Notes under the pieces: model-generated
The model's input: only the letters and a program-made list of their open reading frames with translations
The model's database searches: none
Told to the model about the DNA's origin: nothing
Source of the DNA: Deuterostichococcus epilithicus
Taxonomy: Eukaryota > Chlorophyta > Trebouxiophyceae > Prasiolales > Stichococcaceae
Direction: 5' to 3'
Assembly (NCBI GenBank): GCA_033439295.1
Contig: JAVTLE010000004.1
Coordinates: forward strand, 1,674,012-1,738,011
DNA length: 64,000 bases
Shown: piece after piece, positions 1-64,000 of the stretch
Numbering within the stretch: the first letter of the stretch is position 1
Layout: every line of letters begins with the position of its first letter
Made by a program: the position numbers and the translations under genes

Positions 1-631
1 CACACCAGCGGCGGCGCTGTGAAGGTGGGCGCGCCGACTGCTGCGCTTGCACATGCTGGCGCCATGCCAGACACCACCAAGGCATGCGGGCTAGCGTATG
101 CTACGAGCCCTGCTTGTGGCAGTGCTGCGCTCACTCCGATGTTGTCCCAGGCAGCTGTGCAGCCGAGGGCTCAGGCTGTGCGTCTGAGGCACTCGCGTTG
201 CTTCAATGCAGGTGCAGTGCACGCAACTGCGCTTGCTGCAGGGACACAGGCGAGGCGGTGGCCACCTGGCGGCGCTGCTTCTGGATTGCTGTGATTGGGG
301 CGGTTGCCCTTAACCAGACCTACTACCTACCGCAGTCAGCTGTTGGCGTCCACGCAAGATTTGCTAGAGGCTGTGTAGCAGTGCTTGGTCGGCTCCAGCA
401 GCGGTTTGAGCGCGCCTTTGTTTGTCTAGGCAGACACCGGCATTTCCCATTCTTTGAATATTTGCCATCGCACGATGCTGGGCTTTTGTCGCCGTGAGAA
501 CAACCTTGGGCAATATTGTACCGTCTCTAGGCAAGACAACCTGCAACGCCCTGCAGTTGCAAGCCTGCAGCGCCGCGATGGTTCAACTGGCACAGCATCA
601 TGGAGTGTGAGCGTCCAGCCGATCTTCTGGT
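1..631. other. left-edge sequence, no gene recognised
   Basis: Open frames occur on both strands, but none shows a recognisable motif or a convincing splice structure. This stretch lies beyond the 3' stem-loop of the H2B gene and may hold the 3' flank of a gene outside the window. Confidence 0.3.
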
Positions 632-647
632 GGTGTTTAGAAACACC
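632..647 (-). terminator. histone 3' stem-loop of H2B
   Basis: On the minus strand this reads GGTGTT-TCTA-AACACC, a six-base-pair stem with a four-base loop, starting 35 nt after the H2B stop. Such palindromes replace the poly(A) signal in replication-dependent histone mRNAs of animals and volvocine algae. The matching element after H2A (2825-2840) makes chance unlikely. Confidence 0.85.
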
Positions 648-682
648 ATTGTGGTGGAGGCTGGCATGTGCCAACGGCCGCT

Positions 683-1232
683 TCAAGCAGAGGTGAACTT
701 GGTGACGGCCTTGGTGCCCTCAGACACGGCGTGCTTGGCCAGCTCGCCGGGCAGGATGAGGCGCACGGCGGTCTGGATCTCGCGCGACGTCACCGTTGGC
801 TTCTTGGAGTAGCGCGCCAGCTTGGCCGCCTCCGTCGCGATCTTCTCAAACTGGTCCTGGATGAACGAGTTGAGGATGGAGATGGCCTTGGAGCTGATGC
901 CGGTGTCTGGGTGCACCTGCTTCAGCACCTGCGGCAGTGGTAGCAGTTGTGCGAAGTCAGTAAAGGTGTTGAAACTGGTCAGGATCGAACCTGCAAGAGT
1001 AGATTCACCGATGATTGCTAGACAGCGCAAACTGCCACAGGACGCCACTGTTGAAGCAGACAGCAGGCTGCGCTGCAATGCAGGACTCCTCCATGACAAG
1101 CAGTGCACCCACCTTGTAGATGTAAATCTTCCAGGACTCCACAGACTTCTTCTTGCCCTTCTTGGCGCCCTTGCCCTTGGGTGCAACCGCCTTGGCTGCC
1201 GCGGGCTTCTTCTCGCTTGTCTTAGGCGCCAT
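683..1232 (-). CDS. H2B: histone H2B, two exons
   Basis: Core histone H2B pairs with H2A in the nucleosome. Exon 1 (1232-1113) starts [14 protein letters not shown], a lysine/alanine/proline-rich tail followed by [13 protein letters not shown]. Exon 2 (928-683) begins [15 protein letters not shown] and carries the histone-fold helices with the conserved C-terminal motifs [16 protein letters not shown] and [12 protein letters not shown]. The phase-0 intron uses AAG|GTGGGT and CCGCAG|GTG. The product is 121 residues, close to the usual 115-150, and the start follows from the standard plant-type tail. The gene is divergent from H2A at 1995, the classic histone pair arrangement, and ends with a stem-loop at 632-647 rather than a poly(A) signal. 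It looks intact. Identity is certain; only minor splice-site uncertainty remains. Confidence 0.97.
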
Positions 1233-1994
1233 GGTGCTCTGCAGCACAGCAGGGTTGGAGTAGGCGGACAGCAGCCGAAACGCAGCTGGCAAGCTCGGCC
1301 TTGCTTGCGATGTGACTGGTGACAGGCATGCACAGCAGCCGCTGTGCGCTCAAGCCTCACTCGCCCCGAGACACCCGTTGCACCAAGCATTCAAATTCCC
1401 AGAGGACTAAGCTTGTTGAACAGGGCAGCACGAAGCTCGGGCGCTCACCTGCTGAAGCAGTAGGGTTGCTGGAGGCGAGTGTGAGAGTTGGGAAGAGAGC
1501 AAGTGACGCTGGCAGCCGGCGCTGGCGCACAAGGCAAACTCACAATGGGAATCTCGAATCCAAGACCACGTTTCGCTTCGAGTGCAGACCAGTATTTCCC
1601 CTTTTCTAAGGGAACCTACATCTGACAACCTTGAAGCCATACAAAGCTCCAATCGCAAGGTTTGCACTCTGCACTTGCACTCGCTCCTGCCTCTCGCAGC
1701 ACATATGCTACCAGGATGACAACGGGATTTGCCTTGAGCCGCGAGATTAGGGTGCTCATAGACAACGATCTAGTAGGTGATAACGTTATCAGCTACACCG
1801 GCGACAAGTACGTATTTGCAGTCGTAGTTGGCGACGTGCTCATTGGAATAAAGCACGATACTTCTACAAAGGTAATAGTGAAAAAAAAACGACGTCAGCT
1901 TGGAAGAATTTGTCCAAGATCTACGATGAAGCGTGTCGCAGTTGGACTTGTCCTACTTTCCCCCAGCTCACTCTCCTCCAGCCACCGTGCAACC
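1233..1994. promoter_or_regulatory. divergent H2B/H2A intergenic region
   Basis: This 762-bp spacer separates the two divergent histone genes and presumably holds both promoters. The part near 1720-1900 is AT-richer than its surroundings. I see no unmistakable TATA box or histone-specific octamer that I would assign with confidence. A frame open from about 1716 into the H2A exon is probably chance. Confidence 0.5.
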
Positions 1995-2783
1995 ATATCG
2001 GGCTGCGGCAAGGGAAAGACCGCCAAGAAGTCCGTGAGCCAGAGCTCCAAGGCCTCTGCAACTCCCCGTCGGCCGTGCCGTTCGGTGCGTTGCCGTCAGC
2101 GATGCTTGCTCAGCCATGCAAAGAGCAAGGCACTTGAGTGTCGACCCACCTTTCTGACTGCCGGACATCGTGGGTTGACAGTCCACTCGCTCTGCTAGTG
2201 AGCACCAGCCATTCAGCCGGAGCTCTATGCTGAGCGCAATTGCCCGGACTCCAGTCTAGGCTCCAATAGGCCGATTCGATGGCCTTGCTACCTGACTGCA
2301 GGTATCTTAAGAACGGCAAGTATGCCACCCGTGTTGGTGCCGGCGCACCCGTCTACCTCGCCGCGCTGCTGGAGTACCTCGCCGGTGAGTCTGCATGATT
2401 TGATGCGTTGTGCTGGGTATGTAGCCACTCTTTTTAAGATGCTGGTCATTCACTGATGTTGTCGACTGCTCAAGTCAACACCCAGTATGCCCGCAGCTTG
2501 CACCCGAGATGCTCCAGCCGCTCACCTGCTTTCAGCGCCAGCGACATCACAGCTGACATCTGCTCCTTTGTGCCCGCGCAGCCGAGGTGCTGGAGCTCGC
2601 CGGCAACGCCGCCCGCGACAGCAAGAGGACGCACATTGTGCCGCGCCACGTCCAGCTGGCGGTGCGCAATGACGAGGAGCTATCCAAGCTGCTCGGCAGG
2701 TGACCATCGCTGCCGGCAGTGTGCTCCCTAACATCCACAGCGTGCTGCTGCCCGAGAAGACCGCGAAGAAGGAGGCGGCCTGA
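1995..2783 (+). pseudogene. H2A: histone H2A, damaged copy or assembly errors
   Basis: Three exons (1995-2084, 2302-2384, 2582-2783) encode a complete H2A backbone: [70 protein letters not shown], and a tail ending LLPEKTAKKEAA. Introns have good borders (GTGCGT...CAG; GTGAGT...CAG). Three lesions are visible. The expected initiator is ATA instead of ATG at 1995-1997. Two bases seem missing after the SSKA codons near 2053. One base seems missing near 2698 in the LLGSVTIAAG segment. The histone 3' stem-loop and the divergent partnership with H2B remain. So it is either a recently decaying gene or a working gene with draft-assembly errors; the otherwise excellent codon conservation favours either recent loss or error. 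Confidence 0.8.
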
Positions 2784-2824
2784 ATCGGCGTAAAGCTTTC
2801 TGAGCTGCGCCACATCAAACAAAT

Positions 2825-2840
2825 GGTGTTTCTGAACACC
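2825..2840 (+). terminator. histone 3' stem-loop of H2A
   Basis: GGTGTT-TCTG-AACACC starts 42 nt after the H2A stop. It has the same stem sequence as the H2B element, differing only in the last loop base. This signals histone-type 3' end processing and supports this copy having been a functional histone gene. Confidence 0.85.
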
Positions 2841-2937
2841 ACCGCATCCAGGAATCGTATTGCATTGCCCTTTCAAATGCTACTTGCTCGCTGCTCTCAA
2901 CTTTGCACGAACCAACGTTGCACACACCCGCAGCTTG

Positions 2938-5900
2938 TCATCGAAATCGATCGCGGCCGGCCAGCAGCGGCGTGCACTTGCGCCTCAATTCCGGCGGCAG
3001 CTTCGCGTCCAGCGCCTCCAGGATAGCCTTCTCGCTGGTCCTGCAGCAGGTGAACCGCGAGACATCGATCACTCCCTTGTTCACCGTCATGCATCTGATG
3101 CAAAGTTCCCGATCGAGCATTGTCACACCCGGCAGGGCAAGCGGGGCGCCGCACCTGGTGGAGAAGTGGATAAGCAGCAATGCCTCGTTCTCAGCAAAGG
3201 CGTCAGCGTGCGACGCCAGCTCGTCCAGGTGTGTGTGGCCCCTGCAGCAGCAGAAAGTGCGACCCTCAGCAGTACGTCTTTTGGGTAACAATCAACTTGC
3301 GCCTCTCAAATAATGGGCAGCTGTCACCTGCAACGCATCAGGGGTACTTGCACGCAGCGCCGCCCAAACCTGCCGAGCTTCTTTACTTCACACGTAACAC
3401 TTTAGTGTCCAGCAGAAGGTCGAACGAGTAGGCGACTTACTCGCCTCACGAGCATGCAACACTGACACTGACACCGTCATTTACAGATAGAGGTACCCTC
3501 CAGCCAGCGCCGCCCAGACTCGGCGAGGCCCCGCACTAGATCACACGACACTTCGCAGGGAAATGGTATCATCAACAAGGGGAGCAGCTCACTTTTCCCG
3601 TGCGCCGGCAATGCTGACGCAATTGTCGACGAAGGTGACCTCCAGTATCAGGAGCCGCGCACGCAATGCATCCGCCGCTGAAGGCTCCTGTATATAAGCC
3701 AGCGTGGTGTCCCCCGTGAACGCCACCTCCGGCGTCTCAATTGTCTCCGTCACCTCCTGCGCAACGGCAGGAAAGGTCGCAGAGTTACCGGTGTCCACAT
3801 TTCTTTCCAGAACTTTGCAGGACCTCACTCTGATACTGTCATCCTTGCAAGGTTCCGGGGTTTGCTTTGAGGAGGGACCGAGGCGGCGGCACCCCTGATG
3901 CTGCAGGGTGGGCAGCTGAAGGACGTCGGTTGGCCTGCATTGAGCGGGCGGGCATGGCGGCTGTGTGGCGGGACTGGAGGTTCTGGGTCAAGCTACGACA
4001 ACAACACCTAGCAGAACAACAGAAGCTGGCCCCAGAGGCTGATGTCCTGTGCAACAAGCTGCACAGCGGGGAGACCGCCGCAGCGGCTGCCACAAGGTGG
4101 CCAGCACTGCTGTGGGCCGCCAAGATGGTGACTGCGCAGCCTCGCAGCGGCTGTGCAGCTGCTCTGATGCGCTTGGCCACAGCCGCAGACAGGCACAGCG
4201 GCACCCCCAAGGCAAGCGGCGCCTTCCCGGCGCGTGGCAGCCATGCGCAGCTCCTTTGGAAGCTGTTTCTCGTCTCACACCACTGGCAGCGCGCACCGCC
4301 TTGATGCATGGCGTCCGGCCGGCCCACCGGGTGCGTCAACTTCATCTTACAGACGGGGGTTATAGGTCGTTTACTGCAGGATCCTTGTGGGGTCCCACCT
4401 CGCCGGCGGCGCGCAGCGCCTTGATGTCGGCGCCCGGGCGGCCGGCCAGGTGCGGCCTGAGCTTGCGCCTGACGCTGGACAGGACGTAGCCCTGGGAGGC
4501 CACCCTGTGGTGCGTCCGGAAGGGTCGGACTACTGCGTCCCTGAGCCACGCCTCGCCGCCCACCTGGGCTGCAGCGGGGTGCCGAGTTTGCATGGTTTTG
4601 GGCTGCGGCAGGGCGCCGGGTTTGCAGGGTGCTAGGCCGCAGCAGCAACAGCACCGAGGCTGCAGGGTTGTGGCGCGGGCTGCAGCGGGACCCCGAGTCT
4701 GCAGGGGGTGTCTTGCACAGGAGGCGTCGCCGCGGAGGCGCCCGACTCGCCGAGCGGCGGCAGGGCACCCTCTGGCTGGCGGCTTGTCGATGAGGCGCGC
4801 CTGCTGAGCGCTCGCCCGTCCCTCTGCGATGGCTGTGACATGTGTGCAAATGCGGATCCCAGCGCAGGGCCGGCAAGCTGGCTGTCGCACTGCAGGGCAC
4901 TGCACCTCCAGCACGCGGACATGAGCCAGACCAAGCCTCCCCAGATGCTGCTGATGCAAGGAAGCCCTTCGATCACAAGGACAAGCGCACGTCCAGGGCG
5001 TGCGGTCAGCGCGGCGTGTCGTGGCCGGCGAGTGCTGCTGCACAGCAACGGGGATCTCTGACCGTTCTCCAGCGCCCCACAATGCAGATGTGCACATTCG
5101 GCAGCCCAGTGCCAGGAGAGGTCCACAATACAGATGTGCACAGTCTTGCAGCCCAGTGCTAAGAGGGGTCGCACGTCCAGGGGGCGCAGCCGGCACAGCA
5201 TGTCGTGGCCGGCGACCGCGCCGGCGGCGTCAAGCAGCGCCTGCGCCGGCGCCACGCACGCCGGCGGCAGAAACACCTGCGGCGCCGCCATGCCCAGCAT
5301 GTTCCTGCGGCAAGAGGAACAGGAACCACAGCGTCGATCAGCGCCTGCATACCGGTGCCTCTGGGGTCCCACGCCGATGCAATGCACACCGGCGGCAAGA
5401 ACACCCACAGCGCCACCATCCCTAGAGTCTGCCTGCGGCGGGCCAGGCTTGTCACGTCGGCGTCTGCACCAGGGCCTGGCAGTCGAGACACTTTCCTCCG
5501 GGCTAAGCGCCGCAATCCTCCTTGCGCCTGCCTCGGAGACAGGCTGCTGCACTCGTAGAGCTTGCAGCCGTCCAAGTGTGAGCCTGCTGATCAAGCCAGC
5601 AGGATGCCATGCCGCCACATTCGCCACACACCCGTTGCTGGCTTCCGCCGCCGGGCAATCATTTGAGGCCGATGCGGAAGTACGATCGGAAAACCGACAG
5701 TAGAAGTGTCTCGATCATATTCGAGCAGCTGGTGGCCATGTAGGCGGGCGGGCCGCCAGGGTCGTCCAGGTGAGGAAGGGTTTGATTCAAAGGACATGCG
5801 GAACACCCACAAGCGAACCCTGGGTCACCTGGCGGCGACGTAGGAGGGCAGGCCGCCGATGTGGTCCAGGTGGCCGTGGCTTATGAAGGCGGTGTGCTGC

Positions 5901-6361
5901 AGGCATGCCCTGTGGGGGCAGCGCCCCAAGTCGAAAGCGACCCGCCTGAACGGCACGGTTCTTGGTTTTAGGGCAAGGCCCTTTGAACAGTCCGGGACAG
6001 GTGCAGCCAGCGCGGCGTGCTGCAGGCACATGCGGTGCAGGGTTAAGGGTTTAGGGTTTCACAAGACGCCTGCCTGCACTTTGCGCCGGGAAGGGTGCAT
6101 GCATGATATGAGGTTCTGGGCGCTGATGACCAGCCTGTCGATCAGGGCTACAGGGCGGCTCTTGCAGGAGGAGGCAACGTCTGCCGATGGCGAGCCAGAT
6201 GTCGCCAAACCTTTGCGCCAGACCTCCCATGAGCGCATTGTGGGGAGCACCCACCAGCGGGGCAGCATGATGCAGGTCTCCAGCCCCGCGACGGAGCAGC
6301 CCTCCAGCTCGATACCCGCCACAGTCATCTGCCCCTCCCGGGGCGGCTTCCGCGGCTGCAT
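2938..6361 (-). CDS. TRZ1: ribonuclease Z, short form (tRNA 3' processing)
   Basis: tRNase Z endonucleolytically removes the 3' trailer of pre-tRNAs. Seven exons (6361-6255, 5945-5829, 5304-5175, 4563-4399, 3756-3593, 3241-3155, 3040-2938) join in frame to 290 residues, close to the roughly 280 of plant TRZ1. The metallo-beta-lactamase signature SHGHLDHIGG lies near residues 57-66. Other Zn ligands and family motifs are AFTGDT (Asp near 189), GHTHL (His near 230) and LLIHFSTR near 253. LDVGGEAWL and VASQGYVL match the plant short form. The start could be the Met at 6361 or the in-frame Met at 6328. No clear transit peptide is seen in this model, though an open frame lies just upstream. Its stop is 98 bp from the convergent H2A stem-loop. 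Introns 2, 3 and 4 contain decayed or tandem copies of exon-edge sequence (see repeats). Confidence 0.93.
4281..4335 (-). repeat. exon echo: copy of RNase Z exon 4 end
   Basis: This intron segment resembles the last ~55 bp of exon 4 (4399-4455): GCGCACCGCCTTGATG here against GCGCAGCGCCTTGATG in the exon (plus strand), followed by similar GGCC-rich sequence. It lies on the donor side, about 65 bp past the true exon end. Confidence 0.7.
5078..5170 (-). repeat. two ~46-bp tandem units in an RNase Z intron
   Basis: Two imperfect units share CACAAT-CAGATGTGCACA and GCAGCCCAGTGC. The second runs up to the donor of exon 3, so this is another donor-side local duplication. Confidence 0.75.
5371..5440 (-). 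repeat. exon echo: copy of RNase Z exon 3 start
   Basis: In the minus frame this reads MVALWVFLPPVCIASAW, against MAAPQVFLPPACVAPAQ in the true exon at 5304. A CGCAG acceptor-like border precedes it. It lies upstream of the true acceptor, inside intron 2. Confidence 0.85.
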
Positions 6362-7263
6362 CGGATTCAGTGTCGAGTGTCAGCGTGCGCGCTAATTACT
6401 TGATGTCCGCTGCCATCCAGCTGCCCCTCCCGCGATGGCTGCTGCGGCCAGGCGGCGTGCAAACTGTGTTGCAGCAGCACGCGTCGCCAATAATGCTCTT
6501 GCTTATTTTCAAGGCAAGAGAGACTAGCCGGGCACCAGCGGGGAGTTCTGCATGTTCAGGTGGGCCCTCAGCTGTCGCCAAGCATGGATGCGCAGCCTGC
6601 TTTCTTGCCTGGTCATCTTGCAAGGGGCGAGCGCCCTCAGTAACACTCGCTGTCGCTGCCATCAGCGCCGCCGTGCGCGGCAGCGTGCCGCTGGATGCTG
6701 CGGCTGGAGGACCGTCGACACGTGGGGCAGCCATCACAGAACGGGAAGGACTCTTCCTAGCTCTGCAACCAGCTCCCTTCAGGGCGGGGACAGCTGCCAG
6801 CAACCTGCCCGCACGCGCTGGCGGGCTGGCAGCCACCGATCGGCAAGCAAGTAGCATGCGGTGGCTTCACATTTCAGAGCAGATATCAATCAAATCAACT
6901 CGATAAACGTTGTGGCTTGGTGAAACGCAGCGCGAATGGAAACCGGTTCAAGATTGCAGGATCGGGATCCAAGCTCGTGATCTAGAGGAGGCAGACGCAG
7001 GGCAAGCTGCATAAGTCGTGTTACCGACTCCGTCGGACTTCGGGAACGCAGCAGCGTGCGGTACGATGCTCGCGCTGCGAAGTGCGCTCATCACTTTGAG
7101 CAGGGTGGAGGTGGGCCGTCGCACAATTCTCTGGTGGCTTGAATGTTTCTGAGCCCTGTTTTGCCAATGCGGTGACAAGGCAGATTGCACTCGAGTGGGT
7201 ACTCATTGCTCTGCCGTCAGCTGTTCAACGTAAAAGTAGGGCACAGTACTGTTCAGTTGCGTT
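6362..7263. other. spacer between RNase Z and glycosyltransferase
   Basis: About 0.9 kb. A minus-strand frame (6857-6396) starts with a basic, Ala/Arg-rich stretch resembling a plastid transit peptide. I could not splice it in frame onto RNase Z exon 1, so I do not annotate it as coding. Otherwise it should hold the RNase Z promoter and the glycosyltransferase 3' region. Confidence 0.35.
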
Positions 7264-10200
7264 TCAACCGGGCGGGGGCGGCGGCGCCCCTGGGATCTGA
7301 AAGTTCGTCCTGTTCAAACGTGGATCTATGGTGGAGCCCTTGTAGTGAAAGACAAACGTCCCGGTGTGAACGCAGACCCGCGCCCGGTGCGCCGCGTCCT
7401 TGGCTTGCGACCGCTTGAACAAGTCGCCCTCTTGCCCGATGATGCGGTTCGCAGGATTGAATAAGTTGTCGGCATCAAACGCCCAGCGCGAGATGCCGCG
7501 CCGCACGCCAAAGAAGAACCCTGCATCGTGTAAGTGGGGTCTCCAGTTGCGAAACAAGTTATATTCTCTTCATCACTGCACACAGGGACGATAGCTGGCA
7601 CCTCGGGCGCCTGTACATGCTGAATCACGTGTTGACGGAGGCGCACTGAGGCCCTTCCGGCGTTCTGGCACACCAGTGCGCTACCGCTGTGCATGTGCCC
7701 ATGTAAGACAGCTGAAAGCCATGGCAGTCGGCTGCGTTGCTGCGCAGCTGCCAGATGCGCGCCTTTGGAAGATCCAACGATGCAGGCGCCGATGCGCGCG
7801 GTCGGTGGATGACGCATGCAGCTTGCTCTCTTACTGTGGCAACGGCCGCAGCACTCACTGTTGCTGTAGCTTAGCTAGCTTATAGTAGCGCATCATGCGC
7901 TCTCACCTGAGACGCCGGGCACCTGGTCTGAAAAGGCCGACCACAACTGCACCGCGGAGGGTCCTGCGCATCCGCTGCCCTCCAGTGCCTCCTGTGCAAC
8001 AGGCAGATCGACATAATCTTAGTTTGGCGCCGAAACGCATGACAGCAATGTCTGCTGCTGTCGAGCTACACACTAGAACGGAGCAGCTCGTCAGCAGAGA
8101 TATGTCCAGACGCAGAGCATTCAGTCTGCATTTTATCTCCAATTCTGCCGCCACACTGACATGCCTGATCATCATCACCTGCACGCGGCGGAAGTTGAGA
8201 GGGTTGCTGACGAAGCCTCGGGCGGGGCGTGACAGGCCGAGCAGCACCTCCAGCCCTTCGTGCCGGCCCCAGGTGCCCAGCCCCGCCACTGTCGACAGTG
8301 GGCCGACCAGGTCGCAGTCGCCGCCTGCAACCGCCGCAGAAGTGCTGGGGCGTCAGCGGCATGCGTGCTGCGCTCGACGAACCGGCGGTGCTTGCGGTGC
8401 CCAGGCAGCTTGCCACCGTGGACAGCGGGCACAGGCTGCAGTTGCCGCAAGCATGCAATGTGAGCAGCACTCATCAGGCAGGCGTGAGCGCGGCATGACC
8501 CGAGCAGGAAGTTGGTCCAGGGCACAGGTCGCAATTTGCAGGAGGAGGCTCCACCATGCACCGCGCATTGATGCACAATCGTTGTGGCGAGTTGCGCGAC
8601 TTGCTCATGCCCATCTGTGTTTGACAGACTTGTTGTCACCAGGACCAGCTGCTGGCCTGCCAGCACCAGGTAGCGAGCACACACCTTCCAGCGTCAGCGC
8701 GGCTGACAGCGCATCGATGACGCCGTCGGGCACCAGCACATCGTTGTTGACGATGAACAGCGCCTCGTGGCTGTTGTTGCGCCACTCCCGGAAGGCCTGA
8801 ATTTGAGAGTGGCGAGATGATGATCAGAACGACAAAGTCCGGGGTATCTGCAGCCATTTCATGCCAGCAAGAACTATCGTGGTGGCTTGCAGGCTAGAAG
8901 GGCGTTGTCGGATTGTTTGAGAGGAGGCCCCAGTCCTTCAATCAGGGATGATGGCCTGGATGTTGCCTCTTCGTCACGCACAGCACAGCTTGTCTGCCAT
9001 GACCATGCCGATGCGGGGATTAGGGAGAGCCGGCATCAGCGGCGCACCATATTCCAGTTGTGCGTCACACCGAGCCGCTCTGGCGGCTGCAGCACGCGGA
9101 CGCCCAGCTGCCGTAGTCGTTGCGCTGTGCTGTCGTCGCTCAGCTCGTCCACGACCTGCGGAGCATGGAGACACCCTGTGGCAGGGATTGCCTGCTACTC
9201 CCCCTGCACTGCTGCTGGCTAGTGGGCGGACACGAATCTGCTGCGGCGCAGCAGCAGTTTTGTGCTTTGATGAAAGCACAAGTGGTTGATTTGATCGTAG
9301 ACCTGCTGTTGCAAATGCAAGCACGCCTTGGTTCGGCGTGGCAGAGGCTCTGTGCAGAGGATCCATAGGGCTGAGCTTGTGTGAGACTCGCAAAGACAGT
9401 GACTCGCAACAAACCCCGGAAACACACACGCACACAGTGATGCGTGAGCTTCAGGGTTGTGATGTTTTGAACCTACCAGGAGCTCAATGTTGTCGCTGTT
9501 GGCCGTCAGCGAGTGCAGCAGCAGCTCCGTCTTGGGCCACACATTGGCCGTGGGCACCGCTATGAGCGCCGACGGCTGCTTCCTGCTGCCAGTGCCATTT
9601 CTGCCGATACTGCCATCCGGACTGCTGCCGGATGCCTGGCGGGCGCCCGGCCAGTTGCTATTGCGCGTCTTGACTGCCGCCGGGGCGCGGCCCTGGCTGC
9701 GCCAGCCGCCCCCGGCGTCTGCCGCCGCCATTGCCTCGAGCCGCTCGCGTGCCTGCAGCGCATGGCTGGAGGGTGGCAGACTGAGCAGGTGTCGCTGCAG
9801 CAGCGACCGTGGACAATCACTTTGCTGCTGCATGCTCGCCAGTAAACATGGGCTGCCATTGAGACAGGGATCCAACGTTGCCACTGCTGCTCATGCTGCC
9901 GCCGCCGTCTGAGCGCTGCCTCCTGACCGACTGCCGCATGCAGTTTGAGGTTTTGACAGTAATGATAAGAACAACAGACTCACCTCTGCCTTGCATGCGG
10001 GCCAGCCCGCTGGCTGCCGGCCGTCCTCGCGATTGGACGGCGGATCTGCAAGGGGCGGCGGCAGCGCAGCAATGGGAGGGCTGTGCAGCTGCGGCAGCCG
10101 CTGCTGCAGCCGCCCGTGCACCGCCGGCGCTGCTGCAGGTGCCGACATTGCTGCGCTCGCAGGCGCATGTGCCTGCAGAAGCCAGACTCATGCTGCAGTT

Positions 10201-10566
10201 GCTATTGCTGGCACACGAGCTGGGGCTCAACTCCACCGACTCCCTTTCCCAGGCGTATTGACTGGTCGGTATGATCCAGATCATCAGTGCAGTGAAACGG
10301 ACCCGACAGGGCAGGGTGATACTCGGACCTCTTGGAACAGCGGAAGAGGTGTGTCCTTCCGAATGAAAACGTAAATTTGCTGAGAGCCTCGAGCACACCA
10401 TGTAGTCCACCTGTGACGCCACCAGCCTGCGCCCGGCTGTGCACAACGGCAGCCTGCCGTGCGCAAGGTACATGGCTCCGGCGGCAGACGCCAGGATGGC
10501 AACCGCCACGAGCTTTAGGGGCAGCAGCATCACGGCCGGATAACTACTTGCACGGAGATCGGCCAT
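7264..10566 (-). CDS. type II membrane glycosyltransferase, GT2-like
   Basis: Probably transfers a sugar from a nucleotide-sugar donor in the secretory pathway; donor and acceptor cannot be told from sequence. Eight exons (10566-10411, 10172-9984, 9752-9477, 9155-9048, 8796-8685, 8324-8179, 7991-7907, 7520-7264) join in frame to 442 residues. The N-terminus has one hydrophobic signal anchor (near residues 12-36), then a Pro/Ala-rich stem. The GT-A core begins with SALIAVPTANVWPKTELLL and continues through VVDELSDDST, GVTHNWNM, and ALFIVNNDVLVPDGVIDAL, where NNDV is the DxD-like site. A C-terminal GFFFGVRRGISRWAFDADN block follows. The start Met immediately precedes the anchor. It is divergent from the RelA/SpoT gene. 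Family assignment rests on motif order, and the exact subfamily is open. Confidence 0.85.
8395..8450 (-). repeat. exon echo: copy of glycosyltransferase exon 6 start
   Basis: On the minus strand this reads C-LCPLSTVASCLGT, against CDLVGPLSTVAGLGT in exon 6 (8324 downward). It is acceptor-side, in the intron just upstream of the true exon. Confidence 0.8.
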
Positions 10567-11668
10567 CTACCAGCGCTGTGAGCGGCCTCCTAGGACTGCC
10601 GTCGTCTGCCACACAGATTTAACTGGGCACACAAGTGCTGCCAGCACCGCCGCCGCCGCTGTCGCAAGGCTCCGGCAACAGCTCCCTGAGCAATACACAG
10701 AGGCCACGGTAATGGAAGATTTCCTGCTGAGGAGATGTACCATTTTGGCAATGAGACCACAGAACCTGCCAGATACTGCACTAGCGCCAGTCTCGCTACA
10801 GTGTCAGCGCGCCGGTTGCATGCGTACCTACAGGCGCTCACACCTGCTGTGCAGGTAGCAGTGCGCGATACAGTGGCTACTACTTGCCAAAACACCCACA
10901 CAAGTGCACTCAGGACGGCTGCTGACCCCAATCTGTGTCCATTGCTGCCGCAGGGCCGAAGCCGTTTGCCGGACCTGCGCAGCCTAGCCTTGTCGATGAA
11001 CGAAGCGGCAAAACCAGCCACATATATACTTTGCATTGAGTTTTTGTGGGATTGGACCTCCAATTCCTGTGGGTTTTGAGTTGCACATCCTGGGAGGTCG
11101 TCCAAGAAACCGAGAGATTGTCGAGACCAAGGCTTCCTGCGGAGGAAGCTCCACGATGTCGATCCAGAACGAGTTTTCATGAATATTGGTGTGATTTGAT
11201 TCTGCTGAGCCTCGAAAACGCCAAACTACGAGGCTGATCGGCCGCTCCGGTGCATTCGATAGTTGCAGCAACGGCAGCGGTCAGCACTGGCATTGTATCG
11301 ATATTGCGCCAGTGGGGATCCGATGATGCTCCACGCGCAAAGCAGCGGTGGGCAGCGCGCATTCCTGCGCCACCTGCGCTTGGCTCAGCCTGGAGTCGCC
11401 ATCCGGCTGGCGACAAAGCTTTGAGCATGACTAAAGCAGTAAATCACCTGTAGTCACGTGAAAGATTCGCGGGTTCGCACGTCAGCGAGCTTCGGCATAA
11501 CGCTGGCTGAGAATGCACGAGCACATACGCAGTGCAGATCACAATTCAGTCGCCAGTCTGTGATCTTCCATATCATAGGCAGTCAACCTACCGTTTGCTG
11601 ACGGACCTGCACCTCTTGCGGGGCGAAAAGCCGCGAAACCCTTGGGCACCGAAACGGTCTGGCCAGGC
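10567..11668. promoter_or_regulatory. divergent spacer, glycosyltransferase / RelA-SpoT
   Basis: About 1.1 kb between two divergent start codons, so it should contain both promoters. Long frames on both strands (for example 10590-11180 minus) have no recognisable motif or exon structure. I see no clear core promoter element. Confidence 0.4.
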
Positions 11669-14600
11669 ATGGCTCCCCAGCACGCGGTGCTCGGGAGCAG
11701 CCCCACCGTGTCCCGCAGCAACACGCCGCAGCCGCAGCGGGGCGGCGGCAAAAGCACCGTGGTGCCATTCGTTCGGCGCAGCTCCGGGGATCCGAAGGAT
11801 AGCAGCTGCAGGCAAGAGTCGCGACTCAGCTCGGAGGGCGGCCGCGCGCGGGCAGGCAACACCTTCAGCGGCTTCGGCATCGATGAGCGGCTGTCGCGCA
11901 GCCCGGGCGGCAACAGCCTCAGCAGCAGGAGCTTGCCCGCGCTGCGCAGGCCCGACTTCGCGCCTCAACATGTGCAGCGCGGCTTTGCGCCCGCCTCGCA
12001 GCGGCCTCCCGTCGATGGCCAGCAGCCCAGGCAAGCCAGTGGCAGCGGGCCGGCCTCGGCGGCGGGCCTGCTGACGAGGCAGCTCTCCTCGAGCGAGGTG
12101 CAGCCCGTGGGGCAACGGCCCAGCCAGGCGCAGCTGCAGGTGGGGGCCCGCTCCGATCATGCTCTCTGGCCTGGTCGACACTCGAGGCCGCCCTCTGGAC
12201 CGGAGCACATGCGGCTACAGATCTTGGCTGCTGCGTTGACCCTCTACTTGTACATCCACTTTTGAACGCGCGTGAGCCTCGCGCACATCGGTGCCAGGTC
12301 TTGCGGCACCACGAAGGCGCTCCAGCTGATATGTGCCGCCTTTCGATGCATTTTGGGGGGTCGCTGGAGGCGACAACGGCCCGAGGCGACATTCACTAGC
12401 CGCTGGGTTATGCACATCCCAGTCTTGCTTGTCACATCAGAACCCAACAGAAACCCGCGCAACACGCAACCGCGTGTATGCTGACATGCTGGTCTGATCT
12501 TGCTGCAGAAGACGTTGGAGAAATGCCTGGACAAGGCAGCGGTCACGCCACCCAGCGAGCAGCAGCAGCCGCAGCAGCAGCACCGCAGCGTGCCAGCGGC
12601 AGCTAACCACCTGGAGCAGCTGAGGGTGAGTCGTCTGCTGGCCAATCTGAGTCTGATGTGCCGTGTGGATCTCGCAGCAGCGCCCGCAATTCGACTCCTA
12701 CCGCGCCCCTGTATGTTTCCGCCCTGGCTGGAGTACTGGCGCTTTTCGCGAGCTGCCTGCCCAGCTTTTTACCGATGCCGCATCCCCCAAATCAAAGCTC
12801 GAAGCTCAGATGACCCGTCTGTGTCAGATCAAATGTCTGTGGCCGCCCGCAGGAGCGGCATGCAGTGTTTGCCGCGCCGATCGTCACCCGGGCCTACGGC
12901 GTCGCCTCCGCCACGCTGTCAGCGGAGCTCTTGACAGCCAACGCTGCGGCGGCAGCCATTCTTGCGGACCTGGGTCTGGACGCGGACACTGTGGCGGCGG
13001 CGCTGCTGCGCGACGCGCTCGACGCCTCGCCGCTCACGCGGCAGCAGCTCGAGGTGTGCGCGGCGGTGCCACTGCATCAAGTGCGGCAGCGTGTGCTGTG
13101 GGGAGCTGCACACGCATCATGGACTCATGCACACCCTACGGTCGACTGCTTGGCACCTGCAGCTGCTTTGCGCTGGGTGCAGAGGGGGCGCTCTTGCACC
13201 TTCAGCCCCCGCTGCAGTTCATCACCTGGAGCGGGCTCGAGGTCCCCTGGCGCTCGGCTTGTTTCCCTAATCTCGCCGTTTGCACTCGCAGATACTGGTG
13301 CCGCCGCCAGTGGCGGACATGGTGGCCAACGTGTCGCGCATCTCCTCCGCCTGCCAGCTGCTGCAGGCCGACGGCGCCGCGCAGGCAAGTCGATTCTGCG
13401 TCCTTGCATGCCTGTCCTTCCGGACTGTCTGCTGTGGGTAGGCGGGTTCAGTGTGGTGGTGCTCATGGCAGTGCAGCGCAGAAAGGCCGGGAGTTTGCGT
13501 CTTGGAAGGAGCCTACTTGTACTGCACCTGCAATGCCAGAGCTCGGGGGAAGCAAAGACAACAAGGCAGGTCCTCAGGTGCACACCTCAGCGCAAGTGTT
13601 GCGCTGCGTCCAGGACCCGGGCACCGCGGCGAAGCTGACGACGATGCTGCTGGCAATGGCCGACGTGCGGGCGGTACTGGTGGTCCTTGCGGCGCGGCTG
13701 GCGCGGCTGCGCGCCGCGGCGGCGCTGGCGGCCGCCGGCGGGGCCGACCTGCGGGCGGAGGCGGAGGAGGGTTTACGGGTCTTTGCGCCGCTGGCCAACC
13801 GCCTGGGCGTGTGGAGCCTCAAGGCCGAGCTGGAGGACCTGTGCTTCCTGGTGAGTCGCCAGATGCGCACCGCACCCTGTTTTGCGTCTGTGCTGGCAGA
13901 CTGCGCCGGTGTCCAGATTGCCGCCGCGGCAGGTGCTGCACTCGGGAAGCGCCGGCCGTGCAATGCGGCACGCCGGCGCGGCCGTGGTGTCGTGGTGGGC
14001 TGTTGCTTCAAACGACTCGCCCAGTGACAAGAGCCCACCCAGTGAACGGCTGCTGCCGCAGGTGCTGCACCCGAAGCGTGCGAAGGAGCTGCGCGACTCG
14101 CTGGCGCAGCCGCAGTCGCGGGCCGGGCTGGCGCAGGCGTTGACGCAGCTAAAGGCGCAGCTGGATGCCACAGGGCTGGCCTACGAGGACCTGTCAGGTG
14201 CGAGGATGGCAACAGAAGCATCTCTCACCCTGTTGCATAACCCTGCTCCATGCACTTCGCCGTGTGGCTCTGCTGCTGAGCTGGAAACGGCAACCGGGCG
14301 TGCATCGCCGTACACAACCAGTGCGGTGGAGCACCACTTTGTGTGTCACATCACATACATGCTGCAGGCTACAGAGGCATATGTTCAACCCGGACAGAAA
14401 ACCACTGTGCCGCAATGATGTGCAGCGCCAGCTTGTACCGGGTGCAAGCAGGTCGTCACGGGCCTTCTCTCGCTTGCACATCCCGATTCGGTGCCCACTA
14501 CCCTGCAGGCCGCCCCAAGAACCTGTACGGCGTGCACAGCAAGCTGGCGCGCAAGGGGGGCGGCGCGGACCTGAGCCAGGTGTACGATGTGCGGGCGCTG

Positions 14601-17600
14601 CGCCTCATCGTCGGCTCCAAGCAGGACTGCTACGGCGCGCTGCGGGAGGTGGAGCGGCTCTGGCCCTCAGTGCCCGGGCGCTTCAAGGTGCGCGGGCGCT
14701 GCAGGATCCTTGCCTGATCCTTGTTGTCTGATCCTTTTTGCACTTGGTCAATGTCGTCAGGGTTGCGACCCCTGAAACGGGGCGCTCTTTGCTGGAGGAG
14801 GCGGCCGTGTTTCGCTGCGGGAGGTGGGGCGCCTGTGGCCCCCGCCGCCAGGGAGCCTAATGTGTGGGGGCTTGCATGAAAGCTTGTTCTGTTGCTGTAC
14901 CTTTCTGCCTGGCCATTCCTCTGCTTGACATGCCCACCCCGCGCGCGCGCGGGTGAGGGCAGCAGCACACCTTTGCATCACCGCTGTCGAGCTCGTCCAC
15001 CTCGTGGATGGTATGAGACCCCCTCTGCATATCGGCCGTCAACATGGGGATGCAGCTGCCGCAGCATGTGGGCACGCCGGTCAATGAAGGCTGCAGGGGG
15101 CCTAGCATGGCGTCTCACGGGAGCCCTGGCAGCCCCGCTGGTCGGCCTCCACCAGCTCCCCTGCACTTGCGTGAGCGGGCGGCGTGTCTGCTGCAGCTGC
15201 CCCATGCCTGCTGCAGCTTCCGTGCCGTGCCCTGTGTGAATCGGTGCTGCTGGCAGCGCCGCCCTGTCCCTCCGGCTGTACCATCCGCTCAGCAGTACGG
15301 CTCAGCGCTCGCCGGATTTGGCAACTCCAATTTGGACCCTGCTCCGAAAGCCACTGCTGAACCCTGCTGTGCTGCCGCTGCCCACAGGACTATGTGCGCA
15401 CGCCCAAGGCCAACGGGTACCAGAGTCTCCACACGGTGGTGACGGGCCCCGACGGGCTGCCCATCGAGGTGCAGATCCGCACCGCCAAGATGCACTACAT
15501 CGCCGAGTACGGCGTCGCGGCGCACTGGCGCTACAAGGAGGCGCTGGGCGATGCGGCGGCAGGCGGCGGCGGCGGCGGCCACACCGACCAGCTCATCGGG
15601 TGCGTGTGCGTGTGTGCTGGGATCCCGCCAGCCGGACGTGTCGCCTAGAGAGCTCGCGATGCCATTCGTTCGGGCAGGCCAGCAGGCTGCGCTGCTGTGT
15701 CCTTGCAATGCAGGCCGCCATCACGCCGGCACCGAGAGCCACCGTCCGATTGCCTTCCTGCGCTGCCTCCCTCAAGCTGACATGGTGTCAACACGTGTAG
15801 ACATCAGACTGGGACTGCCTCCTGAACAGGTGGGCGCGCTGGCTGATCACCTGGCAGCTGGAGCTCGAGGACGGCAAGCAGCGGCCGCGGGGGTCGCCGC
15901 CGCGGGACACCTCCCTCGCGTCGCTGTTCGGCGCGCGTGCGCCGTCAGTCGCCCNGCCGCGCAGGGGCTCGGCGGCCGGCGGCGACGGGGCGGAGGCGGC
16001 GGCGGGCGGCCCCGCCGGCGGCTGCACCTTCCCGGAGCACCACCCGGACTGCAGGTGCGGCGGCGGTTCCCAGGAGTGCAGGCCGTCCGATGCTTTGCAC
16101 GTGGGGCCCTTGCTGGGTGCACAGCAACACAGGGAAGAGCAAGCCAGCTGATGCCGCGGCTGCAAGCCAGGTCTGCATCAGTTGTGTCTCGCACCGCCCT
16201 GTGTTGAAAGATACATGCGGCCCCGTGGTGGTCTTACGGACTGGTGGGCAGGAACCGGCCAGGTTTCCGTACCTGACCAGGCGCCCCACCAGTCTTTTCA
16301 GCTGCAGTGCACCTGGTCATCTGGACGTCCACATTGAGCCCGCTTCCGGCGACCGCCTTTTTGCGCCGCTGTCGCAGGTTCGCCAAGTTCGTGCACAGCG
16401 AGCGCTTCGCGCCGCGCGCGGCGCAAGACCACCTGGCGTCGCCAGTCTACATCGTGCTGCTCAACGCCACCAAGGTGGCGGCAGCAGTGGCGGCGACGGG
16501 AAGCAGGGCGGCGCCCGCCGCCGCGGGGCCTGCGGAGCAGGCCGCGGCGCAGGCGGCTGCCACCCTGGAGCGGTCGATCAGCGGCGCGTTTGACGCGCCC
16601 GGCGCGGCGCCGGCGGCCTCCTCGGCTCCTGCGACGCGGCCGCTCGAGCCCGTCATCGAGACGGTGCGTGGCTGCTCACTCTCCTCAGCGTGCGCACGCA
16701 TGATGGCTTGCTAGCATTGTGGAGTCGGGCAGCGAGTGCTTGGGGACATGCTGTGATTGTTGCGTCCCTGTGAATGGTCGGTCGCACTTGTTAGGCTCGT
16801 TCCTCTCAGCTGGCGCTGCGGCAGCTGGTCAGGGAAGTAGTTGTGAATGTGACTGCCCTTGCCCAGGTGGGGGCCGGCACCACAGCAACCGGCGTGCTGG
16901 CGGCGGCGAGCCTCGCCGCAGCGCTGCGCTTCAGCCCACAGACTCGTTTGCTATCCATGTTATCACTACCTGCGCAGGTGCCGGCCGGTACGACGGTTGC
17001 AGCCAAGCTGGTAGACATGGGCCCGGCAGCAGTCGAGGCATTGTCACCACAGCGTGTTGCACTCGCAACACCCTTGTTATCCTGCTGTTCTCTCAGCCTG
17101 TTCCTCCTCCTGCGCAGGTGCCGGCCGGCACGACGGTTGCTGCCCTGCTGGCGGCCGCGGGCCTGAAAGCAAGCGAGGCGCGGGTGCTGGTCAACCACGA
17201 GGTGGTCACCGATGGGCAGCTGCTGCTGCACCACGGCGACAAGGTGTGGGCGCCGCCCGTGGTCTTGTGACAAGCTGTGCAACCACCATCTCAACACGGT
17301 TTTCAGGCAGCAGCAGCGGCAGCAGCAGCAGCTGGCAGATCTATCAATCAACTGGATGATGGGTTGGGATCATCCAGTCAGCTGACGTATCTTCCACCTT
17401 CTGCTGCTTCCAGATATGCAATTTCAGGCGGCAGCTCAGCCACGACCTATAATTTTCGTGATCAATTTGTCCAGCCTGGCAAGACACTTTGATGCCTTGT
17501 GCCCCGCCAACATTGCTGTCTGTTGCCGCTCCTCACCCATGGTGACTCAACGAATTACTCTGCAGGTGGAGATGTTTGACGCCGACCCGGCCGAGGCCCC

Positions 17601-18447
17601 GCCGCCGCAGCCACAGCCGCGCTCCAACGTGCTGCCCTTCCGCCGCAAGGCCGCCGCCGCGGCACCTGGCGCCGCCCCTGCCCCGTCGGGCGACCCCGCA
17701 GCAGCAACGCCCGCCTCTCCCAAGCCGCCGGGCAGCCCCTGCCGCGCCATCCCCTCCCTGGGCCCGCGCCCAGCGTTCATGCAGCAGCTCAGCGCCGGCA
17801 CAGGCGCCGCGCCGTCCGGCGCGGCTGCTGGCAGGCCGCATGTGTCTTTCGCCGACGGTGGCGGCGCGGCGTTCGCCTCGGACGGCGGGTACGCCCCGGC
17901 GGCTGCCGGCTTCGACGCCGGCTTCGACGCCGGCTTCGACGCCGGCTTCGACGGCGCCGCCTACGGCGGCAGCGCCTACGGCAACGACTACGATGGCGAG
18001 GCGCCGCAGGGGCAGCAGCAGGACGAGGAGTACGAGGGCTGGGCTGGCTCCCCCGCCGGCGAGACGCCGAGCGAGCGGAGGGCGCGCATGGCCCGCAGCC
18101 GCAGCCTCCTGGACCGCGCCTTCAGCAGGTAACCTGCACTGAGGGAAAGCGTCGCACGCCTGGACACTGCAGTCCATGGCGAACAGCAAACGAGCAGTCG
18201 TGAAGTTCACTCCCCAGTCAGGAATAAGAGTGCATCACCTGAGCCTTGAGTTTTCAGCTGCAAGTTCATCTGATTGAGAACTAAAGCATGAGGCGCATTA
18301 CTCCATCCGACTCACCCCCCCTGATCGCTCCCATATTTCCCCCGCAGGTCCGCCTCAGAGCGGCTGGATGCGATCATGGCGCGGCCAGACTTCCTGCCGC
18401 CAGAAATGCGCGGTGCAGCGCCGGGCGCACCGCTCGCCGCTGGCTGA
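11669..18447 (+). CDS. RSH: RelA/SpoT homologue, (p)ppGpp synthetase with degenerate hydrolase domain
   Basis: Makes the alarmone (p)ppGpp, in algae expected in the plastid. Fifteen exons (11669-12139, 12509-12625, 12678-12710, 12853-13053, 13292-13384, 13614-13850, 14062-14197, 14509-14687, 15388-15599, 15830-16054, 16378-16663, 16810-16866, 17118-17243, 17566-18128, 18348-18447) give about 1011 residues. A long disordered N-terminus precedes an HD-type domain (FDSYRAP through [14 protein letters not shown]-like [16 protein letters not shown]). The hydrolase HD signature is lost: LLRDALDAS and [10 protein letters not shown] stand where LLHDxxEDT and LADRLHNMR are expected. The synthetase domain looks intact: [71 protein letters not shown] domain ([15 protein letters not shown] to HHGDKVEMFD) follows, then a low-complexity tail. 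Intron 5 has a GCAAGT donor. Base 15955 is ambiguous. Confidence 0.92.
14813..14857 (+). repeat. exon echo: copy of RSH exon 8 end
   Basis: GCTGCGGGAGGTGG-GCG-CTGTGGCCC recurs here about 130 bp after the same sequence in exon 8 (14639-14680). It is donor-side, inside the intron that interrupts the RFK|DY motif. Confidence 0.85.
16867..17040 (+). repeat. two exon echoes of the RSH TGS-domain exon start
   Basis: Before the true exon at 17118 the intron holds two related copies. At 16971 it carries CTGCGCAG|GTGCCGGCCGG-ACGACGGTTGC, nearly identical and with its own acceptor. At 16861 it carries the more decayed GCCCAG|GTGGGGGCCGGCACCAC. Both are acceptor-side; the 16971 copy could still act as a competing 3' splice site. 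Confidence 0.85.
17908..17955 (+). repeat. 12-bp tandem repeat encoding GFDA units
   Basis: Four consecutive copies of GGCTTCGACGCC (last copy one base different) encode [16 protein letters not shown] in the disordered tail of the RelA/SpoT homologue. Near identity implies recent expansion. Confidence 0.95.
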
Positions 18448-19584
18448 ACAGCACTGGCTGAGCAGCACCCCCGAGAACATCGTGAGTGGCGGCCGGCCAA
18501 CTGCGTCGTGCGTGGGCTGCCGTCATGAGACGTTCTGCGCTTTAAAGAAGGCAAGAGCGCGTGCACCTGCGCTGCCTGGTATCAACAGAGCAGTTATGAG
18601 CCATGGAGAGCATTGGGGTGGACAACACCCACCCGCAGGCAGCTCAAGCTGCAATGTACAGGAGGACTCAGCTTGCCGAGGGCAGACAGCACTGTAGCGT
18701 GAAAGCGGTGCAGAGGTCGTCATTAGACATGTTGCGCCGGCGCAGCTGCCGCATCGCGCAGCACTTCAGCATTGTGAAATGAAAGAAGAAGTGCAGGAGA
18801 GACACGACCGTTGGCCAGCGAGGTTGATGCGTCCCCGCCGGGGATCACTGTATCCACTAGGTCTGCTCTCTGGGCTAGGTACCTATGTCCTGCGCTCTGT
18901 TGTATCGCCTAGGGCCGGTATGTGCGCCGCCTGGGTTGGTCAGTTGATCGTGCACCAGTGAGTAGCAGCAGGCAGTACCATAGTCAGCGTGGCTGATTTG
19001 TGGTCTTGAGAGGAGGGTCGTCAGGAGGAGGTTGACGGGAGGGTTTGCAGGCGTGGTTCGACAGGAGGGTTGACACAGTGCGCCACTCACAGCGTTCGTT
19101 TTGTTTTGTGTCAAAGTTTGTATGTGACCTGGCAGAGGCGTTCAGAGTCACCTGTGGTTTCATGATCATATGCGTGTCGCTTCATTCGTGTAAATTATGC
19201 CGTCAATGGACCTCATAAGTTGCGACACTTCTTGCGCCCGCACACGGGTACGTGCCCTACCCTCCATTCCTCTCGCTCTCTCTCCTCTCTCTCTCGCAAC
19301 TAGAGAGGAACTTCCAACATGAGGAATCCGACATAAAATTATACACGCCCAGTCCAGCTCGGCAGCTCTTATTGAAACGTAGATCTCGGTTTGGTACTGA
19401 TCCAGCACCTGTTCGCACATGCAACTGGATCTCGGACGACGAGCGGGCTGGTCTGTACCCTGTGACCGTCTGAGCGCCACATGATGCTGGATGCGAACAG
19501 CTTGGGCTGGCACGTCACAGCACGCATATCAAAGAAGAGTGACGGCACGGCCGTCCGTGCCTGCATGGCTTCCTTGGTGTAAGC
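18448..19584. other. convergent spacer, no gene seen
   Basis: About 1.1 kb between the 3' ends of the RelA/SpoT gene and the next minus-strand gene. A G-rich imperfect repeat of AGGAGGGT-like units lies near 19010-19075, and a CT-rich run (TCTCTCTCC-like) near 19265-19300. One TGTAA poly(A)-type signal occurs near 19190 on the plus strand. No coding sequence is convincing. Confidence 0.4.
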
Positions 19585-22417
19585 TCACTGGCGTTGCGGA
19601 AATGCGTCCAGGATGCGCGTCATACCCAGGCGCATGCTCGCCTGCAGCCAGGTGGGGCACCGCTCTCACAATGAGCCGGCAACGGTGACGCCAGCCCGTG
19701 CCAGGTGGACAGTCTGCTCTGATGGAATGGGCGCCATGTCAGTGCAGGGCAACAGGGGGCATGCAGCAGGCAAGAATAATTATCCTATAAATCAACAGTG
19801 GCTGTCGCCATGTCCCCACCTTGGAGATGCCCTCCTTGGGCCCGAACGGAAAGAACTTGCAGCCGCCGGGCCTGGGGTCCTCGACTCCCTGCATTGACCG
19901 CTGCTTCGTGCGCTGTGTGCAAGCCACATCACAGCCGGATCAGACTCAGGCTGAAGTTGCTGAAATTTCAGCAAAAGGAATTCGGCCGTTGCGGATGCAG
20001 CCCAGCAGTGCACGCATATGGCAGGGTGCTGACAGTCCTGCAACGGCACGACCTCATCAAGCGGGGCAGCCTCCAGGCTGGCCTGTGTCACACCATGACG
20101 TGCGCCGCTGGCTGTTTGATGGGTCTCTCGGCACACCTTGGCGATCGCGGCCAACAGTCTGAGCTCTGCAGCCTTGCCTTGCCGGTATTCTTCCCGCAGC
20201 TGGGCCAGGTACATACTGTCGCCTGAATCGGTGCCAGAGTCATCGCCAGATGCATCGGCCGAACCACCAATTAGGGCGTCAAAATATTTGTCGACCACCT
20301 GCAGCGAGCGTCCATGATATTGACAGGCACCCAGGAGTGATCGTGGTCGGAAAGCAGGTTCCAACACGCAGAACAGGCCTGGGGCAGCGGCAGACACATC
20401 GAAATGTACTGGGCGCTGGTCATGTGGTTGATAGTACGCCTGTGACGACTTCTCTGCTGCAGCTCAACGACTTGTCAAGCGCACCTCAGCCGCCGTCAGA
20501 GCCCGAGCCGCCAGAGCAGGGTCTCTGCGTCTTGTTTGACCCTTAAACGCGCCTCTTCAGAGCTTCTGGCTGCGCCCATGGTGTCCTGTCCTTGAAAGGA
20601 GAATGGCAGGGGTGTCAGCCACGCACCTTGCTGCGTGTGGCGCAGTTTCAATGCAGCCTGGAACTTGCAGCGGCAGTGAACCCAGCCACAAATGCAGTGT
20701 CACATCATCGCGGCTCTGCATGAGGTACAAAGCAAGCGCGCAGCAATGAAAAGCAGAGCAATTCAGCCGCACAAGGTGCGGCTTTGACCCTGCATAAGCT
20801 TGAGGGAGGTACCTCCAGCCGCAAAAGTATAGTCACTGCGTACCGCACGTCCCCACAAGCCACAACTGCCTTCTGGAGCTCGCTACGTGTGCGAAGCTGT
20901 GCAACACAGGAATGCGTCTGATGTGTTGTGCCTGTGAGTAGGATGTGTTGTGCCTGTACGAAGCGCTGTCTTGGAAGAATCAAGGCTGAAACAGGGCGAT
21001 AGAAGTCTTCGCAGGAAGGCATATCATTGGCTGCATCAATGTCGCTCCTGTAAGTTGCGAGAAATTGGTTTCGGAGAACGGCAAGAGGGTTTTACCTTGC
21101 AGCCACTTAGAGGCTGGTTAGGGTTTAGGCATGCAGCTGAAACAAGTCGTCTAAAATTCAACTTCGCTGAAAACACTTCCCATTTGATCGTCATAATTCT
21201 TGCTGAAGGGCTGCCAATCTTGCGGTTTGCGGTGTTGATAACCGAGCCCGGATTCCGCTGGCGGAACCCAAGCGCTGCAACGCTGCGCCACAATGGGATT
21301 GTGGCGCCGGCAGCTGCCGTGTGTACTTACGTGCTGTCCTACGAGCCAGGCACCGGCTGTCCAGCAGTGCAGATAACCAAATGCGGCCAGCAGGCCCCTA
21401 ATGGCGTCCCCGTTCTGACCTGTGTTCTCCTGCGCGGAAGTCAGCCAGCGTATCAGAAACCATGCCGCCCTGATGCCCTGACGGGTCCTGCCGTGTGTCG
21501 TAAGCCGAAGGTGTCGCCAGAGCCGGCCCCACCAGCTCGCCGCCGTCGGCACCCCTGGCTTCGCCGCCATCCGAGCCGCTGCGGCCGTCGTCCCCTGCTG
21601 GCGTGGCGCAGCCGCCGCGGCCCTCGGATCTGCTGTCGCCGCTGCCGCGCTCCGCTGCAGCTCCTCCGGGCGTGGCCTCCGGCCAGGCGTGCGCCAGCGG
21701 GTCGCGCGCCGCCTGCGCGGCAGCTTCCTCCGCCAGCGCCGATCGGATATGGAGCTCCAGCCGCCGTTCCTCCACTAGGATCGCCTGGAAGCAAGCAGGC
21801 CATTACCGCGTCAGCTGGCTGACCAGAAGTGTGACTAGCATTGCTTTGGGGCTCCGGCAGTCGCTCCTCCACCATAATCGCGTGACAATGATGGCCCCCC
21901 TTATCCTGGCAGGTTCAGAATTTCAGGGTGTCGTCCTGCAGGACGCCCGTTAGCACATTTTCTCCTCAGGTTCTGTAGGCCAAACAAAAACTCCTCCAAT
22001 ATATAAAATAAAACCGAACAAAGAAACATACACTTAACATATACAAAAACAAAACGGATGCACCGCCCGGTCACACACGCATACACATGGGCGTCAGCAG
22101 AAGGCGTCAGCAGGTCTCGAGCATCTGCAGGCAGGCTTGGTGCATCATTGTACTTATAATGTGCTACCCATCAACAAAGAGAGTTGCAAGGCATGAACAA
22201 CGAGCACTCGCCTCAAGCTGCAGGGTCTCGAGCTCCTTCCGGCAGGAGAGTCGCGCCTTGTGGTTTTCAGATTGGGGTTGTTCCTGTACGACAGAAAGCG
22301 CACCTGGTCCTGCATCGCCTCGAGCTCCTCTGGGCAGGCATGCTGCATGATGCGGTGCAGCTGCAGCTGCTCGCTCGGGCTCAGCGGCCGCTCCACCGCC
22401 GGCAGCAGCTCCCGCGA

Positions 22418-22459
<42 letters not shown>

Positions 22460-22960
22460 GCCCTGCGCCTGGTGCTGGTGGCGGTGGTGGCTGTGTTGGC
22501 GGTGCCGCGCAGGCGGTGGCGGAAGCGGAGGCGGGTGCGCCGCGCCGCCCGACGGCTGCGCCACGCTGCCCGCCGCCGCCGCTGCCGTCGCTGCGAGGCC
22601 GCCGCCGGCGGCGGCCGCNTGCCAAGGCAGCGGCGGCCGCCGGTTGCGACTTAACACGTCAGCGCGCCGCTGCTGCCGAAGCTGTGGCTCGTCCTCAGTA
22701 TCTGACGGCGACCTGACATGCCGCGACGCCTCCGCCTCAGCCGCCCCAATCTGATCCGCTGCAGCAGCCAACAAGCTCGCGCCTGCAGATATATCGCCAG
22801 GCTGCAGTGCCGCAGCCTCCGGCGGCTGTCGGGGGTCTGCTGCGGGGTGCATCGGCGCCCCGGCGGTTTGGGCGCCAGATGCTGCGACGGCGGCGTCAGC
22901 GCCGGCCGGCGCCTGTCCAGCCTGTGGCAACAGGCTGCCGCTGCTGGATGTGCGCCGCAC
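19585..22960 (-). CDS. unrecognised protein with polyQ tract and coiled coil
   Basis: Function unknown. Supported exons, minus strand: about 22960-22190, 21784 to about 21425, 20298-20137, 19888-19820 and 19641-19585. The first is Ala/Pro/His/Gln-rich with a 12-residue polyQ, then a charged helix (LSPSEQLQLHRIMQHACPEE). A coiled coil spans the junction to exon 2 (KELETLQLE|AILVEERRLELHIRSALAEE) using a GCGAGT donor. Later pieces are YLAQLREEYRQGKAAELRLL, then PGGCKFFPFGPKEGISK, then a short end ASMRLGMTRILDAFPQRQ. A run of four A near 22270 breaks the frame unless one A was lost in assembly. Linkage of exons 2 and 3 is phase-incompatible, so at least one exon is missing from this model, and the true start is unknown. 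It could even be a 3' continuation of channel A, whose last exon ends 100 bp upstream, though the channel paralogue has nothing like it. Confidence 0.5.
22421..22456 (-). repeat. (CTG)12 microsatellite encoding polyQ
   Basis: Twelve perfect CTG triplets on the plus strand encode Q12 on the minus strand in the unrecognised coiled-coil gene. The run is uninterrupted, so length variation between strains is likely. Confidence 0.95.
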
Positions 22961-23057
22961 CTACATCACAGCCATTGGGATGTACACCTCTTGATTTGAA
23001 ATGCTACTCTTAATCATTGAACTTCCTCGCCACATGACTGAGGCGGCCGCTGCAGTC

Positions 23058-26000
23058 TCAGGCTCGCAGGGCAATCCGGGCCCTCGAGCGGCAGCCACTG
23101 CACAGTCCCCCCCTCCCCCCCTTCAGGGCGGCTGCTGATGCTGACGAAGGCGCGACTCCGCATCCGCAGCAACGCGGAGCGGCCAGAGTGACAGAGAGGA
23201 ACACGCTGCAGCACGACACGATAGACAACACAGACTCCAGGCTCGCCTGTCGGGCCACGTCCACAGGAGAGGATCCGCAGCCCGCCTCGCGGCCGCTGGC
23301 CGAGCTAGGCACTGCCGCTGGCGCTTCGGCCGCCATGGCAGCTGACACACGCCGGTGCGCCGCAGCACGTGCCGCCGCTGCCGCGGCGTCGCCGTCGGCG
23401 CCCGCATGCCAGGTCCAGGCGGCCGCCTCCGCCAGACTCATGTGCTCGGGGTCGGCCTTTAAGGGCAGGGTCCATGTTTGAGGTCACGGGATGGATGGCT
23501 TTGAGACCAGGTCAAAGCCATCTTGGACGCTTGCAATGTAGACTTGATGTATGCCCCATGACCTCGAAGCTATCATCCAGGCTCAGCCTGCACACGTTTC
23601 TCAATTCAGGCTGAACTGCGGTTCAATGTCCAAGTGAGGCTTGCAAAAGCTGTTGCAGTCCTGCAGCCTATGAAGCGAACGCGCACCGGCGCATGGTTGT
23701 CGAGGTGGCGAAACAGTCCAAGCCGTGCGCGCAAACAGATGGCAGGGCAGCCCTCATGCGCACCAATTGAAGAAAAGTCCTGGTTGTGCAGCATGAGACA
23801 CGCACCGGCGCCCGGCTGTCGAGGTGGTGCAGCGCATTGAACCGCGTTGGCCGCCGGCGGCCGAACTCGGCGTCAAAGCCGCCATCCGTCAAGCCGCCGT
23901 CCCCATCCCCGTCGGCAGCATCACCGGCGCCGCCGCCGCCAGCGCTGTCATTATCGGCGCTCCCGGTGGCGTGCGAAGACTGGGACGGCGGCCGGTCCCT
24001 GCCACCCGGCGGGCCGGCAGCGGTGCCGGCGGTCGCGCTGGCGCCGCTGCCGCGGGCCAACCGCAGCCCGGAGATCACATCTGCGAGTCGCCACAACAAT
24101 CCTGTTGCATCGCTGGGCAGTTCACAGGATGCTCAGGAACAAGCGCTATGCCCGTTACAGGCCGAGGTGCTAGGTGCCATCAAGCAGTAGCTGCGAGCCG
24201 CACCATCGCCTCAAGACCTAACAGCATGGCACAAGACGAGCCATAACAAAATGCTCGCGAGCTGCCGGACCGAGGCGTCATACTGGCACAGCAGTCAATG
24301 GCTCGGCGTGCACTGCGCTGCCGCACACAGTGTTCGGCTCCGGTTCAGGCAGCACTGAGCGCCGTGATCATGGCCACAAACATTCCTCCTGCAGCGCGCC
24401 GGCTGGAGCCATTTCACCCCGCGCGCCACCCTCCTGACAACATGCACGTCGGTGCGGGCAGCGCAGCCGCTGCACAGCAGCACCAGGCACGATGCCTTTG
24501 CTGCAGGTCGGCGGTGGGTCCTTGCAGCACCATCGGTCTGCGGTTTCGCCTCTGTCTTCCGAGCATCTGCTTGCCCCGTCAATGCGAGCGGGCTTTGAAG
24601 GGGCAGCGAAAATCTGCAAAGAGGACAGCTCCTGAACCCTAAACCGACTCACTGCGCCCGATGGTGCGCAGGCTGGCGGGCGCCGGCGCCGCCTCCTGCT
24701 ATGAGGGTTCTGAGAGATCTGAGCGCATGATAAGGGAGAAATCCCGACTCACTGCGGCCGATGGTGCGCAGGCTGGCGGGCGCCGGCGTGCCCTCCTGGC
24801 CCCCCTCCAGCAGCGCCCGCACCTTCTCCAGCGTCGGCATGACGATGTCGCGGCGGCCGCCCAGGGCCTCCACATCCACGTCCAGGGCTGCGATGACCTC
24901 CGCCGCCACAGTCTGCCGTGCAGTGCGGGCACATGTTCAGTGGTCAAACCACCATCGTTCCAGGGACAGACGACAGCAAAGTTACCAGGGCCGCGGTGAC
25001 CTCCGCCGCCACAGTCTGCCGTGGAGTGGGGGCAGGGAGCTTCAGTGGTCAAACTGCTCTGCGGGTCCAGGGTGCCGCGTGCGTGTGCCAGCACTTGCTG
25101 GCAGCCCAACCCGTGCGCACGTGTGCAATGGCCCGCTCGCGCCGCGGGAGAGGGTTTGCAGCCAGGAGGGCTCACATGGGGATCCTCCGGCGGATGCAGC
25201 TCGCGGCGCAGCCCCTGGATGACGTCGTGTGGCGCTGCCGCGCCCGGGAACAGCCGCCGCCTGCGCCGACACCGGGACGACATCGCGATCAGAAGCGACA
25301 AAGCAGAAGCGACGTCTTCTGGCGCTGCCGCCCCTTGTGATTGCCTCGCCTGCGCAGGTCATGCGCCCGGGCATCGGCCCCCTTAACGTCCGAGTACCTT
25401 TTGACGAGACCAGGCAGACGGCAGGGCCTGCCTTGGGCTTCTGAGATATACAAAGGACGGAGGTTTAGGAAAGAATTTGTGACTCACAGGTCGTGCTGCC
25501 CCATGGTGCGCAGCGAGTTTTCTGCGCGGTGCACGAAGTGCGCTGCCAGGTCGTCCAGTATCCCCGGCTGCAGCGTGCGCATGCGCAGCACGTCCTCGAC
25601 CGCCAGCTCCCACATGCAGCAAGACACCGACGCCCTGCGAGGGGGGCGCGCAAGGTCGCGGTGAGGCCGTCACATCCGAAGTCGCGGCACTCGGAGTTGC
25701 CATCCGCAGGGCGCCCAGCGCATCCATCACGACCCCAACCGCCACCTCCCACACGCAGCAGGACGCTGGCGCCATGCGCGCGTCATGCAAGGATGCCTTC
25801 AGCCTGGTTGTCTACCTCCGCCTGGCGCAATGAGCTACCGCGTCGGCAGAATAAACTGATCCGGGAGCGATGCAGGAGCGATGCAGGGGGAACTGGGGTG
25901 TTGCAATGCGATGCCCCTCGAGCGATGCCCAGCTCCCCCTGTTGTTCCCCCAGCTGCGGCAGTGGCACCCTGCAGGTGCAGTGCTGCCAACTCCCCGCTC

Positions 26001-29000
26001 GTGCCTCTGCAAGCTGGATGCGACGCGCCCCCAAGCCTCAACACCGGCTCACGACCAGGCAGCTGATCACGGGCAGCGTACAAAGTGCGTCCAGGACTGC
26101 CCAGATGCGGGCATGCACAGGTTTGAGCATGCACTCATGACTGCACTCGCCTGTAGGTGAGTGGCCGGCGGGCGGGCGTGCCGGACAGCGCCGCCAGCAG
26201 CGCGGACTCGCCCAGCACGGCCGGCGCGGTGATGCGTGCCATGCTGCGCCCGTGCGCGATGGCCAGCACGCTGCCTGCGTGGTCGAAGCATCAATGCTGG
26301 AAGCGTGCTTCTGTTCTCCTCAAACCTCTCCACGACAGGGGACCTCTGATCCGGGCCGGGGCTTGTTTCCTGGTCGATCAGTGGAGACTGACGCTAAGAC
26401 AGTAGTCAGATGCAGATGAGGCATGGTGCCGCTAGAGGGTGGGCGCGGGCTGCGCTGCAAGCTGCTGCAGCAACACTCCAGCGAGGCCGAAGCCTGCACA
26501 GGACAGCAGCAGCTCTGCTGCAGGCGCTGCAGGCGCTGCAGGCATCCCAGAGCGACGCAGAGCAACCCTCCGGGGACAGCACGTCAATTGCGGCACAATT
26601 TTCCAAGGCCGCTGCCACTACGGCGGCGGCGGCTGCCCCTTCCGGTTGCAGCATGGTCACACCTCTTCCAACAGGCTGAATGAAACTGCGGCAGTACCCC
26701 CTTTGTCAGGAGAAACCAGAGTCTGTCGGCAAGCGATCCCTGCCGGCACCGCTCCCAGCTGCAATGAAGTGCTTGCGAGACACGACGTAAGCAGCTGCAA
26801 CCATACCTTTCGTGAGGACCCAGCTCCCGTCAGCGGGCGCGTCTCTGTGGGAATGGATGCCGGACAGGACAGCGCCACAGGCACGGCGTTGTGAATTCCA
26901 CGGACAGAATAATCTGGATTCTTCCTGTCATCCTGAACCTACCTTCCGTGAGAAACCACAGCTTGTCGGCGGGCGCGCCCTGCTGGCACAGGTCGTGCCC
27001 CGGCTGCAGCGAGTCCGGCAGGATGACGGTCGACAGCACCAGCAGCGCTCGCGGGCCCAGCGCCTGTGAGCAGTGATGTGGATGTCTCCTCATGTTATAG
27101 CTGATAAGGAGAGTGGCCAGCTGCAGCGCGCCCTGCAGGGTACCCGCCGGCAGCACATTCAGCGCACAGGGCACTGACGCTGCCAAGTGCACGGGTATTT
27201 TCTGTTTGAGTGCATTACTGTCGCTGAAAGGGTTGGTGTCTGGACAGCAAGTCCGGCAGCGCGACTGCCAGCAGAACCAGAAAGATTCCAACACTCTGGC
27301 TCCCTCGCCAGCGCAGAAGATTCCAGATGCGATAAACCCGAGCCAATACCCTCGCAGTTTAAGCTCGAGCTCAGGTGGAGGATCTCCTTTTGCATCAGGA
27401 CGCGAGCAGGGCAGTTTGCAGAGCGCTTCTCATGCGTGATTCCCTCTGCGCGCGTGAATGCGCCTCTGCCCAAAGCCCGGCAGCGCTTGCCCCGAAGAAC
27501 GTCCGAAGCGCCGCTGCCCTGCCGTGCCGCAGCGCGGTCAAACAGCAACCAGCTGCTCTGCTTCCCGCTCTTTCAGTTCCCATGATCTCAGAACGAATGC
27601 TCTCCGATCCGAGAATCTGCCTCCCCGGCGAGCTCTGAGGCGGCAACGCATGGACAACAGGGGGACCGGCTGCTCTTTTGTCTCCTGCTGCGGTTTGAGA
27701 GAGCGTGACTGTCTTGCCTGGCCTAGCTCGGAGTTGGCGACGCAGGGGCGGGTGCGGTAGCGGGCCACCTTGCCGCGCAGCGCCGCCGGCAGGTCGCTGA
27801 AGAAGTCGCTGTCGTGGTATGCTGCAGGGACAGGGCAGGCAGAGCCGGTGTTAGCCTTTCCATACAGCATGATGCCTGGTTTGAGCTCAGGTTTGCTTAC
27901 TGTGCAGGTGTGCTCCAATACGCGACATGGCCGCTAAATGTGCTGTGTGCCGGTCAACATGGGCACAATTGCCAGTACAGTAAATTTACTTCCGGACTGA
28001 GTTTAACACTAGCTACAAGACTTTTTTCTCCTGCAGCGTCAGGATGTGATTGACCGTAGCAGCAAAGATGATTTCCCACCGGTGTGGCGCGTCCAGATGT
28101 CGCTGTAGTAGGCGGTGATCTCCGCACGCATGTGGCGCGGCAGGTTGCGCGCCTCCATCCACCTGCCGCGGTAGGGTTTGGGGTTGGTAAGATATCTTGA
28201 AAATACATATTGTCAGCTGTCTTGTCCTGAAACGCATCTGGAGACACATGCCAGCAGCCCTCCATGGACCAAGCTGGGCGCTGCGCCCGTGAGGCGGCTG
28301 TGCCGGTGCAAGCAGCAAGCTGTCGAGCGCCAGCTTCCTGCAAGGCGCCTGTCGCAACAGCTGGCGGGCAGCAGCATGAGAGGTCAGACTCACAGCAAGG
28401 GGTGCAGCAGAAGCCCGGTAGTGGCTGACTGGATTAGGGGTTTTAGGTGAAGGGCGCACCTGTCAACGCCCTCCATCTTCTGGCGGAACAGGCGCCCCCG
28501 CTGCGCATTGGCACTGGCGTGCTGCGTGGCGCACAGACCCGCAGCTGCCTCAAAGTTCCACGGACAACAACCTCCAGCAGCACCAGCACCGCCAGGCACG
28601 GTGTCAGAGGCGTCGCCTTCCCGTGACACGGCCGCCACAGCGTGCTGCGTGGTGAGGCGCTCAGGCACTGGACGCGCACTGGCGGAGCACGCAGGTCTCT
28701 GATTGCAGCTTGTTATGTGCAGGGTCTGAGGGCAGGCCCACCTCCAGGAATTCGCCGACGGCGCCGATGAGGAAGCCGAAGAACAGGACGCCTGCGCAGC
28801 ACAGGGCTCAAGGTGAGTCTTGCCCTGGCGCACATGCCGTGTACCCATGCCAGCCTCTGCTAGGCGGAGGCCCGCAAGCGCTGGCCCCGAGGACGTGGTC
28901 AAAACAACAGCAGAGCTCCCCTGCGCCGCCACCCACAGCCCGCAGCCGAGGCCCGCGGCCGCTCGCCCACGCTGCACACGGCTGCCACGTCAGCCCTGGC

Positions 29001-32000
29001 GCATGGCGCTCCTGCCTCCCCAGCCTTTGCAGCACTTTGCAGCACTTTCCAGCACTGTTCAGCGCTTGCCGACGCACCCAGCAGCATGATGACCATGGCC
29101 ACGATGCGCTCGGCAGAGGTGGTGGGCGTGATGTCGCCGTAGCCAACAGTTGCAATAGTGGTGGTGGCCCAGTAGACGGAGGCGATGAACTGTTCCACCT
29201 TCGAAGCCTCAGTCAGATCCTCGCTGTTGCCGCCTGCGTGCATGTGGCAACAGATTGAGTTCCAGCGGGTGCGCTGTCGCAGGGCAGAGCGATTCAGGGT
29301 CAATTGCTCCACCTCCAACGCCTCCGCCAGGCCCTGATGATAGCCGCCTGTGCTGAACCGCCCCACTCGGATCGGCGCACAGCATAGGCCCGCTGCTGTT
29401 GCTCAGCGCAATGGAAACGAGCCTCGGCCGCGTGGTTCCGAGATGCGCAGTGCCACAGCAAGCGACAACAGCGACCTGAGCCCAGGTGCGTGTGCTGAAG
29501 CGTCAGGGTTCTCAATCTTGCAAGCACAGCGTGGAGCGCCGCCCGCCGGACCTGGCCAGCCGGGCGCGCCTCGGGCGAATGCCCTCGACTCGACGCAGGC
29601 GGGCATGAGCACCAGCGGCATGGATGTAACTGAAACCTTGGGGCCACAGTGCTAGGGGGCTGTGGCACCGACGCGCACCGACAATGGCCAGCCAGGTGTG
29701 CCCCGGGCGGATGCCCTCCACGCGGGCGGTGTAGTACCAGATGCAGCCCAGGATGTTGATGAACAGTGCTGCGGTGAATGCGAGGTTGCAAAAGTAGCCC
29801 AGCCCGTGCGGCAACCAGCGCACCGCCGTCGGCATGAACGACTGCCGGACGGCCGCCTGCAGGGATCGTCAAACATGTGGCAGATCGGGCACGGATCGGG
29901 CGCCGGCCCAGCTGCAGCGGGAGCTCCGCCACCAGCCGCTGACGCCTGCGGGGTGTCTCGTCCCCTGCAAAAGGTTTTATCGCGCAGCGGTGCTGCAAGA
30001 CGTGCGCTGTCGCGCTTAGACACAGCAGCTGAAAGCAGCGCATGATGCAGTCTGCTGCGGTCGCTGAGCAATTCTGCGCAGTCATCCACATTCAATCGCT
30101 AAACAACCTGGCCTGAGTCTCGGGGAGCCCTGGAGGCCGCTCACCCGTGCGACGCGGATGAGGCGCAGCAGTCGGAAGCAGCGCAGCACATTGAGCACGT
30201 TGAGCACATTCTGGGATGCTCGTTCGCCGTAGGCGCCCACCACGATGATCTGTGCAGGCAGGAAGGTGTCAGGTTCGAAGGGGGCGAAAGAGCCTGGCGC
30301 CCGCCGTCGAGCTCCAATCGCCAAGCCTGCCACGTCGGCGCGGCATCAGTACAGCTTCCGATGCCAACAGCTGACGCAGGGGACGCTGATCGTCATGGAC
30401 GTGCCACAAGGTGCTTCCCAGCACCTTGGCCGTCAGCAGGTATCTGGTCGACAGGTCTCGCAGCACCCTGGTCGGCTGCAGCCGTCTGCAACACGCACGC
30501 AGTGTCTCCGTCTTCGGCTGCCGCAGGGGCGCACGCCAGCATCACGGCCTCACCTCCACCCACAGCGGCGCAGTGGCCAGCAGGTCGATGACGAAGGTCC
30601 CGCGGATGATGTAGTGCACCTGCATAGGCGGCGGCAGCTGGCAATAAACCCTAAAAGAAACGTGCGGGGGGGAGTGTGCAGGCAGGCTAACCTGGAGGGC
30701 TCCGAACATGCAGCACAGAGCTGGGCAGCAGGTCCACGAGAAGCAGCGCCAACATCATGTCCTGGGTAGGATGATGCAGGCGGAGGCATGGGATTGTGGT
30801 GGCCGGAACCTCACCGCAACCATCTTCCGGTCCATGACCACCGCCTGCCGCAGGCTGTTGACGATGACCAGGCCGGTGCAGAAGGTTGCCACCATGTCGA
30901 TGGTGAAGATGCAGGCTGCGTGGGGCACGGTGCAGCGGCTGAATTGAAAGGGTGGCTGCCGGATCGGCGCTGAAGATGCTGGCACCCATGACGCAGTCAG
31001 CATCAGAAGTTGCTGGGCTACATGGCGCTCATCCACTCGATATGCCTTCTACACACTGATGGCCGTTCAGCAGGCTCGATGCATCCCCAGAAATATGTAA
31101 TGTTAGGGAAGGCCCGCCATTTTGTCAGACGTGGCGGTGCTGCGGCCATCGTTGCTGCTGCCTTTGCGAGAAGCAACAATCTGGGTTCTGGAGCAGAGAG
31201 TCAAGAATGTCCACCTGCCACAAAGTCGGTGATGGTAACCCAGTTCCAGCTGGTCAGCGGGATGTCGAAGACGGTCGTCACCGGGATGAAGAACGCGGAG
31301 TAGGTGCAATCCTGCAGGCGCCGCAGGTTTTCCAAACATCTGCGCTGCCAGTTGCTGTGCTCTATGGGCGCCAAACACATCCTGCTGCTGTAACAGTGAG
31401 CCCTACTGCTGGAACCCATTGTGATTCATCGCCATGCAGCAGCCCAAGAGTTTGGCTGCCTCAGCAGGAAGGGTCGCAGCAGCTTTCCGTCTTCTGAGCA
31501 GGGCGGGAAGCCGCGCCGGGTCCAATGTGGCGGGCCGAGCACGGGGCGGCAGATCTCCACGAGTTGCCGCCACTACAGGAGTCAGCCAAACTGGCTCACA
31601 TGCGTTTCTTCTGAGACGTCTTCGCTCAACGGCAAGAAGCCAGATGAGAGAAGGATCCAGGTTGCGGAAGAGCTTGCCATGATGCCGACGACCAGGCCGA
31701 TGAGGATGGGCGTCAGCGCTGTAGGGTACATCATCGGCAGTGACTCCCACCATCGCCGCCAGCGGCTGGTGCCGGCCGCCTTGGCCTGCTTGTGCGTGTG
31801 CCGCCTGTGGTCGGCACGAGGAAACTGTCTCCTGTCAGCAGCTCGCAACCCGCGCTGTCGAATCCGGTGCTGCCGCCATGCAGGAAGCGCGAGAGTGGCG
31901 TCGCATCAAAGGCGGCGGCAGCCCCCCATCCCAGCCGAGCTGGTGCGTGGCAGGTGCAATCTGATAGGCAACTCTGGCACAGGCATGACAGAAGCCCTGA

Positions 32001-34032
32001 TCCAGCGCGTTATGTGACGGCGTCAGGGCATGGACTGCCGGGAGGCAAACGAGGCAGCGCTGCGGCCAAGGTTCAGGGTCAAGCTCAGGCAGCAGCGACT
32101 CTCCACCCAGGGACGGTTGCATCGCGGGTATGAAGCCGACGAGGCAAAGCAGGGAGACTGGGCGCACTTGTCGCGGTGCAGGGCACGGAAGGGCGTGATC
32201 TTCTGCGTGACGGTGCCGATGACGACGCTGGGTGGCAGCCCACGAGCCCGCCGCCGCTTCTGCCGCTCCGGGTTCGTGTAAGCCTTCCACACCTCCCGCG
32301 TCACTGTCACCTCCTTCGCCAGGCTGGCCTTGTACAGTTCTGCAGCAGACGACACGTCAAGGGACCAGCTTGACGCTGCTGCGGATGAGTTTTGGAATGA
32401 GTTTTGCAAAGCAGCGTGCAGGCGGACCAACCACCTGTGGCACCTATTGCCGCCACACCGGCTTGACCCTGAGCAGCCCTGCTGCGTGAAATATATGTAC
32501 GACGCTGCCAGGTGCGCCTGGCCGCATGTCAGGACAAGAACTTGCTCTTTGCAAGTAGTTGCGAGAGGTGCTGGCCCACTGATGTGCCAGCTCACTTCCG
32601 CCAGATACAGTGCAACAGACAGCCTGCGGCACATTTCAGCCCCAAAAGGGACATTGTATATCAGCGCCAACCTGAGATGTGCTGCTCGCTCCACTCCTCC
32701 AACCGGACCCTGTCCGAAACCGCCGGTGCTGCGGACGCATCGCCGCTGCCTGACCGCTTCGCCTTGGCGCCATGGCCATGGCCGCTGTGACCGCTGCCGC
32801 GCTTGCTGCCGGCACCGCTTCCGTTGCCCGTGGCAGACGTCATGGAAGGCATGGCGGACTGTATGCCGTCGGTCTCTGTGCGCAGCATGCATCACACTCG
32901 CTGCGGTCTCCCGCACGTTTCGAGGACAACACTTGCAGCCGCTCAATTCGTGATGGCATTGAGCCGTATTTCAGCGCGTTTGGCAGCAGCACAGGCCCTG
33001 CGTCTTTTCGCGTTGCAGAGTCTTCGCAGCCCTTGCAGCAGGAGGCAGCGAACAGCTGACATGCAGGCGCTGCGGCGCTGCCTCGGCTGGTCAGCCGCTG
33101 CAGGATGCGCGTGCCTCCTCTGCAGGCCGAGCACAGCAGGCCAGCCACGGAAACCAATGCTGCGCTAAGGATTTGAGGCCGCCCGCCAAGTCTGAAGCTC
33201 ACCCATGTCGAAGGTGTTGTCTCGTGCCGCCTGCGCGTCGACTGTCTCATTGAACGCCGTCTCGTCCGCGTCTGACCCCGCCAAGCTGGTCCTCCTCCGG
33301 CCCCGCTGCTTCACCGCTGCATGCACACAGAGAATGCATGCCAGACGCATCGGCGCTGCAAGCACACGCCGGTGGCAGCGCGCCACGTAGTGCAGGTTTG
33401 CTGCAGCAAGGCGCAGTCGTGGGACCTGCAGGCTTGAGCGAGCTTATCATGGCATTTGTGCATACAGCCAGGTAAACAGGCCAGGGCCGAGTTGAGAGCC
33501 AAAGCAAGTGCTCACATGACGCTGCTCGGTGCTCCCGCAGCGCCTCTGCCACATGGCCGCGCTCCGTAGGGCTCATGCTGTCCTCTGGCGACTGCCCCGG
33601 CATGCCAGAACTGCCGCTGGCGCCGCCACTTGTGTCGTGGCGCTCCGCTGGCCACCGGCCGCCGTCCGGGGGGATGGACACCGCCACGTGATCGGCTGCG
33701 CCGCCAGCGGCGCCGTGACCGACTGCGCTGGCCCCGCCACCGGCACCCTCTCGCCGCTTCTGCGACTTGAGGCGCGACAGCAGCCGCAGGATCGCGGGTT
33801 CTGGCTCCGGCAGCAGGCGCCGCCTGTCCTCGGGGAGGATGTCGGCGCAGCCGGCGCGGCTGCTGGCGGCACGGCCAGAGGCATCCCCAGTGACGCCGCT
33901 CCGTATGCTGCTCGCGTCATGGCTGGCGCCGCAGGCAGCATGGCATACCCTACCGGCGCCGCTGTCGCTGCCATCATTGCCGCCGCTGCCGCCGCCGCCG
34001 CCGCTGCCGCTGCTGCCATTGCCGCTGTTCAT
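23058..34032 (-). CDS. voltage-gated K+ channel with cyclic-nucleotide-binding domain, copy A
   Basis: Probably a K+-selective channel of the KCNH/HCN/plant Shaker superfamily at a cell membrane. Roughly 21 exons from MNSGNGSSG (34032) to the stop at 23058. Order: Gly/Ser-rich N-terminus; KAYTNPERQKRRRARGLPPS; S1 split by an intron (YPTALTPILIGLVVGIM | DCTYSAFFIPVTTVF); S2 (FTIDMVATFCTGLVIVNSL); S3 (RGTFVIDLLATAPLW); S4 (LRCFRLLRLIRVARV, Arg every third residue); S5 with ARVEGIRPGHTW; pore exon 29233-29078 with TTTIATVGYGDITP; S6 (VLFFGFLIGAVGEF); C-linker; cyclic-nucleotide-binding domain (PGHDLCQQGAPADKLWFLTE, VLGESALLAAL). Last exon 23456-23058. GYGD indicates K+ selectivity. The intron inside S1 has a GCAAGC donor. 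It is a divergent paralogue of the gene at 35220, and its introns hold many exon echoes. The exon after VLGESALL is not resolved. Confidence 0.88.
23685..23730 (-). repeat. exon echo: channel A, HLDSRAPV exon end
   Basis: On the minus strand CGCCACCTCGACAACCATGC followed by GCCG|GTGCGC copies the exon end encoding HHLDSRAPV plus its donor (about 23801-23850). It reads RHLDNHAPV and is donor-side. Confidence 0.8.
24641..24690 (-). repeat. exon echo: channel A, exon end with donor
   Basis: Nearly identical to the end of the exon at about 24750-24909: GCCCGCCAGCCTGCGCACCA, then a GTGAGTCGG donor, occurs in both, 100 bp apart. One of the freshest echoes; both donors look usable. Confidence 0.9.
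24985..25030 (-). repeat. exon echo: channel A, exon start with acceptor
   Basis: GCAGACTGTGGCGGCGGAGG followed by TCACCGCGGCCCTGG copies the start of the exon at 24909 (there TCATCGCAGCCCTGG). Acceptor-side, about 100 bp upstream. This exon therefore has echoes on both flanks. Confidence 0.9.
25692..25775 (-). repeat. exon echo: channel A, CCMWELAVEDV exon start
   Basis: In the minus frame this reads ASCCVWEVAVGVVMDALGAL, against VSCCMWELAVEDVLRMRTLQ in the true exon (from 25635). Acceptor-side copy. Confidence 0.85.
26690..26880 (-). repeat. two exon echoes: channel A nucleotide-binding exon end
   Basis: The exon end (about 26945-27000) encodes QQGAPADKLWFLTEG followed by a GTAGGT donor. 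Two decayed copies follow in the intron: about 26811-26880, keeping a GCGCCCGCTGACGG-like core and a GTATGG donor, and about 26700-26760, keeping CTCTGGTTTCTCC. Both are donor-side. Confidence 0.7.
29270..29345 (-). repeat. exon echo: channel A pore exon start
   Basis: On the minus strand this reads GGYHQGLAEALEVEQLTLN, against GGNSEDLTEASKVEQFIAS at the start of the pore exon (29233). Acceptor-side, about 45 bp upstream of the true acceptor. Confidence 0.8.
29540..29610 (-). repeat. exon echo: channel A S5 exon end
   Basis: On the minus strand this reads RRVEGIRPRRARLA, against ARVEGIRPGHTWLA at the end of the S5 exon (about 29680-29730). Donor-side copy inside the following intron. Confidence 0.8.
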
Positions 34033-35219
34033 AGTGGCATCTAAACTTGCGACCGCATGGTTGATTGCAGCTGCTGCCCCATTGCTGAATGCGCGGGTGT
34101 GACAATGGAGCTTGCAGCGCCACTGTCAATTAGGGGCAGAAGCGCAACTGGGATGTCTCACGAGCCACCACGACAATAGCGCCGCAATGTCGAGAACAGC
34201 TCATGCAGCAATACAAAACCATCGGCAGACTATGCGTAGTCGCTCGCTGGTGCACGACAGGCGGATGCACCCACGATGCACGGTTGCCACTGATGTGCTT
34301 GACACTCGAACCTGCAAGGACTATACGTTTATGAGGCTCAGCGTGTCATCAGGAAGAATTCAGAGCAAGGCGAGCTGTTGCAAGCTGCAACCTCCAACAC
34401 CTGCAGTGGGTGAGCGCTTTCTGAGGGCCTCGCACAACAGTCCAGAGATCACTCGTTGGACATTGAGGCTGCAAATTCCCAGGCACATAGTCAAGCTTAT
34501 GATTGCCATTTGAGCGCAGCTCGATCCTCGCGGACCGCATTCACCGTGAACCGGTCAGCGTCATGCCAGCCTGGCGTTCCGAAACACGTGGCATTGATGT
34601 CGGATTACCGGAAATACGACCATAGGAGCAGACAAGCACTGCCCATCGACAGTTCTGTACGGCTCTGCAACGACCACAAAGCAATTTTGGAGCTCATAGT
34701 TTTGTGCACATGCTCATGGCTCGGTTTCAGACCGATCATGGACTTCAGCTGAGCGGGGTTTGGCTGGTGGCATCGAAGTGAATGCGTTGTGGCCCGAAGA
34801 AACGTGTCTTGACTCCCTCGGCAACAGCAGCTATCAGGTTCAACTATTGCTGCTGCAGGCAGGCTCGGCTCACCTCAGCTCAGAAGGTTTCGTAGCTATT
34901 CACTTCAATCCCGCGGCGGCCTAGGCGTTTCAATATCGAGGCCAACGGCGTCCCAGGCTCAAGCGTGTCGCTAGTACAGGCGGATCCTCACTGATAGCGA
35001 ACTCGTCAGGTTGAAGTCCAGGTTCACATTGAAGACGTGTTTGCTGCGGCGGCGGTGGTGGGTCCGCTGGCGGCAGCAAACGTGTGACCCTTCTGGCGGA
35101 GCCTAGGCCCCCATGAGGGGATCACCAGACGCCCTGCGGCGCCATATGCAGCGGCAGTTACACGGCTAGGCGGGCCGCTGTGCGGCTTCACTCATCTACA
35201 CCGCGCATCAGCCGCCGAC
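34033..35219. promoter_or_regulatory. shared promoter region of the two channel genes
   Basis: 1.19 kb separating the divergent start codons of the channel paralogues. Frames inside it (for example 34112-34513 plus) show no family motifs. Presumably carries both promoters and 5' UTRs; I see no certain TATA box or long inverted symmetry between its halves. Confidence 0.5.
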
Positions 35220-38200
35220 ATGGGCCGGCTCTCGCAGTTTATCAGAACCTGGTGGCAGGCCAGCGCCGCTGCACAGGACAGCAGCCTCGACAGCGATGGC
35301 AGCAGCGCTGAGGGTTGCACAGCCAGCGCAGCTGAGCATGTCGCAGTGCTGCTGCCACCGTCAGAACCATGCAAAGGTGGCTCTGTAGGGCAGCTAGACA
35401 GCTGCAGCTCTCACGAGCCTGGCGAGCATCAAAGCGTGCCGCCTGACGACAGGCCGGCTCGTTCTGAGCAGTCCATGGCGCCGCCGCTGCCGGACGTCCT
35501 GCAGCTGGCGGCGTGGACCGAGCAGCCCATGTCAGGCGCGTCTTGCTGGTCGCGGATGCAAAATCTTACCAAGCGAAGCCGAGTGACTGCTGCAATCGTG
35601 ATGTGAGTTACAGGGTTGCAGCAGTGGCTTTTTCATTCGAAAATGAGAGCTGTCAAGCAACTGAAGCATCTGGGCTTGGAGTTGAAGTGAAGCGCTGTAA
35701 ACCCACCCGAGGTCTTGACGCATGCGACTGAGCAGCAGGCACTCCATGGCCCGCTGTGACGCCTCCCAACCTCACAGATTGCTACCGCACCGTGTGAGGC
35801 TTTCGCCGTCACGCAGTGACAGTGATCTCCAACGCATGCCTGATCGCTGCAGAGCAGTACAAAGCCAGCCTGGCGCGCAAGGCAGCCGTCGGCCGCCAGA
35901 GCTGGGATGCGTACACGGACCCGGAGCGGCAGCGGCGGCGGCGCGAGCGCGGGCTGCCGCCAAGCGTGCTGGTCGGCACAGTCGCGCAGCGGCTGGCGCC
36001 GGCCAGGTGCGAGACTAACAACTGCTTGAAGAAACAAGGAAATAGCTCGCAGAAGCGCCGCTGCGGGAATTTAACACTAAGCAGATGGACAGCGGTAGAC
36101 TGACTCCACGTGGAAGCTCCAAGGCTGCTTTGCGTGCACAATCCTCGGGACAGCACAACCAGACACGCTGCAGTGGACTCCCTGCAGTGGCGGCAGCGCA
36201 CTGCTGCCCGGCGGCTAGGCAGCGGCATGATTGCGCCAGCGGCTTGCAGGCGGCGCACGCACCTGACCTAGTGGCCTAGCTGTCATGTGTGCAGAGTGTT
36301 CGTCGCTCGCTCGCCTTGCTCTGGGGATGGACCTCATGTCGCAAGCGGTCATGTTGCAAACGGCCAGATTCAGCATAGAACTGCCACCGGGCCGTCACAC
36401 GGTGGCCCTCTGCCGACACAGGGCTACAAGCGCGGATGACCGCCCCGAGCAGCAAAGGTGTTGGGCGCTGCCGATGATGTATCCTACGGCGCTGCTGCCC
36501 ATCCTTATCGTCCTTGTAGTCGCTTTGATGGTGCGCTTTGATGGCGCGCAGACTCGTGTCGGCTGGCCGACTGCGCCGTCACTTCATCTGCCTGTCCCAC
36601 CTTGCATCTGCCTGCACGGTCTCGCGATCCGAACGCATCAACTCTACCGCCTGCTCACCGCAGGACTGCACCTACTCAGCGTTCTTCATTCCCATCACCA
36701 CGGCGTTTGCCGCGCCGCTGGGCGGCTGGAACTGGGTCACCATCACCGACCTGGTGGCGGGTGAGGGCAGTTTGCTGAGGCGAAATCTTTGTCTTCTGGC
36801 GCTCCGCCCTGCAATCCTGCTGACCCGGGGAGCAGCGCGCAAGCAGCAGGCAGCCACGACCTCATTATCGGCAGCAGGGTGCGCTAATCGCGTGGGCACA
36901 GCACCCACATGCGTCCTCGTCGCCGCCGGCTGCGTGGCAGGCCATGCGGCCAACAGCCGGCCTGCTTGGCAGCCTCCTGAAATGCCGACCTGCGCCCTGC
37001 AGCAGGCTCGGCATGAGTTGGCGAGCCTGGCAGCCTTTAAATGGCCATATGAACTTTTAATTTACAAACTCTCGACAAGAATCTTCTATTTTATTTGAAT
37101 GATAGCAAAAATTGCTCTTCTCTCATCATGTTGGGCACTCTTCCGCAGCCATCGTCTTCACCGCCGACATGGCAGCCACTTTCGGCACCGGGCTGGTCAT
37201 TGTCCACGGCCTCCAGCAGGCAGTGGTCATGGACCGGGGACTCGTCGCAAAGCACTACATCCTGCACGGCACCTTCGCCATCGACTTGCTGGCCACTGCG
37301 CCGATGTGGGCGCAGGTGAACAGCCTTCCGGAAGGCAGTGCAAACACGGTCGCGACTGCGCTCTGCCTCTCTCCGACAGCTGATCAAGCAAGTGATCCGG
37401 AGGCATCCTTGTGTGCCTGCACGTCTGTATGTTCCAGATGTGCGGCTGCCGTTGCTGCCGCCGCCGATGCTGTTGTGTGGCAGGAGCACCTGAGCGTTTG
37501 GCTGAATCTGGATTGTTGTGTGCAGGCAGTCGTGATTGGCACGGATGGGCACCAAGACGCTCTGAGGGCTTTCAATGCACTGCGCTGCTTCCGGCTACTG
37601 CGCCTCATTCGCGTCACTCGGGTGGGTGGCGACATAACTCGCTTTCAGGAGGGTGGTTGCCGGGATGGTGGGGCTTGTGGCAATGCATCAAGACTGACAG
37701 TGTCGATGCCGCTCGATGATCTGCCAGCTGCTGTCCGGACGCCCCGCCATGGCTGACCGCCTCCGAGGTGAAGCATCGTGATCTCAGTGTCAAACACTCT
37801 GTATCAACCAGCGCTTGCCTCAGACCTGCGCACCCCTCCGATGCAGGCGGCGGTGCGGCAGTCCTTCACGCCAACAGGCGTGCGCTGGCTGCCGCGCAGC
37901 GTTGGTTACGCCGCAAATCTGGCCTTCCTGGCGGCGCTCTTCATCAATATCCTGGGCTGCGTGTGGTACGCCACGGCGCGCGTGGAGGGCATCCGACCCG
38001 GCCACACCTGGCTGGCCAACGTCGGTGGGTTCACCATGCCGATGTTCGAGCTCTCGCGTCGCTTGCGGTGATCTGACTGCTTGGGGATTCCATCACCTGA
38101 AAAACTGACCATCAGCCCGAGGGCACTGCTCTAGCCATGCCTGGCTGGTCGTCAATAATGGTGCGCTGGCCCTTCGATGAGCATGCTGTAAGGACCCTGC

Positions 38201-41200
38201 TGTTTGAAACCCTCCAGGATGTCTGAGCATCTAGCCGGGGAGGGCTGTGCTGTGGACGACGTTGCAGCACCGAGATGTGAACCGCACTTGTACCTATCTG
38301 TCGCCGCATGAACACTACTTGTGCATCAGCAGCAGCACGCCAGGCCCATGCCAGTCTGTAGGTTTTTCCTGGAAGGCGGCAGCTTGGTCTTTGCGGCACA
38401 GGCAGCCGCAGCACAGGTCACCTGCTGCCTGCACAATGGGGAGACGTTGACACAGAAGGCTTGGCAGCGGTGCAGCAACAGCGGCGCGGCAAGGCTGCTG
38501 TCGAATGTCAGCGGCGGCGAATCACGGTAGCGCAGGCGCGGCCGGCAGGGTTGTACGAGGATGGCAGGGAAGCTGTTCCTTGTTGCTGTCGACGCTCTGT
38601 CTGATGCACAGCCCTGGCGTCACATTGACGTCAGGGCTGTGCATCAGACACAGAGCCGCTGACAGCAGCAAGGAACAGCTTCCCTGTTATCCTCGTACAA
38701 AACTGCCGGGGAAAGAAGCGCAACAGCATGCAACGTTGGTGTAACCTGTGCCCCGGTCCCAACCCATGCGCAGCAGGCGAGGTCCATGCTGGTCTGTATC
38801 ACACTGTTCTGCAGGCGGAGGCTCTGAAGACCTGACTGAGGCGCCAAAGCCGCAGCAGTATGTAGCTTCCGTGTACTGGGCCACAACCACTGTGACAACC
38901 ATCGGCTACGGCGACATCACGCCGACGACCACAGCGGAGCGCGTCATCGCCATGGGCGTCATGCTGCTGGGTGGGCAAATATGTCCAGTGCCATCCATTG
39001 ATGGAGACCCATCTGCAACCTCAGTTTGCTGCCGGGCGCTCTGTACCTGCATGCACTGACCAGAGCACCAAGCCAAGCCGCAGGAAGTACGGCAACTTGC
39101 CGCGCTCCAGGCAGCAAAAGCCCCCTGTCGCTGTTTGCAAATGCTGGGATGCCAGCAAGGAAACTGAAACGGTAACTGCAATTAAAAATGCAATGTAGGC
39201 GTGCTATTTTTTGGGTTCCTCATTGGGGCGATTGGCGAGGGCATTCAGGTGAGCCACTTCGCACAACTGCCATAAATAACATTCTCAAGCTCTGCATCAG
39301 GCCTGAATGTCGATGTGGGTACTTATTTGGCTCTCCGGCAGCCTTCCCGCATGCCTGAGCTGAACAGCATGCACGGCCCTCGCCGCATTGCTTTCCGTTC
39401 CATGCGCATGCAGTCGTCTGGCTGCAAGTAGCATTTCCCAACGCCAGCCGATATGAGCGCCCGGAGAAGCATATCTGCATGCTTCCACTTGCGCATGTCA
39501 CCGACCAGCTGGTTGAAACTAGCCAACCGGCATGCTGCGCAGCATTCAAGCGTCAATGCACAGCGGGGGCGCCTGTTTCGGGACAAAATGGAAGGCGTTG
39601 ACAGGTGTGCTCCTTCCCCAGTAGCCAGCTGCACGGAAACACCAATGCTGCAGGTCCTGAGAGCCAGGAGCCGTGCTTGGAGGCGGTCTCGGCAGGACAT
39701 TTGCACGAAGAGTGCAGCAGCCGGCAAGGTCGACGGATGGGGTTGCCGTGTGCCTGGCACTTGCATATCCTGGCACCAGACATATCTCGTCAGTCGAATG
39801 CATCGCAACGAGGGGGCAGCCTTCGGCTTCCAGCAGCCCTGCAGCACAGTCTGTGCTATTCTCTGTCGACTGCACGGGCCTCCCCGTAATCGAGCTTGCT
39901 AACCCTGAGCATCAGGTGGATGGAGGCGTACCACCTGCCACGCCACATGCGCGCGGAGGTGACCGCCTACTACAGCGATATCTGGACGCGCCACACCGGT
40001 GGGTCCTCTCATATCTCGAGCACTGTCGGCATGCCAGATGCGCCAGAAAGCAACTGCAACCCTGTGCCTGTCAGAAGCCTTGCTGCTCGATCCGCTTGCG
40101 TCCTGCTGTTCACGAGCGCAAAGACAAGAGAGGCTCACGCAGCGGCTGTGCGGCAACCCTGCGGACTTGAACCTACATGGACCATACAGCGCTGCGGCAC
40201 CTGTGAACCAAAGTGGCGGAACGACAGGAATTCGGCCTGGCTGTGTGCCCTCCCTGCAGCGCACCACGACGGCAGCTTCTTCGACGACCTGCCGGCGACG
40301 CTGCGTGGCAAGATGGCCCGCTTCCAGACCCGCCCCTGCGTTGCCCAGTCGGAGCTCGGCCAGGTGCGCCCCTGCTTTCGTGAGCGTTTAGCATTTGCCA
40401 TCGGTTCATGCTGCTGTTCGTTGATTCCAAACCTGTATGGTTCTCCATGGCTGCAACTACCCCATAACCACATATAGCTAGCACCATCCTGCGCCGGTAA
40501 ATTGTGCGGCGCCGCAGGCGCTATCTTGTGCCAGGTCGCATCAGCATGCAGTAGGGTGACGCTTCATGGTGACCCCAGGCGCTGGGGCCCCGAGCGCTGC
40601 TGGTGCTGTCAGCGGCCATGCTGCCAAGGGCGCTGCAGCCGGGGCACGACCTGTGCCGGCAAGGGGCGCGCGGCGACAGCATCTGGTTCCTCACAGAAGG
40701 TAGGGCATCGGGGATGCACCTCTATCTATATGCAGCGGCGCCTTGGCTTGCTGTGCCTCTGTCGCCTGCGCAGCATGTGCTTGCCGCGACGCCTGCGCAG
40801 CCGGCTTGAAGGGCTCACGTCAAGGCAAGGGCATGTCGGATCCGTCAGATTGGGCGCTGCAAGTCCAGCTGCGAACTTGCCGCCTACAGACCCCTCGCTT
40901 CGACCTGAGCAGCCCCCCTGCTCGTCTGGCGTCCGAACTGCATTGGCTAGCAAGGTTCAAAACTCGATTTGGCCCGCACCCAACGATGTTCGTCACGCAG
41001 GTAGCGTGCTGGCCATCGTGCACGGAGCCGGCATGGCCCGCATCACCGCCCCGGCGGTGCTGGGCGAGTCGGCGCTGCTGGCGGCACTTAGCGGGGCGTC
41101 CGCCCACCGGCCATGCACCTACAGGTGCAGTTCCTCTTGACCATGACCTGCGGCTTGACTGCTGACTGCTTCTGCAGAGATCGTTGTGCAATAACTGCAG

Positions 41201-43679
41201 TAGCTGCAGTGGCTGCAGCAGTGCTCAGCGGCCCTGTGTGCAGCAAGCAGTGCAGTGGAACTCCACGCCCTGGAGCGACGCGCCTGCAGCTCCGTGCTGG
41301 CACATCTTTGGTCCGGCCCAATCCGCAGCCTACGCCGCCTCCGGGGAATTGCTGCCGGTGACGAGCAGCGCCAGCGCCAGCATCAGAACCAGCGGGGTGC
41401 GGATGCGCCGGGGCCCTGGTGGTCAGTGATGCAGTGGACTCGCGCGTGTCTTGCAGGGCTGCCATGGCCTGCTGCCTCCAACGCGTCGTGGCAACAGGCG
41501 CGCCGCCTTGACATCAGCAGCTTTCCGCATGCCGGAGGACTCAGTGCCTGAACAGCTTTTAGGGTTTAGGGGCTGGCCGGTCCTTGTTGCCGCAGGGCAT
41601 CGGTGTCGTGCTGCATGTGGGAGCTGGCGGCGGAAGACGTTTTGCGCATGAAGACGCTGCAGCCGGGCATCCTGGACGACCTGGCGGCGCACTTTGTGCA
41701 CCGGGCGGAACGCTCGCTGCGCGCCATGGGGCCGCACGACCTGTGAGTTGTGACTCTTCTTCGTCTTTTTCCGTTCCCAGGAGACCATGACTGGGCCTGG
41801 GCCTTCGTCGAACGGCTCGCGTTTCTGCACCTGGAACAGTGAATCCCTGTGCATTATGGACCCCTGCGAGCTATGATTATCAAGCACCCCTCAGCAGCTT
41901 GTCAGGCCTGTTGAAAGAGGGCTTAACGAGCCGGACAGCATCCTATGCGCATGCTCGTTAAGCTCTCTTTCAGCAAGGGCCCCCCTTCAGTTCCTTCAGT
42001 TCTCCGCCCCACGCACGTTCAGGGCCCCTGTCCTGCCGGGTCTCGCTTTGCAGTCTTGTCCGGAACGCATTTCATCCGCCGCTCGTTGAGCGGCGGGAGG
42101 CGCTGCGGCGCATCCCTCTCTGCAACTCCCGACAGGCTGTCTGTCGGCCCGCGCACACCTGGCAGCGCGAGTCTTGAAGTGCAGCTCTGGTGGCGCAAAC
42201 ATGCAGGCAAGACAGCCCGCAGGACGTGAGTATATGTAGTGTCCGCCACCAATATGAGCATGACACCTGCAGGCAGCGCCTGTGCCCTGGGGCCGCCAGC
42301 CCAGAGGACGTGCTCGCGCGCCTGCGGCGGGAGCTGCGTCCACCTGACGACACGCCCGTACGATTTCTGTGCACGCAACCGTGTGAATGCAAGCTCGTGT
42401 TCGAGTTCCTTAAACGCACAGCCTGCTGTTTGCTCGATGAGCCGAGATCGCGTGTTTAGGGTTCAGGGCGTCCGCTCCCTGGTGTTCCGACTACCCCAGT
42501 GCTTGCGGCACACATCGCACTGCAGCTCTGTGCTGAGCCAAGCTGCAACGTCACACCAGAGGAAGGCCCTCCCTCCGCCAGCCAGGCTGCCATCACCACT
42601 GCATTGCCACATCACCCTTGCAACCAGGGCACGACCGCGGGCGTCTGAAGCGCTGCGCTCGCCGCTGCTGGGGACCGAAGCCGCAAGCGCTCCACCTCGA
42701 ACGTGTCGTGCTGCCTGGCGCTCGCAGGAAGAGGCGGCGGCGGAAGCGGTAGCGGCGCTGGGGAATGTGGATGCAGAGGCGATGGGCGGCCGGCGGGACG
42801 TCACGATGCCGAAGCTGGCGAAATTGCGGTCGTTCCTGCAAACGCCCCGCAGCGCACATTCGCCGCGCACAGTGTCGCGCTCGCTGTTCAGCAGTGAGTT
42901 CTTTGGATGCTTCGCACCTGGAGCCACCTTGTGGCGGAGCGCAAAGCACCTGCTGCGACACTGCGTCGGCCGGCGGCGGCGGCATAGCACCGTCACAGCT
43001 CTGAGAGTGTCAGCGGCTGCGGCGTCGGTCTTCGAACTGTGCATATCGACATCACCCAGCCCTCGCATTGAGGTCGTGGTGCTGCAGGACATCATGCGAG
43101 CAGAATGTAATTATATTCAAGAGGCAAAATGCTGTGTCCCCCAGGCGCTCAACCCAGTGATGGGCCGAGTTGTCGACTCGCTGTTATTATGTGCAGGCGT
43201 GGCGGCCAAGCTCAGGCCCAAATCCGGCGGACGCACCGGCGGCAGAGTGCCGCTCGCAGCCCGCACCGGCGCTGACGCCGCGCCGATGCCGGCGCCGAGC
43301 GGGGCGTACAGCGCCGGACCCGGCGGTGACAGCGGCAGTGCCAAGCTGGCGCGGTTTGGTGCTCTGCAGCACTTGGACACTCACGCCCCGGTGGGCATAC
43401 TCTGGCGTAGGTTGGGAATCGATTGGCCGTCTTGCTTCTAGGTGGCCTGAGGGGGAGCAACGCTGAGGCAGTTGATGACCCCCTATGATTGGGGATGCGA
43501 GTCATCCGCTAAGCGTCTGACGCTTCAAACTGGCTCGACGCCTGGGCGCACGTGCACAGGCGGACCCAGAGCTCATGAGCCTGGCGGAGGCGGCCGCCTG
43601 GACGTGGCACGCCGGCGGCGATGCCGACGCTCGCGCCGCGGCGACGGCAGCTGAGGGTGCTGCCGTGATCCAGAAGTAG
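35220..43679 (+). CDS. voltage-gated K+ channel with cyclic-nucleotide-binding domain, copy B
   Basis: Paralogue of channel A with the same domain order, roughly 870-890 residues in 20 exons: 35220-35535, 35853-36006, 36458-36530, 36664-36760, 37149-37315, 37526-37621, 37847-38024, 38815-38970, 39199-39248, 39543-39604, 39916-39998, 40260-40363, 40579-40699, 41001-41124, about 41242-41350, 41596-41742, 42273-42357, 42728-42893, 43197-43390, 43560-43679. S1 YPTALLPILIVLVVALM|DCTYSAFFIPITTAF; S4 LRCFRLLRLIRVTRV; filter TTIGYGDITP; S6 VLFFGFLIGAIGEGIQ; binding domain PGHDLCRQGARGDSIWFLTE and VLGESALLAAL. It lacks the long Gly/Ser N-terminus and the extended tail of copy A. Exon 1 seems to end at a GC donor (CAG|GCGCGT), whereas the S1 intron, GC in copy A, is GT here. 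The S2-S3 coding region is one exon here and two in A. A large palindrome lies in the intron before the pore exon. Confidence 0.9.
38542..38709. repeat. 168-bp near-perfect palindrome in channel B intron
   Basis: Arms of about 81 bp (38542-38622 and 38629-38709) are roughly 85-90% complementary around a spacer of about six bases. Perfect blocks include TCTGATGCACAGCCCTG, CAGGGAAGCTGTTCCTTG and TTGTACGAGGAT. The transcript of this intron (38025-38814) would fold into a long hairpin. It could be an intronic small-RNA precursor, a foldback element, or a local inverted duplication. I saw no target-site duplication. Confidence 0.95.
41905..41978. repeat. intronic hairpin, ~27-bp arms, channel B
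   Basis: TTGAAAGAGGGCTTAACGAG (41911 on) pairs with GCTCGTTAAGCTCTCTTTCA (41953 on) with one internal mismatch and a 21-base loop; weaker pairing extends outward. It lies in the intron between exons 41742 and 42273. Confidence 0.85.
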
Positions 43680-43696
43680 TTCGCAACGCTCTCACA

Positions 43697-44886
43697 TGGC
43701 AAACGTCCCGAGGGGTGGCTTCTTTGAATTGGATGACTGGGCACAGTTCAGCAGGTAAGTTCAACCTCACGGTTCTTTTGCGGTTCGGCCAGCACCGTTG
43801 ACCGTGCCATCTGCGCATGGCAGGATGGCAGACTACTGCTGTTCCATGATGAGGTTTGGTACACTCTTGCAGTAGTCTTGTTGAGCCTGCAGCTGCCGCT
43901 GGTGCGGCTGTGGCGCCGCTCTTCAGTACAGTGGTCCGAAATGTGTGGGCCATTCGGACCTGGCATAGGTGATACACTCAGACTCCATAGCGTCAGCGTG
44001 CAGTCCAATAGTTGGACTTTCGAAAGCATTGTGAGGTCAACAGTACCACCGTTTTTGTACGAACCCCACCCTGAGGCTGCGGTTCTCAGTCTGCTTGCTC
44101 GATGGCCCCAGCCCTGCCGGGTGCCGCTGACGAATATAGTTCTCGAAAACAAAGACGTGGGCACACGCGTACAAGGAGTCGGTGGTGGCGCCGGCGGCAA
44201 GCTCGCATCCGGCGCTGGCGGCGATGAAGCAAGGCTCGGATGGGCGGGGACCGAGATGTAGCAAAACTACTTCGCCTCGTCAACGTACAGCAGCGAACCT
44301 TGAAGTGTTTCGTGTCGCAGCTTATTCATCGGTCTTAAGTGCCTTCGTGCACATGAGGTGACTCGTCATTCGGCCTACAATTTCAAAGGTCGGATGTGAT
44401 AGCTGACCGCGAGCAAAGCTCAACTGCCTTCGTCTGGCGGCTCACGTCCCCGTCCCGCCAGACAAACTCTCAGCGGCTAGTCTCCGCAACACAGGCTCGA
44501 TGGGCAATGTGCTGAACCGAGAAAAGTCCCCTGGCGCTGCGAAGGTGGTCTCTTGACACGATGTGCATCCCGTTCTGTAAGTACCGCTCTCTGGCTGTGT
44601 TGCTTGCTGTGTGCCACAGAATGGAGAGCAAATGCGAGTCGCGGATTGTGCACCAGGCGGCGAGAACGCTCGAGGCTGCTCAACACGGATCATTAGCTTT
44701 TGTTCCAGCCTTAAATCAAATTTTCGGCTGAGAGGTCCCTGTCGTGATTCGCTGCCGCAGCAGCACTCGCTGCCGGACACGGTGGAGGGTGTGCCGGTTG
44801 ACTACGTCAGAGATGCGGCGGCGGGGCTGCCGCAAACGGAGGGGGACCCGCGCAAGGAAGGTCCGAAGATTCCTTTCGTGCTCTGA
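43697..44886 (+). CDS. small unrecognised protein, incomplete exon model
   Basis: Function unknown. A plausible first exon (43697-43755) reads MANVPRGGFFELDDWAQFS and ends at a strong AG|GTAAGT donor. A second, phase-compatible exon (about 43927-43972) reads TVVRNVWAIRTWH, between CTTCAG and AG|GTGATA. The last exon (44756-44886) follows CTGCCGCAG and reads QHSLPDTVEGVPVDYVRDAA to KEGPKIPFVL and a stop. A TGTAA signal sits at 44895. The stretch near 44155-44255 reads WAHAYKESVVAPAASSHPAL and looks like coding, but I cannot join it in phase. The start lies only 17 bp after the channel B stop, so the first exon could instead be channel 3' UTR. The short length and basic/aromatic N-terminus suggest a small organellar protein, but this is a guess. 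Confidence 0.4.
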
Positions 44887-44894
44887 ATCACAGC

Positions 44895-44899
44895 TGTAA
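44895..44899 (+). terminator. TGTAA poly(A)-type signal
   Basis: TGTAA is the established chlorophyte polyadenylation signal. Here it lies 9 nt after the stop at 44886, which is close but supports a transcript end in this direction. Confidence 0.4.
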
Positions 44900-45652
44900 T
44901 CTTAATGGCAAGCCCGCTACAATGTTGCGGAAATACAGCTGTGAGCCGGATGTTTCATGGCAGCGGCCTGAAGCCCATGCACTTGTATGTCTCATTTGTT
45001 GTGCTCCTGACGCGCCGCTTCGACAATTGACGGCTTTGTTGAGCCGCAAGGCGGCAACCAGTGTTCACGAGACATGATTCACGAAAGGTCTGCCCTGCCG
45101 CCAGAAGGTCAGACAGTGGAGCGCAACATGTTGGTCCTCCTGCATCATTAGTAGCAAGCAGAGGCACTGCGGCTATGGAATATTGCGTAGGCAGGCTTCG
45201 GTCGACAGCAGAATGCCTGTTGCGCACCAAGCAGGGCGCGCATGATGACGAGAGTGTGTCTTTCGGTGGGTCCTGCTGGCAGGGTGTTGCCCTGCAGCAG
45301 CGCCTGATGTGCAAGCCGGCTGATGTGAAAGGCAGAGGGGCAAGCACCCACATGAAGCGTAGCGCCTGGCGAGGACCCGGCTCTTGCGGCACCTCGGAGA
45401 GGTAACAGTGAGGCGCAGGGTGCCGGCGCTCCACATGATGCAGGCTGCGGTCGAGGAATTCGACAGGCTGTACACGTGTGGAGGAAGAGATGTGTTGCGA
45501 GACTTGGTGCATTGATCTACAGGCATGCTGCACATTGCGCCAGTGTGGCACACCGCGTGTGGTGGTGCTCAGCACTGGCAGCGGCTCGTTTGTCCTCTGC
45601 CCTCTGCCCTCCGATGCTCCTGATGTGCAGGCTGCGCAATGTTGTGCCGCAG

Positions 45653-46833
45653 GCTGCGCGGCGGAGGCACTGGCGGTGCAGCGCTGCCTGTACCTCAACG
45701 ACTACGACATGGGCGCCTGCGTGGCGCAGATCCAGGCGCGCGGGTGTATGCTAGATACCTCAGTTCCCTCCCCCCAAAGGAAGTTTTCCATGCTCGGCTG
45801 TTGGCATGGCCGACTGCAGCACATTTGGCTATCACTGGATGCTGAACCTGGGCAGCTGCGCCCAACTTACCCACTTCTCCCTTCCTCCCTACTGTTTGAG
45901 AACGGTGCTTGAGTTGCGGCTCTCGCACCGCTGTCTTCAGCACAAATGGCAGTAGACCCAGCCGCGCGGCTGACGCTGGCTGCGGACTGTTCCCCTGCTG
46001 CAGCACGATTTGTCTTGATGCAAAAGATGGCAGCAGTGAAGTTCCGATGCAAGGCACGCGGCAGCAGAAGCCGTCCAAGCTCCACACAGCTCGGAGCTGT
46101 GGCTCTGTGCTCGGTGGCATGGTGCATGGCAACGACGATGCCGCTGAAAGCCTGACGTGACATGATGCATGCGCACCACCTCCCTCGTTAAGTTGCAGGT
46201 GGCATTGCTATTACTGCCAATGGTTCGGCAGGCCGGCACCTGCTGGAACAGCGCTCTTGCACTCAAGCATGCATAGTGCACAAGCGTTCCCAAGGAGGAA
46301 TCAGGACATCTCAATGTTGCGTGCAGGCGCTGAGGGCCTGCTGCGCGCACGGCTTCGAGGGCGTCTCCATTCACTGCGGCTTCCCCGAGTTGCAGTGCGC
46401 ATCCACCTTGCCCCTGTTGCAGATACGCATTTGTATGTGCAATGCCGCAGTCCTCCGTTCTCACCGGATGCCTGCGACATCGATTTGACGAGTGGGGAAA
46501 AGGAGGTTGCACTACTACTGTTGCTCGGTAGCCACCTAGCTAGAGCCGAAGCAGCTCCAGTTTGGCATGACGGTGCAGTGTGTCACGCGACAGGGAAAAG
46601 AAGCCTCCGAGCAGCGGCGGATTCCTCAGCAGTCTCTTCAGTAAGCGGTGACAAGTCAGCGTGCTGCTGAGCCCGCGGCGGTGGCTTCATCTGACGTGTA
46701 CAGGAATCGAGACGATGCGGACGTGATGGCAGAAATGATACAGCGGCGACAACTGCTGCAGGCGAGGGAGGCACTTGGACCTCCCCGAGTCGGCGGCATT
46801 GCGCATGCATCAGCCATGCATTCTGACACATAG
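45653..46833 (+). CDS. CMC4: twin-CX9C protein, CMC4-like (mitochondrial intermembrane space)
   Basis: Small intermembrane-space protein of the CHCH type, imported and oxidised by the Mia40 relay in known relatives. The exon from 45653 (or 45631) encodes CAAEALAVQRC and CVAQIQ. The next exon (from about 46329) continues ALRACCAHGFEGVSIHCGF. Together they form two exact C-X9-C motifs and the trailing CC...C arrangement of CMC4. A third exon (from about 46704) reads NRDDADVMAEMIQRRQLLQA and ends MHSDT at 46833, making the tail longer than in human CMC4. The donor of the first recognised exon appears to be CAG|GCGCGC, a GC donor, or I have misplaced it. The exon with the start codon is not identified. 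A TGTAA signal lies at 46890. Confidence 0.75.
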
Positions 46834-47870
46834 CGGCGGCTAGATCTTGCGTATAACACATGAAGTTGATGCTCCTGAGTATCGGAGATTGTAACTCACC
46901 ATAATGCTGATTGCGCAGCATCGAGTTGCTGCTGCAGCCTAAAAGTAGCACGTGATGTTACCACAGCATGCTCGGAGCAGCATGGGCGTCAGAAACTCGG
47001 GTGCTGCAGCTTGCTGCCATCAGTTGAGCTGCTTCATGCATCGCATCGTCCTTGCCTCGCCGCACTCCGAGAATGAGATGTTGTACGGCCGTGCACACAG
47101 CACTTATTGCTTAGTTTCTAGCCCTCATGCTGCCATGCCCTGTGGGAGCCTTGCTCGAGCAGGGGCATTATCAGCATTATCAGTAGTAGCAATAAATCAC
47201 TCAGCAGCGGCGGCGGCGGCGGCGGCGGCGGCGGCAACAGCAGCAGTAGCGCCACATCGTGCTTTCTGATAGTCAGCGACAGAGGCACCGACAAGCGTTC
47301 GAATCAAGGCGCAGGAACGGAACGAAGGACGGAAGCTCGTCCTCCTAGTTGGTGGTCGTTCGCGGTCGCTAATACTCCGGAAGCGGTGCTGTAATAAGTA
47401 AGAAGGTGATCCTGTCCTTGTTGTGGTTAAACCTCAACGTTGAGGGACTCCGCGTTGTCATGCAAGGCGATCGCTGTTACAGCTGCCCAGTCCGCAGATT
47501 CCTAGTCCGGAGTCCACAGCATCTCAGGGTCCTCCACGTACTGTTCCAGCTCCTCACAAAAGGTTGCGCAAGCCAGTCCATGTTCCTTCTGCATATCAAG
47601 ATCCAGCGCCCATGTGAGATGCGGGCGCGTCTGGCGGTGCTGATGTAGCTGCTGCACATTGTCATCCTGCGTGTACTGGCGATACTGACGCTGCACAAGA
47701 GCAGCCGGACTCAAGGCGACATTGCGGCGCTGGGCAGGTTTTCGGGGCCTGGCCAAGCTGCGCATCGCCGACAGCCGGGCAAGCCACCACGTGTGGCTGC
47801 CAGCGCTAAGCAGGCATGTGGCGCGGGAGAATCTGCGCCTTGATGACCGTGACATCATGGAGGTGCCGGA

Positions 47871-47990
47871 TTGCGTTGTCTCGCATGCCTCACGCACGTT
47901 GACCTATCCGGCCAATGCCTGGCCTTGCTGCCAGCAAACCTCGACCGCACGGTGCACCTGCGGCGCCTCGGCATGAGCTACATGAAGGAA
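47871..47990 (+). pseudogene. leucine-rich repeat fragment
   Basis: A single frame reads LACLTHVDLSGQCLALLPAN followed by LDRTVHLRRLGMSYM, a good fit to the LxxLxLSxNxLxxLPxxL repeat consensus of plant/algal LRR proteins. No flanking exons or further repeats are visible in the same frame, so I read it as a remnant of a larger LRR gene rather than a working exon. Confidence 0.35.
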
Positions 47991-48128
47991 TACGTATGTG
48001 GTGGTCGGAGTCAGCGACACTGCGGCAGTAGCCGGGATGAGCAAGGTGTGGGTGGTGGGCTTCGTTCAGGATGCAGAAGATCTTTTTCTCACCAGGGGCG
48101 ACCCCTCAGGTCTGAGATGCTACGTGCA

Positions 48129-48159
48129 CACCCACATGTCGTGTTGCGACATGTGGGTG
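48129..48159. repeat. perfect 13-bp hairpin
   Basis: CACCCACATGTCG and its exact complement flank the loop TGTTG. Intergenic, about 240 bp downstream of the cysteine synthase fusion stop (on its strand). Could be part of a transcript end or a small foldback. Confidence 0.8.
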
Positions 48160-48394
48160 CTATAAGGGCAAGACTTCGTAGTTGGCTCTGTGACCAATAT
48201 TGGAGAGTTGAGCAGGTTACTCTAGATTGATTTGAGTGGATTGTCCAAAAGATAGAGTCATTGGTAAGTTGATCAGGATCCACAACCATGATCAATTGAA
48301 GGCATGCTCCATGCACATTTTGATCTGGTCATTGACTTGCTTGGCCACTAATAGAGTCGCACAGCGCCCAGAGACAAGCTGCCGCGTCACTGCA

Positions 48395-51300
48395 TCATGC
48401 CGTCTGCGCGGCTGCGTGGACACTTGCGGCGGCGACGCGCTGCAGGAAGTCCCTCACTAGCTCCTCTGCTTCCGCCGTCGTGCCGCTGCGCTCCAGCTCG
48501 GTGCCTGCGGCAGAGCAGCCCAGTCGTCGCTGCTGTCTTCTGGCGCCCTCATGTAAGTGCCTTGTCAAGTGGGTAAGATGCCGCTGAGCATCGGTGCCAC
48601 CCAATTATCTGCTCTCTCCCCTCCCGCGCAGCTGCCTCCGGCATCCCGGTCAGGTAGTAGGTTCGACCACACGCCATGGCTGCGCCTCTCTTTGACAATG
48701 ATGCCAAGGGCCGGGCCGCGCTGCCACCACCACATGCACAGAATTGACATCAGACTAATGTTCAGAGTTTAGCTGCTCACCCAGGCGCTCGCCGGCGCCA
48801 TCCGCCGTCCAGTGCACCAGCGTCGGGACGCCGGTCACCCGCAGCCGTGGGTCCGTCCTGAAGGGGTGGTCCTGGCTCTTCCATGTCGGCCGGTCCCCCA
48901 CCAGCACCTGTCGAAGCAGGATCCAGAACGACTCTGGGGAGCTCACGAGTGCGAGGCGGAGCGGCCCGGAAAGATCGGCCCAGAGAGAGCGCGAGCGCTG
49001 TCTCCGACGACCCTCCGGCTGCTGCTCTCGAGCCCGCAGCGGTGGCCTGCGCTTGGAGTGCTGGCATCTAGGCGGTCGGCGCAGCAAGTCGGGCGGGTGC
49101 GACTGCGTTTCTGGGCCGTATCCATCAGGTGTCAGCTGCGTGCGCGGCCGGTGCGGCAACAGCACAGCGAGTGCCGTTGAGCTACCCCTGTAGATTCTTG
49201 CACACAGCCTGGCAAGCTGGAGCAGGGACCAACAGGGTTACATGTCACAGCTGTGTAATCCCCCTGGTTGGAGCCCACACCTCCAGCAGGGTGCCTCCGG
49301 CGTCCGCCACCGCTTTGCGCACCGCCGGCAGCGTGCGTCGCACATCAGGGCACCACGCCTCGCCTGCGGCCGCGCATCAAACTTCAGTAACAGTTGACAC
49401 AGTCCATCACCGCCGGCGAGCAGGCGCGCAGCACGCACCACTCATCCGGCAGACACGACGGCGGTTCAGAGGGGCTGCTCCAGCCTGTCACTCCGGATGT
49501 GCTGCTGCTGCTGTCTTTCTATTCTCTCTTTCCGCCTTGCACGCAATCTTGCAGCACCGAGGACCCACCTGTCTCGGGGTCATTGCTGGCGCGGAACAGC
49601 ACGGCGTGCGGCGCTGGGAAGAAAAGCAGCCGCGCGACGGCCGACGGAAACTCAGCCACAGTGCAGGGGCCTGGGTCGCCCGCCGCCGCCGCCTCCGAGA
49701 ACACGCCTGTCGAAAGGTACCTGCGGGCAGAAGCTTGTTAAACCATCGATGTCTGAACATGAGCGCAGCTGAAGGACAAAGGACAGGACGGCAAAGGGCT
49801 GGACATGCCTGGCGACAGGTATCTCTGGGACAGCAGCATCACACTTGAGCTGTCATTGGTGCCGGACCTAAGCATGAGCTCGCTGGGTGCACGCATGCGG
49901 CGGCACCCCCCCAATTCAGCAGCTGCGCCCCTCGGCTGCGGTCCTTTGGCAAACCCTGCTGGGAAGGCCCCAGCTCGAACCATGCATGCGCGCAATTTGT
50001 GGTGTGCAGCACACAAACGTACTCTCTCTGCAGAAATTTGGGGGCACACAGTGAAGATGCAGGCCGCACACCTGTCGCCGCGGTCGCACACGATGGCGAC
50101 GATGGTCGCGTTCTCCACCGTGTCCGACAGCCGCAGCGCCGCGCTGATGGCGCCGCCCGAGGACACGCCCGCAAAGATGCCTGCGCCGCCAGCGGAGCCG
50201 AGCTGTGTCCGTAGCCTCGGCGAGTGTAGCAACTGGTTTTCCTCTACTGGAATCCTCTGCTAGGACACAGCCCTCTATACGGCTGCTTCACCCGGCAGGG
50301 TCTGTATCCGGAAGGGTCTGCGGTGCCGCCTCCGTCTGCAGGGTTTGTGTATTATGTAGTCTAACGAGACTTGCTTCAGGTGAAACACCCGCAGCCCGGC
50401 GCCGGCGCCCTCGCAGCCCGCCAGCTCGCCTGGACGTGCGTACAGTGAACCTCGCGGCTGCTCCCAGGCTTTCCGTTGCACCGGCTGCCGATCTCCCATG
50501 CGCGCCAGGGGCCGCGTCCTCTCCTCTGCTCCGGACAGCCTCAGGTTGTTAGATGATCATCCCATCCATCATGTTTTGGAAGCTTTCCTAGATCTTACCT
50601 TCCACGCGCGCCAGCGAGCGCATTGTCTCCTCCGCCTCGGCCTGCGAGATCTCCATGACCTGGTCCACACGCTGCTCCTCAAAGATGCTGGGCAGGTACT
50701 CCTTCGGCCACCGCCGAATGCCTGCAGCACCAAAATCAATATCTCTTCACTGTCTCGCTGCTGTACTCATGCACTGAGCGGATTGCATGTTGCTGCCACC
50801 GGCTGCTCCTCGAAGATGCTGAGTAGGTACTCTTTTGGCCACCGCCGGATGTCTGCGCCGTGCACCGGCGCAGGCATCCGGCGAAGTAGGCACTCTTCTC
50901 CTTTGCTTGCAATGGAGAAGAGTGTTTACAAAGATCTGGCCGACCCGCTGCTCCTCGAAGATGCTGGCCAAACATTCCTGCAGCCACCGCCGGATGTCTG
51001 CGACACGGAGACAATCTGCAGGCCTGGACACCACACCACTGCAGCGGTGCACAGCGGGAGAGCCCGCAGGGGAGATCGGTTTGCCTGGTGGCATCTGCCG
51101 CATGAGCGGCATCGCCACCCGCAGGCCCAGGGTGCCACTGCCCACGCCAGTGGGGCGGCCCAAACCTGCAGCTGCTCTGCTAGCGACAGTGTGATAACCC
51201 AGACACAAAACCTGGCGCTGGGCGAGTGCCTCCGGGCGACAGATTCCATGACGGAGTTGTGAGCAGTCTGGACACGCTTGATATGGGCGTGCCCTTTGAC

Positions 51301-53748
51301 GGCTTGCAATCCACGCCACAGTGGACACAAGATTCCATTGGGCACTGCCGCTGAGGAGCCGCCCCCTGACGGCCGCAGGCCCATGGTGACTCGCCGTGTC
51401 GACGGCTGCACTGCAGGAGCCGAGGCCCCCTGCAGGGGCCAGGTCTGGTGGGGTGCTTACTTGTCGCGGGTTTAGAAATATGCACCTGCAATGGAGGCGC
51501 CCTCCGACGGCTGCAGGCCCACGATGCGGACGCCGGGATTTTGGCTCTTCAAAAACCGCGAGACGCCCATGATGGTCCCGGTTGTTCCCATGCTGCTCAC
51601 GAAGTGCGTCACCCGGCCGCGCGTCTGGTCCCAGATCTCGGGGCCTGCGGGGGCCAGTGCCTGCCTTGATGAGGGGAGCTGCCAGACTCCTTGCCGCAAA
51701 GGCTGCATGCTGCTGGAGGAGCGCCGCTCGCGACTGCGGGATCGTCCGAGGTGTCCGGTGTCGTGCATCGAGGGCACTGCTGGTCGGGCGCACAAGGCTG
51801 CACACCTAGTCCCTGCTGTGCAATGGTGGATTGGGCATGCAGGCTGAGCCGCTGTGCGCCCAAACGTTAGGCATTAAAAAGAGTGCTGACGAGGGTGTGG
51901 TCGCGCTTGCACATGACCAAAGTCGGGTGAACAACACGCAGGCGTCGCCAATGGCTACGCAGCCAGCAGCAGGCTCGACTGTGAGGTTGACCAGCATATT
52001 ATGGAAACGGTAAGGCCCTCGAGACCGTGCCGAAGCTGTGCGCACCGGTGCCGTTGAAGTGCGCAAGCGGGTTGTCGGCGTTACCGAACTGGTCCAGGAC
52101 CACGCCCTCCCCGCGTGCAGCCATCTCGCCCGCCAGGTCCCGTGCGAGCTCCATCTTGCCCTGAGATGAAGATGAAAGACATGAGGTCTCGCCTATAAGT
52201 GACCCTGTTCAGCTGCGGCTGCGCAATGCCGTCTTGCCCGCCAGGTCCTGCGCTGGCTCCATCTTGCATCCTGCAGAATTTAGGCAATCACCCATCGTGC
52301 TTCGATGTAGCTGTCTGGTACCATGGATCTTACACCTAACTAAACGAGGCGAGTGATGATATTTCGTCAAATCTCGTGCAGCTCTCGCCTCGGAGCAGTG
52401 GCGCGCTGCGTGGGCAGTTCCATGCCCATCAGGTCGGCTGTAGCCGCATAGGCGCTAGGCCAGGAATTAAGGAGCAGCCCTGTGGCGCATGGTCGACGGC
52501 ATGCAGCAGGTTTGTCACGGAAGCGGAGCATGACGCACCGCAGGGACGCTGATGAGCTCGGCGCCATACGCTGCCATCGCTGCCCGCCGTTCCTCGCTCA
52601 TGTTTGCTGGCCTGCAGACACAACAAATTGTGGTTCTGAAACATAAACATTGGTCAGTTTGCCTAGGTCGTGGTTGGCTGCCCATGCAACGTCAAGATGG
52701 TTTGAATGACCAAAGTAACCGGCAGAGGCTCCAGGTACGCAAGAGCATCTGCCCGCAATCAGGCTGCCTGGTGGAAGCGCAGGTGTGCGACAATGTGCTC
52801 GCACATTATCAGCTTGATGGGGTAGCCCTTGATGGCGGCCGCCATGGCGAGCGCGATGCCGGTGTTGCCGCTGGTCGCCTCGATCAGCGTGTCGCCCGGT
52901 TTTAAAGCGCCCCGCTTCTCTGCCTCGCTGATCATGCTGAGCGCCGGCCTGCAATCGAGTGTGAACATGCATGTGCATGCGCTCTGAAGCTGATCGGCAC
53001 TCGGACGGAAAACCCTAAACACAGACATCGGCTTCAAGAAGCCACGCGCACATCCGATGAGATGTAGTCCCTTTGATGTGAAGTCAAGCTGCAGCAGCAT
53101 GCGCCTCTGTCGCACGAGCTCTGCCGTTGCATGGCTTGCCTAACTACCCGGCCATGCAATGGCTAGGACATGTCCATGCATGCAGAATTTGCAACAGTCT
53201 CGCCTGTCCTTGACGGAGCCTGCTGGGTTGTCGCCTTCCAGCTTCGCCAGGATAACATTTGATGTCTTGCCAGGCAGACGCTGCAGCCGCACCAGCGGCG
53301 TCCGGCCAACCTGTGTCACGTGGCGGTCGCATGAGGCGTCAGTGGGTGGCGACCGGGGATGAATCACCGCCTGTGGCGGCTATATGAGTGGTCATCGACG
53401 AGCCGTGCCAGAAGCTCGGTGTTGTGTGCGTGTGGATTGCGTCGGCAGCATGCTACAAGCGTGTGCTGTGGCCTCCTTTGCCGGCACGGGATGCAGTCGG
53501 AGCATCGTGGGCGTTTCCAGTCATACCTGATGCTCGATCGTGGGATATTCATCATTGCTGGGCACTGTGGGCTGTGCCGGGGTTGTCCCATGTACAGCTG
53601 CGCCATTGCCAGACTCTGCCAGCACCGAGCCTGCCACCGGCGCGTGCGCCACCATGGTGAGGAATTGCAACGCTTGGCGCCTGTCCGGGGACGCCTGGGA
53701 CCTGACAGACCGAGGCGGACTGGGGCGGATGTGGGCAAGGTTTAGCAT
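48395..53748 (-). CDS. CYSM-TRX: cysteine synthase B fused to a TRP14-like thioredoxin domain
   Basis: Twelve exons (53748-53527, 53310-53204, 52948-52805, 52611-52539, 52160-52046, 51644-51486, 50721-50599, 50180-50072, 49717-49569, 49363-49281, 48907-48781, 48504-48395) join with consistent phase to 506 residues. Residues 1-74 look like a transit peptide. Residues 75-360 are a bacterial-type CysM: GSVKDR (PLP Lys near 108), TSGNTG (135-140), [56 protein letters not shown]. CysM enzymes use O-acetylserine with sulfide or thiosulfate, the latter giving S-sulfocysteine. Residues about 369-506 match TXNDC17/TRP14: [18 protein letters not shown] (404-408), [27 protein letters not shown]. The active site is WCPDV, not WCPDC. 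The junction lies within exon 49717-49569. Intron 2 has a GC donor (CAG|GCGAGA). I infer plastid location and a two-step sulfur role. Confidence 0.9.
50790..51006 (-). repeat. two exon echoes of cysteine synthase exon 7 (IRRW exon)
   Basis: Upstream of the true exon (50721) lie two open copies. At 50872-50790: [18 protein letters not shown]. At 51006-50920: [20 protein letters not shown]. The true exon reads [20 protein letters not shown]. Each copy starts after a CAG acceptor with ACATCCGG, and the distal one ends near a GTAAAC donor. They may be alternative exons or decaying duplicates. Confidence 0.9.
51357..51395 (-). repeat. exon echo: cysteine synthase exon 6 end
   Basis: CCCTGACGGCCGCAGGCCCA (plus strand) resembles CCCTCCGACGGCTGCAGGCCC within exon 6 near its end (51497-51531). 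Donor-side, about 100 bp into the intron. Confidence 0.7.
52230..52268 (-). repeat. exon echo: cysteine synthase exon 5 start
   Basis: GCAAGATGGAGCCAGCGCAG followed by GACCTGGCGGGCAAGA (minus strand) copies GCAAGATGGAGCTCGCACGG-GACCTGGCGGGCGAGA at the exon start (52160). A CAG-containing border precedes it; acceptor-side. Confidence 0.85.
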
Positions 53749-54760
53749 CAGCAAGACTGCGAGGCAGACGCCCGCCAACCCCCAGCTGCACTTGCGAGCC
53801 GCAATGCTGGATGCTGTTGGGAGCTCGGGACACGACCACGACGGTATGGTAAATGCGTTGTAACGCACTGCACCACTCCGGCAGGTTACGACATGCGGAC
53901 ACGTGAGTTTTGTCGACTTCCAGCTGGCTCACACAGATCCACAGATACTTCCCTGCTTGCTAACCTTGACAACGAGCTCTTGCACATAAGATTGTCCGCT
54001 GTCTGGCCCTAGTGCCCGCATGGCGAACACTTTCCTACGAGCTGCGCGGTCGGATCTTCAGACTCTTGAATCGCAGAGGCGCCTTAGAAACCGCCGCCGC
54101 TCGGGTCCACGGCTGGCAACGCCGCCGGCATGTGTGTGATGATGCGCCGGTGCTCGAGAGGCGCGACCTGCTGCGCCTCCGGCGTGGCCTCGGGAATTTG
54201 AGGGAAAGGCGGCGCAGGGGTGCTGCCGCCGCCGCCGCCACCGCTGCTGGAGCTTCTTGCGCCTGCAGAGGACGCAGCCGCACCTCAGCGGAAACAGCAG
54301 GACTTCGTTGGATCTACGTGCGAAACTGTGAGCCTCCGGCTGTAGCGTAAGAGAGCATGCAGCAGGTGCTGCCTGCACAGCCTGAGAAGCTGCTCTACCG
54401 GCAGGCAGCGGCAGCAGATGTAAACCAGGGCTACACTTAGGTTCAGTATCATGTAGCTTGGTCAAGTGATACAACGAGCAGATGAGTGGTGAATGGGTTC
54501 GGCTTTGGCGTGCTTGAATATACAGGGGGCTGACCTCCAGGGGCCTAGCCAGCACTGACATCGGCACTGCGCCGATGTCAGCGCTGAGTTGGCCCGCTGC
54601 CTGTCAGCGCCCTGGGGTGCACGAGTACGCCCAGCAAGCAATCGCAAACAGTTCAGGTTCTCGATCCAGCGCCTGCCCAAGTTCATCTTGAAACCCTTGA
54701 ACGACCGAGAAGCAGCCGCACCGGTGTTGCCACCGCGGCTGCCGCTGCGGCCCGTCGATG
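53749..54760. other. spacer upstream of cysteine synthase fusion
   Basis: About 1 kb between the ADA2 stop and the fusion gene start; both genes read leftward, so this should hold the ADA2 3' UTR and the fusion promoter. A plus-strand frame (54012-54350) is Arg/Ala-rich without recognisable motifs. It includes the hairpin at 54541-54594. Confidence 0.4.
54541..54594. repeat. imperfect ~24-bp-arm hairpin
   Basis: Left arm GGCCTAGCCAGC-ACTGACATCGGC (from 54542) pairs with GCCGATGTCAGCGCTGAG plus TTGGCC on the right, with about 20 of 24 positions matching. The core TGACATCGGC/GCCGATGTCA is perfect and the loop is about five bases. It lies 170 bp past the ADA2 stop. Confidence 0.75.
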
Positions 54761-57700
54761 TTACCAACAGCTGCCCCAAGTGCCCTCCAGCAGGGCTTTG
54801 CGGGCCGACTCGTCTTTGCCACGGAATAGCGGTCTAGGATAACAGCAGATAATGGCAGGGTGCGCACCCGGCGTTGCAGCCGCTGCCGCCGCGGCCGCAG
54901 GGTTGGTGGTCGACAGCCACCCGGCGCCCGCCAGCAGCTCCAGCAGGCGCAGCGTGCGGGCGCCCTCCAGCCGGAAGAAGGGCCGCGCCTCGGCCTTGGT
55001 GACGAAGCCGCGGCGGCCGGCCTCCCGCAGCAGGCCCGCCTCCATGTTGAGCAGCTGCGGCGGCAGCAGCCGCGAGCCCGCCGCCAGCTCCCGCTCCTGA
55101 GGGGGCCGGGTGGGAACAGCGCATCGGTGGGACTGGATACCCATCGCATGTAAGCATGTACGCATTCTCAAACTGGAGCATTCTGACTAAAACAGCTGTG
55201 GTGGCAGGTGTGGCCCCGCCGCCGGCGCCCGCTTCTTAAAATGCAGCATGCACACACCTCAGGACCCGGCAGCCAGAGCTGCCACAGGAGTGGAAAGCAT
55301 AGGCTAGGGCACACACGCTGTGTTGGTTGAAGCTACCGACGTCAAGGCGTGCCCACTGCCTTCCCTTGCTGCCGGCAGCATGCTGAGAACACGAGCTATT
55401 GCAATGTTTGCCCAATGCGCAAAACTCGTGCATAAAACCTACTGCTGTTACGCTCTCCGAGATGGCCATGCGGACTGGGGCCCAGGACTCTCTACTATAG
55501 GCAGAGCAACTGGTGCGGGAAACAAACAGGCGACCAAAGAAGGGTGGATCATCCACATGGGCGGATCATGTGAATGCCTCGGTAAAGGGCCACTACCATG
55601 CGGCATCAGCACGTCCTGCTGCAGCGGGTTCGCAGCAAAGGTGTCTCGATAGGGGAGGGATCCAGCCTGCCAGCTGAGGCTGCCCAGCTTAAATCAAAGC
55701 TATGTGGGTTTGCGAACCAGCAGGCAGGCCGCACGGCTGCCAGGTCAGAGGCACGTTCCACATCTTCAAAGCGGTGCTATGCGTGCTATGCCTGTGACAT
55801 CAGCGCCTCGAGGCTGGCAAATTCGACATGTCCAGCCGCATGCTGTCCTGAAAGGATGCTGCACCAAGACTGCGGAGAAGACTGGAAAACACGAGACTTG
55901 CTTGCCTTTGACGTGAGCGCCTCGAGACCCGGTAGGTTCGTGATGTCCAGCTGCACGCCGCGCCGAGCACGTCCCGCCAGCAGCGACGCCGCCAGCGGCC
56001 GCGAGTCGGCGGACGGCGGCGGCGGCGCGCCCGGCACCGCGATCGCGCTGGCGGCGGCGGCGCCCGGCGGCGGGCCGCCGACCACGCCGGCGCCCGGCAG
56101 CCACTGCCGCAGCTGCGGAGTTGGGGTACGAGCACTTGTGAGCAACAAGCACTTGTGAGCACTTGCTGGAGGTGTGAGGGCTGCTGCATGCGCTGCTTAG
56201 CGTTTCAGATGAGCCTGTTCCCTGCCGGCGTGGGGACCTCTAGAGTGTGTGGCGCCTCCAGTGGAATGGTGCGGTATACGTGCTGAACCATCGCAGTGGC
56301 AGAGCCTGTGCTGCGGTGGCTCATCATGGCCACCAGTGTCGATGGCGGCGCACGCTGCGCTGTCGAATGTGAGGCGTACCACCAGGCTCGATCACCTTAC
56401 TAGAATAACATTCAATTTGCGGGCTGCAGGCTGGCGCCGCTCGCAGCAGCCGCTGACGCTGGCACCAAGCGCGCTGGAGTGACAGAGTGACAAAGCAGCA
56501 GGAAAACAAAGTTAAGGTAAAGAAAACCTGGTCGCTGGGCGGCAGGCGGGCGCCGCCAGCGCGCCGGTGCTCTGCCTCGTACGCGTCCGCGTCGGCAAAT
56601 GTGCGGATGCCCGCCGCCCGAAGCTCCTTCAGTTCCTTCAAATTGACGACATGGCATGCTGTTTGAGCGCAAATAAAAACTCGGCGGGGATATGTTGTCC
56701 AAGCGCAAGAAACCTCAACCTCAAGCATGAGCGCGTTGCAGGCTCCTGTGTCAACAATGGTGCAGATCCCCCGTCCCCCCGCAGCTTCTTCCGCTCCTCC
56801 GAATCGATGTGACATTGACTTATTCGAGCGCAATACTCTTTGGGCGTGAACTTTTTGCAGGCGGGTAATGTATCTCATTGGACAGAAAATTAGAGGTCTT
56901 GTGTGTGGAGAGTTCACACTGAAACTCACACTGAAACTGCTCAGATCTCATTTAGAAAAGCAGGCAACAGGTTCACCAGTTGCTGGGAAACAGAACAAAA
57001 TTTCAGACCTGGATGCGGCCGCGCAGGCGCTGCTCTAGCAGGCGGCCGTCCGCCAGCGCCGCGTGCGCGCCGGGCGCCATGTAGCGCCCGAAGACGCGGG
57101 CCCGCGCATGGACCTCCTTCTCGGCCGCAGTCCACCGCCGCTCCGCCGCCTTGCAGGCAGGCTCAAAGTGTAACTAAGGATGCTTTTCAATGTCATTGCC
57201 AGGTGCTGCGCATTGAGGAACGCTGCACGCACTGCCGACAAATGTCCGCTGCCGTCCATCGCCTACCATAATATGTGAGAAGGACGCCTCTGTGCAGCGG
57301 CGGGAGCTGCTGTCTCAGCAAGCATGTTGCCATTCCGCCACACAGAATAGCACCTGTACCTGCCGTGTGGAGGGATTGCCTTGCACTGACGCATTTGCAC
57401 CCCCTGTTGCTGATCCCGACATCTGACAGGCTGACGGAAGAGAAAGCTCGATGACCAACATACAACTCGGTGGCTAATTAGGTGGCTTATTGGGGGTAGC
57501 TTCGGGTAATAATCGTGCACCATGTGCATCGCGGGCTGCATGCATGACACAAGATACTCCGAGGAAAGTCAGTCGACCGCAACAACAGCGGGTGGGAGCA
57601 GGCCGAACCCGGCACTGTGCGCGTTTGGCATGACGGTCCGCCAAGAGCAACATGTCGATGCACCCAGCGGGCCTGCCCTCAATCTGCACAGGGGTGTGCA

Positions 57701-60700
57701 GGTGCGAGACCGGGCCAGTCCGGGCTCGATCAGGTTGCCGAAGGCAGGCAGGTGCCGCTCTGTCTGCTGGAACCACCCAAAGCTTCGCCCCCCTGGTCCT
57801 GCCCATGCGCAGACCGCCCATTGCGGGTCCACCCCATTGCATGGCGGCATGACTCATCCCACCCCATTGCATGGCGGCATGACTCATCCCAACGAATCGC
57901 CGTGCACTGTGTGCCATAAGGTGTTTCATTCTCCTTTTGCCCATGTCGCCTGGTGTCCCAGCGCAGCGACCCACCTGCTGCGGTTTGATGTCCAGCAGGT
58001 TGTGGCCCTGGATGAACTCCCGCCGCCGCTTCCGCTCCGTCAGCCGCTCATTGTAGATGGCCACCAGCGTCAGCTTGGCTGCGAGCTCCGCCTGCGTGTC
58101 CGACTCCCTGCGTGGCAACGAGAGGGTGGTGTTACGAGACCCGCCTTCTCGTGGGATCCTGTGCGGCTGGCCGCCAGCGCCAGCTTGGCTGCGGTTTCCG
58201 CCTGGCTGTCTCCCTGCGCATTGACACCACGTGAGAGCTGCGAACGAGTTGGCTGTAAAGCTGAGTCCGAGAGCCACTCGTCGTGAAGGACCGCCAGCGT
58301 CAGCCTGGTCGTGATGATCGCCTGGTTCTGACGCCCTGCGCAGCTGTCGAGCGGATTGGCGGTCAAGACATGTGGTGTAGTGCCACCAGTGCCAGCTGGC
58401 GCCCACTCTCGACGGTGATGCCCGACTCCCCCGCACGGCGGAGAGTAGTTGTCTTGAGTTCGACATGAGTTGCTGTGAGAGCATGGTCAAGCGGCCTAAT
58501 GCCACAACAGACGCAGCCGGCACAGGCAGCGAAGCTGGCTGCCGCGGCCCCGAGTGACAAGTGACAATGGGTCGCTTTCAATTTAGGGTCACCCGAAATA
58601 CAGGGTCGCCAACAGTAGCAGGCCTTGTGCCACGGCATCGTACGGAGGATCACACTCCAGAGTAAAACATCTTAGATTCCTTAGGTAGGTCAGGTTTGTG
58701 TCGTCTGCATAATCACCTGAACTCCAAGTCCGCCAGCAGCGCCTCCGCCTCGGCGTCATACTCTGGCTCGAACTCCAGGCGCTTCGCATGGAACCCCGTC
58801 AGGTCCGGCGCCACGCCCGCCTGCGGAGACATCGATCTTTGGTCGGGAACAAAGTTGGAAGCAGCTGGGTATGCCAGCCTGATAAGGCGAGCCCAAGTGT
58901 TTCGGCGTTGTAGCCCATCAGGTCCGGCCCGCCATGTCTGCCCACAGAGCACATCTGTTGTCAGACGTGTGCTCGAGTAACATGAGGGAGGCAAGAGCTC
59001 CGATGGAAGATCAGAAGGTTGCACGACACCGTGTCGCTCTGTCAGCTGTCCAGCTGCTCCGCATTAGGCTTTAAGCCTGTTGGGCCGGCCCGGCACCGCC
59101 CATCTCGGAAACCCAAGGGAAACCTGGAACTGTCGATTCTCACTCCAACTGGGTGGCTGTTGGGGCCTGTCCCGTCCAGAGGAACCACACCCCACAACGA
59201 GGCTTGCTTCCCACCAGGCGCCATGCAGCGGTTAGGCCGACCAGGAGACGCATGTCAGTGCTGGGCCCAGCCAGCCTGCGCAGCGAGATGGAGCAGGGCA
59301 AAGCGTCTCGGGATGCTGGCACGCCGACCGTACGTCAAAGCAAATTGGGTTCCCGAAATGCTTCTGTGTGTCATGCAGCCAAAGCCTGTCAAAGTGGGCA
59401 CAAGCCATCCACCTTGGACTTGGCCTTGGAGCTGCCACCGCCCGGCACGCCCTTCCCGCCGGCTCCCAAGTTTGCCCCGCTGCCGCCGCCGCCGCCCATG
59501 CGCAGGCCGCCGAGCTCCGCGTGCGAAGCCTTGGGGCTGCCGCCCGCCGCCGCCGCCCGTCCGAGCCTGCACCCGACTTGGACATTGCCGCCGAGCCGCC
59601 GCCGCGTGCAGAGGACTTTGCGGCTCGGCCGCCAGCAGCACCCTCACCGCCATTGCCGCCATCGCCGCCGTGGGCCGCCGTCCCTTCGCCCAGGGTGCCC
59701 TGCTCCCTGCCAGCTGTGCGGCACCGCTTCGCTGCACGACTGTCGGTCTGGTCATCTGCAGGGGCACAGCTGCGGCGCGTCGGTCGGCTGCCAGCTGCCC
59801 ACGCCCGCGCTGCCGGCACATCTCTGCCATCTCTGCCACAGGCAAGGGTTTCGGCAAGATCAAGCAGCCGAGCGATGCATCACGCTCGTGTCACGTGCCT
59901 GCTGCTGGATGGAGAGGTGCGCCAGCGGCGCTCGCAGCCGCCGGCGCCGCCGCCGATCGGTGCGCCGCTGCTGACGCGCCCTCGGCCGCGGCGCTGGCAC
60001 CCTCTGCGGCGCCCAACTGCGCTGTTGCATTCGCCCCTGCCTCAGACGGTGCGGCCGCCTCCATCTTTGCCAGCACTGCCGCCGCCTGCGCGGGTGTGTT
60101 TGCGCCGTGCGGCTCGTGTTTTGGCGGCTTCCGCAAGTCCACAGCGGCCTGCAAGTCATTCATGCAGCTGAGAGTCAGCCAGACCTGGAGGCGACCACTG
60201 GCACGACGCGGTGCAGCAGCGCCAGAGCTCCAAAGCACTGGCAGCCAGCACGCCGTTCTGCCATTGCTCTTGCGCGTCCCAAGCAGCGACGCATGTGCAC
60301 ACCACGCAGCTTGGCGCCATGCGAAACATTCGCAGAGGTGGTGTCAAGAGGGGGCCATCAGGTGAAGCCACCGCTGCGAATTGACCGCCACCAGGCGTGC
60401 GTCAGACGCCTCACCTGTGGGACCTGCGCTGCAGCCTCCTGCTTCACGCCGGCAGCCGCACCATCACCGGTTGGCTGCATGGCGCCTGCCCCCGCGCCTC
60501 CGCCTGCCGCCGCTGCCGCTGCCGCATCAGCGCCCAGGTCGCCTGCCTCGTCCCCAGCCTCTGCCATCTCTGCATCCACTGCAGGCTGGAGCAACCCCCT
60601 GGGCTCCGCCCCCGCGGCCGCCCCCTCTGCGGCCAATGGCCTGCCACCGGCATCCACCGCCGATTGGGCAGGCTCCGCCTTGACGTCGGCGCCCGCTGAG

Positions 60701-62002
60701 CCATCCACCGCTGACGCGTCCGCTGCTGCCCTGCCCTCTGTCAGCACGTCTGCTGCCGCCGCGGCGCCCTGGTTGTTGGCAACAGGCGCGCTGGCGGCCG
60801 CGAGGGAGGCCGAGGGGGAGTGCGGCTCCCGGGAGGCCTGCCGTGCGCGCTGACGTTCCCGCATGACCTCCTGCGGGTCGATCTGCGGCGGGGCAGCACA
60901 ACAGGGTTTGCAGATGTCAAATTAGAGTCGAACAGTCGGATGAATATGTCCGGCAGGAGCTATGATGAAACAATGACAAACCTCTGAAGACCTGCAGCTG
61001 GACTGAGCACATACACCACTGCAGCTGCTGCCGCATGCCAAGCTCGCCGAGTGCATGCGAGTCCGCAGGATCTGTGACGTCGCACCCCGTCCATCTCGGG
61101 GGCGGGCGTGGGCTCTGGGAAGGCGGGCGATGCGAGGTAGATGCGCTCGTAGTGGGCAGCGCAGGCCGACGGGTCGCGGTTGACGTGCTCGCCGACCGCG
61201 GCCCAGTTGCCCAGGCCGTACATGTCGAGCGCCTCCAGCAGCAGCAGCTCCTCGTCCGCCTGCAAGGTCAGAGCGGTTCAGGAAACAGCAGCGCCGGTGA
61301 CAGGAGATGCTCATGTTGGAGGACATAAACCTGCTGCAGCTGCTTGGTTGCCGAGGCCGTACATATAGACGTGGGCATGGCAAGCCGCACTGGAATCCAG
61401 GTGCCCTTGTTACACCCATCGAGTTTTCAGTATGTGAAGTGGCCAAGGCAGCTGCCACACCCAGACACCCACGATTTGGAATATTTGAGCAGCGGAGGGC
61501 ATGCCCTTGCATGGCAGGCGCTCGGTGGAACGACAGACGCACCCCCCAGTCGGGGTGGTTGAGCGGGAAGGACATCTCCTCCACCACCCTGTAGGCGTGG
61601 TGCGCCTTGTGCGGTGTGACCTCTGCGCCCGCGGCGAAGCAGCCGAGGCACAGGTCGAAGTCGCGGCACACGGCGCACTTGATGCGCACGCACGCCGAGA
61701 TGTCGCGCTGGCAGTAGTTGCAGTGGTACAGCGCCCTGCAGGTTCCCCACACAGAAACTTGCGGGCTGGGAAGCGGCAGCCCGGATCAGTGGTCTTGTGT
61801 TGACGCACTGGACGGCGTGCCCACCAGAGCTTCTGCAGTTGCTCGCGGGTGCTTGCGAATGGTACGGTTTCGTGACCGCGAAGTTTCACGATGAGGGTGA
61901 CACTTACCGCTTGGTGCCATCGCGCCGTGTCAGAAGGCTGTCCTGCGCCGCGCGCCTCCGCTTCAACCTGATCAGGCCGGGGACTTCTGAAGTCAGCTTC
62001 AT
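54761..62002 (-). CDS. ADA2: transcriptional adaptor ADA2 (SAGA/ADA complex)
   Basis: Nuclear adaptor that couples the GCN5 histone acetyltransferase to activators. Exons include 62002-61908, 61735-61543, 61259-61086, 60882-60415, from 60148, ending 59413, 58820-58717, 58107-57975, 57149-57009, 56635-56528, 56112-55906 and 55096-54761. Order: ZZ zinc finger (LYHCNYCQRDIS, CAVCRDFDLCLGCF, HKAHHAYRVV); SANT/Myb domain (ADEELLLLEALDMYGLGNWA, ACAAHYERIY); Ala-rich linker; ADA-box regions (PDLTGFHAKRLEFEPEYDAE, NERLTERKRRREFI, ERRWTAAEKEVHARARVFGR); C-terminal SWIRM domain (LDITNLPGLEAL, RELAAGSRLLPPQLLNMEAG, FFRLEGARTLRLLELL). The Met at 62002 is the first in the frame that runs into the ZZ finger through an ideal GTAAGT donor. 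The exon ending 55906 uses a GCAAGC donor. Boundaries in the low-complexity region 60100-59413 are unresolved. Introns carry six or more exon echoes. Confidence 0.93.
55806..55862 (-). repeat. exon echo: ADA2 exon ending LDITNLPGLEALTSK
   Basis: GGCTGGACATGTCGAATTTG ... CTCGAGGCGCTGATGTCACA then G|GCAT mirrors the exon end CAGCTGGACATCACGAAC ... CTCGAGGCGCTCACGTCAAA then G|GCAAGC. Even the GC at the donor is copied. Donor-side. Confidence 0.9.
57831..57890. repeat. perfect 30-bp tandem duplication in ADA2 intron
   Basis: Two identical 30-bp units, each starting ACCCCATTGCATGGCGGCAT, lie back to back in the intron after exon 58107-57975. Zero divergence makes this a very recent local duplication. 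Confidence 0.95.
58160..58432 (-). repeat. three exon echoes of one ADA2 exon start
   Basis: The true exon (58107) starts ESDTQAELAAKLTLVAIYNE. The intron upstream holds three copies with AG-like borders: 58222-58160 (DSQAETAAKLALAAS), 58335-58272 (NQAIITTRLTLAVLHDEW) and 58432-58370 (ESGITVESGRQLALVALHH). They diverge more or less independently, as expected of successive duplications. Confidence 0.9.
58890..58945 (-). repeat. exon echo: ADA2 exon starting AGVAPDLTGFHAK
   Basis: The minus strand reads AGPDLMGYNAETLGLA against VAPDLTGFHAKRLEFE in the true exon (58820). Acceptor-side, about 80 bp upstream. Confidence 0.8.
61336..61378 (-). repeat. exon echo: ADA2 SANT exon
   Basis: ATGTACGGCCTCGGCAAC here copies ATGTACGGCCTGGGCAAC in the SANT exon (about 61203-61225). 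Acceptor-side, about 80 bp upstream of the exon start at 61259. Confidence 0.75.
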
Positions 62003-63419
62003 TCCCGGGACAGCAAGGCCTTGCGCGAGCATCCAGGGTAGGCACATGATGATGAGGGTGGGTTGGAGATGAATGCAGGCAACCACTGGCAGTGCCCGTG
62101 CCGCAGCGCGCAAACTTGCCTGGGCGTCGCCAGGCCCGAGGACGGGTGAGCGGGCGGCTGCACCATCTTCTAGGCCGTCTCCAGGTGTCAGCAGTATCGC
62201 TTGCAGCTCAAGAGTGGGTCAGGTTTGCTGCTGAGCGTTGCGAAGAGATTTCCCAAAAGCAGGCGCACTTGCGATCCCGACACCGAGGTGTGACGATGGG
62301 TCTGAGACGTCAAATGGAGTGCCATTCTGGCGCAAACCCGATGTCGAGGGCAATGCATGCTCTGCTGGCAGTTTGAGATGGGTTCGATGTCCTAACTCCT
62401 CTCGGATACGAGACAGCCGCTGCCCCCTAGGCGGAACATAAGCAATCTGATGCGATCGTCACAGCAACATAATCCTTGCGCGAGCATGCAGCCTGCATAG
62501 CAGCGGAAATCAAACCACAGCTAGCTGGCTAGCCTCCCTTGTCTCGGACAGAGATCCTAGACGAGGCGTTTCAGGATTTGCAAGCCTCAGAAATCATTTG
62601 CCTTGTTTGAAAGTGCTCTGTCGCAGTGCTTGGCCAGCCACCAAGGCTGCCGAGCTGTCGTGATACAAATATTGTGAGCAATGCGTGGCGTTGACATCCT
62701 ATGTATCGGTAGCAGAAGGCAATACAAGTGCCAATCCTAAGCTACAGATGTAGATAACGCACGAAACTGGCCTGCCTATCAATTTGCACACCGCACGAGT
62801 ACGTTGCAGGTGTAGACACACTTCAAGTCGCAACCCACAGGGACGTCAGCAGGCAGCCAATCTGCACCGGAGAGGCTATGAGTCCCAGTCTGAATGAATG
62901 TATCACTAGGCTGTTCCCACATCCCACAATGTGAGCGTTGAAGCCGCTGCGGCATGGTCGCCGCGAACGGCTGCGCTGACAGTGCCGGTCACATTGCACT
63001 CGCGGTGAGCGACAGGAGAACTGCACTTACAGGCAATCTAGATGAGATTCATGTGCATGAGCCCCTCAACAGCAGCTTCTGTTGCCCTGTTGCCCAGTGA
63101 CAATATGCTGGACCATGGCAGGTGCATGGAGGCCACGCGTTGCACGGCGATTTGCACAAGGCGAAAGGCAGCAAGCCAAAGCTGCCGGCGCATGCGCCTT
63201 GGGGCTGGCTGTGGCGCAGCTTCCGGGCAGCAGCTGGTGGGCGCCAGGCCAGTTTCCCTTGGCGGCAAGGACTGCTGCAGAGGTGCACTCCCGATGTGCC
63301 TCCGGCAATTTATCTCCTTAAGCGGCAACTCCATGCAGCAGTGTGATGTTGCAGGGACCGCATGCTTCGTGCCTCACATCCACATTCTGATACCAGGATC
63401 CTGTGTGGCATCGCTGCAG
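62003..63419. other. spacer upstream of ADA2, no gene recognised
   Basis: About 1.4 kb. It should contain the ADA2 promoter. Plus-strand frames from 63042 lead toward the last gene but show no convincing exon border before 63420. No repeats or motifs I would name. Confidence 0.35.
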
Positions 63420-63985
63420 GTTGCGCAAGGCGGCAGCATCAACGCAGGTGCAGGGTGCCACCCAGTTCATGGCTGGGCAGCTCCTCGTCAACATGTTCGT
63501 TTTCGTTCGCCCCTTGGCGTTCCAGCAAGTAAGTGTTTGGGACATTAAGACAGTAGCTGCTTGGAAGGGGCAGCCAAATACACGCAGCGCGCTAAGCAGT
63601 GGCATGCGGTCAGCGGCTGGAGTGCGGCTGTGCCACGATAGAAACAGTGAGCCTTGCAGCCAGGCATTGTGTGCGTGCATGCTGCTTGTGAGCTTGCCGG
63701 TCTGGCAGATTCAGCTGCCAACACATCGCACAGTCGTGACTCATGGGCCAGGTCCGCGGAGCCATCTGTATACAAAGCCAAAGTTGGACATGTCAAAGTG
63801 CTCGACCTTGATTTCTTGCCCCCCTGTAGGCGTGTCTCATGGGCCTGTTCCATGGCTCCATCAGCATCGTGTTCAACCAGGACATCACGGTGGGCGCACG
63901 GCTGATGGCCTCTGCAGCCATCTTCGGCACCGCCTGGATCGGCGTCGCCCTGGCCGGCGCCATGGTGCGGATGGTTCAGGGTTAA
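63420..63985 (+). CDS. unrecognised membrane protein, partial exon set at right edge
   Basis: Two exons are well supported. The first (63420 or 63448 to 63528) ends GATQFMAGQLLVNMFVFVRP then LAFQQ at an ideal CAA|GTAAGT donor. The second (63830 on) follows a CCCTGTAG acceptor and reads CLMGLFHGSISIVFN, then VGARLMASAAIFGTAWIGVA and LAGAMV. Both encode hydrophobic segments, so this is probably a polytopic membrane protein. The frame meets TAA at 63983-63985, but ATG|GTGCGG just before could be another donor, so the gene may continue past the window. The 5' exons are not identified. Family unknown. Confidence 0.5.
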
Positions 63986-64000
63986 GGGTGTAGGACAGGC

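What the first reader, a model, noticed from the sequence alone, without database searches (positions are those of the whole stretch)
2938..62002. Systematic exon echoes: introns carry decayed copies of adjacent exon edges
In every well-resolved multi-exon gene here (RNase Z, glycosyltransferase, RSH, channel A, cysteine synthase fusion, ADA2) introns contain 40-80 bp segments that copy the neighbouring exon border. Copies of exon starts lie upstream of the acceptor; copies of exon ends lie downstream of the donor, usually with the splice dinucleotide. I count about 20 in 60 kb. This fits repeated tandem duplication across exon-intron junctions followed by decay of the inner copy, a possible engine of intron growth and of intron gain. 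It is neither the introner-element pattern (dispersed identical introns) nor exon shuffling.
Basis: partly seen in the sequence, partly recalled or inferred. Interest (0 to 1): 0.85.

Follow-up and report, generated by a model that had tools for sequence, protein, structure and literature searches.

The report
Introns carry decayed exon-edge copies
In this probably algal genome, many long introns hold worn-out copies of the edge of the neighbouring exon, about 120 bases away, which looks like an old wave of short local duplications across splice junctions and may help show how introns lengthen.

Summary
With a home-made gene model (64 genes, 437 introns, window plus 230 kb), junction-anchored same-strand copies of exon edges in the adjacent intron number 57; four non-adjacent control introns per intron gave none. 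42 of 47 single-step copies lie 91-150 bp apart; 48 of 874 junction sides carry one, mostly in long introns (median 482 vs 244 bp). Inverted copies are rare. The inner copy decays: codon pattern near neutral; with paralogue channel B as outgroup, 25 changes on the copy, 11 on the exon. Channel A has 8 copies on 36 sides, B none on 34. Best reading: an old, now quiet burst of roughly 90-150 bp duplications spanning splice junctions, probably lengthening introns. Intron gain is not shown. Against plain tandem duplication: the intron half of the unit is recognisable in only 10 of 36 copies, fewer than simulated unless introns decay about twice as fast as the copy. With that decay, the lack of intron-internal duplications needs no targeting; without it, copying confined to exon edges is a live alternative.

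The parts
24744..24798 (-). Source of copy: end of channel A exon 24753-24912 plus 9 bp of donor
24644..24698 (-). Copy of that exon end inside intron 24081-24752, 100 bp downstream, 93% identical, keeps GTGAGT; homology stops sharply
24882..24931 (-). Source: start of exon 24753-24912 plus 19 bp of acceptor
24985..25034 (-). Copy of that exon start, 103 bp upstream in intron 24913-25175, 92%; intron-side homology visible
23679..23708 (-). Donor-side copy of 23798-23827 (channel A), spacing 119
29553..29592 (-). Donor-side copy of 29685-29724 (channel A), spacing 132
26710..26754 (-). Donor-side copy of 26950-26994 (channel A), spacing 240; weaker copy at 26804-26841, spacing 136
27117..27171 (-). 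Acceptor-side copy of 27000-27054 (channel A), spacing 117, weak (71%)
25725..25778 (-). Copy of the start of channel A exon 25488-25615 (source 25586-25639), spacing 139
5372..5439 (-). Acceptor-side copy of 5244-5311 (RNase Z-like gene), spacing 128, 75%
5726..5772 (-). Donor-side copy of 5826-5872 (RNase Z-like gene), spacing 100; same intron 5305-5828 as the previous copy
4272..4306 (-). Donor-side copy of 4392-4426 (RNase Z-like gene), spacing 120
4986..5031 (-). Copy of 5170-5215 (inside RNase Z-like exon 5096-5304, not at its very edge), spacing 184
6418..6448 (-). Acceptor-side copy of 6326-6356 (intron 6356-7377 between the glycosyltransferase and RNase Z-like parts of my gene model), spacing 92
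16969..17039 (+). RSH gene: copy of exon start 17109-17179 (TGS region) incl. acceptor, spacing 140; an older copy at 16860-16913, spacing 251
14813..14856 (+). RSH gene: donor-side copy of 14638-14681, spacing 175
50796..50856 (-). Cysteine synthase gene: acceptor-side copy of 50665-50725, spacing 131, 85%
50933..51006 (-). Second copy of the same exon start, spacing 276; with 50796 a triple family
51355..51388 (-). Donor-side copy of 51493-51526 in the same intron (50722-51485), spacing 138
52228..52267 (-). Acceptor-side copy of 52120-52159 (cysteine synthase gene), spacing 108
58168..58210 (-). ADA2: acceptor-side copy of 58058-58100, spacing 110
23236..34032 (-). Channel A: 8 exon-edge copies (score >=29) on 36 junction sides compared with channel B
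35220..43664 (+). Channel B: divergent paralogue with matching exons and no copy (best score 22) on 34 junction sides; natural control

Best explanation
Short direct duplications, mostly 91-150 bp from copy to copy, repeatedly arose across exon-intron junctions. The outer copy of the splice site stayed in use, so the protein was unchanged and the intron became longer; the inner exon copy was then free to decay as intron sequence. Most events are old (roughly 0.12 or more substitutions per site by simulation), they recur in the same introns, and the process now looks quiet. Shown: adjacency, orientation, narrow spacing, preference for long introns, more change on the inner copy, origin after the channel A/B split. 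Inferred: that the event is a tandem duplication, for example repair of offset nicks or staggered breaks; that the outer sites are the ones spliced; that introns decay about twice as fast as the exon copies; and that the events lengthened the introns. The size limit near nucleosome length is unexplained.
For: Adjacent-only, direct-only copies. Spacing 91-150 in 42 of 47 single-step copies, with further copies at 236-276 that look like two steps. Spacing (mean 118, s.d. 22) varies less than if exon part and spacer were independent (s.d. 28; permutation p = 0.003), as for a unit of set length. Whole-unit homology including the intron half in the clearest cases, e.g. 24882/24985, L018 1694/1799, L008 4677/4800. 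Spacing not biased to multiples of three (17, 16, 14). Near-neutral decay: third-position share of mismatches 0.40, 114 nonsynonymous to 60 synonymous codon changes in 31 copies; 25 of 36 polarisable changes on the copy (p = 0.03). Both ends of the same intron carry copies in 8 introns, 1.3 expected if sides were independent; one of the 8 (L006 141-269) is a single repeat seen from both ends. Old events plus doubled intron decay reproduce the observed scores, the missing intron half (28%) and the absence of intron-internal pairs.
Against: Intron-side similarity exceeds background in only 10 of 36 copies, against 58-90% in neutral tandem-duplication simulations with small indels; it fits only if introns decay about twice as fast as assumed, for which I have no independent evidence, or less well with heavy-tailed indels (40%), which blur the spacing. 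Four of the most similar donor-side copies lack a homologous spacer: 24644 (93%), L003 9894 (95%) and L018 3418 (100%, 23 bp) stop within about 10 bp past the donor, L010 550 (91%) 14 bp short of the predicted exon end. No independent intron-internal duplication of 90-150 bp was found in 135 kb of intron; with ordinary decay 17-28 would be expected beside 28 exon-intron pairs. Of 8 copy-bearing introns in channel A only 5 are longer than in channel B. Spacing is less regular than a fixed unit would give (correlation of exon part and spacer -0.39; -0.60 if spacing were independent of exon part).
Confidence: 0.5

Rival explanations
1. Edge-limited copying: only the exon edge plus its splice signal (20-70 bp) is copied into the intron about 100-145 bp away, e.g. 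as a templated insertion during break repair, and not a whole tandem unit.
For: Homology reaches no more than 10 bp into the intron in 27 of 36 copies (16 of 17 donor-side, 11 of 19 acceptor-side); partial-copy simulations give 89-94%, tandem-duplication simulations 35-75% at equal decay. The most similar donor-side copies have unrelated spacers. No matching intron-internal duplications.
Against: The overall 27 of 36 (75%) is also reached by tandem-duplication simulations with many indels, and 94-96% with faster intron decay. Spacing is tighter than exon part and spacer allow if independent. Several acceptor-side copies do have intron-side homology over 40-70 bp. Few inverted copies, which templated insertion usually also gives (recalled).
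Confidence: 0.22
2. Blind tandem duplication everywhere in introns; it is seen only at exon edges because the exon is the one copy that does not decay. A variant of the best explanation without any preference for junctions.
For: With ages of 0.12-0.4 and doubled intron decay, simulated intron-intron pairs are never detected (0 of 600) while 18% of exon-intron pairs are, so the observed absence is expected. Intron-internal duplications exist (L009 4019/4102, d 83, 89%; L016 3821/3887, d 66).
Against: With ordinary decay or with ages from zero, 16-28 intron-intron pairs at 90-150 bp are expected and none independent was found: of 6 pairs, 3 are copy-to-copy and the others have spacings 66, 83 and 197.
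Confidence: 0.2
3. The copies are functional: alternative splice sites or mini-exons kept by selection at a set distance.
For: AG or GT kept in 25 of 55 copies, background about 6%; an AG lies at or within 5 bp before the four most similar donor-side copies.
Against: Codon-position pattern and excess change on the copy fit relaxed constraint; the farther copy is the more diverged in the cysteine synthase triple family. Kept dinucleotides are also expected simply because they were copied.
Confidence: 0.05
4. [quoted passage not shown]
For: Spacing equals intron length in two gene models (16978-17117, 140 bp; L018 4945-5068, 124 bp).
Against: Copy-bearing introns have median length 482 bp against mean spacing 118; many copies include intron-side splice signal. 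Channel B has the introns that match the 8 copy-bearing introns of channel A, without copies, so those introns predate the copies.
Confidence: 0.03

Closest known systems
Tandem duplication across an intron-exon boundary in a potato RdRp gene (Ma, Lan and Niu 2016, PMC4974935; passages read)
   Same: A short direct duplication includes the 3' side of an intron and the start of the next exon, like the acceptor-side copies here.
   Different: One event, in which a new intron arose with a cryptic donor. Here about 5% of junction sides carry copies, at donors as well as acceptors, the inner exon copy decays, and no new intron is shown.
[quoted passage not shown] review PMC3443670, passages read)
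   Same: Local direct duplication involving exon sequence and splice signals.
   Different: In that model the intron is the stretch between the two AGGT copies, made of duplicated exon sequence; here, in channel A, the introns are older than the copies, and introns are on the whole several times longer than the spacing.
Introners (PMC9860276, passages read)
   Same: Intron change on a genomic scale.
   Different: Introners are highly similar introns at many loci, some families with 3-9 bp target duplications; the two stretches searched here matched only themselves.
Direct repeats near splice sites (Rogers and Bendich 2025, PMC11782384; abstract and outline read, plus a term search)
   Same: Direct repeats near intron borders.
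   Different: Those are 4-30 bp, mean 11.4, and read as insertion footprints; here copies are mostly 20-70 bp at a spacing of 91-150 bp with the inner one decaying.
Small tandem duplications from fill-in of staggered breaks (PMC8355091, passages read)
   Same: A mechanism that yields short direct tandem duplications.
   Different: Laboratory breaks, no relation to splice junctions; that paper calls small duplications the most common form of insertions under 100 bp in the human genome, whereas 39 of 47 here are 100 bp or more apart.

Membership tests
Tandem-genomic-duplication intron gain (Rogers model) | Duplication period equals the length of the new intron | tested here: not met
   Median intron with copy 482 bp, spacing mostly 91-150; equality in two doubtful models
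Tandem-genomic-duplication intron gain (Rogers model) | Intron absent before the duplication | tested here: not met
   Tested for channel A only: channel B has introns that correspond to all 8 copy-bearing introns, without copies
Tandem duplication spanning a splice junction | Direct, adjacent copies covering exon edge and splice signal | tested here: met
   splice dinucleotide kept in 25 of 55
Tandem duplication spanning a splice junction | Homology over the full unit, intron half included | tested here: inconclusive
   10 of 36 above background, below simulated expectation unless introns decay about twice as fast
Introner elements | Near-identical intron sequence at many loci | tested here: not met
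   Window 3000-6000 and one 86-bp spacer match only themselves in the genome; other introns not searched
Mutually exclusive or tandem exons | Whole exon duplicated, both copies under coding constraint | tested here: not met
   Copies are exon edges; near-neutral substitution pattern
Break-repair tandem duplication (staggered ends) | Dependence on end-joining and fill-in enzymes | not testable with these tools
   Needs mutation-accumulation or knock-out lines

The most novel reading that the evidence does not exclude
The copying respects splice junctions: a process tied to exon edges, perhaps through chromatin or splicing-linked DNA breaks, deposits a copy of the exon edge plus its splice signal at a set distance of roughly 90-150 bp inside the neighbouring intron, and so builds long introns stepwise from their own exon borders.
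Probability: 0.2. Interest if true: 0.85.

Novelty: new variant of a known kind. Interest (0 to 1): 0.6.

Why it matters
How introns grow is usually told through transposons and random insertion (recalled). Here exon edges serve as lasting reference copies, so short duplications beside introns can be counted, sized and, where a paralogue helps, polarised. If the 91-150 bp spacing and any junction bias hold genome-wide, they make a mechanism of intron lengthening, and a possible route to new splice sites, directly testable. I found no report of a systematic pattern of this kind in nine full-text searches, of which I saw the listings and passages of six papers, in a library that lacks most subscription journals.

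Tried and rejected
Chance or composition: rejected by reverse-complement, shuffled, non-adjacent and other-gene controls. Protein repeats and simple repeats: 48 low-complexity pairs dropped and 11 exon-exon, 3 intergenic and 1 exon-intergenic pairs set aside before counting 39 exon-intron pairs; two of the 11 (L003 9767/9894 and window 16860/17111) are copies that the gene model took as exon, and the exon-intergenic one (25586/25725) is a copy beside an exon that the model left as a first exon. Mean match excess by shift was too diluted to be useful alone, though it is positive at 100-150 for both junction types and not inside introns. A tolerant gapped scoring was too permissive (256 of 745 at score 90, 227 for the reverse-complement control; 40 against 2 at score 140), so that list was used only for its strongest rows. 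First gene-model run over-split exons and was replaced; searches use the model and later that. Constant-rate tandem duplication is rejected by the lack of young copies (score above 40: 1 of 36, 42% in simulation). Filler origin: one spacer searched in the genome matched only itself. The idea that copies look like mini-exons (AG just before) held for the four most similar donor-side copies but not in general. Species identification by rRNA failed (tool error, not repeated); that this is a green alga is my recall from base composition and gene content, not a result.
Full report
What was checked. The window is part of contig C4 of a 46.8-Mb genome in 21 contigs. I first looked for local repeats without any annotation. 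In the window, direct repeats at score 20 or more pile up at 100-200 bp spacing (15), with none at 50-100, 3 at 200-300 and 2 from 300 to 3000; two inverted repeats lie within 3 kb. In 20 further 10-kb stretches from 16 contigs the inverted count is 10, nine of them in the 2-3 kb bin, against a pile of direct repeats below 150 bp. Some of those stretches are dominated by protein repeats and a CAG array, which I filtered in later counts.

Gene models. No RNA data or annotated relative was available, so I wrote a small hidden Markov gene finder and trained it on the DNA itself. It settled on a coherent splice code (CAG|GTG.G. donors, (C/T)GCAG|G acceptors), 60 genes and 397 introns in 264 kb, and 64 genes and 459 introns in 294 kb, of which the 437 of at least 60 bp were used. 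Pfam supports six of the seven window proteins that I submitted: histone H2B (histone fold), a glycosyltransferase 2 with a sub-threshold metallo-beta-lactamase match (one fused model), RelA/SpoT, an ion channel, a PALP enzyme with a TXNDC17-like domain, and ADA2; the C-terminal piece of channel A had no match. In L018 the exons match glutamate-cysteine ligase as I recall it from plants.

Exon edges matched their own adjacent intron at score 32 or more in 44 of 745 cases; controls gave 0 of 745 (reverse complement), 0 of 745 (shuffled), 1 of 2235 (other genes) and 1 of 639 (same gene, non-adjacent). Anchoring at the junction sharpened this to 57 copies at score 14 or more against none in four control introns per intron. 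After merging and limiting to spacings of 60-330 there are 55 distinct copies on 48 of 874 junction sides in 40 of 437 introns. The splice dinucleotide survives in 25 of 55.

Shape. Copies of exon ends lie downstream of the donor, copies of exon starts upstream of the acceptor. Of 47 copies at up to 185 bp, 42 lie at 91-150 bp. Spacings near 236-276 look like two steps: window 50721, window 17118, L008 4697, L004 and L014 show three related units each. Spacing varies less than if exon part and spacer were independent (s.d. 22 against 28, p = 0.003), though not as little as a fixed unit would. Copies sit in long introns: 24 of 89 in the top length fifth, 2 of 173 in the bottom two; 8 introns have copies at both ends where 1.3 are expected, one of the 8 being a single repeat seen twice. 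Clustering by gene is weak once intron length is allowed for (p = 0.05).

Decay. Among 31 strong copies the mismatches fall 69/63/89 on codon positions, with 114 nonsynonymous and 60 synonymous codon changes and one stop, near what I estimate for a neutral inner copy beside a constrained exon. The window holds an informative control: ion channels A (minus strand, 34032-23236) and B (plus strand, 35220-43664) are divergent paralogues with matching exons, about 81% identical in five exons compared. A has 8 copies at score 29 or more on 36 junction sides, B none on 34 with a best score of 22 (Fisher p = 0.005). All 8 copies resemble the A exon more than the B exon. Where B allows polarising, 25 changes lie on the copy and 11 on the exon (p = 0.03). 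So the copies most likely arose in the A lineage after the split, and the inner copy is the one that mostly changed. In the 8 copy-bearing introns A is longer than B in 5 and shorter in 3, so growth by this route is likely but not uniform.

What does not fit plain tandem duplication. If a unit of about 120 bp was duplicated whole, the intron half should also be similar. It is in the clearest cases (24882/24985, L018 1694/1799, L008 4677/4800), but only 10 of 36 copies exceed background there. Neutral simulations of old tandem duplications give 58-78% with small indels, 40% with heavy-tailed indels (which then spread the spacing), and 28% if introns decay twice as fast as the copy. A model in which only the exon edge is copied gives 7-8%. 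The data lie between. Four of the most similar donor-side copies have unrelated spacers. Independent intron-internal duplications of 90-150 bp are absent in 135 kb of intron, against 28 exon-intron pairs of that spacing. With ordinary decay 17-28 would be expected; with old ages and doubled intron decay none would. So one assumption, fast intron decay, removes both difficulties and any need for junction targeting; without it, copying confined to exon edges is the better fit. An exon-to-copy gene conversion on older duplications is a further possibility that I could not test.

Age. There is no wealth of young, long copies: 1 of 36 scores above 40 against 42% for a constant rate of tandem duplication and 27% for constant-rate partial copies. 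The process seems to have slowed.

Literature. The nearest published case that I found is a single duplication across an intron-exon boundary in potato that made a new intron (PMC4974935, passages). Nine searches of the held library showed no systematic report; subscription papers are mostly missing from it.

Verdict. What remains surprising is the narrow spacing and the possible restriction to exon edges.

Noticed in passing
window 23236-34032 (-) and 35220-43664 (+): Divergently placed ion-channel paralogues with matching exon structure; only one of the two carries exon-edge copies.
   Followed up: yes
window 30620-30814: A 195-bp intron in channel A that is absent from channel B (exon 37149-37315 is continuous); gain in A or loss in B not decided.
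   Followed up: partly
window, both strands: 16 of 62 minus-strand introns but 1 of 28 plus-strand introns carry a copy (p = 0.02); elsewhere both strands have them. Could be gene effects or replication direction.
   Followed up: partly
window 1950-2790 (+): Histone H2A-like sequence beside an H2B gene (683-1232, -); by eye and recall its frame seems to break near 2700, so it may be a pseudogene or hold a sequence error.
   Followed up: no
window 48395-52968 (-): Cysteine synthase-like (PALP) enzyme fused in the model to a TXNDC17-like thioredoxin domain.
   Followed up: no
window 57829-57891: Perfect 30-bp tandem repeat, two copies.
   Followed up: no
L009 4019-4181: Intron-internal tandem duplication, 83-bp unit, homologous over 80 bp at 89%: a plain case that differs from the exon-edge copies.
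   Followed up: partly
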